The translations under genes were made by a program, and so were the position numbers. A stretch of DNA of 64,000 nucleotides from positions 1-64,000 of the IMG/VR virus record IMGVR_UViG_3300035698_035364. One strand, written 5' to 3'. Source of the DNA: a virus. The notes under the pieces are model-generated. The model ran no database searches and was not told the origin of the DNA. It worked only from the letters and a program-made list of their open reading frames with translations. Below are positions 1-64,000 of this stretch, piece by piece. The first letter of the stretch is position 1. Every line of letters begins with the position of its first letter.

Positions 1-591
1 ATGTTTTTTATCGTTAATAAGACATCTGGTAGAATTACTATGAATGACCTGGGGGAAAAGGGGGTTACACTAGGGCCTCGTCAAGCCGTTGATCTCGATG
101 CAATTGGTGTCCCAAGAGAATTATCAGATAAGTCCCATCATCTTAAAACTGCTAAAAAAAGGGGGGAAATAGAAGTAAAAGTAAAAACAGAAGAGAAGAA
201 AAGAAAGCCTCAAGTTATACGAGAGGTTGCTGCTCCTAATAATGATTTGAAAGGCATACAATCTGATATTAGGGATCTAAAAGGGACATTACAAGAGATG
301 TCCCAACAAAAGAATGAAGGAGTGGGATTATCTAAAGAAGATTTGGCAGTATTCGCTAAGCAGATTATTGAGTCGATTCCTGCTTCTTCAGAGACAGTAG
401 TAATAAGAGAAAAAGGAGTAACAGATGAGGTGGAAGTAGAAGTAGATGAAGATCTTTTGGTGGATATAAATGCTCGCACGGTAGAGAATAAAGTAAAAAA
501 TGTTGAAGTGAAGTCAGTTAGCTATGAAAAGAAGAAGGTGACTGATACCGTAAGTAAAAATGTAGATGAACTAGAAGACCTTTTTGGTTAA
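1..591 (+). CDS. Coiled-coil protein of the structural cluster, C-terminal LFG tail
   Basis: Unrecognised 196-residue protein. Residues about 1-62 look like a small beta domain ('IVNKTSGRITMNDLG', then 'LGPRQAVDLD') of a kind often seen at the start of short phage virion proteins. Residues 75-110 and 150-196 are charged and probably coiled-coil, with a strongly acidic stretch at about 138-152 (EVEVEVDEDLLVD). The protein ends ELEDLFG; the next gene, an actin-like protein, ends KNEGLFG, which suggests a shared partner or docking site (inference). The ATG is the first base of the window, so the ribosome-binding site and any more upstream start cannot be seen. It ends 61 bases before the actin gene, probably in the same transcript. 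No enzymatic motif is visible. Confidence 0.7.
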   Translation: MFFIVNKTSGRITMNDLGEKGVTLGPRQAVDLDAIGVPRELSDKSHHLKTAKKRGEIEVKVKTEEKKRKPQVIREVAAPNNDLKGIQSDIRDLKGTLQEMSQQKNEGVGLSKEDLAVFAKQIIESIPASSETVVIREKGVTDEVEVEVDEDLLVDINARTVENKVKNVEVKSVSYEKKKVTDTVSKNVDELEDLFG

Positions 592-652
592 AGAAAAGTC
601 AATTCTTAGGTCGATTATATAGTTAGTGACAATAGTTTAAGGAGATTTAGTT

Positions 653-1699
653 ATGAGTAAAGTGTTGGGCATCGATGTCGGCACGATGTTTTTTCAGACT
701 GCGGAGAATGCAGCAGATGGAACTACTGAATTTAAAAAGATACGAAATGCTTTTGTAGAGTTAGAAGCTTCTGAAGATATTGAACAGGCATTGGAACAGA
801 ATAAATGGCAATATGTGGCTGATGGTAAGAAATACTATGTTATTGGAGAGGATAGCATGAGAGTTGCCCGTATGTTCCCTGGTAGAGTGGAACTGAGAAG
901 GCCTATGCAAGATGGGGTGTTGAATAAGGGGGAAGATAAAAAAATGTTGGTTCTAGCTAAGATGATAGAAGATTCTATTGGTAAAACTTCAGATCCTTTG
1001 TCTCTTATTTGCACTAGTGTTTCTTCTGATCCGGTGGATGATGCAGTAGATAATGTATTTCATAGGGCCAGATTAGAAGGAATGTTCAAGAGATTGGGAT
1101 GGAAGGTTAAGATCATTGAGGAAGGCCATGCCGTAGTATTGGCAGAGAGACCTGTTATTATTGAAGATGGAGAGGAAATACCTTACAGTGGGTTGGGGAT
1201 GTCTTTCGGAGCAGGAAAAGTAAACTGCGTTTTAGCTTATCGAGGGTTGTCAGTAATTGGTATGAGTGCGGCCAGAAGTGGTGACTGGATCGATAAAAAG
1301 GTGTCTGAGCAGACAGATACCCCTGTGTCTCAAGTGACTAATATTAAAGAAACTAAGTTAGATTTTGACAATATAGATCTGGACGATGATGTAATTTTCG
1401 CTCTTGATGCGTATTATGGGACTATGTTGCAATATGTGTTTAAGAATTTTGCTAATAAGTTTGCTAAAGTAAAGAGTCAATTTGAGACTCCTATTGATAT
1501 AGTAATAGCAGGAGGCACTTCTTTGCCGAAGGGATTTGTTAATAAGGTCAGGGATGTGGTTGGCGGATTGGAATTGCCGTTTGAGATTAAAGAAATTAAG
1601 CATTCTGAGGATCCTACTAATTCTGTGGTTAAGGGCTGTTTGACTCAGGCTATTATTTCTCAGAAGAAATTAGAGAAGAATGAGGGGCTATTCGGTTAG
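653..1699 (+). CDS. MreB/ParM-like actin-family ATPase
   Basis: Actin-superfamily protein of 348 residues, a normal length for bacterial actins. The phosphate-1 loop is at residues 6-11 (GIDVGT). 'RPMQDGVLN' at about 83-91 resembles the MreB 'RPLKDGVI' segment. The adenosine motif lies near 283-293 (IVIAGGTSLPKG). The phosphate-2 region near 181-198 (MSFGAGKVNCVLAY) lacks the usual Asp of DxGxxT, having Ser, so nucleotide hydrolysis may be altered. Such proteins form filaments that segregate plasmids, shape cells or position phage DNA; a location beside virion genes is unusual. The start is set by AAGGAG at 639-644, 8 bases upstream. The C-terminus LFG matches that of the preceding gene. No ParR-like adaptor was recognised; the coiled-coil protein upstream is the best candidate partner. 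Family is fairly sure; cellular role is unknown. Confidence 0.85.
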   Translation: MSKVLGIDVGTMFFQTAENAADGTTEFKKIRNAFVELEASEDIEQALEQNKWQYVADGKKYYVIGEDSMRVARMFPGRVELRRPMQDGVLNKGEDKKMLVLAKMIEDSIGKTSDPLSLICTSVSSDPVDDAVDNVFHRARLEGMFKRLGWKVKIIEEGHAVVLAERPVIIEDGEEIPYSGLGMSFGAGKVNCVLAYRGLSVIGMSAARSGDWIDKKVSEQTDTPVSQVTNIKETKLDFDNIDLDDDVIFALDAYYGTMLQYVFKNFANKFAKVKSQFETPIDIVIAGGTSLPKGFVNKVRDVVGGLELPFEIKEIKHSEDPTNSVVKGCLTQAIISQKKLEKNEGLFG

Positions 1700-1732
1700 A
1701 TAATAAAATAGAGGTTTTGCATGTGTTTTTAG

Positions 1733-1771
1733 GAAGTTATATTTAAGATAAATATAGCTTCTTTTTTTTTT
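1733..1771 (+). terminator. Hairpin plus T-tract abutting the ardC-like ribosome-binding site (copy 1)
   Basis: A 12-bp stem (1733-1744 with 1750-1761, one G-T wobble), 5-base loop and ten T residues (1762-1771) form a textbook intrinsic terminator after the actin gene. The T-tract runs directly into the GGAG ribosome-binding site (1772-1775) of the next gene. Any transcript reading through would therefore carry a hairpin just upstream of its start. A near-copy lies at 3569-3605. Confidence 0.8.
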
Positions 1772-1780
1772 GGAGTTAAG

Positions 1781-3547
1781 ATGAACATAAAAGAATATAT
1801 TAATAAATGGGCCGAATTGCCTTTTAAACAATCCGCTGAGTCTTATTGGGACGATGATCCTATCCCTCCTGCACAACCTGACCCTACTGAACAACCTGCT
1901 CCTGTCGTGCAGCCCGAACCTGTTGCACAGCCTATCCCTAAGGGAGCAGGCAATACATACCCTACTGGTTTTAGCCAATGGGAAATGGAACAACCGAAAG
2001 GACAATGGCAAAAGGAAAATACAGAGGGAGAGTTAGAGGATATATCGAAGGAAAAGAGCAGGGGCACGAAGGGTTATTATATAAATATTTTTGAAGTGGT
2101 AATGGATTCCGATGTGGCGGTAGCTTTAAAGGGAATGAAATATAAATACAAAGAGTGGGGTGATAGAGGCCCTAATTTCGGCAAATTTTTCAATACTCCG
2201 GGGGCTATGGCATTAATAAAACAAGAGTTGGACCAACTTGGACAACAACTAGGTTGTGAATTCACTGATCAATGGATGGTTGAAGCTGAAGAGTTCTTTA
2301 ATAAAGTTGACGGCACATCATCCGATTCTTCTACACAAGTTGAGCAAATAGTAGAAAGTATTCTTGGAAGTGGAGATTTAACTGTTGAAGCCAAAGAGGA
2401 GAAGTTAAATGTTTTTATACTTGACAAGATAAAAGAACTTTCAAAGATGACTGATGAAGCTTCTAAGCAGCAAGTTATAATGGATTTTCTTTCAATGAGT
2501 GATAAATTTCATACTTATAGTTTTGTTAATAGAATCCTGATGTTATTACAGAATAAAAAGGTTGGGAGATGTGTGGCCGGGGAGAAAGCATGGGAGAAGG
2601 ATAATTTCAAAAGAAAAGTTCGAGAAGGTGAAAAACCTATGGATATTTTTGCCCCAGATGTGCCTTCAGTCCGTCTATCGGTAATCAAGGAGACAATAAG
2701 GGCGTTAGAGGAAAAGATGGCAACATATGGAGGCTCTAACGCAATGACGCTCAAGGAAGTATGGAAAGGGACACCTTATTCTGCTGGGGCATATATTCGT
2801 CATGTTTTTAATCAAAGTAATCATACCTTGGAAAATGTTATTGGTATAATGCAAGATACTGTTGACGACGCTACTGTTAAAAATATACCAGATCACCAAT
2901 ATATCAAGTATAGTTCATTCAACAAGAAATTTAAGATAGTTCCAGTTTTTGATATTAAGCAAACTGATCCAACAGGACCAGATTCTTTTGAGGAGACAAC
3001 TTTAGAGAATGATTTATGGCAGGCAGATAATCAACCAGATGAGAAAGCAGTTACGTTAACGGGAGCATTGGTGGAGTGGGCGGCAACAGCGACTTACGGT
3101 TTCGGTGCTGGAAAGAAAACAGGGATTATAATAAATTTGAAGGAAAAGCTTGACCCTTCATTAGGTGGGTATTCATCGGGGGCCGCTGTTGCTATTAATT
3201 CTATGTCAGAGGGATGGAGACAATTTTCAACTGTTGTCCATGAGGTCGCACATTCTTTATTGCATTTTGAGGAGAAATATAGAGATAACGCAACCAAAAT
3301 GCAAAGGGAAATAGAAGCGGAAGCTACAGCGTTTGTAGTTTTAAGTAAGTTTGGGTATCCAAAACCTGCCCTTGCTGGTAATTATCTAGCATTGCATAAA
3401 GCTACATCGGATGATGTGATAAAGAGATATAAGCAAATTGATATATCTGCTAAACAAATAATTAAGGGGATAGAGCAAAAGTTGGGAGGCAAGCAAGCTA
3501 GTGGTAATTGGTTTAAAAGGATGAAGATAGCATCAATAACTAAATAG
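1781..3547 (+). CDS. ArdC-like antirestriction protein: ssDNA-binding-like domain plus zinc metallopeptidase
   Basis: A 588-residue protein. Residues 25-60 are Pro/Gln-rich (repeated QPxP). Residues about 234-292 match the pattern of the ArdC N-terminal ssDNA-binding domain: 'DKFHTYSFVNRILMLLQ', then V-A-G, a Trp, K-V-R-E-G-E-K and I-F-A-P. The C-terminal half holds a zincin motif HEVAH (residues 487-491) and a downstream acidic segment EIEAEATAF, with Glu514 a likely third zinc ligand, as in ArdC/ImmA-type peptidases. ArdC proteins travel with plasmid or phage DNA and shield it from restriction. Its place beside head-tail genes suggests it could be packaged and ejected (inference). GGAG at 1772-1775 gives a 5-base spacing to the ATG. 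Hairpin/T-tract elements flank the gene on both sides, as in a moron-like insert. It is larger than typical ArdC (about 300 aa), with a long middle segment of unknown function. Confidence 0.8.
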   Translation: MNIKEYINKWAELPFKQSAESYWDDDPIPPAQPDPTEQPAPVVQPEPVAQPIPKGAGNTYPTGFSQWEMEQPKGQWQKENTEGELEDISKEKSRGTKGYYINIFEVVMDSDVAVALKGMKYKYKEWGDRGPNFGKFFNTPGAMALIKQELDQLGQQLGCEFTDQWMVEAEEFFNKVDGTSSDSSTQVEQIVESILGSGDLTVEAKEEKLNVFILDKIKELSKMTDEASKQQVIMDFLSMSDKFHTYSFVNRILMLLQNKKVGRCVAGEKAWEKDNFKRKVREGEKPMDIFAPDVPSVRLSVIKETIRALEEKMATYGGSNAMTLKEVWKGTPYSAGAYIRHVFNQSNHTLENVIGIMQDTVDDATVKNIPDHQYIKYSSFNKKFKIVPVFDIKQTDPTGPDSFEETTLENDLWQADNQPDEKAVTLTGALVEWAATATYGFGAGKKTGIIINLKEKLDPSLGGYSSGAAVAINSMSEGWRQFSTVVHEVAHSLLHFEEKYRDNATKMQREIEAEATAFVVLSKFGYPKPALAGNYLALHKATSDDVIKRYKQIDISAKQIIKGIEQKLGGKQASGNWFKRMKIASITK

Positions 3548-3562
3548 AGGGTTTTAAGGATT

Positions 3563-3578
3563 TTGACAGAAGTTATAT
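3563..3578 (+). promoter_or_regulatory. TTGACAGAAGTTATAT element, possible promoter
   Basis: TTGACA at 3563-3568 is a perfect sigma-70 -35 hexamer, but the best -10 candidates 16-17 bases downstream (GAATAT, AATATA) match only three of six positions. The 16-base string recurs with one change at 63393-63408, upstream of another gene. Shorter relatives with CAGAAGT occur at 6301 and 25721, also between genes. It overlaps the 5' arm of the hairpin at 3569. Function is unproven. Confidence 0.3.
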
Positions 3579-3605
3579 TTTAGAGAATATAGCTTCTTTT
3601 TTTTT
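3569..3605 (+). terminator. Hairpin plus T-tract abutting the HNH ribosome-binding site (copy 2)
   Basis: An 11-bp stem (3569-3579 with 3586-3596, one G-T wobble), 6-base loop and nine T residues (3597-3605) follow the ArdC-like gene by 21 bases. The T-tract again abuts GGAG (3606-3609), here upstream of the HNH endonuclease. Both arms are nearly identical to copy 1 at 1733-1771; only the loop and arm length differ. Confidence 0.8.
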
Positions 3606-3622
3606 GGAGAAAGGCATACAGA

Positions 3623-4345
3623 ATGAGCAGAAGGCACACATATAAACATGTCGAACAATATTTCGCAGACAACGGGTGTGAATTATTGGAGGAAGACTAC
3701 GCGAATTCTGTGACCAAGATGAGATATGGATGCTCTTGTGGCAATATCAGTGAAATAACTTTCGGGAATTTTCAAGCGGGGAAGAGGTGCATGGAGTGCT
3801 CAGGCAATAAAAAATTCACATTTGAATATGTGTTTAATTCTTTTAAAGACAAGGGCTGTGAGTTATTAGAGACTAAATACGAAGGCATAAAAACATCAAT
3901 GAGGTATAGGTGTAAATGTGGGAATATAGACAAAATTCGTTTTGATGATTTCAAGAGAGGTAGTTTTTGTCATAATTGTGCTATAAAGAAAAGAGCAGGT
4001 ATTAATCATTATAATTACAATCCTGATTTAACGGACGAGGAAAGAATAACTAACGACACTAGGGTTCATCAAATTGAATACAGAGAGTGGAGAAAAGGAG
4101 TTTTTAAAAAAGACGGTTATAGTTGTCAGAGATGTTCTACAAAGGGGTGTCGTTTAAATGCTCATCATATTAAGAATTGGGCAAGTGATGTTGAAGGTAG
4201 ATATAAGACATCTAATGGTATTACTTTTTGTGAGAATTGTCATAATGAATTTCATTCAAGATATGGCAAGAAGAATAATAGTGAAGAACAGGTTAATGAG
4301 TTTATTCATACTTGTTTAATAGGAGTTGGAAATGGGATATTGTAG
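3623..4345 (+). CDS. Free-standing HNH homing-type endonuclease with duplicated zinc-binding module
   Basis: A 240-residue protein. Residues about 6-60 and 67-125 are two copies of a Cys-rich module sharing 'GCELLE', 'MRY.C.CGN', an F..G step and a final CxxC; these are probably DNA-contacting zinc modules. Residues about 160-212 are an HNH nuclease: CQRC, then AHH at about 180-182, then CENCHNEFH at about 203-211, consistent with a zinc-stabilised beta-beta-alpha metal site. Free-standing HNH genes commonly invade phage late operons. Its 3' end overlaps the next gene by 14 bases and contains that gene's AGGAG site, as expected for insertion that left the neighbour's translation signal intact. 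The start is ATG after GGAGAAAGG within the hairpin-linked leader. Target site is unknown. Confidence 0.88.
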   Translation: MSRRHTYKHVEQYFADNGCELLEEDYANSVTKMRYGCSCGNISEITFGNFQAGKRCMECSGNKKFTFEYVFNSFKDKGCELLETKYEGIKTSMRYRCKCGNIDKIRFDDFKRGSFCHNCAIKKRAGINHYNYNPDLTDEERITNDTRVHQIEYREWRKGVFKKDGYSCQRCSTKGCRLNAHHIKNWASDVEGRYKTSNGITFCENCHNEFHSRYGKKNNSEEQVNEFIHTCLIGVGNGIL

Positions 4346-5069
4346 CGAGGAGGACATTGTAAAGACAATTGCTCAAACATTGACATCGGCTACTACTCAG
4401 ACTGTAGATGGGTTAAATACCTATGCTAATTTGATCAATGTAGGCAATGTTATGGACAAAAATTTAGTTACTACTGAGAATGTTAATTACTATATTCAGT
4501 TAGCAGATAGTGAAATAGATGCCATCCTTAGTGAATTATATAAGACTCCTTTTTGTGAGAGAGTTGATTTTGAGACAGTGATGTTTTCTGGCCTAGATGA
4601 ATATAATAATTATATTGTGTTGGAAAAACCATGCCCGTTAGCTGCGGGAGATATAGTGATGTTGAAATATACCACTACTACTACTGACACGGAAGAACGA
4701 CATGTTATAGATGAAGTAATAAGTAGCACTGTATTCTCCACTGTGAGTGAGATACAGTTTGAATTCCCAGAAGATACCAGGATTTTAAGACTTGTTTATC
4801 CTCCTCCTATTAGATTTATCTCAGCTAGAATAGCTTCAGCAGTTATATATGATAAGTATTTCTCAGCAGAGAGTTCTCCTAATAAATCAGGTTTTGGAGA
4901 GACGTTAAGAGGTTTGGCACAAGACCGTTTAAATGATGTTTTGAATGGAACTATCATATTACATGGTGCTACGAGAATTGGTCGTAGATTCTATAATCCT
5001 AATCTTGTTGATCAATATGCATTGCCATCAGGCGGAACCATATCTAAAGAACAAAGGCAGATTAAATAA
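4332..5069 (+). CDS. Probable head-tail connector (neck/adaptor) protein
   Basis: A 245-residue protein beginning MGYCSEEDIVKTI. 'YIQLADSEIDAILSELYKTPF' spans about residues 57-77. Such an 'ADxEID..L...Y..P' pattern is typical of phage head-tail adaptor families (gp6/gp36-like, DUF1320-like), and it is placed directly upstream of tail completion genes. A central Thr-rich beta segment is followed by a helix-rich end. I chose ATG at 4332 because AGGAG (4321-4325) is 6 bases upstream; a TTG six bases earlier is in frame but poorly placed. It overlaps the HNH gene's end and its TAA shares a base with the next ATG (TAATG). It should sit at the portal-tail interface. Assignment is by pattern and gene order. 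Confidence 0.6.
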   Translation: MGYCSEEDIVKTIAQTLTSATTQTVDGLNTYANLINVGNVMDKNLVTTENVNYYIQLADSEIDAILSELYKTPFCERVDFETVMFSGLDEYNNYIVLEKPCPLAAGDIVMLKYTTTTTDTEERHVIDEVISSTVFSTVSEIQFEFPEDTRILRLVYPPPIRFISARIASAVIYDKYFSAESSPNKSGFGETLRGLAQDRLNDVLNGTIILHGATRIGRRFYNPNLVDQYALPSGGTISKEQRQIK

Positions 5070-5329
5070 TGGGTAAAGATAATTGGAGCGATTTTTTGGG
5101 AGATTTAGTGGGGAAAGTAAAGAGTTTGGATGATAAAGAGGTGGGAGCAGATATGCAGTCTGCTAAAATAAGACTAGCCAAAGATGCAAGAGGGGCAGTA
5201 GTTAATGCACTGGCGGATGAGTATTTATGTAAAGAAAAGAAAATAGATCCTCCAAAAGAGATGGAGATTCAGGAAAATGAAGTGATTTTTGAACTTGTTG
5301 ATAGAGAAATCGAAAAGGCATTAGAGTAA
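5069..5329 (+). CDS. Small charged protein of the head-tail module
   Basis: An unrecognised 86-residue protein, acidic and helix-rich, without Cys or membrane segments. It starts within the stop codon of the connector gene (TAATG), so it is probably translationally coupled. The position between connector and tail completion genes suggests a neck or assembly role (inference only). Confidence 0.6.
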   Translation: MGKDNWSDFLGDLVGKVKSLDDKEVGADMQSAKIRLAKDARGAVVNALADEYLCKEKKIDPPKEMEIQENEVIFELVDREIEKALE

Positions 5330-5335
5330 TTTACT

Positions 5336-6247
5336 ATGGCAATGGAAGAAGTTTTAGATAGTGTTAGAAGGATAGTTTATAAGTGGGTTAATACCTCTAG
5401 CCGAATAAACGAAGATCTTTTCACGGGAGATAGTATAGTCTGCACAAGGAGTCCTCGAAGATTCTCTGTGGGTGACAGCGTAATGATAAGAGATGATAGA
5501 AATCTGTATGAAACAGGTCTTATAGTAACAGAAGTTGATTTAGATACGGGTGATGTTTCATTGGACAATGCTATATTGAATGACTGGGCCACTGCCAACA
5601 ACTCACTTTTAATTAAGACTATTGATGATCAATTTGTTCAGGGGATTTATCTTGGAGAGCCGGATGTTATTTCTCATTATCCAGCAATTACTGTTAATGG
5701 GATTAGTAGAGGGTCAGAATGGCTTACTTTAGAAAGTACTAAAGAAAGATATGAGATAGAAGTGGGTGTTTTTGTGAAGTCTTCGAGTCATGAAAGAGGA
5801 TATCGATTTTTACTTAGGTTGGCGGACACTATTCAAAAAGGGTTAAAAAGGAATATTCAACCTTTAATCACAGATTATAATATTGTTTCTTTAACAGAAG
5901 ATATTACTAGTGGGGATGTGAATATCAGGCTTAATAATAGAGAATTATTAACTAGTTATAGGAGAATTATTATTGAGGACGCTTTTGAGTCACATGAAAA
6001 TTGGGTGACACATTTATACACTGAAGATAGCGTTACTGCTAGGGTACAAGCACCTGTATGCTTCGATTTTGACATGAATGAAACGTCGATAATTATACCT
6101 AAAAGGTTCGTTTTCAACTCCTGGCCTTCAGATATTAAGTATGGAACTATCCATAAGGGAGAGTTATTGAAGGCAGCCACGATCAGTTGGTTTGCGGAAG
6201 AGGAAGAAATGCAGTTCTTCCGTAGAGATGAGCTAAAATTAACATAA
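5336..6247 (+). CDS. Probable tail completion/terminator or neck protein
   Basis: A 303-residue protein with no confident family match. A beta-rich first third (about residues 25-100, with 'RFSVGDSVMIRDD' and repeated turns) is followed by residues 105-180, where 'PAITVNGISRG', 'VGVFVKSS' and 'LLRLADTIQKGL' give the beta-strand plus amphipathic-helix order seen in tail terminator proteins. Position after the connector and before the tube gene fits a protein capping the tail tube. It starts six bases after the preceding stop with no clear ribosome-binding site, so coupling is likely. It is longer than most terminators (about 130-200 aa); the N-terminal third may be an extra neck domain. Confidence 0.5.
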   Translation: MAMEEVLDSVRRIVYKWVNTSSRINEDLFTGDSIVCTRSPRRFSVGDSVMIRDDRNLYETGLIVTEVDLDTGDVSLDNAILNDWATANNSLLIKTIDDQFVQGIYLGEPDVISHYPAITVNGISRGSEWLTLESTKERYEIEVGVFVKSSSHERGYRFLLRLADTIQKGLKRNIQPLITDYNIVSLTEDITSGDVNIRLNNRELLTSYRRIIIEDAFESHENWVTHLYTEDSVTARVQAPVCFDFDMNETSIIIPKRFVFNSWPSDIKYGTIHKGELLKAATISWFAEEEEMQFFRRDELKLT

Positions 6248-6386
6248 AAATAGACAAATAGACAGAGATACAAAAAAAAAAAGGATAAATAAAAAAAGGA
6301 CAGAAGTATACAGATAAGGAATGGAATATTAGAATAAAACTAACTTGAGTGGTTAGGACCTTGATTAGGTATAAGGAGAATTTAGA
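6248..6386 (+). other. A/G-rich intergenic leader
   Basis: 139 non-coding bases, strikingly A-rich. It contains short tandem repeats (AAATAGAC twice), an A11 run near 6272, and GACAGAAGTATAC at 6299, related to the CAGAAGT element elsewhere. It ends with AAGGAG (6373-6378), 8 bases before the next start. It may carry a promoter or be an untranslated leader, but no convincing -10/-35 pair or hairpin is seen. Confidence 0.4.
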
Positions 6387-6827
6387 ATGGCACAAATTGA
6401 TACCAATTTATATACTACTATAGCATATGAATACGCTTCTATCTGGAGTGCTTTGTTGACTCTTGATGATGGGGCGTTGAATTCGGTAAATGCTATCGTG
6501 GATGTGACAACTACAGCATATCCCACAGATGGGACAGCATCAGCAGCCGCAGCTAGAGAAATTGAGTTGGCATTGCTGAGTGTGTTTAATGGGGCGTATA
6601 ATAACATGGTTAATATGTCAAACAGCACAAGTGCTTTGTTGGAAGCTGTAAGGGCTGTAAATGACCATGTGATTAACAACTCTAGTTTTGATGGGACAGC
6701 CACAGAAAAATTGACAGATTTTGTTAATACTGATGTCGCATGGTATGACCAGATGGTTCCTATGGGGTGGTGTGAACTATCTTCAGATGCTGGTTATACC
6801 GTGACATTATGGAGATGTGGAACTTAA
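6387..6827 (+). CDS. Small virion-cluster protein upstream of the tail tube
   Basis: An unrecognised 146-residue protein, mostly helical and Ala/Asn/Thr-rich, with a C-terminal segment containing WCELSS and WRCGT. No signal peptide or membrane segment. It has a good ribosome-binding site (AAGGAG, 8-base spacing), a separate leader, and lies 61 bases before the tube gene. An abundant minor structural protein is possible; function is not inferable. Confidence 0.6.
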   Translation: MAQIDTNLYTTIAYEYASIWSALLTLDDGALNSVNAIVDVTTTAYPTDGTASAAAAREIELALLSVFNGAYNNMVNMSNSTSALLEAVRAVNDHVINNSSFDGTATEKLTDFVNTDVAWYDQMVPMGWCELSSDAGYTVTLWRCGT

Positions 6828-6888
6828 TAGAATATAAAGAATGAATATAAAAATAATAAAAACACTAGATAGAATGGAGATATAAATC

Positions 6889-8013
6889 ATGGCAGCACAA
6901 CCTCCACATGGTTTTTATAAGAACCCTCCCGCTTATATGGGATTTGTTGGGTTTGTGAGATTGAATGCAGGAATTATCAAAGGTGATGAAGATTTCAATC
7001 CTGGTTCAATTATAAATCACGTACCTTATCTTATTAGGGCGACAACAGCTAATATTAATATTACTCAGGAAATTAGCAAACCTGACGTAGTTGATAGCCG
7101 TTATGACAAGTCAGTGTATCAGTTAGGGCCAAAGTTGGTGGACGGAACCTTAGAATTCCCGGCTGTGTATGATAGACCTGCAACTGCTACTGTTAGTGTG
7201 TTTGAAGTACTTTATCGTTATGCCGTTACTAGACAGCAAGATGGTAATTTAAGTGATTTCAGTTTAGATGTGAAATATGCAGCTTCTAATACTTTCCCTA
7301 ACCAGGCTGAGTTTACCTATGGTGGCTGTATTGCTAATACATTCCAATTTTCTGTTACCCAATCTGATGTGGTAACTTGCTCTATTGGTATTATAGGTCT
7401 AACCCGTGACTATTTCGGGCAAATTGATCCTCCTCTTCGTAGAGCAGATGATGACTCTTGTGCCTTGAAAGGTAGTGGAGATCCGGTAGAAAAAGGAGAA
7501 GTGGGTAATACGAGAATCGTTACGTGGAACGATGCTAGAGTAGAAATAGCAGGTGGTAGATTACCTAGTACTATCGGTGGTCAGTATGTGAGAACTTTTG
7601 AAGCAAATATCAATAATGATGCTGAAAGATTCTATACCTTAAACACTAAGTTGTTTGCTCAGGCCATTGCTCCTAGAAAAAGAGATGTTGATGGTAGTTT
7701 GACTCTGATGGGTCGTCATTTTGACTTATCTCAGTTAGCATTGTCTAATGAACAACAGTGTTCAGAATCCGTTAATGTTAAGTTTGGTTTTGAAGTGGCT
7801 GCTACGGGTGAGGCATGTTCATCATTAGACTCATTCGGTGTGACGGTCCCTAACTGCATATTCGAGATTGAAGAATTAAGTCTAACTAGTGATATATTTG
7901 AAAGCACAGTCAATTGGCATGCTCTGCCTGCCTCTGGAACTGGTGTTTGTGATCCGATGTTAACTACTATTGGTGGTACTACTTATGAATATCCTGCCCA
8001 AGGTGAAAGTTAA
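6889..8013 (+). CDS. Major tail tube protein
   Basis: A 374-residue beta-rich protein. Residues about 225-285 read 'YVRTFEANINND', a gap, then 'RDVDGSLTLMGR', the strand pattern of siphovirus tube proteins, where a 'v.sf...i.n' strand precedes 'i.GsltL'. Residues 1-60 begin with AAQPPHGFY and a hydrophobic FVGFV strand. It has a clean GGAG site (6876-6879, 9-base spacing). A strong terminator follows, and the chaperone gene pair and tape measure are next, which is the standard order around tube genes and implies high expression. There is no sheath-like gene next to it, supporting a non-contractile tail. It is longer than typical tubes (about 180-250 aa), so it likely carries an extra surface domain; six or more Cys residues are notable. 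Confidence 0.75.
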   Translation: MAAQPPHGFYKNPPAYMGFVGFVRLNAGIIKGDEDFNPGSIINHVPYLIRATTANINITQEISKPDVVDSRYDKSVYQLGPKLVDGTLEFPAVYDRPATATVSVFEVLYRYAVTRQQDGNLSDFSLDVKYAASNTFPNQAEFTYGGCIANTFQFSVTQSDVVTCSIGIIGLTRDYFGQIDPPLRRADDDSCALKGSGDPVEKGEVGNTRIVTWNDARVEIAGGRLPSTIGGQYVRTFEANINNDAERFYTLNTKLFAQAIAPRKRDVDGSLTLMGRHFDLSQLALSNEQQCSESVNVKFGFEVAATGEACSSLDSFGVTVPNCIFEIEELSLTSDIFESTVNWHALPASGTGVCDPMLTTIGGTTYEYPAQGES

Positions 8014-8042
8014 CCGTTATAGTTAACCCATAGAATAATTAC

Positions 8043-8072
8043 GGGGAGAGCAGTTCTTTGCTCTCCCCTTTT
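8043..8072 (+). terminator. Intrinsic terminator after the tail tube gene
   Basis: A perfect 10-bp GC-rich stem (8043-8052, GGGGAGAGCA, with 8059-8068), 6-base loop and TTTT followed by a pyrimidine-rich tail. It lies 29 bases after the tube gene stop. It probably sets a high tube-to-chaperone ratio by partial termination. Confidence 0.92.
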
Positions 8073-8149
8073 CTTTCCTTTCCTAATGAGATTTCCCTGT
8101 TTTTTTCGATAGTAAATAGAGATGAATTATATTCTTAAAGGAGAAAAAT

Positions 8150-8599
8150 ATGTCTTTACTAGATGAACTGATGGATATTGATGTGTATTATAAGCATATC
8201 AAGGTAGAAGGTAGAAGGAAATTAGTGGTAATTTCAAAAGAGCAGGCCGATGAGATGTTGGCTGATGAGACCAAGAAAGATGAGGTAGGATCACTTAAAA
8301 CTAAGTGGAGTAATCTTAGTTGGGAAGAGCAGAACACTATTATGGCTTCTTCTTTTAAAGCTGGTGTTCCTGTGACTCAGGGTAGAGAAGGACCTCCACC
8401 AGCACAACAATTTGATTTTATCAAGTACAGAGATGTGGTGGTGAAGAGTTGCTTAAAAGAATGGGATTTAGAAGTAAAAGGACAACCAGTTCCTGTCACT
8501 CCCCAATTTATTAACAAATTGCCCGCTATTATTGTGGCTAATTTGTTTAATCAGTTTGAGAAAATTACTTCGTATACGGAGGACGACTTGGGAAACTAG
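8150..8599 (+). CDS. Tail assembly chaperone, G-like (frame-0 product)
   Basis: A 149-residue protein. By order (tube, chaperone, tape measure) and by its frameshift signal it is the counterpart of lambda gpG, which coats the tape measure protein during tail assembly. It is acidic and helical; the C-terminal part has 'PVTPQFINKLPAIIVANL' (about 117-134), a pattern repeated in the gene at 8892. AAAGGAG (8137-8143) lies 6 bases upstream of the ATG. The last codons TTG GGA AAC TAG include the slippery heptamer GGGAAAC, so a fraction of ribosomes should shift -1 and extend the protein through the following reading frame to 8862. Confidence 0.85.
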   Translation: MSLLDELMDIDVYYKHIKVEGRRKLVVISKEQADEMLADETKKDEVGSLKTKWSNLSWEEQNTIMASSFKAGVPVTQGREGPPPAQQFDFIKYRDVVVKSCLKEWDLEVKGQPVPVTPQFINKLPAIIVANLFNQFEKITSYTEDDLGN

Positions 8600-8631
8600 C
8601 GATGGCCGTGGCAGATTTGGCACGCGGCCGT
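8590..8631 (+). other. Programmed -1 frameshift site: slippery heptamer plus stimulatory hairpin
   Basis: G GGA AAC (8590-8596) is a canonical X XXY YYZ heptamer in the correct frame, immediately before the TAG (8597-8599). Lambda G-T uses GGGAAAG. After a 5-base spacer a hairpin forms: 8602-8610 pairs with 8623-8631 (9 bp, two G-U pairs), with a 12-base loop; its core GGCCG/CGGCC is very GC-rich for this genome. The -1 frame is open from 8560 to 8862. Confidence 0.92.
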
Positions 8632-8862
8632 AGAATTATGATAGATCCTGTTCCGATAGAGATCCAATGGTTTTTACTGGCAAGAGAGTTTCACTGGACT
8701 CCTCAGCAATGCAAAGAACTGACTGCTAAAGATATGCAAGCGATGCTTCATATGTTGTCGATATATAATAAAGTTCAAAATCAAGGACCGACTTCGGAAC
8801 CGGGAGTGCCAAAAATAACCACCAAAGGTGGTAAACAGTTTATGACTACCTCTTATGGGTAG
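8602..8862 (+). CDS. Tail assembly chaperone T-like extension (made by -1 frameshift)
   Basis: Eighty-six codons in the -1 frame relative to the G-like gene. Translation by slippage at 8590-8596 would add Leu-Ala and then these residues, giving a fusion of about 237 residues, the equivalent of lambda gpGT. In that model the G part binds the tape measure protein and the T part recruits tail tube subunits. 'PIEIQWFLLAREFHWTPQQ' (about 18-36) is a helical segment resembling the short second halves of other chaperone pairs. The ATG at 8602 has no ribosome-binding site at usable distance and is buried in the stimulatory hairpin, so independent initiation is unlikely. No separate start is therefore claimed; coordinates give the downstream reading frame. 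Confidence 0.82.
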   Translation: MAVADLARGRRIMIDPVPIEIQWFLLAREFHWTPQQCKELTAKDMQAMLHMLSIYNKVQNQGPTSEPGVPKITTKGGKQFMTTSYG

Positions 8863-8891
8863 GAAATATATTATTCCAATAGGAGATAAAA

Positions 8892-9308
8892 ATGCAGAAT
8901 TTATTTATTCAAGAAGAAGACGAATTTGTAGTAAAATTTTCGGTTGCTGTTACTAAGAGTGGAGATATGTACTCAGATCTTAGTTTTGATGATTTAACAA
9001 AAATGATGGATATTATGAAAACAAAGTACGAGATAGAGGAACATGAAGTTGTGTTCCAATACCCTACTTTCAAAGATACAGTAGATCTATCAAAAGGGAT
9101 TGCTACTGATGGGACAAATATTCAGTTGAATATTTTAGAAGATAATTATGGAAGAATGGTTCAGTTGATAAAATCATGGAGCTTTAAGGACAAGGAAGGG
9201 AAAGTCATTCCTGCTACTAGGGAAAATATCAATAAATTAAATCCTGTAGTGGCAAAAGCGATATTATCACAGTTGGACCTGAAAATAGGTAATATTTTGA
9301 ATGTTTAA
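8892..9308 (+). CDS. Second tail-chaperone-like protein
   Basis: A 138-residue protein with a good AGGAG (8881-8885, 6-base spacing). Its C-terminus 'PATRENINKLNPVVAKAIL' (about 108-126) parallels the G-like protein's 'PVTPQFINKLPAIIVANL', each preceded by a Trp-containing strand/helix (WSFKDKEG versus WDLEVKGQ). It therefore appears to be a paralogue or a second chaperone between the G-T pair and the tape measure. Function is inferred from this similarity and position only. Confidence 0.6.
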   Translation: MQNLFIQEEDEFVVKFSVAVTKSGDMYSDLSFDDLTKMMDIMKTKYEIEEHEVVFQYPTFKDTVDLSKGIATDGTNIQLNILEDNYGRMVQLIKSWSFKDKEGKVIPATRENINKLNPVVAKAILSQLDLKIGNILNV

Positions 9309-9412
9309 TCTTGGGGGAAATATCATTTATGGAATAGAGGATAAAAGGGGAAAAGTCGTAAGTATATAGTAAATGTAAATGTATATGTTTATAACTATCT
9401 TGGAATATATAA

Positions 9413-12400
9413 ATGGCAGATGATGAAGCTTTATTAATTAAGCGAATCCAGTTAGCGATGGAGGAAACGGGGATGGAAGAGACCGCGGCCAGAATCTCTC
9501 ATTTGGTCGAAGTTCTTGATAAAGCCGAAAACAATTATGAGGCTGTGCTAAAAGCTGTTCAGAATTTTAGGGATGAGGCGGTTGCCGCTGGTGATGATGT
9601 CGAGAAGGCAACAAAGAAACAATCTAAGCACCAGAAAAAATATAATGCGACACTGAAACAAACTAATAAGCTTCTTAAAACAGTTGGTAAACTAGCGACA
9701 GGAATAATCCCATTTTCTTCGGTTAAAGTTTTAGCGGAATATAATAAAGTAATAATTAGTGCTTCTGTTTCTATGGGGAAATATGGTAAATCTTCTGCTC
9801 AAACTATTAGGAACTTGGAAAATCTATCCAAAAAACTAAAGATGACCAGAAAAGATGTTGCTGGATTGTTCACGGCATATGAAAAACAGGCTGTCAAGTT
9901 CAGTGAGGATGGGTTTAACGCGATTCAGACAAGATTGACTGCGATATGGGGACCAAATCCAGAAGCACAAAGACAAATGCAATCTAGTTTGTTAGGTATT
10001 ATGGATAAAATCCCAGAGATGCAACATTTGATTGAACAAGCAGGATCTGGTTATGGCCCTATGTTGGCAGCTCAGGCAGAGGTGCTTTATCTTACTGGGG
10101 AAATTACTAGAGAAGAAGAAAGGATGTTACAAAATTATGTTGTAGGCAGGGGCAAGATGTCGTCGGAGGACAGAAAACGAGAAGCTGAACAATTAAAACT
10201 TGCTGGGTTGATGGAGCAAATGAATAGGAATGCGGAAACTATCGGACTTTCGATGGCTAGGATACTGCAACCAATTATACAACGTGTTGCTGATTGGGTG
10301 TCAGACAATGAAGATACGATAGAGAGAGTTTTTAATACCGTTGCAAATGTTGCAGGTGTATTTGCTGATAATTTAGAATATGCGTTGATTGCTTTGTTAG
10401 GTATTAAGAGTGCTTTATCGGCTTTGAACTTTTATGCTCTCTTAAAAGTAACTGGAGCAATGGGGATGTTGACGAGTGGAGGTGTTGCTGTTGGTGGAGG
10501 TGCTGCTGCCGCTGGTGGAGGTGCGGCTGTCGCTGGTGCAGGTGGGTTAGCTCTGGGGGCCGGTGTACTAGGGGGTCTGACTGTGGCTATAACTGGAGCA
10601 ATTGCAGCAGGATATGCCTATAACGCAGGAGCCGGTGTTGCGGAGAAAGAGGGGTGGAGCGATCAACTTACTCCTTGGTCCATCAACCCATGGGCTGAAG
10701 GTACCAGGAATCGTCTAGGAGAGGGGATTGGGACTTGGTATGGGGATAAATATAATAGAAAAGAATATAGTGACGAAGAAAATGAAGATTATGCCTTTTC
10801 TCAAGAGTCTTTGAAGCGTAGGAGAGATCTAACTAGAGAAGCCGTAGGAAAGGGCAATTATGAACAGTATGGGAGTATGGCCGCGGAGACTATTTTAAGT
10901 GATAAGGCTATTGCTGAAATGGAAGACAGAATAAGAAAATCCACTAATAAGTTAAAAATGGAGTTTGACAGATCAGATCTAGATATTACTCCTCAAGAGA
11001 GAGCGGCGGAAAATCTTGCCATAACACAAAGAGAATCAAATAGAGATATTTTAGCGGATGCTGATAAGACTAGGCGTATATTAGAAGCTCAAACAACTGA
11101 AGTGCAAGCTCAGACAGGACTTTTAGATGTTTTGTTGGCACAATATCAGTTGAGTGGTAAAAGTATAGCGGAAAGTAGACAACAAGCATCTCTAATGGTG
11201 GAAGCGTTAGAAAAACAAAAAGCTTCTGCCGGTGATATGATATCAAATGCTGAGAAACTTCTGAGCAATGCAAAAGCCATATATGCCCAAAGATTAGCAG
11301 AGGGTGCTAAGGGTGAAGAACTAAAGATGTTATATCAAACACAAGCTAAATATACTGCTGAGATTGTTAAACACAAGCAAACACAAGTTGGAATTGATAA
11401 CCAATTACTAGAATTAAATATGAAGTTGGTTGAAGCTGCTTATGCCCCTCATTTAGAATATACAGAATTAATAGCACAAAAAGCGGCTACTTTGGTTCAA
11501 TTAGCTGATAATTATGCTATCGGTGTTGGTGCTAGTGCAGAAATGCGTATGCAAGAGTATAAGGCAATAGGTGATCAACTTTCTTTACTGGAGAGACAAA
11601 CCGCTGAGTTGAGAAAGACAGCAGAATATCAACGGGGAGAGCAGGCATATATCAATGCAGTCGTAAATAAAGAAAATCAGAGATTAAACTTATTAACAAA
11701 ACAAGCATCAGTGACAAAATCTTTGAGAGATGCGTGGGTATCGGCTATTAGTGCTATGAACGTTGGAGCCGATGGTTTTGCAGAAATTGTGATGAATGCA
11801 GAGCAAAATACTGCTCAAATCATGAGATTGGATGGGGCAGTAAGATCAGCATCTAGTGGTGCATTTGCCATGAGAGATGCTTTTGGTCAGATGGTAGAAG
11901 ATGTAGGATTTATGGGTTCAGAAAAAATGACCCAGTTTGGAGAAATAACAGCTAGGGGTGGTAGAAGCATGTATGCAAGGGCATACGATACTGGAACCGA
12001 AGAAAGAATGATTCCTGGAGGTTTTAGAGGCCCAGAAGCCAGAATGAAAACGGATGTAGAAAGAGCAGCGGCGGGTATGGGAAGAAGTTCTTCCTATGTT
12101 GCTGGAGGGGGCTTTGCAGGTCATGCAGTTGGGGCTAATGAAATGCTGAAAGGCACTGTGACGGAGAGAGGAGGGGCATATGTTGAGCCTGAGACTAAAG
12201 CCCCTGCGACATTGCCTACTGGGTCAACTGCTGTTCCTGGGTCATTTCCTTTCCCTGAAGGCCCTCCTGCTGCGAATAGGCAACCTACGGGTGGTGGTAC
12301 TTCAGTGGCAGTTACCTCTGGATCTACTCCGGTTACAATAGTTGCTCCTATTCCTATCCCTGTATCAATTGTCTCAGCATCAGCAAGTGCTATCCCTTTG

Positions 12401-14590
12401 AATGTGAATGTTGCTTCTCAAGCGGCTAATGTAGCAGTTAATGTGCAGGATAATAAAAATGTTCAGGCACAAGCAGAAGCAACTCTGGCAGCCGCACAAT
12501 CTGTGGCAAATATAGCAGGCCAGGGGGCAGATAAGCCCCCATCGGCTGTTGAACAGACGGCTCAAGAATCGACGGGATTGAAATTTTTAGATTCTATCAT
12601 AGCTAAAGGAGGGACTATTCCAACTTCTTCTCCTTCTCCTATTAGCCCTGAGGAACAACGCAATCTTCAAGAATCTACGATGGGACCTGGAGCATACAAA
12701 GAAATGTATGGACCAAATCTTTCAGAGCTAGTATCTTCGTTAAAAGCGTCATCAGCAATGGCAGAAAAGGCAGAGGGATGGTGGAATAACGAGATGGATA
12801 GTCGTGATGCATTCCAACAGACTATTAATGACACGATTGGTAGGATTGAAGGATTGGAAGCCGGGGTTCAGAAGGATCTGGGTTATACTCCGCAAGGGCA
12901 AATACCTCTTGGAGCGTTGAATCAAAATGAGATGCAACAAGTTCATTTGGATATGTTCTCTGTAGTTAATTCTCTGGATAAATGGGCATCAGCACAAGAA
13001 ATTCAACGAGAAGGGAAAATAGACCCGTATACTCAGGATGTTGCTGCAAGCATGTCGAATTTGATGAAACCAATAGAAAAGTTTTCTGGCCGCAAAGTTT
13101 CTATTAATAAAATGAGTGATGAAGATCGGTTAGCTCAAGTCGGTGGTAAGGATATGAGCTATTCTGCCAATTTCCTAAATGAGATGGGTAGTTCATTTTC
13201 TGGGCCTTTATCTTATGCTAGAACTCTGGCAGAAAGAGAGGGGTTGGATCCAGAGGTAGTTAAGGCATTAGCGGACATAACGGCTCAGAAGGCGGAATTT
13301 GATGATCGGTTTTATAGAAGATTCGATAAAAAGGGCAATAGCGTACTTCAGGCAATGCCTGATTTGACGAGAGATGATGAGGGATATATGAGGGTGCAGA
13401 CTGAGGCTGTCGCAGATAGCTTGTCTCCTATACAATCTGCTGTATTTGCTTTAATCAATCAGATGGAACAGCGTGAGTTTGACCCTATGACAGGCCAAGA
13501 GGTGATGCCTGAAAATATTAAGGGAGAACAAAAGTTTATAGACGTGTTGTATAAGATGGAGCAAGGGCTGTCAGGTCAAACAGGGAAAACTTATGATGTA
13601 GAATTGACTAATCCTCCTGAAGAGAAAGCTGGTGGTGCTGCGGTAACGACTGTGCCTACCTCAGATCCTAACACTGCTATTTTGGACATAGGATCTGCGG
13701 TAGCGGCAATAGCAACTAACCCTATGTTAGCGGCATTAACTGCTGCTACTGTGGTAGCATCTGATATGGCTGCGACTGCTCTTTCTTCTGAATCTGCACC
13801 TGCGACACTTCCTGCTGCTGAAGAACTGGCTGCTGACAATAAAGATAGTCAGTTGGACTTAATGCAACATAGTCAGGCAAATATGCAAAAGGAAATAAGC
13901 GGGATAAATGCTAACATACATGAAGTGGATAAAGGAGCAATAGCTGCGGGAACTGATGACCCTACTTCTCTTGTCAGCCCAGGAGACTTACCTTCTGGTC
14001 CTTCTGATCGTCTTTCTGTTCTTGCTGCTGCTGCACTTCCTTCTTCTCCTAAAGATCTTGCGGGATCTGCTAATCCTAATTTTATTGTGCCTGAGAGCGT
14101 CCCTGCTAATATTCCTGTTCCTCCTACTTCCTCGCCTCCTAAGAAGGAAAGTTCTTGGTGGGATTGGATCCCTGGCACTACTGGTGTTGGGCAAGCTAGT
14201 GCAGCTTCATATGCCGCTATGAAAGCTTCCTCCACTGTTGCCGGACTTCCTGCTGCTGTCACTCCTGTTTCTACTGGAATGCCTGCTACTGCTGCCCCTA
14301 TTGCTACTGGAATTCCTGCTGCTGTTGCCCCTGTTTCTGTTCAACCTGCTGTTCCCCCTCCCGTTCCACAAGCAGTTATGCCTGGTGGAGGCTACTCCAC
14401 AACGGATACTCCTCAATTATCTCCTGCCGGACAAGGCAAGTTTGATGTGAGTGTTTCATTACCGTCTATTAAGGTGGAGTATAATGATGCTGATCAATTT
14501 GTAAGAAAAGCGGCTGTTGCAATTACTAATAATCTTACCCCTGTGGTACAAAAGGTGGTAGGAGAAATTCTAACACAATACCATGCTTAA
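9413..14590 (+). CDS. Tape measure protein
   Basis: A 1725-residue protein that would set tail length; at the usual approximately 0.15 nm per residue this predicts a tail near 250 nm. Charged coiled-coil helices occupy about residues 10-100 and 470-760. A hydrophobic Gly/Ala-rich stretch (about 319-404, containing 'LEYALIALLGIKSALSALNF' and a GGGAAAAGGG run) looks membrane-active, as in tape measure proteins that help DNA cross the inner membrane. The region from about 950 to 1700 is Ala/Pro/Ser/Thr-rich and low-complexity, with repeated 'TGxPA..AP' units near 1615-1655, ending in a short conserved-looking helix. No lysozyme or peptidase motif was recognised. It lies right after the chaperones, with only a weak ribosome-binding site at 9400-9404. 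Confidence 0.92.
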   Translation: MADDEALLIKRIQLAMEETGMEETAARISHLVEVLDKAENNYEAVLKAVQNFRDEAVAAGDDVEKATKKQSKHQKKYNATLKQTNKLLKTVGKLATGIIPFSSVKVLAEYNKVIISASVSMGKYGKSSAQTIRNLENLSKKLKMTRKDVAGLFTAYEKQAVKFSEDGFNAIQTRLTAIWGPNPEAQRQMQSSLLGIMDKIPEMQHLIEQAGSGYGPMLAAQAEVLYLTGEITREEERMLQNYVVGRGKMSSEDRKREAEQLKLAGLMEQMNRNAETIGLSMARILQPIIQRVADWVSDNEDTIERVFNTVANVAGVFADNLEYALIALLGIKSALSALNFYALLKVTGAMGMLTSGGVAVGGGAAAAGGGAAVAGAGGLALGAGVLGGLTVAITGAIAAGYAYNAGAGVAEKEGWSDQLTPWSINPWAEGTRNRLGEGIGTWYGDKYNRKEYSDEENEDYAFSQESLKRRRDLTREAVGKGNYEQYGSMAAETILSDKAIAEMEDRIRKSTNKLKMEFDRSDLDITPQERAAENLAITQRESNRDILADADKTRRILEAQTTEVQAQTGLLDVLLAQYQLSGKSIAESRQQASLMVEALEKQKASAGDMISNAEKLLSNAKAIYAQRLAEGAKGEELKMLYQTQAKYTAEIVKHKQTQVGIDNQLLELNMKLVEAAYAPHLEYTELIAQKAATLVQLADNYAIGVGASAEMRMQEYKAIGDQLSLLERQTAELRKTAEYQRGEQAYINAVVNKENQRLNLLTKQASVTKSLRDAWVSAISAMNVGADGFAEIVMNAEQNTAQIMRLDGAVRSASSGAFAMRDAFGQMVEDVGFMGSEKMTQFGEITARGGRSMYARAYDTGTEERMIPGGFRGPEARMKTDVERAAAGMGRSSSYVAGGGFAGHAVGANEMLKGTVTERGGAYVEPETKAPATLPTGSTAVPGSFPFPEGPPAANRQPTGGGTSVAVTSGSTPVTIVAPIPIPVSIVSASASAIPLNVNVASQAANVAVNVQDNKNVQAQAEATLAAAQSVANIAGQGADKPPSAVEQTAQESTGLKFLDSIIAKGGTIPTSSPSPISPEEQRNLQESTMGPGAYKEMYGPNLSELVSSLKASSAMAEKAEGWWNNEMDSRDAFQQTINDTIGRIEGLEAGVQKDLGYTPQGQIPLGALNQNEMQQVHLDMFSVVNSLDKWASAQEIQREGKIDPYTQDVAASMSNLMKPIEKFSGRKVSINKMSDEDRLAQVGGKDMSYSANFLNEMGSSFSGPLSYARTLAEREGLDPEVVKALADITAQKAEFDDRFYRRFDKKGNSVLQAMPDLTRDDEGYMRVQTEAVADSLSPIQSAVFALINQMEQREFDPMTGQEVMPENIKGEQKFIDVLYKMEQGLSGQTGKTYDVELTNPPEEKAGGAAVTTVPTSDPNTAILDIGSAVAAIATNPMLAALTAATVVASDMAATALSSESAPATLPAAEELAADNKDSQLDLMQHSQANMQKEISGINANIHEVDKGAIAAGTDDPTSLVSPGDLPSGPSDRLSVLAAAALPSSPKDLAGSANPNFIVPESVPANIPVPPTSSPPKKESSWWDWIPGTTGVGQASAASYAAMKASSTVAGLPAAVTPVSTGMPATAAPIATGIPAAVAPVSVQPAVPPPVPQAVMPGGGYSTTDTPQLSPAGQGKFDVSVSLPSIKVEYNDADQFVRKAAVAITNNLTPVVQKVVGEILTQYHA

Positions 14591-14602
14591 TAAGACATAT
14601 CT

Positions 14603-17600
14603 ATGGCTACTTTTGATAATAGAGGAACATTTTTATGCTACAACAACTCTGATTTGATAAGAGATGGTTATATCTATTCCATCCTTACCAAAGAGTATGT
14701 TCCCCTTGGTTCTTTTAACCAAGATAGATTAAATAGGAATCCTCCTAATGGCACATCTTATACTGTTGTTAGGGACGAAGCGGGGGCTATCACACAGATA
14801 TTTGAGCGTAGAAAGTTACTTCCCGCCACAAAAATAAAAATAGAGATAGATTTTAGTAAGGTGATGAGAAGTGCTTTAAATTTCCCTTTTTCCCCTGGTG
14901 AGTTCTCTTTCAGTCCGTTGGCTTCTCTAATAGCCACTCCTATGATGGCGATGTTGGGGATGGGTGGTATTACTTCTGGCACTACTGAAATTACTTTTCA
15001 AATAGTAGATGCAGAGACAAAAATAAATCAACCTGTTACTGTTACTCAGGAAATGATTGATACTAAAATTTATGAGTTTGAAGATTATCCTTTGTCTGTT
15101 TTTGGTATTGTAAAAGAGCATTCTGAAGTGATAGAGGAAGAAGAGACGGATCCGGAAACGGGAGAAACGACTACTAATACTAGAAATATTAATGTTGGCC
15201 TTGATTTCACTGATGAACAGTTGCAAGTAATAGGTAAGTTTAATGATGGAGTATGGCAAGGGTCTGCTAGAAAACGTATAGATGGGAATACGGATAGTGC
15301 TGGTTTATTCGGGATGAAGGAGACGGAAGTAAAGTTTGAAGACGTAAGATATTTTGATCAAGAGCAGTTATTTGTGAAAATAGTGAGGGACACTAGGAAG
15401 TTGAAGTTTAGAGGGGATAATTATGATGCTACAGGAGAAAAAGAGTATCCGCCTAAAATAGTGGGTTCCAAGTCGGTAGATGCTACTGATAGACAGATAA
15501 GAATTAAAACAGATGATTTAGTAGTAGGAGATAAAATTTACCTTACTTATTCTATAGCATCTAATAGACATGTGAGGCAGAACTTAATTCATAAAGGATC
15601 TATTGCTCAAGGGAATACTATTGGAGTAGGGGGTTTTATAGGAACTGTGAGCACCGAGACAGATGCTTTTGACTATCAGATAGCAGATTGGAAAGTTCCT
15701 GCTTTACCAACGGAAGTGACGGCAGAAGATACAATAGAAGATATAATAGAAGATAATTACACTTCTGATTCTGATTACAAATTGACTTCTAGACAGTATG
15801 CGGTAATAAAAGCTTATGAACAATTGCCTTCAGAGCAGAAAACAGAGGAATTGGACGCTTTATTTGCTCACGACACAATAGAGGGGTGGAGATTGTCGGA
15901 AGGGGTTAACCACAAAACTAAAAGATTTTGGGCCGGAGATTATCGGGGGATTATGTTGGTAGAGTTTCAGGAGATTATAGAAGCACCTCCTGAAAGAAAG
16001 TTGTGGGAAACTTATGTAGTGACATATACTCCTACTCGCTATGGCAATGCCAAAGCTACTTTAGTCATCCCCAGATCCAATATAAGAGATCAAAGTTGGT
16101 TTGACGAGTATTTGCAGGGGTTAGATTTTACTTTCCCTACAGGCCAAAATGGGACGTATTTACCAACTGATTTAGAACAGAAGATAGAAGAAAATATAAA
16201 TTTGGATGATGAAACTGGATTTTTGTTTGATCTTAGTGAAGTTACTAATTCTTTATTGTTTGACAGGGAGAAAGTCCCTTACTATAGACCTTTTGCTAAT
16301 GCTATAAGGCTTATGTTATCTTATAATGCGGAGAGTAACACTTCAGGGGTGGGAGTTATTAACCTGGATCTGTTGAAGACGTTGGACGACCAATATCATA
16401 ATTTAGCCCTTTATGATTTATCTTTGGCTACTTTTGCTCATGCTAATGCCCAACCTTCTAAATCTTTTTCTTGTGAAGAAGAATATACCATATTGCCAGA
16501 ACATTATTTCTCAGCAAGTTATGAGCCTAATGTTAGTGATGGGACAAAGGTATGGTACGATAGAGATTTTTTATTGAATGACGTGCTGGGATGGAAACCG
16601 AGTGGTAGTAGCATAGAAAGCTATTGGAAAGTAGAAACTCCTTATTTTTGTGGCAACTTTACTAGATCTACTAGGATTTATATAGAAGATATAGGAGGGA
16701 CATCTATAGATAATTATAGTAAGATTTATGTCGATACTGATCCATATATCCCCCATAATATTTCTTTGGATCGTAGTGATTTTAGAAATGCTGCCGTTGT
16801 CGTATCCCGTGATGAGAATATGCATTTTGGGTTGTCGTATGATTTTCTTACAGACTCTTATTTTGAATCTTATTATTCTGATTTAGAACTAGACACGACG
16901 AAAAACCATACCCGTGAATCGTATGACCATAGCAAAGATTTAATTATGGGGCAGAATAGTATTCTGGGAGATGCTCCTAGTTATAGTAATGGGATCCCTA
17001 TAACAGATGATATAATCAGAATATGTCATGATGGGTTAGGAGAGAAGTTCTGGTTCAACCGAATATTATATGTACCAGAACAAGAGGCTGGGTTTAAATT
17101 AGATTTTAATGATACTCCTCCTAAGATTACTTTGCCGCGAGATTGGTTTATTAAGGAAATGTATATAGAATATACGTTAGATGGTGGTGCTTCTCTTACA
17201 GAACTGGATAGGCAAATATCATTTTATTTTGAAGCTACAGATAGCTCTATTAGTAATATTAGAGTGTCTAATTCGGATAAGGATGTAAAAACTAATAAAT
17301 ATTCTGCTAAGATATTTTTTAATTATTATTATGGCGGTCCAGTGCAGTTTTTAGGTGATTTCTGGAAAAAGGCTAATATAACATATATAAGTGGCAGATT
17401 TACTAGTCCTAGTAATCCTGATAGTGATGTGAGTTTAAATCTATTAGAATACAAACTTGATTCTGGCCAAAGTGCAGTTGTTTATGATCTTATGCAAAGG
17501 TTGATGGTATTTTATGCTAATAGTGAAACAGGGAATTTAGATGCAGCGGTCTCTGGGGATAATGGAGAGACATGGATTACCTATCCTAATATGATTAGAT

Positions 17601-18721
17601 TAATATCGGGAGAAACAGCGACTTTACCTTTTATTATTAAGGATGCTCCTGGATCTCTAGGTAGTCATTATGTTCATTTATATTATGTTTTGAATGATCA
17701 ATATTTGATGTATAAAAGAATTAATACTGACTCTTTTGTTCTTGACGATGCTTTTCAGGAACAGAAAGCCCCTACAACCTACGAAGATGGGGATTATAAC
17801 CAAAGTTTAGAGGATCCGGAGAAGGAATATTGGGGGGTTTTATCAGATCCAGGCAATTTACAAAGAAGAGAGGCAAGTTTTTTTGTTGTGGGGGACAGTG
17901 AAACAACATATTTTCAGAAGCAGATGGAGATTAACTCTGATCTGGCCGTGTCTAATGCAGTCATAACGGACAATAATAAGAAGCAATATCCTAGATTTGT
18001 ATATTCTGGGGATATAAATAATCTTAATGATAAATTCGATGGAGAGCCTTATACTATTTTTATGGATAAGCAGGGAGTTATGCGTTTATTTTTAACACAT
18101 AACGGGCAGATGTCGATTAAAAGAAGTAATGATTTACTTAGTTGGTCTTATGATATAGAAGGTGTAAGCATCCATAAGAATTATCGGGACGATGATTTAA
18201 ATAAAGGAGCTACCTTTGAAATACATAATATACAATTAGTAAGAAACCCCTATAATAAAGAAGAGATTTCTCTTTTATATATATATAATGGGATGTTATT
18301 TATCAGGCATTTTAGTGCTAAGAGATTGCTTCCTTCTTACGATGCAGATGGAAATCCCCAGACTGAGAATGTAAGAGAATATTTAGAGCTAGATGAGAAC
18401 ACTACTAATAGGCCGATATTTTTAGTGGGGAATATGCCACAAAGCATAAGAGATTTGAGAATATCTGAAATACAGCAAGGCATTGATACTTTTTCCCCCA
18501 ATTCTGCTTTACTTTTTATTATCCCATATAGGGCCGATGAAATAGCAGGATTTGATGAAAATTTTGCAATAGATGAGAATACTCAGGTTTATTCTTATGT
18601 TATGAGGACAGGTGTGGCAAGAGTATTTTATAAGGATAGTTTGGGGTTTTTGAATAGTTTGATAATTTTTGCTCCGGGGTCATCGATCCCCGAAGTATGG
18701 CTAAAAGTGAAAGAGTCTTAA
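14603..18721 (+). CDS. Very large distal tail protein with Asp-box (sialidase-like) motif
   Basis: A 1372-residue protein in the position normally held by the distal tail (Dit) protein, 12 bases after the tape measure gene. I cannot assign it to a Dit family. The N-terminal third is beta-rich with a hydrophobic segment at about 112-130 (LASLIATPMMAMLGMGG). An acidic linker lies near 175-195. Residues about 960-1370 look propeller-like: an Asp-box SGDNGETW is near 984-991, and a weaker 'SNDLLSWSYD' follows near 1175. These would be carbohydrate-binding or enzymatic propeller blades if confirmed. No catalytic sialidase residues could be placed. Probably a tail-tip ring or baseplate component. 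Confidence 0.6.
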   Translation: MATFDNRGTFLCYNNSDLIRDGYIYSILTKEYVPLGSFNQDRLNRNPPNGTSYTVVRDEAGAITQIFERRKLLPATKIKIEIDFSKVMRSALNFPFSPGEFSFSPLASLIATPMMAMLGMGGITSGTTEITFQIVDAETKINQPVTVTQEMIDTKIYEFEDYPLSVFGIVKEHSEVIEEEETDPETGETTTNTRNINVGLDFTDEQLQVIGKFNDGVWQGSARKRIDGNTDSAGLFGMKETEVKFEDVRYFDQEQLFVKIVRDTRKLKFRGDNYDATGEKEYPPKIVGSKSVDATDRQIRIKTDDLVVGDKIYLTYSIASNRHVRQNLIHKGSIAQGNTIGVGGFIGTVSTETDAFDYQIADWKVPALPTEVTAEDTIEDIIEDNYTSDSDYKLTSRQYAVIKAYEQLPSEQKTEELDALFAHDTIEGWRLSEGVNHKTKRFWAGDYRGIMLVEFQEIIEAPPERKLWETYVVTYTPTRYGNAKATLVIPRSNIRDQSWFDEYLQGLDFTFPTGQNGTYLPTDLEQKIEENINLDDETGFLFDLSEVTNSLLFDREKVPYYRPFANAIRLMLSYNAESNTSGVGVINLDLLKTLDDQYHNLALYDLSLATFAHANAQPSKSFSCEEEYTILPEHYFSASYEPNVSDGTKVWYDRDFLLNDVLGWKPSGSSIESYWKVETPYFCGNFTRSTRIYIEDIGGTSIDNYSKIYVDTDPYIPHNISLDRSDFRNAAVVVSRDENMHFGLSYDFLTDSYFESYYSDLELDTTKNHTRESYDHSKDLIMGQNSILGDAPSYSNGIPITDDIIRICHDGLGEKFWFNRILYVPEQEAGFKLDFNDTPPKITLPRDWFIKEMYIEYTLDGGASLTELDRQISFYFEATDSSISNIRVSNSDKDVKTNKYSAKIFFNYYYGGPVQFLGDFWKKANITYISGRFTSPSNPDSDVSLNLLEYKLDSGQSAVVYDLMQRLMVFYANSETGNLDAAVSGDNGETWITYPNMIRLISGETATLPFIIKDAPGSLGSHYVHLYYVLNDQYLMYKRINTDSFVLDDAFQEQKAPTTYEDGDYNQSLEDPEKEYWGVLSDPGNLQRREASFFVVGDSETTYFQKQMEINSDLAVSNAVITDNNKKQYPRFVYSGDINNLNDKFDGEPYTIFMDKQGVMRLFLTHNGQMSIKRSNDLLSWSYDIEGVSIHKNYRDDDLNKGATFEIHNIQLVRNPYNKEEISLLYIYNGMLFIRHFSAKRLLPSYDADGNPQTENVREYLELDENTTNRPIFLVGNMPQSIRDLRISEIQQGIDTFSPNSALLFIIPYRADEIAGFDENFAIDENTQVYSYVMRTGVARVFYKDSLGFLNSLIIFAPGSSIPEVWLKVKES

Positions 18722-18725
18722 TAAT

Positions 18726-21700
18726 ATGACATCAGCTAGAGATGTTTATAGTAGAACATATGATACTCCCGATTTGTATCGGGAGGACATACGAGAAGTA
18801 GTTGCCCGATGGAATGATCCTACACATAATTTGTTTAGGGGTAATCCTGATGCGACATGTCAGGGGCAGACAGCGGCTATTAATGCTGGTATTGTGGAAT
18901 TAAGATGTTTTATTAATAACACTTGCCCGTTCTTTTTTAGCAATTATCAGGAAGAAACTGTTATTTTTAATGATAGAACTTTAGCCCGTATTATGACGGA
19001 TTTCCCCGATGAGGCTAAAACTGCGTTGACTACTACTAGTGGAGTGGAGGGGTTGTTTTTTGGGCCTAAGTATGTGTATAGAAATAATTATATTTATCAG
19101 CTTAAACCAGAAATAATACGGAATGGTTTTAATGTTGGTTCAGATGTGTTGCAAAGTAATACTAGTAGTAATATTTTAGGTTCTTCTTTTAGTAGATACT
19201 ATGATGAAGTTATACAACTAGGCCACACCACTGCTACGGTAGGTGCTGATCATACTAGATATAGGGATGAACAATCATGGGTTGTAGAGCCTAGTGTATT
19301 TGATGGGTATTGTGATTTGTCGGGGGTCCCAGAATGCGATGATAAAGTGACATGGACTTATAATGATCATCCTGTATCGGAATCTGACGTAACAGAGGAA
19401 GATTTGCAGCTAGATTATGATGGGCAGTATTATATAGATTATAAAAATGGGGATACAAATAAGATTCAGTCCAAACATGTTCAAGTGCCAATTCAGAGGA
19501 GAGCATATTCTGATGATGGGCAGAGCGTTCATTGGAGACTGAAGAAAAAGACTCCTCTTTTCAAAGGAGAAGACTTTTTTATTAGATTTTTCAGAGGGGC
19601 GGAGGCTACTACAGTGAGTCTAAATGAGGGAGCCACTACTCCTGAGTTTTCTACTCCTGATTGGGGATATAAAGCATTAGACATTCACAACACTAATGAA
19701 GTTGTTTATGGTTATGATTCTAGTGGCTCCCCAAAGAGCCTTCCTATTAATTTCGCTGTTCGATCTCCTTCTAAGACAACATCTGGAGAAGGAGATCAGG
19801 ATAGTTCGCCATCGGAATCAGAAACTTTTAACTTTTATACGCAAGCATATTATATCGTTGAGTTGGGATATCAGGATCCTAGTGAAAGATATTTTATCAT
19901 AATTTGTCAGAGAAGTGATCCTATTTTTGTTAATATACAAAATGGCATTTCTAAAACGCTTTCTGTTTATGGCGGTGAAGGGTCTGTCAGTGGGAATAGT
20001 TTAATTAATGCCAAAGATTTCACGATGACAGTAAGAAATCATTTAGGAAAAATAGTTGTTTATTTTAACGTAGATGGGGAAGATAAGACTCCATGGATTA
20101 TTAAAAGAAGAGATTGGACGTTAGAATGGGATGATACGGCTGATGAGCCAGTTATAGAAGATAAATTTAGAAAGATGTTTGTCCCTGAAGGACGTATGTG
20201 TATTTGGGGGGGGAATGTATTATGCGGATTTAATTTTGGTCCTTTACAATATCATTCTCATGCTGTATCTTTTCTTTACCCTCCTGGAGGGGCATTGACT
20301 TACTTGGGCGGTTATGATGCTTTTTCCAATGCTAGTCCAATTGCTCTTAACTCGACTACGATGAAAGGAGCTTTTAAGACTAATCCATTCTTTTTGCCTT
20401 TTGGGGCCGATCATCATATTCTTTTGTCGTCATCAGATATTTATATTGAGGATTTGACTTCTGATGTTGTTTTTGTCCCTGGAGAGGCGTTAATTAAGCA
20501 ACCTTTGTTTACACAAGATGCTCAGTTTTATAGGGATTATCATGAAGTTAACGGGGCTACTTGGAGAACTCCTTTTAGATATGGAGGTTTTTTCTACGGA
20601 GAGACTTTGAAGGGATTCCCTGATTATAGTCCCGTAACTTATGCTCGTAAGTCTGCTTTAAGTGTGAAAAAGTATAAGTATCTTAACCATGAAAAAACAA
20701 GAAAACAAGCATTTGATTTAGTTATAGGGATGGAGACAGGGGACCATATTTTTACGGGGAGATCCGGAAGAGGTCTTTCTAGTAGTGTAGCAAGTGAGTT
20801 TAATGAGAAGCTTCAATATGGAGAGGCCGATAATAGATGGATTACTTTAGATGATAGCGAATGGTTAGTGGCACGTTGTAAAACTCCTATTCTAACTTCT
20901 TTAAGGTTAATTGCTGAACCTAGCCCTATAACTAGATGGCCGGACGGTTCTAGTATAGATCTTGGAGTGGCTTCTACTCCTTTCCATGGAATGAGTCCTT
21001 ATTTCTTAGATGCTACAGATAATGTGTTGAGTTATGGGGATAGTTGGGGTGCTAGTAGTTGGTATGAGATGGAGCATACTGGTAATATTAATTTCCTAAT
21101 TCATAATCAAATGAATGTGGAGAATAATGTTTCTGCTGCTTTGTTGTCTATGCAAAATAAAAGTTTTTATATAGAAGTATGGGCTGGTTATAGACCTTGT
21201 AGTTACACTAATGTTGTTGGCTTTTATAAGTTATTTACAGGATTATGCCATGGAGGGAAAGTTAATTATCAATACGGTAAAACTATAATGTCTTGTAAAT
21301 TAGAAGATTATACTACAGTTCTGAAGAGTATGAGATTTTTTAATTCTCCATGGTTTGATGGGCTGAAAGATATTAATGCTATTAATGAAATTGTGGAGAT
21401 GGCCGGGTTTAGAAATAAAGGCAAATATGATCCTGGCCGTTTAATTAAGAACTTATCTGACGCTGCTAGTAGACGCTTACCCCAAACCTTATTCCCTCAT
21501 TTTGATGGACGTTCTTTCTTAATGGAACCATATGCTTTGCCAAGTGGGTATAGCAGGCTAGAGCAACCGGGATTCAAATTCACTGATGGTGAGCCTTTAA
21601 TTGATGCGATTAATAAGATTTGTCAGAGATCTGGTAAGGTGTTCTATTTTGATCAGTTTGGTATAGCACATTATGAGGATTTGCAAGATAGAATAGAAAA

Positions 21701-22187
21701 AGATTATTTGGGCAAAATTAAAGTTGCTCCTATTTATGCTTTCACTACCAACCCAGATTATTATACAGGCCAGTTAGTTTTTAATGAGGTGGAGAGGGGT
21801 TATGAAGTTGAGGGCATTACTAACCATATTAAAATTCTAAGTAACACTCCTGATTTTCATCTTTTAATACAGGATGATTTAAATTGGAGTTCTATGGATA
21901 ATCCTGCCGCAGAGGGTTTTTTGGGTTATTTGAAAACATTTTATCAGCAAGAAGGTATGTTTGGATCAATAGAAGCTGTTAAGGCAGCAATAAGAAAATA
22001 TAGAGTAATGTGGCGTCCCAAAGTTAATTTGACTTTTGAAACTTATGGGATCCCATTAAGAGCTAACGATATTGTTTCGTTAGATGGTGAGATAGTAAGA
22101 GTAATGAATGTTAGTCATAGTATTGACGCTGAGAAACAAGAATGGTGGATGGAAGTAGAATGTATGAGATACCAAGCTGTTCAGTAA
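18726..22187 (+). CDS. Baseplate hub / tail-associated (Tal-like) protein
   Basis: A 1153-residue protein. The C-terminal 430 residues follow the fold order of phage hub proteins (gp27/gpD/Tal): 'YIEVWAGYR' and 'KLFTGLCHGGKV' strands near 815-845, 'DAINKICQRSGKVFYFDQFG' near 962-981 (the 'gxvfyfdxxG' strand pair), and a terminal 'PLRANDIVSLDGEIVRV' with 'WWMEVECMRY'. This part probably forms the trimeric ring that ends the tail tube and anchors fibres. The N-terminal 700 residues are beta-rich and unassigned, and may be receptor-facing. It starts four bases after the preceding stop with no strong ribosome-binding site. No peptidoglycan hydrolase motif was seen. Confidence 0.72.
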   Translation: MTSARDVYSRTYDTPDLYREDIREVVARWNDPTHNLFRGNPDATCQGQTAAINAGIVELRCFINNTCPFFFSNYQEETVIFNDRTLARIMTDFPDEAKTALTTTSGVEGLFFGPKYVYRNNYIYQLKPEIIRNGFNVGSDVLQSNTSSNILGSSFSRYYDEVIQLGHTTATVGADHTRYRDEQSWVVEPSVFDGYCDLSGVPECDDKVTWTYNDHPVSESDVTEEDLQLDYDGQYYIDYKNGDTNKIQSKHVQVPIQRRAYSDDGQSVHWRLKKKTPLFKGEDFFIRFFRGAEATTVSLNEGATTPEFSTPDWGYKALDIHNTNEVVYGYDSSGSPKSLPINFAVRSPSKTTSGEGDQDSSPSESETFNFYTQAYYIVELGYQDPSERYFIIICQRSDPIFVNIQNGISKTLSVYGGEGSVSGNSLINAKDFTMTVRNHLGKIVVYFNVDGEDKTPWIIKRRDWTLEWDDTADEPVIEDKFRKMFVPEGRMCIWGGNVLCGFNFGPLQYHSHAVSFLYPPGGALTYLGGYDAFSNASPIALNSTTMKGAFKTNPFFLPFGADHHILLSSSDIYIEDLTSDVVFVPGEALIKQPLFTQDAQFYRDYHEVNGATWRTPFRYGGFFYGETLKGFPDYSPVTYARKSALSVKKYKYLNHEKTRKQAFDLVIGMETGDHIFTGRSGRGLSSSVASEFNEKLQYGEADNRWITLDDSEWLVARCKTPILTSLRLIAEPSPITRWPDGSSIDLGVASTPFHGMSPYFLDATDNVLSYGDSWGASSWYEMEHTGNINFLIHNQMNVENNVSAALLSMQNKSFYIEVWAGYRPCSYTNVVGFYKLFTGLCHGGKVNYQYGKTIMSCKLEDYTTVLKSMRFFNSPWFDGLKDINAINEIVEMAGFRNKGKYDPGRLIKNLSDAASRRLPQTLFPHFDGRSFLMEPYALPSGYSRLEQPGFKFTDGEPLIDAINKICQRSGKVFYFDQFGIAHYEDLQDRIEKDYLGKIKVAPIYAFTTNPDYYTGQLVFNEVERGYEVEGITNHIKILSNTPDFHLLIQDDLNWSSMDNPAAEGFLGYLKTFYQQEGMFGSIEAVKAAIRKYRVMWRPKVNLTFETYGIPLRANDIVSLDGEIVRVMNVSHSIDAEKQEWWMEVECMRYQAVQ

Positions 22188-22197
22188 GGAGTAAATT

Positions 22198-22443
22198 ATG
22201 AAGCATACAGGAAGACATATAGGTGCGAACCTGATAGATAATTCTTTCAGGAAGATGTTTAATACAAATAGGGATTATATTTATCAGGAGATATTTAGAC
22301 ATGGGAGTGTGGAAGCCCGTTCTCCTGAATATAGGAGAAATGGCAATATGGATTTCCATGGTTTGCAACTTACTAATTTCTCATCTGATTCTGATTTCGC
22401 AGGCTTCGGAACTTCTACTGCTTCTACTACTGTAGGGAGATAA
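22198..22443 (+). CDS. Small tail-tip protein of unknown function
   Basis: An 81-residue basic protein (MKHTGRHIGANLIDNSF...) with a Ser/Thr-rich C-terminus. It has a good AAGGAG site. It is wedged between the hub gene and the first fibre gene, 3 bases before the latter, so it may be a small baseplate adaptor. No family recognised. Confidence 0.6.
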   Translation: MKHTGRHIGANLIDNSFRKMFNTNRDYIYQEIFRHGSVEARSPEYRRNGNMDFHGLQLTNFSSDSDFAGFGTSTASTTVGR

Positions 22444-22446
22444 GTA

Positions 22447-25400
22447 ATGGGAACAACCAGATATTATGGCCTAGCCTTTTTTGATTTTAGTGATCAGTTA
22501 GATACTTCGCTAAATATCCAAAAAGAAATAGATCGTTTTGTTGTTATAGATAAACAGTTGTATGGAATGTACAAAGTGTTTGGCAATGGAGTTATTGAGG
22601 GATGGAATGTTTTAGATGCTGGGTTCCGGGATGGGGAAGGTATCACTGTCTCTATCTCCGAAGGTATTGGTATTATTAAATATTTGGCGGCAGAAACTAA
22701 CCTGCCAGGAACTCTTACAGGACTGCCTCCTAATAGTTTAATAGATATATATGTTACTTTAACAGGAACTACTTTATTAGATCGGGTTGTTGATTTTACT
22801 GCTTCTACTAGTGATATTTCTGTAGAGTTCGCTATTAGGATCGCACAGGTGGCTACAGGGGCCAATAGCATCCTTTATATAGATAATACGGTGAGGGATT
22901 TAATTGGTTTTGACGAGATTATACAAGACGCAATAGATGAGCATAGACACAGAGGGACTCCATCAAAAATTGATTTAGAGGGTGAAGTAAAAAATCAGCT
23001 ACCTGGAGCCAGAGTTGCCGATATTGATGCTTCTAAAATTACTAGTGGGACGTTTGGTATTGATAGGATCCCGTTAATTGATCATAATAATTTAGAAAAC
23101 AATGGGTTGCTTACTCATGCTGCGTTAGACTCTTTTGTTAAGACACTTTCTCAGAATAATAGAGAATTGTTGGGAGAGATATCTAGCACCAATTTGCTTA
23201 AGACTATTATATTCCTAAAATATCTTTATTCTAATGTGGACGAACAATTTGTCAATGAGTTGGCGATAATACCTGGAATCTCTCCGGATAGCTTTATTGA
23301 TTTTGATGCTAGTACTGCCAATATTAGTTTGACGGACCAGTGCATAAGCGGGATCCCTGCTCAAACAGGGTTATTTACATCGGTTTATTGGAATAACACT
23401 TTTTCTTTCAACAATTATTATAGTGAAAGTAATACCGTTATAGCTGATGATACAGTATCGTTGGAGAGGTCTGGCCAAAATATAGAAGTAGTAATGGATT
23501 TCAGTGATGGTCAGATTGGATTCGAGCCAGAGTTAATTGTAGTGAATGATGCTATGCAAGCGGTAGTGAGAGTGGAAGATGGTAATTTCTTAGGTAGGAT
23601 GGGTGGTGGCGGCACTCTTAACTATTTCTACAGAAGAAATTTTGCACAGGGTAAAAACTGGGATGGAACATATGATGAATTGGTTATAAAAGTAAAAACC
23701 AATGAACAGTTACATAGCCCTGTATATATGTATGTAGTGAATGGCTCTAATATTGATACTAGTGATCCTAATTCGTATGGGACTGTTGAGGACAGTAATA
23801 TAGCAGGGACAAAAAAACCCGCTACTTCTTGGATTATATTACAACAAAATGAGTTTATGGGAGATCTTACGGAGAAAGTGTTTGATATATCTAATCTGGG
23901 TTTGACTGATGTTACTCAAATTACTATTTATACTACAGATGATTTTACTTTTGATATTGATGATATATATGTGAGAAGAACTAATTTGATAGCTGATAGT
24001 GGAACTATTAGGTATAGATATCAAACAGAAGCAGATGTAGTTTTTCATTCTGTATTCTATGATGCTACTTCCCCTGATGATACAGGGATTGCTATTAGAG
24101 TTAAATCTGCTAGTTCTACTAGTTTATTATCTAGAGCAGCTTATTCTTTGCCGTTGGTGTCTGGGGATGTTATAGCCTTTTCTGGCACAGCAGTAGAAAT
24201 AGAAGTTCTTATGACTACTAATACTGAGAAGACGTTATCTCCTGCTCTGACCAACCTGGAATTAAGAATGCTTGTGGACTCTAGTTTCACAGGGTTTACT
24301 ATTGATACGGATACTGAATGGATTAGAGGGACATTAAATAATATAGAGACGGAATCTGCTTCTGAGGTGGGATATGATAATATAGTTATTTCCACTCCGA
24401 TTAATGTAGGTGGAAGGTATTTTGCCAAAAGTAGTTCAGTGAGTGAGATTAATGATGCGAATATAGGTGTTTTTGGATTTAGCGGTAATTTAATGCCTAT
24501 TGCTCCTAATCAGGCCAGGAATTGGACTATTTCTTCTTCACGGGGATTTGATAAGGTCTCTTCAGTCGTGAGGAAGTATGACAAAAACTATTTGATTGCC
24601 GACATGAACAATAATAGAGTGTTGGAGGTTGATAGTGGAGGTAATTTTATTAAGGGATTAGGATCCACATATTCTATTGACACTAATTTCTATCCTTTGT
24701 CGGCGGTGTACAATGCTACTACCCAAATGTTAACTCTTGTTTTCACTAAAGCAGCGATTGTAAGTGATATTACTAAAATAGCTTTTTATATTGGATCATC
24801 TAAATTGTCTTTGACTACTGACGATACTATCCAGACTCAGGACAAGGCAGGTAGAAAAGTTTTGGAGATTTTACTAGACGATGATACTGCTGTTCAATTA
24901 GTAGGTGTTACTACTGATTTATCGGTGAATTTCGATAATGGGGCATTTACTGAGACGCTTAATGTGAGTGCGGGTATGACGGCGGAGGGGAATAGTATAT
25001 TCAGCACGTTAAGAGGCCTAACTTGTTTCATAGGTGATTTCACCTTTGTTGATAATATCCGTCATCCTGTTTTTGTAGGGGAAACTAGTCAGGATAATTG
25101 GGTTGTGGCTAATTCGTCTATATTTTTTGGGGGAGTAGCGACTGGGGAAGAAGAGACTACTGTTCCTGATATAGTGGAGATTGATCCAGATGATGTCAGT
25201 AATACAACTGATAAACTTATTTCGACGGATATAAAGTTTTCTGATTATTCATTAGGTGGTATTTATGAGTACGAGGATAATAGATTTTTAGTAAGTGGTA
25301 TTGCGTCTTCTAACACTACACTTTCAGGTATCTCTGGGGAAGATTTATTGAGTGCATATGCAGATAGAGTCGATAGTGAAGGGAACTCTATCCCTGTTCC

Positions 25401-25713
25401 TGATAATGTGGTATTTAGAGCGGCAGCGATTGATGACTTGGCTAGTTATGCTGGTAGAGTGATGGTCTTAGACAGGGTAAATAATAGGAGTCAAGTGTTT
25501 TATACTTCTCCTGATGGGTTATATCCTTCGGATGTAGACGAGTATGCTAATGGGGATATTTTAGTGCCGGAGTCTAGTTTTGCAGACACTTCTGGCAGAT
25601 TGGTTAAGTTGGATAGTTTTGGTAATGTTACCTGGAATTATGGAGCTGGAACTTTCAACATAATTAATGATGCTAAGGTGCTAAGTGACGATAAAGTTAT
25701 TGTGAGCGTATAA
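22447..25713 (+). CDS. Tail fibre/appendage protein with shared N-terminal anchor and NHL-like propeller
   Basis: A 1088-residue protein. Residues about 8-75 form a domain shared with the N-terminus of the protein at 45275: a Phe-rich start, 'RFVVIDKQL', 'GVIEGW', then 'SISEGIGII'. I infer this is the tail-attachment domain. 'DASKITSGTFGIDRIP' near 194-209 is a phage-fibre motif, preceded by HRHRG. The middle is beta-rich. An NHL-like strand 'NYLIADMNNNRVLEVD' sits near 713-728, and a similar 'RVMVLDRVNNRSQVF' near 1003-1017, suggesting a C-terminal beta-propeller for ligand binding. It has an AGGGAG site and is preceded by a 3-base gap. It likely forms one of the appendages attached to the hub. 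Confidence 0.65.
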   Translation: MGTTRYYGLAFFDFSDQLDTSLNIQKEIDRFVVIDKQLYGMYKVFGNGVIEGWNVLDAGFRDGEGITVSISEGIGIIKYLAAETNLPGTLTGLPPNSLIDIYVTLTGTTLLDRVVDFTASTSDISVEFAIRIAQVATGANSILYIDNTVRDLIGFDEIIQDAIDEHRHRGTPSKIDLEGEVKNQLPGARVADIDASKITSGTFGIDRIPLIDHNNLENNGLLTHAALDSFVKTLSQNNRELLGEISSTNLLKTIIFLKYLYSNVDEQFVNELAIIPGISPDSFIDFDASTANISLTDQCISGIPAQTGLFTSVYWNNTFSFNNYYSESNTVIADDTVSLERSGQNIEVVMDFSDGQIGFEPELIVVNDAMQAVVRVEDGNFLGRMGGGGTLNYFYRRNFAQGKNWDGTYDELVIKVKTNEQLHSPVYMYVVNGSNIDTSDPNSYGTVEDSNIAGTKKPATSWIILQQNEFMGDLTEKVFDISNLGLTDVTQITIYTTDDFTFDIDDIYVRRTNLIADSGTIRYRYQTEADVVFHSVFYDATSPDDTGIAIRVKSASSTSLLSRAAYSLPLVSGDVIAFSGTAVEIEVLMTTNTEKTLSPALTNLELRMLVDSSFTGFTIDTDTEWIRGTLNNIETESASEVGYDNIVISTPINVGGRYFAKSSSVSEINDANIGVFGFSGNLMPIAPNQARNWTISSSRGFDKVSSVVRKYDKNYLIADMNNNRVLEVDSGGNFIKGLGSTYSIDTNFYPLSAVYNATTQMLTLVFTKAAIVSDITKIAFYIGSSKLSLTTDDTIQTQDKAGRKVLEILLDDDTAVQLVGVTTDLSVNFDNGAFTETLNVSAGMTAEGNSIFSTLRGLTCFIGDFTFVDNIRHPVFVGETSQDNWVVANSSIFFGGVATGEEETTVPDIVEIDPDDVSNTTDKLISTDIKFSDYSLGGIYEYEDNRFLVSGIASSNTTLSGISGEDLLSAYADRVDSEGNSIPVPDNVVFRAAAIDDLASYAGRVMVLDRVNNRSQVFYTSPDGLYPSDVDEYANGDILVPESSFADTSGRLVKLDSFGNVTWNYGAGTFNIINDAKVLSDDKVIVSV

Positions 25714-25732
25714 ACAATAACAGAAGTAGTAT

Positions 25733-26830
25733 ATGAACAAAATAAAACTTAATTACGCAGCATTTATGAATCAAAGTGGGTATTCCCAGGCCGCACAAAA
25801 TTATATTTTGGCACTGGATAAGAGTGATAAATATGATATAAAATTAAGAATTTTTGGGGATAGGCCATCTAAACCCGCTATAAGCGACAAAAAGTATGAA
25901 CTTTTCATGAGCATGGTGAATAAGGATGATGATCCAGAAAGAATTTTAATATATCATTGTATTCCATATATACAGAAAAGAATAAAAGCGAAGGGGAGGA
26001 ATATAGGATTTGCTACTTTTGAGACGTTCAACCCTCCGGAAAAATGGATAGAAATCCTTAATTCTAATGATGCTATTATAGCTCCCTCTAAGTTTAATTA
26101 TAAGATTTTCTCTCATATGAAGATAAGAAAACCTATATTCTATTTACCCCATTGCATTGATATTAATGTGTATAATGCGGAAGTACAACCATTGAATAGT
26201 TACGATAGGTTTACGTTTTTGTTTATGGGTATTTGGAGGAAGAGGAAGGGATATAGGCAGTTGTTAGAGGCGTGGTTCAGAGAATTCACGGAGCAAGATC
26301 CAGTGCAACTGCTGATTAAGACAGATAAACCCAAACAAGCTCAGGGATATATTGACAAACTTAGGAAGGAAATGGGAATTAACAAAGGATTTGCCCCTAT
26401 TTTAATAGAAGATAAAATATTCGATGAAGAGACTTTGCCAAAGTTTATGAAGTCAGTGGATTGTTTGGTGTCTCCTACTATGGGAGAGGGATTTGGAGTG
26501 CCAGGGCTACAGTGTATGGCAATGGAAGTTCCCGTAATTATAACTAATTTTTCTGGCTGTCAGGATTATGCCAATGAAGAAACAGCAAATCTTCTAGAGC
26601 CAAATGGCTTTACTTTACAAAGCGATATGGATGGCATCCCTCAGTTCAGGAGTAAAAAATGGGCGTTTGTAGAGGTTAAGCAGATACAAAAGGTAATGAG
26701 ACGAGTATTGAGTCATCCTATGGAAGTAAAAACGAAGGCAAGAAAGGCATATACTTATGCCAGAGATAATTTTAATTATAATAGAATAGAAAATTTATTT
26801 TCTGAAATGGTAGAAGAGTTGTATGGCTAA
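25733..26830 (+). CDS. Glycosyltransferase family 4-like (GT-B) enzyme
   Basis: A 365-residue GT-B-type glycosyltransferase. 'FLFMGIWRKRKGYRQLLEAW' near 162-181 is the start of the C-terminal nucleotide-sugar domain. 'SPTMGEGFGVPGLQCMAM' near 247-264 is the donor-binding motif; family members usually have a second Glu (E-x7-E) where this protein has Gln, so activity or sugar choice may differ. The N-terminal domain begins 'NYAAFMNQSGYSQAAQNYI'. It overlaps the next gene by 8 bases, within a block of fibre genes, so virion proteins or a host surface glycan are plausible acceptors (inference). The leader contains CAGAAGT (25721), which might also serve as a weak ribosome-binding site. Confidence 0.88.
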   Translation: MNKIKLNYAAFMNQSGYSQAAQNYILALDKSDKYDIKLRIFGDRPSKPAISDKKYELFMSMVNKDDDPERILIYHCIPYIQKRIKAKGRNIGFATFETFNPPEKWIEILNSNDAIIAPSKFNYKIFSHMKIRKPIFYLPHCIDINVYNAEVQPLNSYDRFTFLFMGIWRKRKGYRQLLEAWFREFTEQDPVQLLIKTDKPKQAQGYIDKLRKEMGINKGFAPILIEDKIFDEETLPKFMKSVDCLVSPTMGEGFGVPGLQCMAMEVPVIITNFSGCQDYANEETANLLEPNGFTLQSDMDGIPQFRSKKWAFVEVKQIQKVMRRVLSHPMEVKTKARKAYTYARDNFNYNRIENLFSEMVEELYG

Positions 26831-29800
26831 GTTAATATTAAATCCTCAGTTTGGAACTATCAAAGATGCCAAATCTTTGAAATTCGAAGTGGATGGGCTT
26901 TCTCAAGGTAAATACAGCGTTAGAATAGAGAATGCCACTCATTCTGTGGATGGTGATGTAGATGGGTTTGAGGGGGTAGGAGGGGTAGTGAATCTTAACA
27001 TCCCTGAGGAGGCATCTCATTCTGCTATTTCTGTTTTTGCTCATATTCAGCAGAGGCAGGATGATGGCATATATAAAACTATTGAGATCTGCCCTACTAT
27101 TTTTAATGTTAAGGAAAAAGTTGGTAAAAAGTTTCCAGGTGATTTTAATATCAATCCTGTTTTTGCCAGCCCCAAAGATGTGTGTTCTATAAAAATTCAA
27201 TCTTCTTCTAATAGTAAGAGTATATTTTCTATTAATGATAAGAGATTCCCTGTGTTTACTGATGATAATGGGAATGGTTCTATCCATTTTAAGGGGAATG
27301 ATATCCTGGATAAGGATATAGGTTCGGTCCAAAAGTTTCCAGTTTATTTCTATACATCAGATGATAATTATGTAAGAAAGAATTTTTCCGGCTCGTCTCT
27401 GAGCATTCTACCTGAAGAAATCGCTATTCATCAAGAGGTTGATCCTAGATGTTTAGAGGCAGATTACTCTCCCGGATCTTGGACTATTCCTAATGAATGT
27501 TTAGAACAACCTGAGGTCACTATAGTAGTTCCTATTGCTCCGTATATTGATCCGTTAGGTATTCCTACTTCTTGTAAAGAGGGGAATATTACTATGGATG
27601 AAGTATGCCGTGTTTATAGTTCTTCAGCCACAATGTTACCTAATGGGGTTGTAATACATGCCTATACTAATTCTGATGTAGATGACGCTAATGATACTGA
27701 TGCTGAGGGATACAATAAGAATAAAGTATTTATCTCTAAGAATGAGAGCACATTGGATGTCCAGGCGATAACTAGAAGAGATGTTTCTATCGCCCCTAAA
27801 GAAAGAACTGAGAATTTTGAGATATATGTAGACCAAGATGTATATGAGGCGTTAGAAGGAGTGGCCGACATCTCTGCAAATGATATATTTGTAATTCTGT
27901 ATAACTCAACTATCGGATACCAACCAATAGAAATTATTGGAAGGGAGATGGACGACTATTTAGGTGACTACAAGTTAATTGGAGATGTAGGGGATACAAA
28001 TGTTAAGATAGATACTTGGCTATTTTGTGTGAATGCTGTGTTTTATCATGCTAATGAGGCTCCTAATATCGCATTTACCGCTACCGATACTGATACTATA
28101 TCTTTGCCGCATATTTTCAACCCCTCTGATAGCACTGAGATATTGCAGGTCTTGAATGTGTCAGTTACAGCTAATTCTAATTATGTTCGCAGATATGAGC
28201 CGGTTTATATTTATGTGGTGGCGGAAGTGTATCTGGGTGGCACGAATCAACTTTTTATGTATAATTTTAAATTAGATAAAAATACATATTTTGATAGCTC
28301 TGATACCTCAAAAGCATATGGATGGGTGCAATTAACATCGGTTGGGAATAATAAAAATCCTAAAATTAATATTGACTATGATGACACTTTACATGTGTTA
28401 TGGGAAAGTGATCGAAGCAATTCTAATCAGATATACTATGGAGTTTTAGGCAGCAATTATTTATCGTTAGGAAATACTACATTTTCATCTATGTTAGATA
28501 AAAATTCTGAGTCTTTAGAGCAGGAAAATAGATCGTTTACTGGTATATCTGCATCTTTATTAAGTAGGGTTATAGGAAGTGAATATGCTCCTATCCCAGA
28601 ATATGATACAGAAAGTTTAATTCCTGGATGGATGCTTCTGCAAAATGGTGGTGGGACGATATTGGAGACTGTAGGGAGTAAATATTTAGATGATCTATCT
28701 TTAACTGTTACTCCAGTTTCTCAGGGTGCTATAGCATTTGCTCAGTTGCAGATTGTTGCAAATGAGGATAATCAGCCAGAGAGTATGCCTGTGCCTTATC
28801 AGCAGTTTAATTATCAAATTGCTTTTAATATGGATGTAACGATTACTCAATCTAGTGATTTGATGATAGCATGGGATGGGACTGTTTTAGATAGTAAAGA
28901 GATAGATAATTTGTATAAAGAGTGGGAAATGGAGTATATAAGGGAGGTAAATGCGGAACTATCCAATACTCCTGTTTATGTTAAAGATTTTAATAGATTT
29001 ATCATAGGGAGAGATGATAGCATATATGATAAAATCATTCCGTTTGTAGGTGCTTATAATGGTAACAATCCTTCTATGGGTGATTTTCAGATCAACATAT
29101 TGAAGAATGATAATAATCTGAAAGATTTTACTTTTGGGCTAATGTTAGAAAAAACATATTTTAAGGCCACTAATATTCAGAGTGCTTTGGAATTTGCTGC
29201 AATTAATCCGGGGACTGGCAAGACATATGTTGCTGAAGAAGTGCATACTTTATATACGGGTAGGGCTAAATTAGTGGCGTTAGTTAAGACTGAAGACGTA
29301 AGCGATGACAGGTCTAATTATAAAGTAATCAAAGAGTTTCCAGAAGCTTTTAATATCACTATCCCTTCTAGTTATAAATTTGTAGTCACTTATACTAGTA
29401 TTGATTCTGGAGAAGTAAGGAATTTGTTGGGAAAAGAAGAAGGAGATTATCCTGGCCGATTTTTGGGAATGGTAACTTTACTAATAGGTGGAATAGAGAA
29501 ATTTTCTACTTCATTTATATCTAATCTTACTAATGACTATAACTATTTTGACATAGGTTTGGGAGTTCCGTCTGGGGGGTATTATACTGCTGATAATATG
29601 ATTCCTAGTGCAGTATCTCTCTATGATGATGTGTCTGTGAATATCCAATATAGTGATGTGACTATTACATCTCCTGAATACACTTACAATAGTGATATTT
29701 TAATGCTTCCTGATATAACTAAAGATATGACTAAGTTGAGGGTGGCATCTGAAAGTGATATTTCTGATCCTTCATGGATGTTCCCGACTTCTGAAATAGA

Positions 29801-30839
29801 CCCTTTGTTGAGTTTAGAATATAGAGCAGCCGCCAGAATATTATATACGCATAGTGATGGAGAAGAGTCAGGTTCCGGAAGAAGTTATGCTTATGATGTT
29901 AGTGATATAGATTTATTGACTGTAGACTTTGCTACTAAAAGTAGTACTGGGAAAATTACGATAGAGGATGCGGGAGGGGCATCTCTATATGATACGGGTT
30001 TTATCACTACTGGGACGGAAGAGGCAGTTTGTACTATTCTAGGAGGAGTTCATAACTGTATGTCATTTGATTTGGATGTGAGCCAATATGATAATATAAC
30101 TTTCACAGTGACAATGGCTAATTTTACTTCATCTTGGTATTTTGGGATAGAATTTAAAAAAGTGTATGCTACGACCAATTTTTTACAAATTCCTATTACT
30201 TTAGAAGGCATTAATCAATCTTTGGATGTGTCAAGGGGCATATGTAACGATGTGCATGTAGCGTGGCAATCTAATCAAAATAAATATTGGAACATTTATA
30301 ACACTAGTTCAGAAGATAAGTTGAGACCGTTTAGGTTTGATACTAGGATTACTAATACTGATAGTAATAGTATTGTGCCTGCTATTTCGGTTTGTAGGAA
30401 TGGAGCTAGGATGATCGTATGGCATGACAATAAAAATGGGGATTTTGATATATATGCGGCCAGATCCTTAGAAGGTTATACGTGTAACGAATCTAAATGT
30501 GCGACTAGGGAGTTGGCGAAGTATAATGAGCAAGTAACAGAAAGTACGTTATTGTTTAACCATACTGCTGCTACTGCGGGTACCCACGATTTTGCTATTT
30601 GGTTTTATACTGACAATGGTTTGTCAGATTGGTATAAAACTATTGCAATGTCAGATGGTGTCGAAGGATGGACTGTTAATGGGGTGGCTTTAGCAGATAT
30701 CGTGGTATACGATGGGACAGATATAGTAGGCATATTGCTAAGTTCGGGAGAAGAAGTAATAGTGGAATATACTCCAGATAAAAATGATGGTATTTTCGAT
30801 AGAGTTTTATATGTTACGTTAGTGGCAACGGTTAGTTAG
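26823..30839 (+). CDS. Large beta-rich appendage protein with propeller-type blades and C-terminal HFR-like domain
   Basis: A 1338-residue protein. Residues 1-95 and about 100-200 are immunoglobulin-like beta domains. Blades of the 'hVxWxxx....IYY' type occur near 523 (LHVLWESDRSNSNQIYYG), 1145 (VHVAWQSNQNKYWNIYN) and 1193 (MIVWHDNKNGDFDIYAA), typical of bacterial six- or seven-bladed propellers. The last 100 residues ('TESTLLFNHT', 'HDFAIWFYTDNG', 'GWTVNGVAL', 'EVIVEYTPD') are a copy of a domain also seen in the genes at 30848 and 39303. Cys pairs near 210-230 and 1220-1230 could form disulfides. Start ATG overlaps the glycosyltransferase stop. Probably a tail appendage adhesin; receptor unknown. 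Confidence 0.6.
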   Translation: MAKLILNPQFGTIKDAKSLKFEVDGLSQGKYSVRIENATHSVDGDVDGFEGVGGVVNLNIPEEASHSAISVFAHIQQRQDDGIYKTIEICPTIFNVKEKVGKKFPGDFNINPVFASPKDVCSIKIQSSSNSKSIFSINDKRFPVFTDDNGNGSIHFKGNDILDKDIGSVQKFPVYFYTSDDNYVRKNFSGSSLSILPEEIAIHQEVDPRCLEADYSPGSWTIPNECLEQPEVTIVVPIAPYIDPLGIPTSCKEGNITMDEVCRVYSSSATMLPNGVVIHAYTNSDVDDANDTDAEGYNKNKVFISKNESTLDVQAITRRDVSIAPKERTENFEIYVDQDVYEALEGVADISANDIFVILYNSTIGYQPIEIIGREMDDYLGDYKLIGDVGDTNVKIDTWLFCVNAVFYHANEAPNIAFTATDTDTISLPHIFNPSDSTEILQVLNVSVTANSNYVRRYEPVYIYVVAEVYLGGTNQLFMYNFKLDKNTYFDSSDTSKAYGWVQLTSVGNNKNPKINIDYDDTLHVLWESDRSNSNQIYYGVLGSNYLSLGNTTFSSMLDKNSESLEQENRSFTGISASLLSRVIGSEYAPIPEYDTESLIPGWMLLQNGGGTILETVGSKYLDDLSLTVTPVSQGAIAFAQLQIVANEDNQPESMPVPYQQFNYQIAFNMDVTITQSSDLMIAWDGTVLDSKEIDNLYKEWEMEYIREVNAELSNTPVYVKDFNRFIIGRDDSIYDKIIPFVGAYNGNNPSMGDFQINILKNDNNLKDFTFGLMLEKTYFKATNIQSALEFAAINPGTGKTYVAEEVHTLYTGRAKLVALVKTEDVSDDRSNYKVIKEFPEAFNITIPSSYKFVVTYTSIDSGEVRNLLGKEEGDYPGRFLGMVTLLIGGIEKFSTSFISNLTNDYNYFDIGLGVPSGGYYTADNMIPSAVSLYDDVSVNIQYSDVTITSPEYTYNSDILMLPDITKDMTKLRVASESDISDPSWMFPTSEIDPLLSLEYRAAARILYTHSDGEESGSGRSYAYDVSDIDLLTVDFATKSSTGKITIEDAGGASLYDTGFITTGTEEAVCTILGGVHNCMSFDLDVSQYDNITFTVTMANFTSSWYFGIEFKKVYATTNFLQIPITLEGINQSLDVSRGICNDVHVAWQSNQNKYWNIYNTSSEDKLRPFRFDTRITNTDSNSIVPAISVCRNGARMIVWHDNKNGDFDIYAARSLEGYTCNESKCATRELAKYNEQVTESTLLFNHTAATAGTHDFAIWFYTDNGLSDWYKTIAMSDGVEGWTVNGVALADIVVYDGTDIVGILLSSGEEVIVEYTPDKNDGIFDRVLYVTLVATVS

Positions 30840-30847
30840 GATCAGGT

Positions 30848-33616
30848 ATGGCGTTTAATGCAAGAATAACACATAGAGTTCAGGAGGGGAGGGGATATAT
30901 CCAATATAGGTCTGGTAGTTTGGGTCACCACGTTGGGCCTGATGAGACCAGACAATCTATGACTATCAGTTTCAGTCCTAGCTATGATAACCGTTTCTAT
31001 GATGCAACTCCTGCTACAGGATGGGTAGTCTCTGGATGGCAGGAAGTGCCTGAGGCTGGTTCTGATAGTATAGGGTTTGATTCTGGAGGAGACATTAGTA
31101 GTAGGAGATGGACTTGGCAGCCTCAGAATGCAACTAGTAATATTAATACTACTCTTTATGTGTCGTTTTCTCACCCTGATGTTAATCTGACTTTAAGTGT
31201 AACTGGGTCAGTGGGAGGTTCTATTAGAACAGTTACTCCTATTCCAGGTGCGATTATTACTACTTCTGGCACAACATCTATAGTGCTGGATGATGTGGGG
31301 AATGCTAGAGTAAGAGCAGTTCCAGATCCTAAATATGCTGTTGCTGGGTGGACTCTAGATGGAGTGGATCAGGGAAGTACAGATGAATATTTAGAGTTTA
31401 ATCTTACTGAAGGATCTAATACTATAAGTAGGTCTGTAGCAGTGCAGTTTGTTGAATTGCCTTGTATCCTAAATGACTTAGTAGTGGATATTAAAGGAAA
31501 AGGTTCAGTTTCTCCTCCGTCTGGGGGGTATTGCGACTATTCTACTTTAGCGTTAAGCCCAGTTCCGGCCAGTGGGTACTTTTTCAAGCAATGGGAATAC
31601 GATGATGGTGATCTTACAGAAAATGATTTATTATTATTAGTCCCAATGGGGGTGAATAGGTCAGTGACGGCCGTTTTTGAGCCTGTTCCTACCGTGGCAG
31701 GGGAAGTTATCCCAACAGCGTTTTTATTTTATTCTCCTTCAGAAGATTATAAGGTTAATGTGGTTTCGATAAGTACGGAAGGCCTTCTACCGGAAGGTAC
31801 TTTTCATTTTAGGGTGAATGTATATTCGGACGTTGCTAAACAAAATTTAATCTATTCATCTTTTTCTCTTACAGGAATTAAGCGATGGTATTATGATGAC
31901 GGAGAAATTTTAGCGATGCCTGATGGTGGGCTTTATTTGAGTGATGGTCAGGGAGTTAATATTCTGTATGATCCTGAAGTGTTGCCTTTTAATATGATAG
32001 AGACGCAGAAGGAACATGTGATTAACAGCACTGAGACACAACTTACTTGTGGCTCCTCTTATTACGTGGATGTAGAGGCATATAAACCTGGCAATAATAA
32101 GACTTTTTCTATGGGGACAGTTTTGTTATTTATTAGTTGTGAAGATGTAGGAAACTGGGAGAGATCTTATAATGGGGATAAAAATAATTGGATTTGCAGC
32201 GGTCAGGGTCAGTCTGATTTAAAAGTGGCTGATGGCAATAATCAGTCACTATTTGCAGATATAGATTCTAATATTTTTGGGTTATTCCAGTTAGTGTGGC
32301 AAAGTAACAAAGGAACAGGGAATGCTATTTATGGGGCTGCTTGGGACTCTGTCCAGGATCTGTTATATTCTTCTGGTCAAGGGCTATATGATGAGCAGCA
32401 AATAAATATGGGTTATAGACCTATTGTTTTAGCGGATCCGGCTAGTAATTTTTATATTTCCTCTCATACTAGAGACAATATTAAATATAAGGCATGCCCT
32501 TTACCTGTAGGTAGTTCTGATCCTCCTGTTGAGACTGAGGACAGTATTTTTGAGAAGTTCTGTTATCCTGGTCAAACTACCCTTTTGTCATCTGCTTATG
32601 GAGATATCAATGTTAGAGTTTATAACGAAGATATTGATTCTTCTTTGATAGTTAATAAGGATAAGGTAGTCCCAGTTTTAACTAAACAAGAGATAAGGTT
32701 AGATATTAATGGTATAGATGGAGCATATGCTGTTAGGTTGAGAAATAGTGAGGATGCGGTATGGGGAGATTGGATAAATATAGATAATGACTTATATTAT
32801 GAGGCAGGAGAAATCCCTACTACTCAAGATGTTTTATTTGATGCTTATCGGATAGACAATTCTAGATTCATTGCTCCATGGAGGATGGAAAGGATAAACG
32901 GTTTAAGAAGAATATGTTGTCAGATATTAACTCTATATGGTATTAGTAGGATATTCTGTCTAGATGTATTTTTGAATATGGACATAACTCAGTATACTTT
33001 TAAATTTTATGAAGATGATGCTTATGCCACTCCTATGCCTATATATAATGGTTCTTATATCCTGACTGAGAAAAAAGATGATGATGGGAACGTTGTTGGC
33101 GATGATGGGGATATGGTTACCGATGATGGCACTACAATTTATTTTAAGGTTGTGTTCAGCGAGGATCAAGTCTATGGGAATGTAGGCAGTGCTACGGCTT
33201 TGTTCTTTAATGTAATTCAGCAAGGAATAGATGATATATACAATTTGCCGTTGAGTAAGATCGATTCTCAAACTTATGGAGGGCAGTTCAAAGTTCATAA
33301 GCATGATGGTATTTTTAATAAAGATGGTAAAGGTTTTATACAAGTGGTATTCCCTGACTCAGCAGAGTCTACAGCGTGTTTATCGGATGTTATTGTGGGT
33401 GATTTGAGTAAGATATCTAATGCTGATAGTTTTAATCTTGTGCTTAATGCAGATGATGCTGGTCGTTACAAAGATCTTAATCCAGAGGAAGTTTATGAAG
33501 AATTTAGAACAAGTAAGATAGTTAAGACTTTAAGTGTTGGTTCGTTTAAACAGTATTATGACCAAGATGATGAGAATTTCCAATTCGGGAATCCACAGGT
33601 TTTTAGGGATAACTAA
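30848..33616 (+). CDS. Appendage protein with InlB-type repeats and HFR-like domain
   Basis: A 922-residue protein. Three N-terminal units (about 1-112, 113-205, 208-282) resemble divergent InlB B-repeat/bacterial repeat domains. The third is clearest, with 'GKGSVSPPSGGY', 'ALSPVPASGYFFKQWEY' and 'SVTAVFEP'; the first has 'TGWVVSGW' and 'TLYVSF'. Residues about 283-430 carry the domain shared with its neighbours ('TFHFRVNVYSDVAKQNLIY', then 'LTCGSSYYVDVEAY'). A single propeller-type blade 'LVWQSNKGTGNAIYGAAW' is near 480. The remainder is beta-rich, with 'DGDMVTDDGTTIYFKVVF' near 755. B-repeat arrays act as stalks in surface proteins, which fits an extended fibre. It abuts its neighbours on both sides (TAATG overlap at 33614-33618). 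Confidence 0.62.
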   Translation: MAFNARITHRVQEGRGYIQYRSGSLGHHVGPDETRQSMTISFSPSYDNRFYDATPATGWVVSGWQEVPEAGSDSIGFDSGGDISSRRWTWQPQNATSNINTTLYVSFSHPDVNLTLSVTGSVGGSIRTVTPIPGAIITTSGTTSIVLDDVGNARVRAVPDPKYAVAGWTLDGVDQGSTDEYLEFNLTEGSNTISRSVAVQFVELPCILNDLVVDIKGKGSVSPPSGGYCDYSTLALSPVPASGYFFKQWEYDDGDLTENDLLLLVPMGVNRSVTAVFEPVPTVAGEVIPTAFLFYSPSEDYKVNVVSISTEGLLPEGTFHFRVNVYSDVAKQNLIYSSFSLTGIKRWYYDDGEILAMPDGGLYLSDGQGVNILYDPEVLPFNMIETQKEHVINSTETQLTCGSSYYVDVEAYKPGNNKTFSMGTVLLFISCEDVGNWERSYNGDKNNWICSGQGQSDLKVADGNNQSLFADIDSNIFGLFQLVWQSNKGTGNAIYGAAWDSVQDLLYSSGQGLYDEQQINMGYRPIVLADPASNFYISSHTRDNIKYKACPLPVGSSDPPVETEDSIFEKFCYPGQTTLLSSAYGDINVRVYNEDIDSSLIVNKDKVVPVLTKQEIRLDINGIDGAYAVRLRNSEDAVWGDWINIDNDLYYEAGEIPTTQDVLFDAYRIDNSRFIAPWRMERINGLRRICCQILTLYGISRIFCLDVFLNMDITQYTFKFYEDDAYATPMPIYNGSYILTEKKDDDGNVVGDDGDMVTDDGTTIYFKVVFSEDQVYGNVGSATALFFNVIQQGIDDIYNLPLSKIDSQTYGGQFKVHKHDGIFNKDGKGFIQVVFPDSAESTACLSDVIVGDLSKISNADSFNLVLNADDAGRYKDLNPEEVYEEFRTSKIVKTLSVGSFKQYYDQDDENFQFGNPQVFRDN

Positions 33617-35184
33617 TGGCTAATATTTTTGATATTTTATCTGATGCTCCTACTTTGGAATACCCAAATGGAGGAGAAGTTTTTGCAGATGGGATAATCA
33701 CTATTCAATGGAGAGAACCTTCTGTAATTCGTGGCAATCACTTAGTATGGTACGAGATTTTTATAGCTGAATCTTATGATAATAGCAAAAAACTTGAATG
33801 GGTGCAGGTTGCTAATATCCCGTCTGGAAACAGTTCTTTTGTTTATAACATACATAAGAATATAAAAGGGAATAAATGTAGAGTAGGTATTCAGGCCGTT
33901 CTTCATACAGGTCAAAGAAGTGAGTTGTCGGTTTCAGCGGATAATTTTAGTATTATCAATAAAAAGTTACCTAATCCTGCGTTGTTAGAACCGTCTCCAT
34001 CGGAAACATACTTCTCTTATATCCCGTTTGTTTTTGATCATGGAGCTATCCTGGGAAGATGTTCTCAGAGATCTTTTTATCAGATTTATTATAGCTCTGT
34101 GAGTCAGAATATAGATTGGACGTTAGTAAGAGGAGATATAATGGTTGGTTCAGATCCAATCAATATAGATGTGAGTAATTTTGCCACTGCTACCGATTAT
34201 CTATTAAAAGTTGAATTAGTAGATGGCGATAACGTCTCTGAGCCGGTGTTTATTAATGATATTACTATTAATAATATTAACTATTTTTTGATAGATACTC
34301 TGCCTCCTAAAGGGCTAATCACGGTTCAGAATAATACAGAATATACAAAGGAGAGAGATTTAATAGTTAATCTGGAGGCATTTGATGCCACTACTGCTGT
34401 GCAAAATTACAGGATAGAACAAATGAATATTCGGCCTGCGGGGAATACGGTCGAGACAGGTTCTTATTCTGGGATGACTAATTTGGCTACATGGTATATT
34501 GTAGGGGAAACCGTTGGAGAAGAAGAATATGTAGATGGAGTCAAACTTATACAGGCAAAGTATAGAGACTATGCTGGTAATGTGGTGGCAGAGGGGGATG
34601 GAGAATATTTTAGGACATATAAGAGTAGGGATAACGAAGAGGTTACGGCATTTTTATATAACAATGGTGATTTGTGGATCGCTTTTGGAAGCCAAAATTT
34701 AAGTGTTGACAATCCACAGATATATAAGAACCAAACTCTCATTTCTACTTTAGATGGTGATGCCACTAGTTTAGTGATGTTTAATAACGTTTTATATATA
34801 GCTATTAAAGATGATGAGAATAAAGGTATATTACAAAGGTATTCGGGAGGGGTAGTTGAATCGGTTCGTGATAATGAAGAACAATACACTGATACAGAGG
34901 AGACAACGTTGAATGTGTTGTATAAAACTGATTCAGTTATTAATACGATGGAGGTTTTTGATAGTAAGTTATTTTTGGGTCTTCAGAATGGAGATCTATT
35001 GAGCTTTACTGGATCTGTCGTATCTACTGAAAATAGTTCTTATGAGGATAGGAGGAGTATCAATTATATTAGGACTGATGGGAACATGTTGTATATATTT
35101 TTTGAGAATACTACAGAAATAATGGTAATGACCAAAGATGCTAGTAGTAATTATACTTTTTCTACAATCGATACAGGAAGTTAA
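33616..35184 (+). CDS. Appendage protein: PNGGE Ig/FN3-like domains plus C-terminal propeller
   Basis: A 522-residue protein. 'EYPNGGEVFADGIITIQWR' (about 15-33) is the entry strand of a common extracellular Ig-like module. FN3-like domains cover about 10-115 and 118-225, and an 'IDTLPPKGLITV' linker leads to a further Ig-like domain to about 330. Residues 335-522 have short repeated strands ending in 'LWIAFG', 'LYIAIKD', 'LFLGLQN' and 'LYIFFEN', a small beta-propeller like the one in the 39303 protein near 1150-1250. ATG overlaps the previous stop. No catalytic signature. Confidence 0.6.
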   Translation: MANIFDILSDAPTLEYPNGGEVFADGIITIQWREPSVIRGNHLVWYEIFIAESYDNSKKLEWVQVANIPSGNSSFVYNIHKNIKGNKCRVGIQAVLHTGQRSELSVSADNFSIINKKLPNPALLEPSPSETYFSYIPFVFDHGAILGRCSQRSFYQIYYSSVSQNIDWTLVRGDIMVGSDPINIDVSNFATATDYLLKVELVDGDNVSEPVFINDITINNINYFLIDTLPPKGLITVQNNTEYTKERDLIVNLEAFDATTAVQNYRIEQMNIRPAGNTVETGSYSGMTNLATWYIVGETVGEEEYVDGVKLIQAKYRDYAGNVVAEGDGEYFRTYKSRDNEEVTAFLYNNGDLWIAFGSQNLSVDNPQIYKNQTLISTLDGDATSLVMFNNVLYIAIKDDENKGILQRYSGGVVESVRDNEEQYTDTEETTLNVLYKTDSVINTMEVFDSKLFLGLQNGDLLSFTGSVVSTENSSYEDRRSINYIRTDGNMLYIFFENTTEIMVMTKDASSNYTFSTIDTGS

Positions 35185-35185
35185 G

Positions 35186-36196
35186 ATGGCCGATATTAAA
35201 TTATATTTAACTAGTTTAGAGCCGAACATGAGCCAAACTATATATTCTCAATCTATAGGAGGACATCCTAGTAATTCTTTAGTTTATCCCGAAACCACTT
35301 TGGCAGCTACTATTGGTTTATACGATACCTCTTTAACTTTACATACTCCTGCTTCTGGTAATTGGACAGAGTGGATAGGAAAAGAATATATTAATATTGG
35401 AAATGAAATGATTAAAGTCTCTCCTATCGTTAATGGTTCTGTGACAGTGGTTGAGAGGGGTTATAATGGCATAGTTAATATGCATAAAGCAAGGGATATA
35501 GTGAGAGTATCTTCTGCTAAAGAATTATTCAATGATGTTACTGATAGTTATAAACAATATAGATGTATAACAGCCAAAAATGATTCTTCTTTGAATGATC
35601 CTTCGGCGGAAGCATCGGCTCATAATGTATCAGTTTATCTAAAACAAGATAGTAGGAATAGCGATTCTTCTATTAAAATAGCTTTAGAAAGGCCTTCGAG
35701 CCAGTATCTTTTACGTACTTCGACAAGTTGGACTTCTTCGAGTTTAGTGGATACTTCTTTAATTGGGGTATATGGAGATGACTATTTTAAGGATGCTTAT
35801 TTAAGAATTCTTAGTGGAGCCGGGACGGGGCAGGGAAGATTAGTAAGTGATTATATTTCTGCAACAGGATCTTTTGTGTTAAGTAGTGCGTTTTCTTCGT
35901 CATACGATTATACCACTAATGTAGATTATGAAGTGTTACCTTCTCCTGCTCAACGGGTGTTAACGGGGACAGTATCCCCTGCTATTACATCTAATATGAC
36001 AGATTTTTATTCTGCGACTGAAGCAAATCCTTTGTATTTGAGTTTATCAGGGGGAGCTAATGTTAGTATGACCGAGGATGATATATATAAGCAAGATTTG
36101 TTTTATATATGGATAGAAAGAACTTTGCAGAAGGGATCCGCATCGTTTGATGATAACGATGTTGTAATTAATATCAACTATAATACGAGTGTGTAA
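35186..36196 (+). CDS. Tail appendage protein with 'ERGYNG' motif
   Basis: A 336-residue protein. 'EYINIGNEMIKVSPI' followed by 'VTVVERGYNGIVNMHKAR' (about 68-110) is a beta unit recurring in phage tail proteins ('e.i.v....tv.RGy.gt...H...d'). The rest is Ser/Thr-rich beta sequence. I chose the ATG at 35186 because AGGAAG lies 6 bases upstream. An ATG at 35138 in the same frame would overlap the previous gene by 47 bases and add a hydrophobic run encoded inside that gene. Likely a minor adhesin or spacer of the appendage. Confidence 0.6.
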   Translation: MADIKLYLTSLEPNMSQTIYSQSIGGHPSNSLVYPETTLAATIGLYDTSLTLHTPASGNWTEWIGKEYINIGNEMIKVSPIVNGSVTVVERGYNGIVNMHKARDIVRVSSAKELFNDVTDSYKQYRCITAKNDSSLNDPSAEASAHNVSVYLKQDSRNSDSSIKIALERPSSQYLLRTSTSWTSSSLVDTSLIGVYGDDYFKDAYLRILSGAGTGQGRLVSDYISATGSFVLSSAFSSSYDYTTNVDYEVLPSPAQRVLTGTVSPAITSNMTDFYSATEANPLYLSLSGGANVSMTEDDIYKQDLFYIWIERTLQKGSASFDDNDVVININYNTSV

Positions 36197-36198
36197 TT

Positions 36199-37182
36199 AT
36201 GTATTTAAATGCTTTTAAATTATTGCTAAAATTTGAAACTACTTCTCTATATGAGGAAGTTAGCCAAAGTTATATGGAAGTAGTGGGGACAGATGTGGAC
36301 GCTCAGGTGCTATCTGGGGGGATTGGTTATGTTATGCAGAATGATCAATATCTTTACGGGGATGGTAATCTAGGAACAGGATTTTCACTATCCGTTAGCA
36401 ATGCTTTTACGTTAGGTTTTTGGCTTTATCCAGTGAATCCTGGGCTGGCTACCAATGAAGTAAGTGGTGACGCGGAAGCAATTCAGATGCCGGTTTTAGA
36501 TCTAATTGATGGAGTGGATTCTGTTATTAGGATAACTGAATCGACTACAGAAAGTGAAACTAATTTTCTAACAGTATCAATAGATGATAACACCTATATA
36601 GCATCTTCTGAGACTTATGCTCCTAGTTTGTGGCATCATTTTTGGATTAGTTATGATGGAAGTAATCTCTATATATATGTGGATGGCAAGTTACAGACAT
36701 TACAAAGTATAAGTGGCTCTTTGCCTGCGTCAGTTAGTGGTTCTTTGATGGATCTATATATTAATCATAATTTAGATGGTTATGCTTATAATTTTGCAAA
36801 AAACTATGGGTATATAGATGATATATTTATCTTTAATCAAGCTATGACTGCTGACAGAGATATTCAGAGAGTTATCAATTATGGGATAGATTATGTGGCG
36901 GATAATACGTACACGGATGTTAATATCGATGGATATAATATATATTTCAATGATCCATCTACTATTACAGTCAGTTCTACTATAGATGATATGGGGTATA
37001 CTTATCTAGGAAGAAATGATGGGAAAATATTACGAGGTTCCCCGTTATTATGGGAAAGTAGAAAAACATATTCTGAGAGCAAAGAGGCTGATTTGTTGAC
37101 GGATATAACTACTAATCCTGATAATGATAATAATATATCGGGGGGATTCCTAAAGATTAAAAGCACTGTTATAAGGTTATAG
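36199..37182 (+). CDS. LamG-like (concanavalin A fold) appendage protein
   Basis: A 327-residue protein. Residues about 40-225 form a LamG/concanavalin-like jelly roll: 'FTLGFWLYPVNPG', 'SLWHHFWISYDGSNLYIYVD' with GKLQ following, and the closing 'GYIDDIFIFNQAMTADRDIQ'. LamG domains bind glycans or proteins. The C-terminal 100 residues have a short strand repeat (TVSSTIDDMGYTYLGRNDG). It begins two bases after the preceding stop and has no ribosome-binding site, so coupling is likely. Confidence 0.72.
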   Translation: MYLNAFKLLLKFETTSLYEEVSQSYMEVVGTDVDAQVLSGGIGYVMQNDQYLYGDGNLGTGFSLSVSNAFTLGFWLYPVNPGLATNEVSGDAEAIQMPVLDLIDGVDSVIRITESTTESETNFLTVSIDDNTYIASSETYAPSLWHHFWISYDGSNLYIYVDGKLQTLQSISGSLPASVSGSLMDLYINHNLDGYAYNFAKNYGYIDDIFIFNQAMTADRDIQRVINYGIDYVADNTYTDVNIDGYNIYFNDPSTITVSSTIDDMGYTYLGRNDGKILRGSPLLWESRKTYSESKEADLLTDITTNPDNDNNISGGFLKIKSTVIRL

Positions 37183-37184
37183 GT

Positions 37185-39284
37185 ATGGCGTTAGAACTTT
37201 CTTTACAATTAAATAATCAAACTATTGAAGATTATGGTACTCCTATTAGACTATCAAATCCCTATCCTGTTTTGAACTGGGATTTTAATCTTGTAGGAAG
37301 AGTTTCTATTGATGAGTATACTGGCATTGTGACTCAGCAGGGAGAATATGGTCAGCTAGGCTATCAAATAAGAATTTCTACTTCTAGCATAAACATTGGC
37401 ACAGAACAGTTCGTGGGGAATAGGATACAAACAGGATTTGTTAATAGTCAGAATCGTTTTTGGTCTTATGCTGGAGTCCCTTTAGAAAGAGGAGTGATTT
37501 ATTATGGTCAGATTCAGGTAGCAGATGAAGTTGGCAGACAGAGTGAATGGACTACATTCTCTTTTCAGTATAACCTGTTACCTTATGTTGTCAGCGTTCT
37601 GGTTTCTCCTGCTCAGCCGTCTGTTAGCACGGATTTGCAGTTGGGTTATAATTTTTATGACGATGACGGAGATGTTGAATCGGGCACAATTATTAGGTGG
37701 TTTAAGAATGGTGCTTATCAGAAGCAATTTGATAATTCTGTTTTGATTCAATCTGATTTTTTGCAGAATGATGATATATGGATGGCCGATGTTTACCCTT
37801 CTGATGGGTTGGAGTATGGAGTTAGGGTTTCCTCTCAGCAAGTGCAGGTAACTAGAACAGCGGTGACGGTATCAGGTGTGGCAGTTTTACCTGCTGATCC
37901 TAATGAGAATGATATTTTAAAAGCCGACTATTTGACTAGTGACGAATTAGAACAAGAGAATGTTTTAATTAGGTGGTTCCTGAATGATGGTTTATTATCT
38001 AATTTTAATAACGAGCAGTTTATTAGACCATCTATGTCTGCTGGAGATGTAGTTAGATTTGAAGTTAAACCTAACAGCGGGAGTGCTTACGTCTCGTCAG
38101 CAGAAGTAACGATAGCGTATAGTAATTTTGTAGTAACTGATATTACGGTAGATGGAAGAAAAGAGCCTTTGGATGTCTCATCTGTTACTCCATCGGTGAG
38201 GTGGAGATCGTTTATCCCATCTGGCAAAGAGATTAATTATGTGTCGATTAGGATAGGTACTTTCTATGGAGCATCTAATGTCTATTCAGCAGTATTCGAT
38301 TTTAATAGGGAAACTTTTACGATCCCATCGAATTTATTAAGCAGAGGAAGAGATTATTATTTGTCAGTTGCGGCGAGTGACACTCAGACGTTTAGCAATT
38401 ATGCTTCGACTCATTTTAGAGTTCGAGGTTCTAGATGGGAAGAGTTTTCTAGTAACTCTACTGGATGGACGATAGAGGCATCTTTTATTGTAAAGGGAGA
38501 GGGGACTACGTATAAAGATTATCATGTTCTAAGAATTAACGATGGAAGTAAATTTGCGGAAATACGAATTTATAACGGGAAAATATCTTTAATCTCTGGC
38601 AGCCAAGTAGATTATGCTGTGGCAACACAAGATCTGTTTCATGTGCTAACTGTGGTGGGCCAAAGTGATGATATCAAAGTTTATTTAAATAGAGAACTTA
38701 TAATAGATGGAACAGGAGCCTTTACTCAAATTGCCACTACTCAGAGGCTAGAATTGGGTTCTCCGAATGATGCGGGATTTGAGGTTAACTATAAATATTT
38801 GTTCTATACTGTCTCAGGATATTATTTACCGGGAGTTTCTGGCGAATATAGTAATTTGCAATTCCACTCTTTGTTGCAATTTGCTGACAGCGAGATAGTT
38901 GCTTTAAATGACTATATAAATGGAAAGAAGGTTTTTGGAGTAAATCCTGACAATACTAATGATGGTAGTTCTATTTATGCTTTAGTGGCTGGTGGGTCGT
39001 ATAAAAATAGCACTGTTAGTAGAACTTTCGCTCCTATCAATAGGATTAATAAGTCTCCTGATGATAAATTAGTAGTTTGCTCTCACACTAAGGGAGCTAC
39101 TGTTATAACTGGCTATTTGATTGGTTCTTTTGATGAAGAGTTGGTTTTTGTTAGCGATGCTGGGGTAGTTGATGATACTTTGCCAGATGGCAACGGATGG
39201 AAACTAGTTCAGGATATAGGGTTTGATGCGGGATATTATGATAGTGACGGTTTCAATATAAATACTGTAAATGACAATTTATAA
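37185..39284 (+). CDS. Appendage protein: FN3, two IRWF Ig-like repeats and LamG-like domain
   Basis: A 699-residue protein. Residues 1-130 are FN3-like with a 'SEWTTFSFQYN' end strand. Two Ig-like units follow, each with an 'IRWF.N' strand ('GTIIRWFKNGAYQ' near 167-179; 'VLIRWFLNDGLL' near 259-270) and an 'S.aDvv/DdiW...v.P..G' return. Residues about 330-420 form another FN3-like unit. Residues about 425-540 are LamG-like ('GWTIEASFIVKG', 'DDIKVYLNRELIIDG'), and this unit parallels the N-terminus of the following protein ('GWTVDFNLQVVG'). The last 150 residues are unassigned. Ig units of the same type are in the 59490 protein. Confidence 0.65.
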   Translation: MALELSLQLNNQTIEDYGTPIRLSNPYPVLNWDFNLVGRVSIDEYTGIVTQQGEYGQLGYQIRISTSSINIGTEQFVGNRIQTGFVNSQNRFWSYAGVPLERGVIYYGQIQVADEVGRQSEWTTFSFQYNLLPYVVSVLVSPAQPSVSTDLQLGYNFYDDDGDVESGTIIRWFKNGAYQKQFDNSVLIQSDFLQNDDIWMADVYPSDGLEYGVRVSSQQVQVTRTAVTVSGVAVLPADPNENDILKADYLTSDELEQENVLIRWFLNDGLLSNFNNEQFIRPSMSAGDVVRFEVKPNSGSAYVSSAEVTIAYSNFVVTDITVDGRKEPLDVSSVTPSVRWRSFIPSGKEINYVSIRIGTFYGASNVYSAVFDFNRETFTIPSNLLSRGRDYYLSVAASDTQTFSNYASTHFRVRGSRWEEFSSNSTGWTIEASFIVKGEGTTYKDYHVLRINDGSKFAEIRIYNGKISLISGSQVDYAVATQDLFHVLTVVGQSDDIKVYLNRELIIDGTGAFTQIATTQRLELGSPNDAGFEVNYKYLFYTVSGYYLPGVSGEYSNLQFHSLLQFADSEIVALNDYINGKKVFGVNPDNTNDGSSIYALVAGGSYKNSTVSRTFAPINRINKSPDDKLVVCSHTKGATVITGYLIGSFDEELVFVSDAGVVDDTLPDGNGWKLVQDIGFDAGYYDSDGFNINTVNDNL

Positions 39285-39302
39285 TTTTGGTAAATAAGAA
39301 AA

Positions 39303-42300
39303 ATGGCAACTAATAAATTTGGATTAGGCGAATACGAATCACTAAGATCGGGTAGTTGGTACTATACTCATAACAAACCAGGAACAAAATGGTTTGATGA
39401 GGTGGACAACGCTAAGGGGTGGACGGTAGATTTTAATTTGCAGGTAGTAGGTATAGAGAATAGTGACTGGATCCTTAGTACTGACCCAACTAAAGGAGTT
39501 GGTATATATGTTAATGACGGAGATAGAAGAGAAGTTATAAACTTCTTTACCCAGGAAATAATTTTTGCTAATGCTGATAAATCAGTTGTTTATGATACAA
39601 CGGCAGAAACCGATTATCGTTTGATTGGCCAGAAAGATAGTCTTAATTTATATGCTAAAGCTTTAGGTAGTGCTTCTTATACGAATATAGCTCAAATTAA
39701 TTTTGCTGCTAGTGCTTTAAAAAATGGGAATGCCTTAAAACCGTCTGTTTTTGAGGACTCTGACGGTGATTTGCATGCTGTATGGTGGGATGATGGGAAC
39801 GGTGCAGGATTCGTTTATTACTCTAAATATAGCGAGGAGAAGTGGTCGGATCCAGAGGAAGTGATAACCTCAGATAATGGAGTGCAATTCCCAGATATAG
39901 GGGTGGATGGCGATGGGCTTGTCTACGTCGTGTTTGAGGAGAAGAAGACTGAAGGCAGTATAGTAGGTCTAGTTTATAGAAATAATATAGGATGGAGCAC
40001 TCCCTATTATACAGGAGTCGGAATTGGAGAATGTAAATATCCTAAGTTAATTTTTGATAGTAGTTATAACGTCGCAGTGGTTTGGGAAGATAGCCGTAGA
40101 ACGCATCCTTCTGTATATATTGATATATTTTTGAAGGATGGAGTCTCATGGAGAGGGGAAGTGAGATTGTCGAATAATGATTACGGGTCTTATAGACCAT
40201 CTATATCTTCTTATATGGATAACATATATGTATCTTGGACTAAAAAGGATGATGACACTAACACTTCAACTATCGAAGTTATTAGGTATTATGCCGTTAC
40301 TGGTGATACGTCGAGTTCTATAATAGTGTCGTCTGTTGGCGGCCAGGCAGATCACTCTAATTTATTAGCCAATGTATCGGGGAACTTGTTTGCAGCGTGG
40401 CATAGTAATGTTTCTGGAGAATATAAAATTTATCTAGCGGTCATAGCTCCTGATTTAAGCGTGGCGTCCGGAGAAAATAAAGTGGTTGATGGCAATGGGG
40501 GAGCCAAATATCCTGTTTTGTCTGAACATACGACTACAGGGGATGTCCATATCGTGTGGCAGGACTATAAAGATAGTTACACGGAATTCGTGCCAATGAC
40601 TGAATATCAGGCGTTAGAACCTTATAGAGATACTTCTTTGCAGCAGAGAAAGCCTTTGAATTCTGCTCTGTTTACTGCTGTTTACAGAGATGGAGCGTTT
40701 TTATCTAGTGGTTTTAATAGTTTCGATGTTAGATTTTCTTTCAGCGATGATAGGAATGCCTATTATCCGGCAGTACCTCCTTTTTTTAGTGCTGAGTTGC
40801 CTGTCTTGTATGAGTCTTTGTCTTTGGGAGAATATGATTTTACTAGTTTCTTTTCTCAGGCAAGATGTGCTTTTTACAACTTGTCAAGAGGCAGAGAAAT
40901 CACTTCTATTAACTATGGGGTATCCCTTGATGAAGCGTATGGTATTGATAGAGATCTTTTGTTGAATACAGATGCTTTGACGAAAGAGATTAGGTTCGGT
41001 GATTTTTCTAATGTTATAAATGCACATTTTATTTTCAAGAATTTTAAGTATTACACTAGCGATGCAGTAGAAGCATATAACGTTAAAGAGATACAAGCAG
41101 GTGATTTTTTAATAGACTCTTTAAGTTCGATGGACGCGGTGATTAATAATTATGGGGATGTGTGGATCGTGGGGACCTGTGGGATGGTTTATTATATTGA
41201 TAGATATAATAGGCTGGCTGGAGTTGGCCCTGGTGAAGAGATTCTGGGACTAGATTCTGTAGATGCTAGTGGGAATCCTCCTGCTACTTTACAGGAAATT
41301 TCTGATGAAGAAGCGACTCTTAAAGGATTTCGTGCTATAACTTTTGATAAAAGTAACACCATATTTATTGGAGGAAGAAGTGGAGTTAGATATAGCCAGA
41401 AACATATAGAAGGGTTTAAACAATTAAAGAATAGTGAAGATGAAATAATTGGGGAAGAAGTTACTGCGTTGGTGATAGACTCGAATAACAACCTTTTTGT
41501 AGGAACAGGTCACGAGTCCACTTCTGATGACAAATATAGTTTGCAAATTTATACTTTGACAGAAAGTGGAGGAGTTATAGTTGCTGCTCTGGTATACGAT
41601 TCTTTAAAAACTGCCACTAATTATCCTATTAACCAATACGTTAGTGCTTTAGAGGTAGATTCTAACGGATGTGTATGGATCGGCACAAGAAATGGTATAT
41701 ATCGGTTCTATAAAGGCAAATTTTTGCATTTTACTACTGTGCATGGCTTATCTTCCAACAGAGTTAATGATATTGCTATAAGAAATACTGCTATTAGATA
41801 TGTTGCTACTTCTAACGGCATTAATAAGATGGTTGGTTTGAATTTTGATGATAATATACAGCCTAATGACGGAATTTGGAATGCTAATGTTAAAAGCGTC
41901 ATGTGGAAGGATCCTAACTTATTAGTTGCTGGCACAATGTCTAAAATCAACCAAATCTTAGTGGACGACGTTGATAACACCTATTCTGTCTCGTTTTATG
42001 AACCAAACTTTTCTTTCGCGACAGATAAAAATGATTTACAAACGTTTTATATCATTCCGGCAGAAGGAAAAGCCATTAATGACGACGATATTGTAGAAAT
42101 TTATATTAATGGTAATTTAGTTCCTTATGGCTATGACATTGGATATGATAAAAACATTAACGATCAGAAAATCATTAGATTTCAGACTCCTTTGCATAAT
42201 GATGATGTAGTTGAGGTGGTGGTAAGAGAAGATATGGAACAAGTAGCCACTTTTGCACAAACTCTAGCCGAGAAAGAGAGCATTGGACAGCAAATAATAC

Positions 42301-45272
42301 GGATTAAAGATTTTGCTACTCATATCGACACTACAGGGAATAATCTGTTATATGTAGTTACAGAAGGTGATGAAAATGAGGTGAAGGTCAATGATAGTAA
42401 TAGCAGATTGCCCTTTGATAGGATCCATTTAGACACCACCCCTCCTTCCTTCCTGAGCGGGGATAATAGCCGAGTAAAAATTGCCGAACAAATAGATAAA
42501 AGTATAGTTAAAGTCAGTGTGACCGGGGCAACCGATAATAGCTATGATAGTAGCGGTAATATATTAGATACTGGATCCGGATTAGATAGGATGATAGTTT
42601 CTAACTATACTAATTTTACTACTAATGGGACTGTAGATAAGCCGTCTATTCCGTTTTCTACTTCAGTTAATCATTATCTGGGATTATCTTTAGAGGACGT
42701 GGTAACAGAGTTGGCGTTTGCTTCTGGTTCGGGGAGTGTAATCAATTACTTCTCTGATGTGAATGAGTTGTATGCTTCTACTTCTCTCCCTGCTGTGCTT
42801 TATAAATATAATTGGACGGAGGAAGAATGGGAAGTTCTATATTCCTATGAGACTGATGAGTATATCGATTTTATAGCGAAATACAATGATAAATTATTAG
42901 TGAGTGTTGGACATGCCACTAGCAATGCAAAGATATATACTTATGATTATGTCTATACTGGTTCTCAGACCACAGGGTTGCTATCTAGTGGTATTCTATC
43001 TTTTTCTGAATCTAGGGCGTATTGTTTTTATGAACTGGATAGTAAATTTTATATTGGCACAGGGGCGGGCACAGGAGATGAATATTCAGAGGGGATGGGG
43101 GATGGAGGAGCGTTGTATTTATATGATGATGGGACAATCCAGAATATAGATCCTTATTTGTCTAAGGTCGTAGAGGGTGTTGATAATGATATCTATTCCC
43201 TAACCAATGTTACTGGTAGTTCTAATTTATTAGCGGCTACTGGATCTGATGGGTACGTATATGAAATAGATATAGATAATCAAGCTGCGTTTATTATTCA
43301 TAATGATGCTGAATCTTTGATTGCTATTAATTATTTAAATAGAGATGGAACAGGTTTTGTGTTCACAGGGGGAGACTCTAATGGTATGATTCGTCGTTCT
43401 ATTACGGGTAATAATTCCTATGACATATCGTTTAGAACTACTCCAAAAACTGTTAGTACTTTGAAAATCTTTCCTGTAGTCACTTCTTCTACTACTACTT
43501 CTTATTCTACGGTTTATGCTGCGGTTGGTGATGTGATATATTATCTATCGGAAGCGGGTAGTTGGGTGTGGAAATATACTCATAGCGAAGACATAACAGA
43601 TATGACATTCAACGAGAATGCTAGTACTTTATATATGACTTCAGCTTCGGGGATTACGAGAATTAATCCTCTATTACAGAACAAAAGTATTTATTTGAAG
43701 CTTATTGATAGGGCAGGAAATGAATCTGAGTTGTATGAAATTGTTAATGATGCAGCACAGGTTAAAGATAAATTTACTGATAGTATAACTATTGCTGAGT
43801 TGGTTGATTTCGTTAACGAGAATAGAATATTTGAGGTAGATGAGTTAGGAAATATAACTTATAACTTACAAGGTGATAAGAGGTTTTTCTCTGGCGATAA
43901 AATAGAAGAAGAAAAAGGCGTATACTTCAGTGAGGTATTCAACGGAACTAACGATTTAGTGAAGTGGGAGTCTCTGACTTGGGAAGTTACAGAACTTTTT
44001 AATACTCAAGTCTTGATGTATGTAAGAACATCTACTTCCTCTAATGATATTTTAACTGCTGATTGGGTAGGCCCATACACTAGCACACAATCATCGGGTA
44101 TTGATTTGAGTTCTATGGTTGGCCAATATATGCAGTTTAAGGCTGAGTTGATTAGCACTGAGAAAGGAATTACTCCTTCTTTTCATAGGGCTACTATAAG
44201 AGCTATTACTAGTGAGTCAATTCATTTCTTTACAACTAATTTTGCTATGCCTCAGAAAGTGTTAAAAGGTGTAATAACTAGTCAAAAGGTACTTCCTGTA
44301 GCTGCCGATATCGTGTTCGGGATTAACACTACTAATTCGATAGATTGGAATGAATATCAAGAAGTGGACGAAAACAGATTGTTTAATGTAGATCAGGAGG
44401 GGCAGAACTTTAGAGTAGGTATTAAACTGATTAGCCCTAATCGTGCTATAGTGGATACCACAGCTTATGATGAGTATGGCCCATATAATTCTGATTTATT
44501 TGTGAATACTATTGAGTTTGCTTTACAAAACAATACTGGCACGACAAATAACTATCATTTTAGAGTTAGTTTATATAGTGATGTGGGCCTTACAAACCAA
44601 GTATTTTCAGCGTACTCTTCAGATAGCCCTGATGGATTTAGCGTAGATGGAGCTGCGGTTCCTGCGGGAGGATCGTCAATTGCTCCTACTGATTCTGCAA
44701 ATGTGTTGTTTTCAGTCCCTGGTTCCGCTAATATTACATGTAATACTTTTTATTTTGTGAAGGTTGAGTATATTTATGATGCTAGTTTTGTGACGTTTTC
44801 GGAATCGGATTCATTTGTCGCTAGTTGTACTTCTTCTTTCATAGATACTATTGATTTTAACTTTACCAATAATGAAACATATGCTACTTATTACCATTTT
44901 AGGATTACTTTTTATGAGGATTTAGAAAGAACAACAGAGCATCTAACAGTATTTAGTGGGAATAATAGATCGGGGTGGTTTGTAGATAACGTGCAGGTTC
45001 CAGAGGAGGGAGCATTAACGGATACTGCGGAGACTGTTAATGTGGTTTATAGACCTACCCCTGCTAGTTATGATACAGGGAAAATATATTATATAACTAT
45101 TGATGCTCATGATGGTTCTAACTATGTGTTCACTACAAACTCTTACACTTTCCAGATTAGGGACGTGGCAAGTTCGGAGGCTTGTGGAGGATATAGTGAT
45201 GTGCCAATAGTCAAGAACTTTGGTATTATGGTTGAATTAGACGACAATGAATTTGTAACTTTGAATATTTAA
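39303..45272 (+). CDS. Giant multi-propeller appendage protein
   Basis: A 1989-residue protein. The order is: LamG-like start (about 38-135, GWTVDFNLQVVG); a first propeller (about 140-430) with blades 'LHAVWWDDGNGAGFVYYS', 'VAVVWEDSRRTHPSVYID' and 'VHIVWQDYK'; and a second propeller (about 600-890) with the two-component-regulator type strand 'CVWIGTRNGIYRFYKGKF' and 'HGLSSNRVNDIA'. Next come a linker with 'DDDIVEIYINGNLVPYGYD', a third propeller-like region (about 1140-1460), and two tandem HFR-like domains at the C-terminus ('NYHFRVSLYSDVGLTNQVF' near 1760; 'YYHFRITFYEDLERTTEHL' near 1866). It should be an elongated adhesin displaying several ligand-binding faces. No enzyme active site recognised. 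Confidence 0.68.
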   Translation: MATNKFGLGEYESLRSGSWYYTHNKPGTKWFDEVDNAKGWTVDFNLQVVGIENSDWILSTDPTKGVGIYVNDGDRREVINFFTQEIIFANADKSVVYDTTAETDYRLIGQKDSLNLYAKALGSASYTNIAQINFAASALKNGNALKPSVFEDSDGDLHAVWWDDGNGAGFVYYSKYSEEKWSDPEEVITSDNGVQFPDIGVDGDGLVYVVFEEKKTEGSIVGLVYRNNIGWSTPYYTGVGIGECKYPKLIFDSSYNVAVVWEDSRRTHPSVYIDIFLKDGVSWRGEVRLSNNDYGSYRPSISSYMDNIYVSWTKKDDDTNTSTIEVIRYYAVTGDTSSSIIVSSVGGQADHSNLLANVSGNLFAAWHSNVSGEYKIYLAVIAPDLSVASGENKVVDGNGGAKYPVLSEHTTTGDVHIVWQDYKDSYTEFVPMTEYQALEPYRDTSLQQRKPLNSALFTAVYRDGAFLSSGFNSFDVRFSFSDDRNAYYPAVPPFFSAELPVLYESLSLGEYDFTSFFSQARCAFYNLSRGREITSINYGVSLDEAYGIDRDLLLNTDALTKEIRFGDFSNVINAHFIFKNFKYYTSDAVEAYNVKEIQAGDFLIDSLSSMDAVINNYGDVWIVGTCGMVYYIDRYNRLAGVGPGEEILGLDSVDASGNPPATLQEISDEEATLKGFRAITFDKSNTIFIGGRSGVRYSQKHIEGFKQLKNSEDEIIGEEVTALVIDSNNNLFVGTGHESTSDDKYSLQIYTLTESGGVIVAALVYDSLKTATNYPINQYVSALEVDSNGCVWIGTRNGIYRFYKGKFLHFTTVHGLSSNRVNDIAIRNTAIRYVATSNGINKMVGLNFDDNIQPNDGIWNANVKSVMWKDPNLLVAGTMSKINQILVDDVDNTYSVSFYEPNFSFATDKNDLQTFYIIPAEGKAINDDDIVEIYINGNLVPYGYDIGYDKNINDQKIIRFQTPLHNDDVVEVVVREDMEQVATFAQTLAEKESIGQQIIRIKDFATHIDTTGNNLLYVVTEGDENEVKVNDSNSRLPFDRIHLDTTPPSFLSGDNSRVKIAEQIDKSIVKVSVTGATDNSYDSSGNILDTGSGLDRMIVSNYTNFTTNGTVDKPSIPFSTSVNHYLGLSLEDVVTELAFASGSGSVINYFSDVNELYASTSLPAVLYKYNWTEEEWEVLYSYETDEYIDFIAKYNDKLLVSVGHATSNAKIYTYDYVYTGSQTTGLLSSGILSFSESRAYCFYELDSKFYIGTGAGTGDEYSEGMGDGGALYLYDDGTIQNIDPYLSKVVEGVDNDIYSLTNVTGSSNLLAATGSDGYVYEIDIDNQAAFIIHNDAESLIAINYLNRDGTGFVFTGGDSNGMIRRSITGNNSYDISFRTTPKTVSTLKIFPVVTSSTTTSYSTVYAAVGDVIYYLSEAGSWVWKYTHSEDITDMTFNENASTLYMTSASGITRINPLLQNKSIYLKLIDRAGNESELYEIVNDAAQVKDKFTDSITIAELVDFVNENRIFEVDELGNITYNLQGDKRFFSGDKIEEEKGVYFSEVFNGTNDLVKWESLTWEVTELFNTQVLMYVRTSTSSNDILTADWVGPYTSTQSSGIDLSSMVGQYMQFKAELISTEKGITPSFHRATIRAITSESIHFFTTNFAMPQKVLKGVITSQKVLPVAADIVFGINTTNSIDWNEYQEVDENRLFNVDQEGQNFRVGIKLISPNRAIVDTTAYDEYGPYNSDLFVNTIEFALQNNTGTTNNYHFRVSLYSDVGLTNQVFSAYSSDSPDGFSVDGAAVPAGGSSIAPTDSANVLFSVPGSANITCNTFYFVKVEYIYDASFVTFSESDSFVASCTSSFIDTIDFNFTNNETYATYYHFRITFYEDLERTTEHLTVFSGNNRSGWFVDNVQVPEEGALTDTAETVNVVYRPTPASYDTGKIYYITIDAHDGSNYVFTTNSYTFQIRDVASSEACGGYSDVPIVKNFGIMVELDDNEFVTLNI

Positions 45273-45274
45273 TT

Positions 45275-48200
45275 ATGCCTTTCAAAACACAACATTATCA
45301 ATTACAAGCTTTTCAGTTCGGTGATATCTATTCTGCTAGGGTAGATAAGAGGAGATTCACCATCATAGATAATCAGTTGGCTTTTTTAGCTGACCAGATT
45401 ACTGATGGGGTTATTGAGGGATGGACCATAACTGATAACGAAGATGGAACCATTTCTATATCTGCTGGCATGGGGATGATCAGTCAGAGAGTGATACAGA
45501 CTTTTGGCATAGTTGACTATATATTAGAATCTAATTCGGTTAAGTACCTATATATGAATGCCAAAACGGGGGAAGTGGGGGGCCTGAGTGGAGGCTCTAA
45601 TATATCTAGTGTAGAAGGTATTGATGTAACTGCTCCTTCTCCTCCTACAGGGATACAACAAATATCAAGTATAGCAATATACTTAGCTTCTTTATCTTCT
45701 TATGATGTTAATTTACTTACATACCTAAGGAGGTTGCTGGGATTACATGACGAAGATGATGCTATAGAATTAATCCCATATAAACAGATTGCTTTTCAGT
45801 GGGATGCTAATACCGAAGTTGATTTTAGCCATTATCAGGTCACTCGTATTGATGGTAGCAATGTGGAGACCCTTGGCACTACTGTTGAGACGGTGTATGC
45901 GGATATCGGTCTGCAACAGGACTATACATATACTTATCAAATTGTGGCCATAGATTTAAGTGGGAATGAAAGTGCTATTGGTGAAGTCCAATTCGCTACT
46001 GCCGAAGATACTAGAATTCCTGCTTCTCCTTTGTTTGTTCAGACTTATCCTAGTAATGAGGCGTTGGAAGTTATATGGGACCATTCCCCTTCTGATAATG
46101 TTATCTCTTATAGGGTGAGTATTCAGCCGTTAGATAGTAATTATAATTCTGATGGAAATGCCACAGTCGCTACCGTGAGTTCTGTTGGAGATGACCCTTT
46201 CAGTTCAACATATATTATTTTTGAGAATTTAAATAATAATACTAATTATGAAGTTACCGTTTATGCTGTTACTGCGGCTGGTCTTTTGTCAGAAGGCATC
46301 TCTACTAGAGAATATGTTCAATTTTTGGCTGGTGCGGGGGAAATCAATAATATTGATATAGAGTTTGCAACTGTAAATAGACAAATCAATGAAGCACAAA
46401 GCACAGGTTTGAGAGCTAATCTTACTTGGAGATATCGACAAGATCCTTATCTGCCTTTTGTAGATAAGTTTCTAATTACTTTTGTAGAGAATGGGACTCG
46501 CACATCAGAAGTAATAGAGTTGTTGGGATCAGAGGTAGATGTCCCATGTTCTTCAGGAGCAGTTGATGATATATGTTATAGCCATAGTATAGATTACTTA
46601 CCTTATATTGTTGAGGGTAGAATAGAATATGAGTCTATTAAAGAATATACTCCTTATTTAGTAACCATTCAAACCACAGATGAGGATGAAAATGCTAGTA
46701 ATGGGATCGTGACTAGGGTTAATAGAACTCCGGTTACTGATATTCTTCCATCTGTTACTGATTTTAGTATTGAAAAAAAGAACGATAATAGTTTGTTCTT
46801 AAAGTGGGTGAACCCTATTGAATCCCACTTTTCTTATAATCGTCTAACAATCACTATTACTAATTTAGGAGGGACTATTAACGACCCTTCGATTTTTGAA
46901 GAAACAATTTATATAAATGATCAGAATACAGGCAAATCTGATAGTTTTACAATCCCTTCAGATCAGTTTGATGTAAATTATAGGTATAATGTGGAGATCA
47001 CTTCATATAATATATTTAACACACAGGGTTCAAGATTGGAGACTTTTGAACAATTCACCGAGGCGGCTGACAATTTAAGGCCTGATGCTCCGTTAAATGT
47101 GGAAATTTTTTCTGGAGATAGTCAGCTATATTTACAATGGGAGCCGGATGTTAGTGGAGAGCTAGAGTTTTATAAAATATATAGAGCAGAATATCAGTTG
47201 TATTTAGATACAACTAATTTTGCTGTTATCGCTACCATCCCGGCTAGTTTAGATAATTTTACTGATTATTCAGTGCCTAACGGCACAGCTTATACTTATT
47301 TTATAACTTCAGTGGATGTATATGGGAATGAATCGTTAAATCCTGATGACGACACTCATTTACCTGTTTTGTCGTTTTCTTCCACACCTGCGGAAATGCT
47401 CTCTTTATCTCCTCCTACCAATTTAGAAGTGGGAGCCAGTAGTAATGAACATGATGCTCAATTAGTATGGGACGCCACTCCTGGGTTATTTGATGGTTAT
47501 GAGATTTTAAGATCCGAAGGGAATAACTATTCTTTCCAAGTTATTGCTCATACTCCGGTGTCTCAAGTTACTTATATAGATCAAGATGCTCTTCTAAAAG
47601 ATAGTGTCATTTACTATTATATTGTAAAGAAGTATAAGAATGAGTCTTCGTTGTATGTGACTAGCTCTGCTGTGTCTTTGTCTAATTCAGTGCATATAGG
47701 TATTGTTACTACTTCCAATGGCATTCAGAATGTTAGTATCGATCTTTCTTCGGTAATCGATTTAGAGAATTATCAAGATCCTATTACTACGAAAACTAAT
47801 AATTTAATATTAACACATGATCATAAAAATACAGAGAATGTGGATAAGCGTATAGAATTACGTGCTCAGGTATTTGTTACTGATTGGGCAACCACTGATT
47901 ATCAAAATTATACTACTACCGAGGATATCGAAGGTGCAGGGAGTTATATCCTAAGTATTAGTGGCACAATTAATGAAGAATATTTTAAGGATACTCAGGG
48001 GAATACTGATGTCGCTAGGTTAAGACAGGCACAGGCACGAGAATCCCCTGTGCTATATGAAATAGATGAAGAAAATGGGAAGATAGTTTTCAATGAGCCT
48101 TTATATGTAGATGCGACGACAATAGATATTCCTGGTTTGTTACTTACTTTTGATTCTAATGTGGTCACTCCTTATTCTGATATCCCTGTTGTCTCGTTGG

Positions 48201-51187
48201 GGCTTACAGGGGTTTCGGAAGTTGACGGTTTGTTGCCTGTAGATAAATTAGGGAATTTAAGTGCGACACAGTTTACTACGGGCCAATTAACAACAGCACA
48301 AATGCCAGGTGTCCGTCATGAAGGAAGAATCGGGGAAAGGTTGCTGCCTTTACTTCTTCCTTTAAGAACAGTAGATAATTTTGTATATGATTTAGCTGCA
48401 ACATATGATGATGAAGATAGAAATAAAATGGGTGATGCTGTTACTTTTTATGATGTTATCAATAGTGAAGATGCTGATGATTTATTAGCAGCTACTAGTA
48501 ATGGGATATGGTTGAGTCGTAATTATGGGAATGATTGGAGTCAAGTATCGACTTTTAATACCGCAGTTCATAGGTTATATAAATCTGTGGCAGGTGATTA
48601 CTATGCTATAACTAATTATAGTGTGTATATTAATGACGGCACAAGCTTCCGTTCATGGACTCAAATGGGTGGGTTAGAATATGCAAAGGTTATTAGAGAT
48701 ATCACTGAAGACAGTGATGGTAATTTATATGTTAGCACGGATCTAGGAGTGTTTAAGCTCAATAGCGTATCAGTGCCATATATAGAGGATACTTGGGAAA
48801 AGATGCCAATCTTTGGTCCTCGTAGTTCAGAGGCATATGCTATTATTTATGATGATGTGTCAGATAGAGTTTTAGTTAGTAATGAGCTTGGGCTTCTTGC
48901 ATCTAGTGATCAAGGGTTAAGTTGGGTTTATATCACGGAATTAGAGTCATTAGTGAAAATATGGGACTTCAAAAAAGAAGATGGTTATATCTTTGCTTTG
49001 TCTGTTACTGATTTATATAGGCAAGAAGCAGGAGTAGGAGATTTTGTTAAGGTCTCAGAGATTAGTGCTAATAAATGTAGAAGAATGGTAATTTTTGATG
49101 ATGAGATTTATGTAACTACTGATGTAGGGCCACAAATTTCGGTATCTGATGATATATACACCGATACGGATATGAGTTTTGCGGGGATATGGTCTTTAAT
49201 TAATGTTAATAATAACAAGTTAGTGGTTTTCTCTTTAAATACTATCGGTAACGATTTATTTGTTGGGACGGATAGGATGCTATATTTGTTTGACATAAAC
49301 AAAAAGTTATGGCTGCAATATGAACAGAAAAATACAGTCATTCCTACTTTTTATGTGGATAAGGTCTTACAAAAATTAGGGTTTTATTATAATAATGGAG
49401 AGGGCACTTATAATATTAGTTTTGATGATTTAGTTGATCAAACTGCGTTGCTAGAAGTCGCTAATAAATATGATGTTTATATATCTGAGTTTGGAGGATG
49501 GGCACATAATAAGTATGACGCTTCATTTGTTGTGTATAGGAATAGTTTTCAGTTCGGAGAGTCACGGTCATCTATAGTTCTTGATTTGAACGAATTTATT
49601 GATATTACTTATCCTACTTATACCGATAGCACTGCTCATGAGATAAAAGCGGATGAGTACAAAGCTCAGTTGGAGGCACAACTTAGCACTTTAACAGGTG
49701 CGTCTGCTCCAATCGGAGATGATTTGACGATATTAATTAGTGACATATATGAAAGTTTTGAACTGTTTTTATCTCAGATATATGAAGATGCGAGAGTAGT
49801 TGTGGATGATGATGGGAATACAGTTGATTTCGTGTTGCCACCGATTACTACTGATTTAATTAATCAGGTTATAAGCGTTTCTAATTTTGGGGTAGTAACT
49901 ACTACCGAAGAATCTGTATACGCTACTATAAATGATTTGAAGAATACTGCTTACACAGTTTCGATCAACACGGTTAACGGGGTTTGTGTATTTGGAGTCG
50001 CTTTCGATAGATATGATGAATTAACCATGGATATTTATGAAGTGACAGTAAAAAATATAGGAGACAATACTCATAGGCAAATAGAAGATAGTTTTGAAAC
50101 TATCTATTCGGGGTTCCCATCGTATTTGTCACAGGTGCAGCAGATTAATATTGCTAAGTTGGGTATTTTCACGGAAAGACAATGGCCTAATCAACAGGCT
50201 TCTTTAAGCCCTCATACTCAGATGAAAAGTATTATCCCTGTTGATGATAGTTGGTACGATACTTTGAATTCTACTATTAATTATACAGAGGAGAAGAGTC
50301 ATGGAACAGTTCCTTTATCTATTAATTATCCGTCTACAACCTTTTATAACTATGGTGCAGGCAATATTCTGGTAGGGGGCCAGGGAGGAGTATTATCTAT
50401 TGATGAAGATACTCTTGATATAGAAGAGGTATCTGTTGGAGATATTTCTGACCAGATGGTAAGAGATATTTTTGAGTATAATAACAATATATATGTGGTG
50501 ACGGAAAAGGAAATTTACATATCAGAAGATTATGGGATTACTTGGAGTGAGTTTAATAGGAGCGGGTTGCCTAATCAAATATATGTTATGGGAGTGGCCA
50601 GTAATAACCTGTTGATCGGAGCTTCGGACGGGGTGTATGTGAGGTCTTTTGATTCTCCGTTAATTGATTGGGAGAAATCGATTTCTACTACCAATCCTGT
50701 TACGGTGATGTTATCTTCTAATATCGTATTTGTAGTATTAGATAAGAAAGTTAACATTACTAGTAATGGTTATAGTTTCTCTGATACCGATATAGGAGCT
50801 AATCTTGATATCACTAAAATAGAAAGATATGGTTTCACTAATACGTATATCTCTACTAATCAGGGGTTATATTCTGATAATGGAACTTTTAACAGCACAA
50901 CTCCGGTGTTGGAAGAAATAGATCTGGGTCTTTTGGTTAATGAAATAGATGTTATTACAGTTAATGATGTGCATACGAATGATACCGATAAAATAGTAGT
51001 GGGGGTTAGTAGCGGAAGCTATGGATTAATAGAAGGTAATGCTTTGAAAGTGAAAGAATTTACTGCTCTAGATACTATACATAAAGTTTTGGTAATTAAT
51101 GATAATATATGGTTGTTCGGCGGGAATAGAGTTAAAGTGTCTTATTTGGATTATCCTATAAGATTATCTACTGGCTCTCCGTTATAG
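45275..51187 (+). CDS. Giant appendage protein: shared anchor, FN3 array, two Asp-box propellers
   Basis: A 1970-residue protein. Residues about 10-65 match the N-terminal anchor of the protein at 22447 ('RRFTIIDNQL', 'GVIEGW', 'SISAGMGMI'). About six FN3 domains span 165-810 (for example 'YTYQIVAIDLSGNES' and 'YTYFITSVDVYGNES'). A fibre motif 'LSATQFTTGQLTTAQMPG' is near 995. Two propellers follow: about 1060-1370 with Asp-box strands 'LSRNYGNDW' (near 1080) and 'ASSDQGLSW' (near 1209), and about 1680-1960 with 'ISEDYGITW' (near 1749). The region between them has helices. Asp-box propellers are typical of sialidases and sortilin-like receptors, but the catalytic Arg triad of sialidases could not be placed, so binding is the safer reading. 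Confidence 0.7.
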   Translation: MPFKTQHYQLQAFQFGDIYSARVDKRRFTIIDNQLAFLADQITDGVIEGWTITDNEDGTISISAGMGMISQRVIQTFGIVDYILESNSVKYLYMNAKTGEVGGLSGGSNISSVEGIDVTAPSPPTGIQQISSIAIYLASLSSYDVNLLTYLRRLLGLHDEDDAIELIPYKQIAFQWDANTEVDFSHYQVTRIDGSNVETLGTTVETVYADIGLQQDYTYTYQIVAIDLSGNESAIGEVQFATAEDTRIPASPLFVQTYPSNEALEVIWDHSPSDNVISYRVSIQPLDSNYNSDGNATVATVSSVGDDPFSSTYIIFENLNNNTNYEVTVYAVTAAGLLSEGISTREYVQFLAGAGEINNIDIEFATVNRQINEAQSTGLRANLTWRYRQDPYLPFVDKFLITFVENGTRTSEVIELLGSEVDVPCSSGAVDDICYSHSIDYLPYIVEGRIEYESIKEYTPYLVTIQTTDEDENASNGIVTRVNRTPVTDILPSVTDFSIEKKNDNSLFLKWVNPIESHFSYNRLTITITNLGGTINDPSIFEETIYINDQNTGKSDSFTIPSDQFDVNYRYNVEITSYNIFNTQGSRLETFEQFTEAADNLRPDAPLNVEIFSGDSQLYLQWEPDVSGELEFYKIYRAEYQLYLDTTNFAVIATIPASLDNFTDYSVPNGTAYTYFITSVDVYGNESLNPDDDTHLPVLSFSSTPAEMLSLSPPTNLEVGASSNEHDAQLVWDATPGLFDGYEILRSEGNNYSFQVIAHTPVSQVTYIDQDALLKDSVIYYYIVKKYKNESSLYVTSSAVSLSNSVHIGIVTTSNGIQNVSIDLSSVIDLENYQDPITTKTNNLILTHDHKNTENVDKRIELRAQVFVTDWATTDYQNYTTTEDIEGAGSYILSISGTINEEYFKDTQGNTDVARLRQAQARESPVLYEIDEENGKIVFNEPLYVDATTIDIPGLLLTFDSNVVTPYSDIPVVSLGLTGVSEVDGLLPVDKLGNLSATQFTTGQLTTAQMPGVRHEGRIGERLLPLLLPLRTVDNFVYDLAATYDDEDRNKMGDAVTFYDVINSEDADDLLAATSNGIWLSRNYGNDWSQVSTFNTAVHRLYKSVAGDYYAITNYSVYINDGTSFRSWTQMGGLEYAKVIRDITEDSDGNLYVSTDLGVFKLNSVSVPYIEDTWEKMPIFGPRSSEAYAIIYDDVSDRVLVSNELGLLASSDQGLSWVYITELESLVKIWDFKKEDGYIFALSVTDLYRQEAGVGDFVKVSEISANKCRRMVIFDDEIYVTTDVGPQISVSDDIYTDTDMSFAGIWSLINVNNNKLVVFSLNTIGNDLFVGTDRMLYLFDINKKLWLQYEQKNTVIPTFYVDKVLQKLGFYYNNGEGTYNISFDDLVDQTALLEVANKYDVYISEFGGWAHNKYDASFVVYRNSFQFGESRSSIVLDLNEFIDITYPTYTDSTAHEIKADEYKAQLEAQLSTLTGASAPIGDDLTILISDIYESFELFLSQIYEDARVVVDDDGNTVDFVLPPITTDLINQVISVSNFGVVTTTEESVYATINDLKNTAYTVSINTVNGVCVFGVAFDRYDELTMDIYEVTVKNIGDNTHRQIEDSFETIYSGFPSYLSQVQQINIAKLGIFTERQWPNQQASLSPHTQMKSIIPVDDSWYDTLNSTINYTEEKSHGTVPLSINYPSTTFYNYGAGNILVGGQGGVLSIDEDTLDIEEVSVGDISDQMVRDIFEYNNNIYVVTEKEIYISEDYGITWSEFNRSGLPNQIYVMGVASNNLLIGASDGVYVRSFDSPLIDWEKSISTTNPVTVMLSSNIVFVVLDKKVNITSNGYSFSDTDIGANLDITKIERYGFTNTYISTNQGLYSDNGTFNSTTPVLEEIDLGLLVNEIDVITVNDVHTNDTDKIVVGVSSGSYGLIEGNALKVKEFTALDTIHKVLVINDNIWLFGGNRVKVSYLDYPIRLSTGSPL

Positions 51188-51197
51188 GATTAGATAA

Positions 51198-53168
51198 ATG
51201 GCATTTACTTTATCATATGAGAGAACCTACACAAGATGCTATGATGTAGACATCGACGGCAATTTTGCTATCGGAGGATCAGACGCAAATATTACTACTT
51301 TCCTATTTTCCAGGCAAGTAGATGGGACATGGTTAAAGCATACTGTTTATAACACACATAAGGGGGGATCGGCTATAGAGGATGTGTGGGCTGTTAGTGG
51401 GTTGACTCTTGGCAAGGATGGTAGAGGAGAAGTATTCGTTTTTTATAGGGATGAGAATGATACTTGGGATGTTTACAATGCTGCTTCCAGAAATCCTTCT
51501 GATCCGGAAGATGGGAAATCGTTGGTTGCCGAAGATGGTCTCTTGGGTGATCAATTTGGAATTGATGTTAGTATCAAGAACACTATTATAGCTATCGGGG
51601 CACAAGGGAAAGATTCAAATAAAGGGGCTGCGTATATATATAAGAAAGATGGAGAGTTTTGGGGCCAAAGTGGAAGCACTATCTATCCTTTGATAAGCAC
51701 AGCAGATGATTACTTTGGTAATACTGTTGCTTTGAGTGATGATTTTTTGGTGGTGGGGGCCAAAGGTGACAATAGTAGTCAAGGTGCAGTGTATATATTT
51801 GAAGAAGACGAGGATACAGGAGAATGGGAACAAGTAACTAAATTATTAGCATCTGATGGAGTAGAAAACGATCAATTTGGAGGGGCAATATCTATCGATG
51901 GAAATTATATCGTCATTGGGGCGAAAAATAAAACTTCAGATGCAGGAGAAGCATTCGCAGGTGCGGCATATATATTCAAATATGATGGCAGTAATTGGTA
52001 TGAAATAGAAAAGATAATAGGAGTGGGGGAAACGATTTATGAGACAAACTATTTTGGATCTTCGGTAGATATCGATGGAGATTATGTAGTTATTGGTGCG
52101 ACAGGTGCGAAAACACATGGTACGGTGGACGTATTCTCTAAGAAGAGAAGTTGGGGACAATTAGTTAAATTAACTGGAGATCTGGGAGCCGGTGGTGGAT
52201 CAGGGGATAATTTTGGATATGGAGCAGCCGTATCTGGTTCTATTATTATAGTTGGGGAACCTAATAAGCCTAGTATACAATCTACTTACTTTTTTGAAAA
52301 TCCTGCTTCTCAAGTTAGATTAGCACAGGAATTTGAAGTTGATGCAGCATACGTGCCTTCAAAAGCTACTGTTTACTTGAAAAGGGTAGGGGCCAATGTA
52401 AGTAATAATTGGGAGATTTATAATAACCAAAGAACAGTTATAGATGCAACGAATTTTTCTACTATTACTCAAGGAAGAAATAAAGTCATTTTTTCAGATA
52501 CAATATCAGACTACACAGGAAATGGATATATGATATTGTTAAGTGAAGCATATAGCTCCTATAGTATTATCAACTATCCGGTTAGGGCAGTGATAGACGA
52601 CACTTTTGATTTGTGGTTGAGGTATTATGCATTTGGAACTTCTATTTTAAACGTTGATATTCTATTGGACGGTGTAACTATAGCAACTATAGAATCTGAG
52701 TTAACGGATCCATCATTAAATTTGTGGGATTGGCTATCGACCAGTCTCACTTTGCCTGATACAAGTGAGCATACGTTAGGAATAAAAATAAAGGATAGTG
52801 ATTGTGCTGTGGATAAGATATATATAGCCCCAGCGGGTAGTGCTTCTCCATATGCGGCCGGACCATCTTATAGTGTTAGCCCTTATTTAACTGCACATAT
52901 GCAAGTGTATACTTCTAATGGGTCTCCTGATGAAATGTTATATATATATGATTACAAAAATACTATTACAGAAATCGTTCAAGATGATTGGTACAACTTT
53001 AATATTAATGTTGTTAGTAACGATTATGGTTATTTAGTTAAAGAGAATTTTGTGGGGAATTACTATTTAGTGATGTCATGCTCTGGGACAGACAACGATA
53101 ATTTTATTATTTGGGATATGGCAAATAACGATGAATATCAATCACTGCCATCTGCTATTAAAATATAG
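51198..53168 (+). CDS. FG-GAP (integrin-alpha-like) propeller appendage protein
   Basis: A 656-residue protein. Residues about 10-365 are FG-GAP repeats: 'LLGDQFGIDVSIKNTIIAIG', 'DDYFGNTVALSDDFLVVGA', 'NDQFGGAISIDGNYIVIGA', 'TNYFGSSVDIDGDYVVIGA' and 'GDNFGYGAAVSGSIIIVGE', each followed by a 'gaaYiF' strand. Together they would give a seven-bladed propeller. Acidic loops in these repeats often hold calcium. Residues 370-656 are beta-rich, with carbohydrate-binding-module-like features (for example 'TLGIKIKDSDCAVDKIYI'). A weak AGGA precedes the ATG. Likely adhesin. Confidence 0.8.
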   Translation: MAFTLSYERTYTRCYDVDIDGNFAIGGSDANITTFLFSRQVDGTWLKHTVYNTHKGGSAIEDVWAVSGLTLGKDGRGEVFVFYRDENDTWDVYNAASRNPSDPEDGKSLVAEDGLLGDQFGIDVSIKNTIIAIGAQGKDSNKGAAYIYKKDGEFWGQSGSTIYPLISTADDYFGNTVALSDDFLVVGAKGDNSSQGAVYIFEEDEDTGEWEQVTKLLASDGVENDQFGGAISIDGNYIVIGAKNKTSDAGEAFAGAAYIFKYDGSNWYEIEKIIGVGETIYETNYFGSSVDIDGDYVVIGATGAKTHGTVDVFSKKRSWGQLVKLTGDLGAGGGSGDNFGYGAAVSGSIIIVGEPNKPSIQSTYFFENPASQVRLAQEFEVDAAYVPSKATVYLKRVGANVSNNWEIYNNQRTVIDATNFSTITQGRNKVIFSDTISDYTGNGYMILLSEAYSSYSIINYPVRAVIDDTFDLWLRYYAFGTSILNVDILLDGVTIATIESELTDPSLNLWDWLSTSLTLPDTSEHTLGIKIKDSDCAVDKIYIAPAGSASPYAAGPSYSVSPYLTAHMQVYTSNGSPDEMLYIYDYKNTITEIVQDDWYNFNINVVSNDYGYLVKENFVGNYYLVMSCSGTDNDNFIIWDMANNDEYQSLPSAIKI

Positions 53169-53179
53169 GGACATGAGTA

Positions 53180-56100
53180 ATGTCGATTAATTTAATTGAA
53201 TATTATAAAGCAGCTAACACTGAGTCATCTCTTGCAGCCGGTGTATGGAATATTAATTACGATAAGAGGCATTTATTCAAAGTTTCTAGTGATTATGACG
53301 CTGTGAATGAACATTTGGAAATAATTTCTTTACCACCTTCTAATGAGGCTACAAGTAATGTTAGTATTTTTTCTGGCCAGTTAGATCAGAAGCTCGACAA
53401 TACTAAGATTACATCGTTAAGTGCTAGGGCAGAAAAAGTAGAGCTAGACTTAGATGATAGGATAGTAACTGTTATTATTGATCAAAGTGGTAGTATGACA
53501 TGGAATGATAATGGAAATTATCGACATCAGTTAGCAAAGAATTTGGTTGATAAGATAGAGTTTAATTATCCAGGAACTGTAAATTATAATCTGATTAAAT
53601 ATGACTCTGCATTAGCTAGTATGTTGTTTTTTGGTCTTATTGAGCAAGAAGGCTTAGATATATATGACTTCAACAGTTTGGCTAAATTAATGTTGGCCGA
53701 TGAAAATGCTAATTTTGCTGGTATAAGGGTCATTAGGAATGCAAATCGTTATCCAACTTCTATTGTTGATGGAGAGTTAGTCTCAGATGGGTTTATCAGT
53801 GCAATATTTAATACAGATTTAACTGAAAATAGCACCTATTATTATACTGTTTATACATATGATAATGACTTAAAATTCAGTGAAGGGGCAAGAATAAAGG
53901 TCACTCCTAGAACAAGGAATGTGCCTAGAGGTATTTTCTTATTTAATACTGTAGTCGATTCAGATGATTTGAGCAAGGGCAATCCTTTTGTGGGGAAGGG
54001 TGTTAATAACGATGATAATGTTACAGGGTTGTGGCATTTTAATGAAGGGGAAGGGCAGAACTTATATGATTTTAGTGGATCCGATGTTATACTAACTATT
54101 GATGATCTTTATCCTACATGGTATGACCAAATTTTTACTCCTGCTGGTGACTCTGCTTTGTTTTTTGATGGAGATACAGACAGAGCGTACTATTCTGATA
54201 CCGGCAACGATTTAAGGTTGTTTCATAATGATGATAATAATCAAATAACTATTATGGGGTGGATATTCCCTTATGATCTAGAAGACTCTGCTATTGTAAC
54301 AAGAGAAAGTGCTGGTGGGGGTGAGATTAACTATACCTTAGGTATTCAGTCTGGCCAGTTGGCATTTCATAATGGAAGGAATTCTACTACTACTAGTTTA
54401 TCTTTAACAGCACATAAATGGCAGCATGTGGCAGTGACTTACAACATAGATGCTGAGCAAATTACGTTTTATATTAATGGTGTAGCCCAATCTCGTAATT
54501 GGATAGGAGATGCTTCTGTCCCTGACTCTACAGACAGTATGGAATTTGTTGTTGGACTGTCTAACTCTTCCTTCTTTTCGGTTCCGTATAGAGGGAAGAT
54601 AACAGAGCTTAGTATCCATAATACTGTTAGATCTTCGGAATATATTAATGCACAGATTATAGATGCTACTATTTATGGAGATAATAGTCTAGCGATAGAT
54701 ACTGAAGCGACTGGGTTGAAGGATGATAATGGAGATCGATTAGTTGTTTTGAAATATGAGATTCCTTTAGATTACAATTTCGCTGGTGGTGAAGTTGTAA
54801 TAGTAAGAAACACTGAAAGAATACCTACATGGGAGGAAGATGGGGACATTATCCATCAGCAAGTTCCATCAGCGGGGCAGAATTATGTAATTGATTCTGA
54901 TGATTTTGTTTTTGGGGAAAAATATTATTATAGAATATATTCTAAAAATTCTTTGGGGAACTCTAGTTTTTCTTCGGACTCTCCTTCTTTAGAAGTAACT
55001 ATACCTACCTCACCGACAACAGATTATTTTCTATCTTTAGGTGAAACATTAGCTTCTCCTGAATCTCCTTTGAATAATTTACCTTTAATTACTCCAGGTA
55101 ATACCAAAGTATTTTTAAGATGGAAAAATGTTGCTCCAATAGACTCTAGGATACAGAGAGTCAGAGTATATTATTCTTCTATTGGATACCCTACTGTTGA
55201 TAGTAGTGGTGGGTCAAATAGTCAATTAGTATTTTCTGGATTGCCAACAGATGAAAAGTTTGTTCATAGAGATCTAGTTAATGGATCCAATGCCTACTAT
55301 ACAATAGTTAATGTAGATAAGTATGGTAGGGCTTCTAATTATGACGCTGATGGTGACCAGGTAGAAGATTTTTTACAAGCTGCAACTGTCCCCTCTGCTA
55401 CTGCTGATGAAAGTATAATTCCTCTACTAGATGTAGAGAACTTACATTATGAGTTGATAGATGGTAACTCTGTTAGCGTCAAATGGGATATGCCAACGAA
55501 AAACCCTGAAAATATTGAGGCATATTTCGATCAGACTATTATTATTTATGCTTCTATTACTGATGAGTTTGGGCAAGCAATATCTGACGACGCTTTGACT
55601 AAAATGTATATTAGTGCCTCTATCTCTCAGGAAGAACAGGCAGAGGATGTTTTTGGAGCAGCGGATACAATAGATTTTGTAGATGTGGACTCTTATACTT
55701 TCTTTGTTTCTAAGACTAGTGATGGTATTATAAAAGCAGTTTTAAAGATGTCGTCTAATCCTTCTATCATGTCTCAGATTAAAGGAGCATCTTTTACTAT
55801 ACAAGTTAAAACCTATATTCCTAAGGAAGGCTATGTGGCTCCTGATGTCACAACTGCATCTACGACAGGATTAGAAGAGTATGCCACTTTAATTGAGACA
55901 CTAGCCGGGGGAGAGCAACAGGCATCGACAACATCATCTTCTGATAATGTGTTTGAATATTTTTCAAAACCGTTAACTGTGAATTTCACTAATCCATGGG
56001 AAGTTGAGTTAGAGAGTAGAGATAATCAAACAGTTGATCAAAGATGTTATATCCAAAAAGTAGATTCGGTTACTGGCAATACTCAGTTGCAGGTAGTTAG

Positions 56101-59100
56101 GGAACACTTTGATGGTGTCTATATGAAGGCATCTGCTCCTTTTGTAGCTAGGGCCAAATTAAAATACAAAGGAGAGCCTATTGACGCAGGTTCTATACAG
56201 ATAGCGGTTTGGGATGCTGAGTTTGATAATCTTTGTGCTAATGCTGGTTCTCCCGGATCGGGTGGATTTGAGGGGCCAAAAATACAGGTTAGCTCAACTG
56301 TTTTACCTCCTGATAATAGAATGGATATTTTGCAGGGGACAGAGCAGGGGTTGGGGAGCGACGGATTGTCCACCGACATACCTATTTCTTATGTTGATAT
56401 CCCTTTGTATGCTCCTGATATGCCTCATGCAGTTAGATTGTTTGTTAAGGGAACTAAATCAGGATATTCTTCTGTTAAAAATATGTATGTTTTATTCCAG
56501 AGTATTTTACGGATGGATATACAAACTGATAGTCCAGTGGTGGATGGCCATGATGTATCCGAACAACAAGCTAATGCTTTTTTGATTAACCCTGATTTTC
56601 CTAATTATGAGGTTAATGATTCAGATAAGTCTTTAATCACTTACCCTACTGACAATACGGTAGTTCAATGGTCTATTGAGAGATTAGTAGGAGATATAGA
56701 TAGAACTATTTATTCTATTGATAATGTTCCTATTGCTAATGGAGTTTATTCTTATACTAGAAATGGGCTTGCCAGGAATGTATTTTTAGGGCCTATACAG
56801 AAACCAGATAAAGAGATAAATGAGACACATGAAATTAAAGCAGTAATCGTTTATAACGGGCTAACTGCTGTAGCACGACAATTTGTAAAACTTAAGTTTA
56901 ATCCACGCGAATATGATAAGTTCGGTGCTAAATTTTTAATGGAAATGGATGGAGGATGGAGAGGAATAGGAGATACCTTATCTTGGAGAGGATCGGGATG
57001 GTTAACAGCAGGTACATATCCTTTATGGGCAGATGGAACTGACTACAAGCGTGTTAAAATAGCTCGCGACCCTCAGAACGTCATTGACTCCGAGTTTGGT
57101 GCGGGGCCTTGTTTTAGAACATGTGCTACTCAAGATGGTTCTCAGGTGTTTGAATTAAATTCAGGTCAAGTGGTCCATATCCAGAGTGAAGATCCTGATA
57201 TAGAAATATTGCATGGAGAAATATACGAAGATTTAGATCCTTATACTGGCACTTATACTCTCAGGCAAGGGGAAGATGGATTCTCAGATAATGGGGAGGC
57301 ATTTGTATCTTTAAACAGCGAGACGGAATCTGATATCACTTATTTTTATATTAGGGCTAATAAATTCACTCCAACTTCGGGTCAGAGATGGCATACTAAT
57401 TGTGACAAGGCAGAAGCTATTAACGAGTGTAAATGTTTGGGGTCGAATCCTAATATTGGCTTGACTGATTGTGACACTCCAGGATGGACCCCTGTTATAT
57501 ACTTATCTGGCTCAACTACTTTATTTGTGGATGATCAGCCTCTAGTATTAACTGGAGGTGGTGATTTTGAAACAGGAGTGCCACCTTGTCCTGTGTGTTT
57601 AAAAGAGCCTTTAACTACTTCTACTATTTCTCGCACTATAACTGATTATTATTACAGAGAGAATCTTATTAATCCGTCTCTATCGGGTATGACTGGAGTT
57701 ACCTCTGAAGTCGATAATAATAATTTCTTAGGGCCAAATGGCGATGATGCCCTTATCCGATATACAACAGATATAGATATTAGAATGAAAGTATTATGGA
57801 GAGGGTCTGCTGTTCCAGATAATACTCCGGTGTATATCTCTATTGGCAATAATGACGGCAATACATTTTTTGTGGCAAGTAGGAATATATATTATACTCA
57901 GACTGATGAAACAACTGTTCCTCCTCATAGCTACGTAGATATTAGGATAGGCACTAGAAAGCCTCCTACTGCGAGGGTCACTGAGTTGGTATACGCTTAT
58001 ACTAATTATGATGAAAATGGGCAGACTACTAGAGAAGTTGGAGAAAGATACTCACTAACTTTAGATCATACTGATATCCCTAAAGATATTGTTGTTAGGG
58101 AAGAAGAGCAAGAGCCTGAGGTTCCTCCTACTACTCCTGAACCAACTGCATTTTCAGCTACTATAGAAAGATATAATATACTGTCTAATGAGTGGGACAC
58201 TGTTAGTTCGATGCAGGATGGCAGAGGAAATCTATTTGCCGGTGTAGTTAATGATACGATATATGCGATGGGAGGGTTAAAGAATAATAGCCTTGATCTA
58301 TCATCTAGAAATGAGATTTATGACCCTGTAGATGATGTATGGTCAGATGGGGCCATAATGCCTACTCCTAGAATGGCTGGTGCTGCTGTAACTATAGGTA
58401 ATGATATTTACACAATAGGAGGAATAGGAGTAGATGATGTGATAGGGAATGGAGGATTCAATGTGGATTCAACCGTAGAAGTATATCATACTGATACGGG
58501 TACATGGGAGACTCTAGCATCTATGCCAATCATCAATGAAGGAGGAGTTTATGAGGAGAAGTTGGGAGTTGCTTTTGGAACTGCTCAGCATATCGTAATA
58601 GCAGAGGGAAGTTTAGAAAGAGACTATATCTATATCTTAAGTGGAATTAATACTGTTAATTACACTGGTGAATTATTTTTGGCCGAGAAATATAATGAGA
58701 GAGTATTACGATACTCTGTGCAAGATGATGCATGGGAATATTCTGAAGTTTTAAGAAGTGATGAGTTAGTCGCTTATCAAAGAGTAGCACCTTTGTCGTT
58801 GGCATACAACGATAGGATTGTTGTGTTTAATGGAGCAATAGAAACTGAAGGGGCATTTATTTATCCTAAAGAAGATTTTAGTGTTACTATAGAGGAGGAT
58901 TTTGCTAAGTCTGTGGGGGCTGAATGGTTGCAATTTGGCAGTGGATATTTAGAAGATTTCCCAGAGCCAAAATTCCAAGCATCTCTAGTGAGATATGATT
59001 TAAATCCTTCTACCGATCATTCCGATTATTATATTTTCGGAGGGTATAACAAAGAGTCGCAAAATCTAGATATTGTAGAAAGGTTAACTACTCATGTGTC

Positions 59101-59299
59101 TGAGTTCGTGTATGAAAGTAGCTATGAAGGCAATCCATCTGCAAGATTAGCATCGTTGATATCTTCTAAGCATGGCATGTCGGCTGTTTTGTGTAATGCT
59201 CCTGATGGCTCTTTAGGAGATTTCCCTTATGTCTATTTAATAGGAGGATATGTGACAGCCAGGGATAATAACTATGTAGATATTGGTTTTGATATATAA
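53180..59299 (+). CDS. Giant appendage protein: vWFA N-half, FN3, LamG and Kelch propeller
   Basis: A 2039-residue protein, the longest here. Residues about 94-150 carry the first half of a vWFA domain, with MIDAS motif DQSGS at 101-105, but the sequence then passes into an FN3-like unit ('GIRVIRNANRYPTS', 'YYYTVYTYDND') without the later MIDAS Thr and Asp. Residues about 270-495 are LamG ('GLWHFNEGEG', 'WQHVAVTYNIDAEQITFYIN'). Two or more FN3 units follow (about 510-730). The centre is beta-rich, with a Cys cluster near 1410-1475. Residues about 1660-1990 are Kelch repeats ('YNILSNEWDTVSSM', 'TIYAMGG', 'YDPVDDVWSDGAIMPTPR', 'DIYTIGG'). Start ATG is 8 bases after AGGGA; a nearby ATG at 53173 is out of frame. 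Role: receptor-binding appendage. Confidence 0.7.
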   Translation: MSINLIEYYKAANTESSLAAGVWNINYDKRHLFKVSSDYDAVNEHLEIISLPPSNEATSNVSIFSGQLDQKLDNTKITSLSARAEKVELDLDDRIVTVIIDQSGSMTWNDNGNYRHQLAKNLVDKIEFNYPGTVNYNLIKYDSALASMLFFGLIEQEGLDIYDFNSLAKLMLADENANFAGIRVIRNANRYPTSIVDGELVSDGFISAIFNTDLTENSTYYYTVYTYDNDLKFSEGARIKVTPRTRNVPRGIFLFNTVVDSDDLSKGNPFVGKGVNNDDNVTGLWHFNEGEGQNLYDFSGSDVILTIDDLYPTWYDQIFTPAGDSALFFDGDTDRAYYSDTGNDLRLFHNDDNNQITIMGWIFPYDLEDSAIVTRESAGGGEINYTLGIQSGQLAFHNGRNSTTTSLSLTAHKWQHVAVTYNIDAEQITFYINGVAQSRNWIGDASVPDSTDSMEFVVGLSNSSFFSVPYRGKITELSIHNTVRSSEYINAQIIDATIYGDNSLAIDTEATGLKDDNGDRLVVLKYEIPLDYNFAGGEVVIVRNTERIPTWEEDGDIIHQQVPSAGQNYVIDSDDFVFGEKYYYRIYSKNSLGNSSFSSDSPSLEVTIPTSPTTDYFLSLGETLASPESPLNNLPLITPGNTKVFLRWKNVAPIDSRIQRVRVYYSSIGYPTVDSSGGSNSQLVFSGLPTDEKFVHRDLVNGSNAYYTIVNVDKYGRASNYDADGDQVEDFLQAATVPSATADESIIPLLDVENLHYELIDGNSVSVKWDMPTKNPENIEAYFDQTIIIYASITDEFGQAISDDALTKMYISASISQEEQAEDVFGAADTIDFVDVDSYTFFVSKTSDGIIKAVLKMSSNPSIMSQIKGASFTIQVKTYIPKEGYVAPDVTTASTTGLEEYATLIETLAGGEQQASTTSSSDNVFEYFSKPLTVNFTNPWEVELESRDNQTVDQRCYIQKVDSVTGNTQLQVVREHFDGVYMKASAPFVARAKLKYKGEPIDAGSIQIAVWDAEFDNLCANAGSPGSGGFEGPKIQVSSTVLPPDNRMDILQGTEQGLGSDGLSTDIPISYVDIPLYAPDMPHAVRLFVKGTKSGYSSVKNMYVLFQSILRMDIQTDSPVVDGHDVSEQQANAFLINPDFPNYEVNDSDKSLITYPTDNTVVQWSIERLVGDIDRTIYSIDNVPIANGVYSYTRNGLARNVFLGPIQKPDKEINETHEIKAVIVYNGLTAVARQFVKLKFNPREYDKFGAKFLMEMDGGWRGIGDTLSWRGSGWLTAGTYPLWADGTDYKRVKIARDPQNVIDSEFGAGPCFRTCATQDGSQVFELNSGQVVHIQSEDPDIEILHGEIYEDLDPYTGTYTLRQGEDGFSDNGEAFVSLNSETESDITYFYIRANKFTPTSGQRWHTNCDKAEAINECKCLGSNPNIGLTDCDTPGWTPVIYLSGSTTLFVDDQPLVLTGGGDFETGVPPCPVCLKEPLTTSTISRTITDYYYRENLINPSLSGMTGVTSEVDNNNFLGPNGDDALIRYTTDIDIRMKVLWRGSAVPDNTPVYISIGNNDGNTFFVASRNIYYTQTDETTVPPHSYVDIRIGTRKPPTARVTELVYAYTNYDENGQTTREVGERYSLTLDHTDIPKDIVVREEEQEPEVPPTTPEPTAFSATIERYNILSNEWDTVSSMQDGRGNLFAGVVNDTIYAMGGLKNNSLDLSSRNEIYDPVDDVWSDGAIMPTPRMAGAAVTIGNDIYTIGGIGVDDVIGNGGFNVDSTVEVYHTDTGTWETLASMPIINEGGVYEEKLGVAFGTAQHIVIAEGSLERDYIYILSGINTVNYTGELFLAEKYNERVLRYSVQDDAWEYSEVLRSDELVAYQRVAPLSLAYNDRIVVFNGAIETEGAFIYPKEDFSVTIEEDFAKSVGAEWLQFGSGYLEDFPEPKFQASLVRYDLNPSTDHSDYYIFGGYNKESQNLDIVERLTTHVSEFVYESSYEGNPSARLASLISSKHGMSAVLCNAPDGSLGDFPYVYLIGGYVTARDNNYVDIGFDI

Positions 59300-59300
59300 T

Positions 59301-59486
59301 ATGGCTAATGAATATAAAATAATTAAATGCAAGTTAGATGGTAAGCAGTCGGTATCTGTCCCTATTGATATTAAGCAGAATGGGAGATATGTCGAAGAGA
59401 GGGTTAATGTACAAGTACAAGGATTTTTGAAGTTCAGTGAAACTGCTGCTCAAGAATCTCAGGTGAATGATAAGACTGCTATTTAA
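59301..59486 (+). CDS. Small 61-residue protein, in frame with the next gene across a TAA
   Basis: An unrecognised 61-residue beta-rich protein (MANEYKIIKCKLDGKQS...), starting one base after the preceding stop; a start 18 bases upstream is also in frame but falls inside the giant gene. Its TAA (59484-59486) is followed after only CCA by a GTG that opens the next, large reading frame in the same frame. It may be a separate small protein, or the N-terminus of the 59490 protein cut off by a stop codon. Confidence 0.5.
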   Translation: MANEYKIIKCKLDGKQSVSVPIDIKQNGRYVEERVNVQVQGFLKFSETAAQESQVNDKTAI

Positions 59487-59489
59487 CCA

Positions 59490-62414
59490 GTGCTGTTTAC
59501 TTCCAATCAAGTTGCAGTTAGTGGTGGTCGAGTGGTTATTACTTTGCTCCCTCGATCTGAGGATTTTTTCACAGATAGCAGCACATTAGCTGCCAGAGAT
59601 CCTGTTCAAATGGCTAATGTTGTTTCTCAGGGAGGTATTAGTGCTGATGAGCAAATAACCCAACCGACAAAGGAACCTGTATTTATTAGAATAGAAACAG
59701 GGCAAATCCGTAATCCATATAAGATTTCTATTGGGGTATCTATTACTCCGGAGAGTGCCGGTGGGCCTGAAGGTCAGACTGTTGATAGGGGAACGGATCC
59801 GGAGATAGAAGTGCAAGAAGATGTGAACTCTTTATTCCAGAAAGAAAAAAGTAGAGCAGCAAGTAATTTAGTTATTGATTGTTATAATGATGATGATTGG
59901 ATCCCGGTGGTGGAAACTATTCTAGGAGACAATAACGGAACACGATCACAAATAAATCAGGAGTTGGATGATATGGCCAATTCTACTCCTTTTGGTGCTT
60001 CTACGATGTATGATGCTGTAGTAAAAGGAGCCAGGTTATTATCTGATACTGCTTTAGATGGAACAAGGAAGTTAATATATTTGCTTACGGATAATGAAAC
60101 AGCCGCTTCTCTGGCCACGGTGGATCAATCTTTGGAAGAGGTTAATGCTATTGATGGGGATAAAGAAGTCCCTATCTTAATAGCTAATATGGCTATTGTA
60201 GATCCTCAAACATTATCAGTAAAGATCAATAGTTCTGATACAAGGGATATTAATAAGTTAGCGTTTCTAACTGATGGGCAAAGTGTGACTGTTGATAGCG
60301 AGAGTTATTTAAATGATGTGACTGCTATATTCTATCATGAGGCAGCAGGATCATTAGGATATGGTACTTACGAATTTACAATGGATCTGGGAGAAGAAGT
60401 ATTAGTCAATTATATAACGGCTTATTTTGATGTGGTCTCAGACAATTCTAATGCTACGTGGTCTATTGAAACAAGCACAGATGGATATAATTTTACAGTC
60501 ATAGATGCTACTAATGATTATGATGAGACTGTTGATTATAATGAATTATTTGCTAGATATATTAAGTTTAAAATTATATTAGTTACTGGTTTTAATACAG
60601 TGGAAGACGAATATGGGGCATATCCTGAATCTCCTGCTTTGACTTCTGTGGTTGTTGTATATAACACGTCTAAAGTAGCATACTTATATCTGAATAAAGA
60701 AGAGGAGGAGATTCCCCCTTACCAAATGACGTTAGCGGTGAATGCCAATGAAATTAATGAGGATCAAATAAAAATTGGTGTGGCCAAATCTGATTCCCAT
60801 AATTGGAGTGATTTTTCTACAGATTCTCAACCGTCTGTTAGCCAGAATGGTAAGGTTGTTATCCCAATAAGATTTTCTCAAGATATTACGGAGTTTCAAC
60901 AAGAGCCTTTGAAAAAGGTCAATAACCATATTTTAAAGACGGAGTATGGCAGTTGGGATTCTTATGCTACTGTGTTGTTATATGATGATAATGATGAGGT
61001 TATTCCTACTACCTATTATGTGCTGCAACCAAGAGAAGGGATAGTGGTTTTTAACTATGCTTTGCCAAATGCTTATGTCGATGGGGATTATAAAATTGGT
61101 GTTTTGAATGGCACTAATTATAAGGTTGGTTTGAAACTTACTAATAAAACGGAAGCTGCTACGTTGGATATTTATGGGGTAGGTTATCTTTACACAACTG
61201 GTAGAAATTTACTTCCTCCACTCTCTAAAGCGTTGCCTGAAGTAAGAAGTGCTATTATCACTAATGAAGATCCAAATAGATTTAGCCCAATAACAATCTC
61301 ATATATCTATTTTGATGCTAATTTTGATCAAGAAGTAACAGCGTCTCGTATAATCAGGTGGTTCATTAATGGGAAGCAAATTACTTACCTGGATAATTTG
61401 ATTAGTTGGAATGATATCGATGACCCTCAAGATCCTTTGTATGAAAATACTTCTTTGTCTTATCCTAACACAGAAGACCTGGATGGAGACACTATAGATG
61501 AATGGGCCAGGAAACAAACTGATTCTATTTTGCAGCCAGGAGATAAACTTCATTTTGAAATACAGGTTAGTGATGGAGAATTTTTAAGTCTAACAGGGAA
61601 ATCTAATATAGTTGAAGTGGCTGAGTCTGTGCCAGTGTTGGATGGGATATTTGTAAAAGCGAAAGATGAAAATAATAATATCATTGATAGATTGGCCACT
61701 GATAACCAAGCAGTGATATATCCTTCTATTGATACTATATTCCATTCTGACGGATCTGATAATGCATCAGAGATAGTGTGGTATGTAAATGATGAGGTAT
61801 TTAAGAGAGGGACATATGGGCAGGAAGTTCTTACTGGTCAACCTCCTATCCATGAAATATGGATCAATGAAATAGGTCAAGTGAATTACTTAGATTATGG
61901 TTTAAGAATATCTAATGCTATTTTTGTTCAGGTTACTCCTAGAACTTCTTCATCAGTAGGGACTCCCGTGACAAGTCCGGTAGTGGTTGTAGAGAATGCT
62001 TTGCCTAGAATTTTTAATGTGAATTATGCTACTACTAGTTATGTAGCAGGTAGAGACTTGGTTTTGGTGTGGGACTTCTTTGATTTTGAGATTAATGAGA
62101 TAGGCAGTTTAGATACAACTAGTCAAACAGATCAAACTAGTGTTAAATGGTTTAGGAAGAATCCTGGGGGGATCTTTGAAGAGGTGTATGTATATAACGA
62201 TCATACTACAACTACTTTGGATGAGGTATTTAATGATACAGATTATCAGGGGCATATATCCACTAATTTAGGCACTCATGCTTCTACTGTCGATGGTAAT
62301 GTTATAGTGACAGGGCAACAATGGTATGCTCAGATAATACCTCACGATAGTTTAGATGAAGGAGCAATTGTTACTAGTGAGATTATTACCGTTACTGCTA
62401 GTAGCAATGTATAA
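59490..62414 (+). CDS. Appendage protein: vWFA C-half, discoidin-like and Ig-like repeats
   Basis: A 974-residue protein if it starts at GTG 59490, which has no ribosome-binding site; reinitiation after the TAA three bases upstream is possible. Residues about 110-280 hold the second half of a vWFA fold: helix KEKSRAASNLV, then 'GASTMYDAV' with Thr172 and 'IYLLTDNE' with Asp201, the MIDAS positions missing from the 53180 protein. No DxSxS is present. Residues about 285-400 are discoidin/F5-8C-like ('YEFTMDLGEEVLVNYITAYF', 'WSIETSTDGYNFTVI', 'ARYIKFKI'). Three Ig-like units have 'RIIRWFINGKQ' (near 620), 'EIVWYVNDEVF' (near 761) and 'SVKWFRKN' (near 884), related to the 37185 protein. It ends in a TAATG overlap with the GT2 gene. 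Confidence 0.65.
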   Translation: MLFTSNQVAVSGGRVVITLLPRSEDFFTDSSTLAARDPVQMANVVSQGGISADEQITQPTKEPVFIRIETGQIRNPYKISIGVSITPESAGGPEGQTVDRGTDPEIEVQEDVNSLFQKEKSRAASNLVIDCYNDDDWIPVVETILGDNNGTRSQINQELDDMANSTPFGASTMYDAVVKGARLLSDTALDGTRKLIYLLTDNETAASLATVDQSLEEVNAIDGDKEVPILIANMAIVDPQTLSVKINSSDTRDINKLAFLTDGQSVTVDSESYLNDVTAIFYHEAAGSLGYGTYEFTMDLGEEVLVNYITAYFDVVSDNSNATWSIETSTDGYNFTVIDATNDYDETVDYNELFARYIKFKIILVTGFNTVEDEYGAYPESPALTSVVVVYNTSKVAYLYLNKEEEEIPPYQMTLAVNANEINEDQIKIGVAKSDSHNWSDFSTDSQPSVSQNGKVVIPIRFSQDITEFQQEPLKKVNNHILKTEYGSWDSYATVLLYDDNDEVIPTTYYVLQPREGIVVFNYALPNAYVDGDYKIGVLNGTNYKVGLKLTNKTEAATLDIYGVGYLYTTGRNLLPPLSKALPEVRSAIITNEDPNRFSPITISYIYFDANFDQEVTASRIIRWFINGKQITYLDNLISWNDIDDPQDPLYENTSLSYPNTEDLDGDTIDEWARKQTDSILQPGDKLHFEIQVSDGEFLSLTGKSNIVEVAESVPVLDGIFVKAKDENNNIIDRLATDNQAVIYPSIDTIFHSDGSDNASEIVWYVNDEVFKRGTYGQEVLTGQPPIHEIWINEIGQVNYLDYGLRISNAIFVQVTPRTSSSVGTPVTSPVVVVENALPRIFNVNYATTSYVAGRDLVLVWDFFDFEINEIGSLDTTSQTDQTSVKWFRKNPGGIFEEVYVYNDHTTTTLDEVFNDTDYQGHISTNLGTHASTVDGNVIVTGQQWYAQIIPHDSLDEGAIVTSEIITVTASSNV

Positions 62415-63142
62415 TGATACATCAAATAAGAACAACGAAACCTCTTATTGACATCATTCTATTAACTCATAATAACCTGGAAAATACGAAACAATGTATA
62501 GATGCATTATATCGTTACACGGGTGATTTTGGATTAATTATCTTAGATAATGCTTCTACAGATGGGACGAAGGCATATATTAAGGATTTAGCGGGGCAAC
62601 GTGACAATATCTCTTGCATGTTCGAGAAGACTAATACCTATATTGTTGAAGGACGAGGTTTTGCCTACGAAGTGTGTTTATTGTCTAAGCACCAATCAAA
62701 ATATGTTATGTTTCTGGATGCGGATCAATTCTGTTCAGATGGATGGTTTGATAGTTACTTAGAGTTATTGAAAGATTATGATATCGTGGGAGCAGAAGCG
62801 TGGAGCATGCGGCCAGATGATTTCTATCCTTGTGCTAAAGTTGAATCTAAGGGTGAGATATTTAATTACGTGGGAGTAGGTGGGATGATGATGAGGCATT
62901 CGGTAATAGACCATATAGGTCTATTTGATCCTAGATTTAAGAAATTCTACTTTGAAGATCCTGACTTTTGTTGGAGGGCACATCAACAAGATTATAAGAT
63001 AGGTTGGAATAATTCTGGTAAAATTGTGCATAAACCTCATAAACTTTTAGTTGATGCAGAGAGAAAGAAGTTCTTCTTTGACAATTGGAAGAGGTTTCAG
63101 GAGAAATGGGAAGGTCACAAAATCCCGATGTTTATTATGTAG
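62414..63142 (+). CDS. Glycosyltransferase family 2-like (GT-A) enzyme
   Basis: A 242-residue GT-A glycosyltransferase. 'IDIILLTHNNLENTKQCI' (about 12-29) and 'LIILDNASTDGT' (about 41-52) form the nucleotide-binding start. D102-A-D104 in 'MFLDADQF' is the metal-binding DxD. 'GLFDPRFKKFYFEDPDFCWR' (about 174-193) is the acceptor/catalytic 'ED..' region of rhamnosyltransferase-like GT2 enzymes. It overlaps the end of the last appendage gene (TAATG), so it is in the same operon; its product may glycosylate appendage proteins or modify host surface sugars (inference). The last 8 bases overlap the minus-strand regulator's end. Confidence 0.9.
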   Translation: MIHQIRTTKPLIDIILLTHNNLENTKQCIDALYRYTGDFGLIILDNASTDGTKAYIKDLAGQRDNISCMFEKTNTYIVEGRGFAYEVCLLSKHQSKYVMFLDADQFCSDGWFDSYLELLKDYDIVGAEAWSMRPDDFYPCAKVESKGEIFNYVGVGGMMMRHSVIDHIGLFDPRFKKFYFEDPDFCWRAHQQDYKIGWNNSGKIVHKPHKLLVDAERKKFFFDNWKRFQEKWEGHKIPMFIM

Positions 63143-63296
63143 CGACTTCTTCTTCCCTTATTCTTTTTAGTATTAATTCTCGCAGAACTACGCTCATATT
63201 CTTTTCTTCTTTCTCACAGATAATCTCAAATCTTCTGAATAGGGATGGAGTTGTAACAAACTGAACTATTCTAGTGTTTTTTTCTTTCTTGGCCAT
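63135..63296 (-). CDS. Ribbon-helix-helix (Arc/CopG-type) DNA-binding regulator
   Basis: A 53-residue minus-strand gene, the only one in the window. The protein begins MAKKEKNTRIVQFVTTPSL. 'RIVQFV' is the DNA-contacting beta strand; 'SLFRRFEIICEKEEKN' and 'SVVLRELILKRIREEE' are the two helices separated by a short turn (N-M-S), the full Arc/MetJ/CopG layout. AAGGAG lies 8 bases upstream of the ATG on the minus strand. It overlaps the GT2 gene's 3' end by 8 bases (convergent) and is divergent from the gene at 63443. It probably autoregulates and may control that neighbour (inference). Confidence 0.85.
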   Translation of the reverse strand: MAKKEKNTRIVQFVTTPSLFRRFEIICEKEEKNMSVVLRELILKRIREEEVAT

Positions 63297-63442
63297 GTTT
63301 TTCTCCTTAAATAAGTATACCTATATATTCATCGGAATTAATCATTATCATCTTTAATTTTTCCAAAGAATAAAAGAGGATTTCCCATATAGTTGTCAGA
63401 AGTTATATATATGAATTAATGATAATTATAAGGAGATTAGTA
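63297..63442. promoter_or_regulatory. Divergent intergenic region between the RHH gene and the next plus-strand gene
   Basis: 146 AT-rich bases carrying ribosome-binding sites for both directions (CTCCTT at 63304-63309 for minus; AAGGAG at 63430-63435 for plus). TTGTCAGAAGTTATAT at 63393-63408 repeats the element at 3563 with one change. TATACT-like sequence near 63314-63320 is a candidate minus-strand -10. An RHH operator would be expected here, but no clear paired inverted repeat was found by eye. Confidence 0.45.
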
Positions 63443-63622
63443 ATGATTAGAGAAAATGAGCGATTGTTGAGTAGTCTATCCAAGTATTTTTTAGAGGAAA
63501 GAGATTTGGACAAGGCGTATATTAAGACAAATAGAGTGATAAGACGATTGCATAATGCAGGAAAAGATATACCTATGAAAGAAATTCAGAGTTATGCTTA
63601 TCAGTGCGAGGAGGGCAAGTAA
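63443..63622 (+). CDS. Small 59-residue helical protein
   Basis: An unrecognised 59-residue charged helical protein (MIRENERLLSSLSKYFLEER...). The ATG at 63443 has AAGGAG 7 bases upstream; an ATG at 63419 in frame precedes that site and is not used. It is the first gene of the new plus-strand module and is one base from the next start (TAA, then A, then ATG). Regulatory or accessory function is unknown. Confidence 0.65.
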   Translation: MIRENERLLSSLSKYFLEERDLDKAYIKTNRVIRRLHNAGKDIPMKEIQSYAYQCEEGK

Positions 63623-63623
63623 A

Positions 63624-64000
63624 ATGGATCAGGTGTGTTTGTATTGCAATGGAGAATTTTCAGGTCGGAAGAAAAAATATTGTTCTAATCAGTGTGGGAC
63701 ATTCCACTGGGAAGATAAAAATAGAGAAAAAAGGAAAAGGTATAAAAAGGTATATCGTCAAGAAAATAAAGCCACTTTGCAAAAATATAATGCTGAATAT
63801 CATCAAAAAAATAAAGATGCGTTAAATGAGAGAGTAAAAATATATAATAAAAATAACAGAGATAAAATAAAAGCATATAACGATAATAGAAAAGGAGTTT
63901 ATCAAGAATATTATCAAAATAATAGAGATAAGATATTGTCATTCCAAAAGATTTATTATAAAGATAATAAGGGAAGATTATTGGCCTATGGAAGGGGATA
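63624..64000 (+). CDS. Zinc-finger protein with Tyr/Asn/Lys repeats, partial (runs off the window)
   Basis: Open from ATG 63624 to the window end (125 codons), 3' end missing. GAGGAGGG at about 63608-63615 is the ribosome-binding site, inside the end of the previous gene. Residues 5-25 hold two Cys pairs, CLYC and CSNQC, a treble-clef-like zinc knuckle. From about residue 35 the protein is a degenerate repeat of 'Y..NNRDKI' units ('YNKNNRDKIKAYND', 'YYQNNRDKILSFQK', 'YYKDNKGRLLAYG'), very rich in Lys, Asn and Tyr. Such zinc finger plus Y/N/K-repeat N-termini often precede an HNH nuclease domain in phage endonucleases, which would lie beyond the window (inference). Confidence 0.7.
   Translation, partial: MDQVCLYCNGEFSGRKKKYCSNQCGTFHWEDKNREKRKRYKKVYRQENKATLQKYNAEYHQKNKDALNERVKIYNKNNRDKIKAYNDNRKGVYQEYYQNNRDKILSFQKIYYKDNKGRLLAYGRG

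What the first reader, a model, noticed from the sequence alone, without database searches (positions are those of the whole stretch)
22447..62414. About 40 kb of modular adhesins, one of the largest appendage arrays expected for a tailed phage
Thirteen genes totalling about 12,900 residues contain at least five beta-propeller classes (NHL-like, VxW type, Reg_prop-like, Asp-box, FG-GAP, Kelch), FN3 and Ig-like arrays, LamG, discoidin-like and InlB-type repeats. No depolymerase or lysin motif was recognised. The tail tip may be a large multi-ligand adhesive structure, for a variable host surface or for attachment to mucus, matrix or particles.
Basis: partly seen in the sequence, partly recalled or inferred. 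Interest (0 to 1): 0.65.

Follow-up and report, generated by a model that had tools for sequence, protein, structure and literature searches.

The report
Conserved giant adhesive phage tail tip
A little-known lineage of very large bacterial viruses spends about 41,000 bases on one fixed set of roughly a dozen giant, sugar- and surface-binding type proteins that sit behind the tail genes, and changes only a few plug-in binding domains at their front ends, which suggests a very elaborate, long-lived attachment device rather than a constantly reshuffled one.

Summary
In detail: window 22447-62414 is one tightly packed, co-directional run of large ORFs, 12 non-enzymatic proteins totalling 12,860 residues, with kelch, FG-GAP, NHL-like, Reg_prop and Asp-box propeller motifs, FN3, Ig-like, LamG, InlB-type and discoidin-like domains. 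Corrections: 25733-26830 is a GT4 glycosyltransferase; 59283 and 59490 are one gene interrupted by an in-frame TAA; the run follows tube, tape measure and hub-position genes.

New: six IMG/VR relatives (88-548 kb) share the array. Where contigs allow, it is collinear in all, 12.8-13.7 thousand residues each, with near-constant lengths at 31-66% identity to the window. It is at least as conserved as the replication genes, so 'for a variable host surface' fits poorly. The largest variation is at N-termini: the FG-GAP propeller of gp51198 is LamG in two relatives, another domain in a third, and N-terminal modules are added on three other proteins.

Best reading: a fixed, probably non-contractile tail-tip complex with a few exchangeable N-terminal binding heads. 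A GT inside every array covered, plus NeuB and many GTs in the four large relatives, makes virion or host-surface glycosylation a serious addition. Virion location is inferred, not shown; no enzyme was found, but both AF2 models failed.

The parts
653..1699 (+). volactin-type actin homologue at the head of the tail module
   Evidence: PF25216 E=1.8e-61; 67-79% identical in three relatives, same place
6889..8013 (+). tail tube protein
   Evidence: PF18906 E=4e-12, phrog_290 tail E=2e-15
9413..14590 (+). tape measure protein (1725 aa)
   Evidence: position between tube/chaperone-like genes and distal genes, helical plus hydrophobic sequence; homologues of 1125, 1188 and 5139 aa in relatives
14603..18721 (+). 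distal tail protein, unassigned
   Evidence: no Pfam/PHROG hit; homologues in four relatives at the same place
18726..22187 (+). hub-position protein, C-terminal third most conserved
   Evidence: position; 53-61% mean pairwise identity over residues 800-1153; no PDB match
22447..25713 (+). array protein 1: N-terminal module shared with 45275, C-terminal NHL-like propeller
   Evidence: length 1073-1088 aa in six genomes
25733..26830 (+). GT4 glycosyltransferase inside the array
   Evidence: PF13692 E=1e-16; 365-366 aa and 60% mean identity in six genomes, always at this place
26823..30839 (+). array protein 2: VxW-type blades and C-terminal 'HFRV' Ig-like domain
30848..33616 (+). array protein 3: InlB-type repeats, HFRV Ig-like domain; N-terminus extended by about 200-310 aa in four relatives
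   Evidence: PF18998 E=3e-11
33616..35184 (+). array protein 4: FN3/Ig-like then propeller-like; LamG added at its N-terminus in G002
35186..36196 (+). array protein 5 (336 aa; ORF listed from 35138)
   Evidence: weak phrog tail fiber match E=2.5e-4; start by homology
36199..37182 (+). array protein 6: LamG/ConA-like lectin
   Evidence: PF13385 E=1e-11
37185..39284 (+). array protein 7: Ig-like repeats, LamG-like C-terminus by eye
   Evidence: PF25788 E=1e-9; Ig domain shared with 59490
39303..45272 (+). array protein 8: VxW propeller, Reg_prop propeller, two HFRV Ig domains; N-terminal additions of 220-480 aa in three relatives
   Evidence: PF07494 E=2e-7
45275..51187 (+). array protein 9: shared N-terminal module, FN3 array, Asp-box propeller(s)
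   Evidence: PF00041 E=1.5e-15, 5 stretches; Asp-box motifs
51198..53168 (+). array protein 10: exchangeable N-terminal FG-GAP propeller (about residues 1-365) on a conserved C-terminal base
   Evidence: PF14312 E=1e-44; exchange seen
53180..59299 (+). array protein 11: weak VWA-like N-terminus, LamG, FN3, kelch
   Evidence: kelch structures E=8e-27
59283..62414 (+). array protein 12: one gene split by an in-frame TAA at 59484 (ORFs 59283-59486 and 59490-62414); VWA-like, discoidin-like, Ig-like
   Evidence: same frame, single ORF in six relatives; F5_F8_type_C and VWA_2 in relatives
62414..63142 (+). GT2 glycosyltransferase closing the array
   Evidence: PF00535 E=8e-14; present in all six relatives after the array

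Best explanation
The array encodes the distal tail complex of a lineage of huge, probably non-contractile-tailed phages: about twelve large virion proteins (about 13,000 residues in all) built from lectin-like and propeller domains, assembled on the hub at the tail tip. Most of it is a fixed scaffold and binding surface inherited vertically. Host tuning happens by exchanging or adding a binding module (FG-GAP propeller, LamG, others) at the N-terminus of a few of the proteins (gp51198, gp30848, gp33616, gp39303), whose C-terminal parts are the conserved ones and so probably the side that joins the virion. Shown: domain content, order, conservation, N-terminal exchange. Inferred: virion location, tip assembly, ligand binding, and the orientation of the exchangeable heads.
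For: Position directly after tube, tape measure and hub-position genes. No signal peptide or membrane span in any member. Whole module collinear in G001, G002, G003, G005 and G006, and in the part of it that the G004 contig holds. Array total 12,833-13,656 aa in the six genomes with the full array. Against G001, array ORFs have median identity 52% versus 45% for downstream genes, 14 of 14 in order, while only 38 of 56 downstream ORFs have a homologue. Large indels: of six blocks of 40 aa or more, four lie at N-termini and these include the largest. FG-GAP in G000, G002, G003, G005 versus LamG in G004 and G006 versus another domain in G001 on the same conserved C-terminal base. FG-GAP repeats occur in annotated virion structural proteins of cyanophages S-TIM5, S-TIM61 and S-TIM66. 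The analogous distal tail region of Bacillus phage 0305phi8-36 holds FN3 and VWA domains and is read there as baseplate/fibre genes (PMC2147016).
Against: No proteomics, microscopy or isolate. No Pfam/PHROG family ties most members to tails. Both AlphaFold models were useless (mean pLDDT 30-32), so no fold was tested. gp22447 and gp45275 have a shared, conserved N-terminal module, so the orientation idea does not apply to every member. N-terminal exchange could also reflect where recombination is tolerated rather than where receptors bind. G005 and G006 are fragments, and G001 lacks the genes before the hub.
Confidence: 0.72

Rival explanations
1. Self-decoration: the glycosyltransferases in and beside the array, fed by phage-encoded nonulosonic-acid and other sugar genes, glycosylate the array proteins (or the virion in general), so part of the array serves as a glycan-coated surface for shielding or for lectin-type attachment. 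Compatible with the best explanation as an added layer.
For: GT4 gp25733 lies inside the array in all six genomes where this part is present, with fixed length (365-366 aa) and the highest mean identity of the array genes; GT2 gp62414 closes it in all seven; G001-G004 carry 8-10 GT2 and 2-3 NeuB each; sugar-nucleotide and cytidylyltransferase genes in G001. Mycobacteriophage virions are known to be glycosylated (cited in PMC12619734).
Against: Phage GTs also modify DNA or host surface glycans; no acceptor is known; gene neighbourhood is the only link.
Confidence: 0.35
2. The glycosyltransferases and NeuB genes remodel the host envelope (superinfection exclusion or release from receptors) and have nothing to do with the adhesins beside them.
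For: Known role of prophage GTs (PMC12619734 text); sugar-nucleotide enzymes as well as GTs in G001.
Against: Does not explain why one GT is kept inside the tail operon in all six genomes that cover it.
Confidence: 0.35
3. One reading: a fast-evolving multi-ligand adhesin locus for a variable host surface or for mucus and particles.
For: Domain repertoire; N-terminal module exchange in four proteins.
Against: Lengths, order and identity are as constant as in core genes.
Confidence: 0.15
4. Secreted or host-surface proteins made by the phage rather than virion parts.
For: Domains typical of bacterial surface proteins.
Against: No signal peptides or membrane spans; locked to the tail operon.
Confidence: 0.05

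Closest known systems
Bacillus thuringiensis phage 0305phi8-36 distal baseplate/fibre genes (downstream of orf151; PMC2147016)
   Same: Large phage; FN3 arrays and a VWA domain in genes downstream of the hub; gene order kept between relatives
   Different: Contractile tail with curly fibres; its orfs 162-164 are hyperplastic with extensive domain substitution, whereas here nearly all members are fixed; no GT inside reported in the section read; direct sequence comparison not possible (record not held)
Sinorhizobium phage Phosso giant FG-GAP-containing genes (PV764938)
   Same: Huge phage with two adjacent proteins of 3,692 and 3,162 aa carrying FG-GAP-like repeats, with a minor tail gene about 12 kb away
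   Different: Two giant genes rather than twelve; only the FG-GAP repeat is shared (30% identity)
Cyanophage S-TIM5 FG-GAP virion protein
   Same: FG-GAP_2 repeats in a gene annotated as virion structural
   Different: Single 1.2 kb gene, no array
Moraphages (PMC12619734)
   Same: Jumbo phages with several core glycosyltransferases
   Different: Tail sheath is a shared gene there; none found here; sequences not compared directly

Membership tests
Tailed phage (Caudoviricetes) tail module | tail tube and tape measure genes next to the array | tested here: met
   PF18906 and phrog_290; tape measure by position and homologues
Tailed phage (Caudoviricetes) tail module | terminase, portal and capsid genes in the genome | tested here: inconclusive
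   PF03237 not found in G000-G006; other terminase, portal and capsid families not searched for by name; head-tail adaptor match at 4326 E=1.5e-5
Siphovirus-type (non-contractile) tail | no tail sheath gene | tested here: inconclusive
   PF04984 absent from all seven records including the 548 kb one; divergent sheaths would be missed
Jumbo/huge phage | genome over 200 kb | tested here: met
   Met for relatives G001-G004 (219-548 kb); the window's own record is 103 kb and looks incomplete
0305phi8-36-like phages | sequence homology of tail genes | tested here: inconclusive
   No match of 18726 or 45275 in 50,697 phage records, but that phage's record is not held under the two accessions tried
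Volactin-bearing megaphages LR756511 and LR745208 | homologues of 18726 and of the array | tested here: not met
   Volactin only 27-29% identical; 18726 and 45275 not found in either
Tail-spike depolymerase | polysaccharide-degrading enzyme domain | tested here: not met
   None by Pfam, PHROGs or PDB sequence search; a novel enzyme fold is not excluded

The most novel reading that the evidence does not exclude
A huge-phage lineage has evolved one frozen, about 13,000-residue adhesive tail-tip machine that it decorates with glycans made by its own nonulosonic-acid and glycosyltransferase genes, with host range set only by exchangeable N-terminal heads (reverse of the usual fibre polarity), while tail length varies freely (tape measure 1,125-5,139 aa).
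Probability: 0.25. Interest if true: 0.8.

Novelty: new variant of a known kind. Interest (0 to 1): 0.58.

Why it matters
It shows that a very large adhesive tail apparatus can be a conserved lineage trait rather than a mosaic, points to a small set of N-terminal domains as the likely host-range determinants, and links such an apparatus genetically to phage-encoded glycan synthesis. It gives a defined set of relatives on which virion glycosylation and host prediction can be tested.

Tried and rejected
PDB profile searches for 18726, 26823, 39303, 45275 and 59490 gave nothing, or only chance-level hits such as legumain E=0.07. Host search through IF-3 in genome contigs found nothing, and through 39303 only propeller-region matches in Bacteroidota at 24-29%, judged domain-level and not host evidence. 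Pattern searches with 18726, 53180 and 22447 found no relatives or only G001; the polymerase profile was what opened the lineage. tblastn of 53180 gave only kelch-region hits in one Paenibacillus and one Leptospira phage. Reference records of 0305phi8-36 are not held. The idea that the whole array is a hypervariable adhesin locus was rejected.

Full report
Setting. The window is bases 1-64000 of a linear IMG/VR virus record of 102,984 bp. Reading left to right: a volactin-type actin homologue at 653 (E=2e-61), a head-tail adaptor-like gene at 4326, a tail tube gene at 6889, small chaperone-position genes, a 1725-aa tape measure at 9413, two large unassigned distal genes at 14603 and 18726, then the array, then replication genes.

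Observation. They are co-directional and packed with gaps of -17 to +19 bp. Twelve large proteins sum to 12,860 aa. Pfam supports FG-GAP, kelch, LamG, FN3, Reg_prop, InlB-type and Ig-like domains. NHL-like and kelch propellers are also matched by solved structures. Asp-box and VxW blades rest on motif counts. The discoidin-like domain of 59490 is supported, below Pfam's cut-off, through a relative. Two corrections matter: 25733 is a GT4 glycosyltransferase, and 59283 plus 59490 are one gene with an in-frame TAA at 59484; the gene is a single ORF in all six relatives.

Relatives. Protein patterns from the array alone found only one relative, G001 (219 kb), which had first come through the polymerase. 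A two-row profile of the N-terminal part of the DNA polymerase III alpha subunit then found five more: G002 (351 kb), G003 (548 kb), G004 (298 kb), G005 (88 kb) and G006 (107 kb). Every one carries array genes. After fetching these regions, each window gene from the tail tube to the closing GT2 was matched to its counterpart: the order of the tail and array genes is the same in every contig. G001 begins at the hub-position gene, G005 just before it, and G004 inside gp51198, so missing genes there are contig ends.

Constancy. Lengths hardly change: 1073-1088 aa for gp22447, 365-366 for the GT, 329-336 for gp35186, 692-701 for gp37185, 1905-1970 for gp45275. The array totals 12,833-13,656 aa in the six genomes that hold it in full. 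Against G001, array ORFs have median identity 52%, downstream genes 45% with only 38 of 56 having a homologue (Mann-Whitney p=0.06, so 'at least as conserved', not 'more conserved'). Identity is spread along the proteins rather than falling off toward one end, except as described next.

Where it does vary. Of six insertion or deletion blocks of 40 aa or more, four are N-terminal and these include the largest. gp51198 has a conserved C-terminal base of about 290 aa; in front of it sits an FG-GAP propeller in G000, G002, G003 and G005, a LamG domain in G004 and G006, and an unrelated domain with a serine-rich linker in G001. LamG is added at the N-terminus of gp33616 and gp39303 in G002; gp39303 gains about 480 and 260 N-terminal residues in G005 and G006; gp30848 gains about 200-310 in four relatives. 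This is the pattern expected of exchangeable binding heads. For these four proteins it puts the variable end at the N-terminus, opposite to the usual fibre layout known to me from other phages (own knowledge); the orientation on the virion is an inference. gp22447 and gp45275 do not follow it: they share a conserved N-terminal module of about 80 residues.

Function. Position, collinearity with the tail genes and absence of export signals make virion proteins by far the likeliest reading. FG-GAP repeats occur in proteins annotated as virion structural in cyanophages. The nearest described layout is the distal tail region of phage 0305phi8-36 with FN3 and VWA domains, whose authors call its orfs 162-164 hyperplastic and a host-recognition candidate (PMC2147016). 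By that criterion, only the four N-termini here are hyperplastic. No tail sheath family was found in any record, which favours a non-contractile tail but does not prove it.

Glycan side. The GT4 inside the array has the highest mean identity among the array genes (60%) and its place is fixed. All seven records have GT2 genes, 8-10 in the four large ones, and those four also carry 2-3 NeuB genes; G001 has further sugar-nucleotide, cytidylyltransferase, APS kinase, acyl carrier and acyl transferase genes. Whether the product decorates the array, other virion parts, DNA or the host envelope is open; I give virion decoration about one in three.

Limits. No isolate, no proteomics, no host. The two structure predictions were made with two-row alignments before the relatives were known and failed. 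'One of the largest' was not ranked; Phosso shows that very large tail-region proteins exist elsewhere. Sequence-level searches found no enzyme in the array apart from the GT, but new enzyme folds would escape them.

Noticed in passing
G003 (IMGVR_UViG_3300033145_003233) C1:486468-501887; window 9413-14590: Tape measure length differs widely between relatives: 1125 aa (G002), 1188 (G006), 1725 (window), 5139 (G003), while the tip array stays constant. 5139 aa is about the size of the 5,002-residue tape measure of Thermus phage P23-45 (PMC10770324); no RNA polymerase DxDGD motif seen.
   Followed up: partly
window 653-1699: Volactin-type actin homologue is the most conserved gene of the tail module (67-79% in three relatives), always at its head; distant copies (27-29%) in two other megaphages. 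The H. volcanii volactin paper does not mention phages.
   Followed up: partly
window 59484-59486: In-frame TAA splits an array gene that is whole in all six relatives: sequencing error, real break or readthrough undecided.
   Followed up: partly
G001 C1:8812-9230: The homologue of 26823 is broken by a frameshift in G001 only.
   Followed up: partly
G001 C1:89879-136823, also 82661, 150502 and 191186: Large sugar/glycan gene cluster in a phage: two NeuB, cytidylyltransferases, GDP-mannose dehydratase-type genes, many GTs, APS kinase, plus acyl carrier protein and acyl transferase genes elsewhere.
   Followed up: partly
G000 71478-71987 and 78182-79165: By eye, genes resembling translation initiation factor IF-3 and ribose-phosphate pyrophosphokinase; both kept in G001 (40% and 62%). 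Not tested by profile.
   Followed up: no
G000 95660-98626 and 84431-88022; G001 68674-71152: By eye, an intein-like insert in a UvrD-type helicase and a DNA polymerase III alpha split over two ORFs, with a further break or insert in the G001 copy.
   Followed up: no
window 3623-4345; G001 C1:6718-7698: Related HNH homing-type endonucleases (51% identical) sit at different places, in G001 between array protein 1 and the GT4.
   Followed up: no
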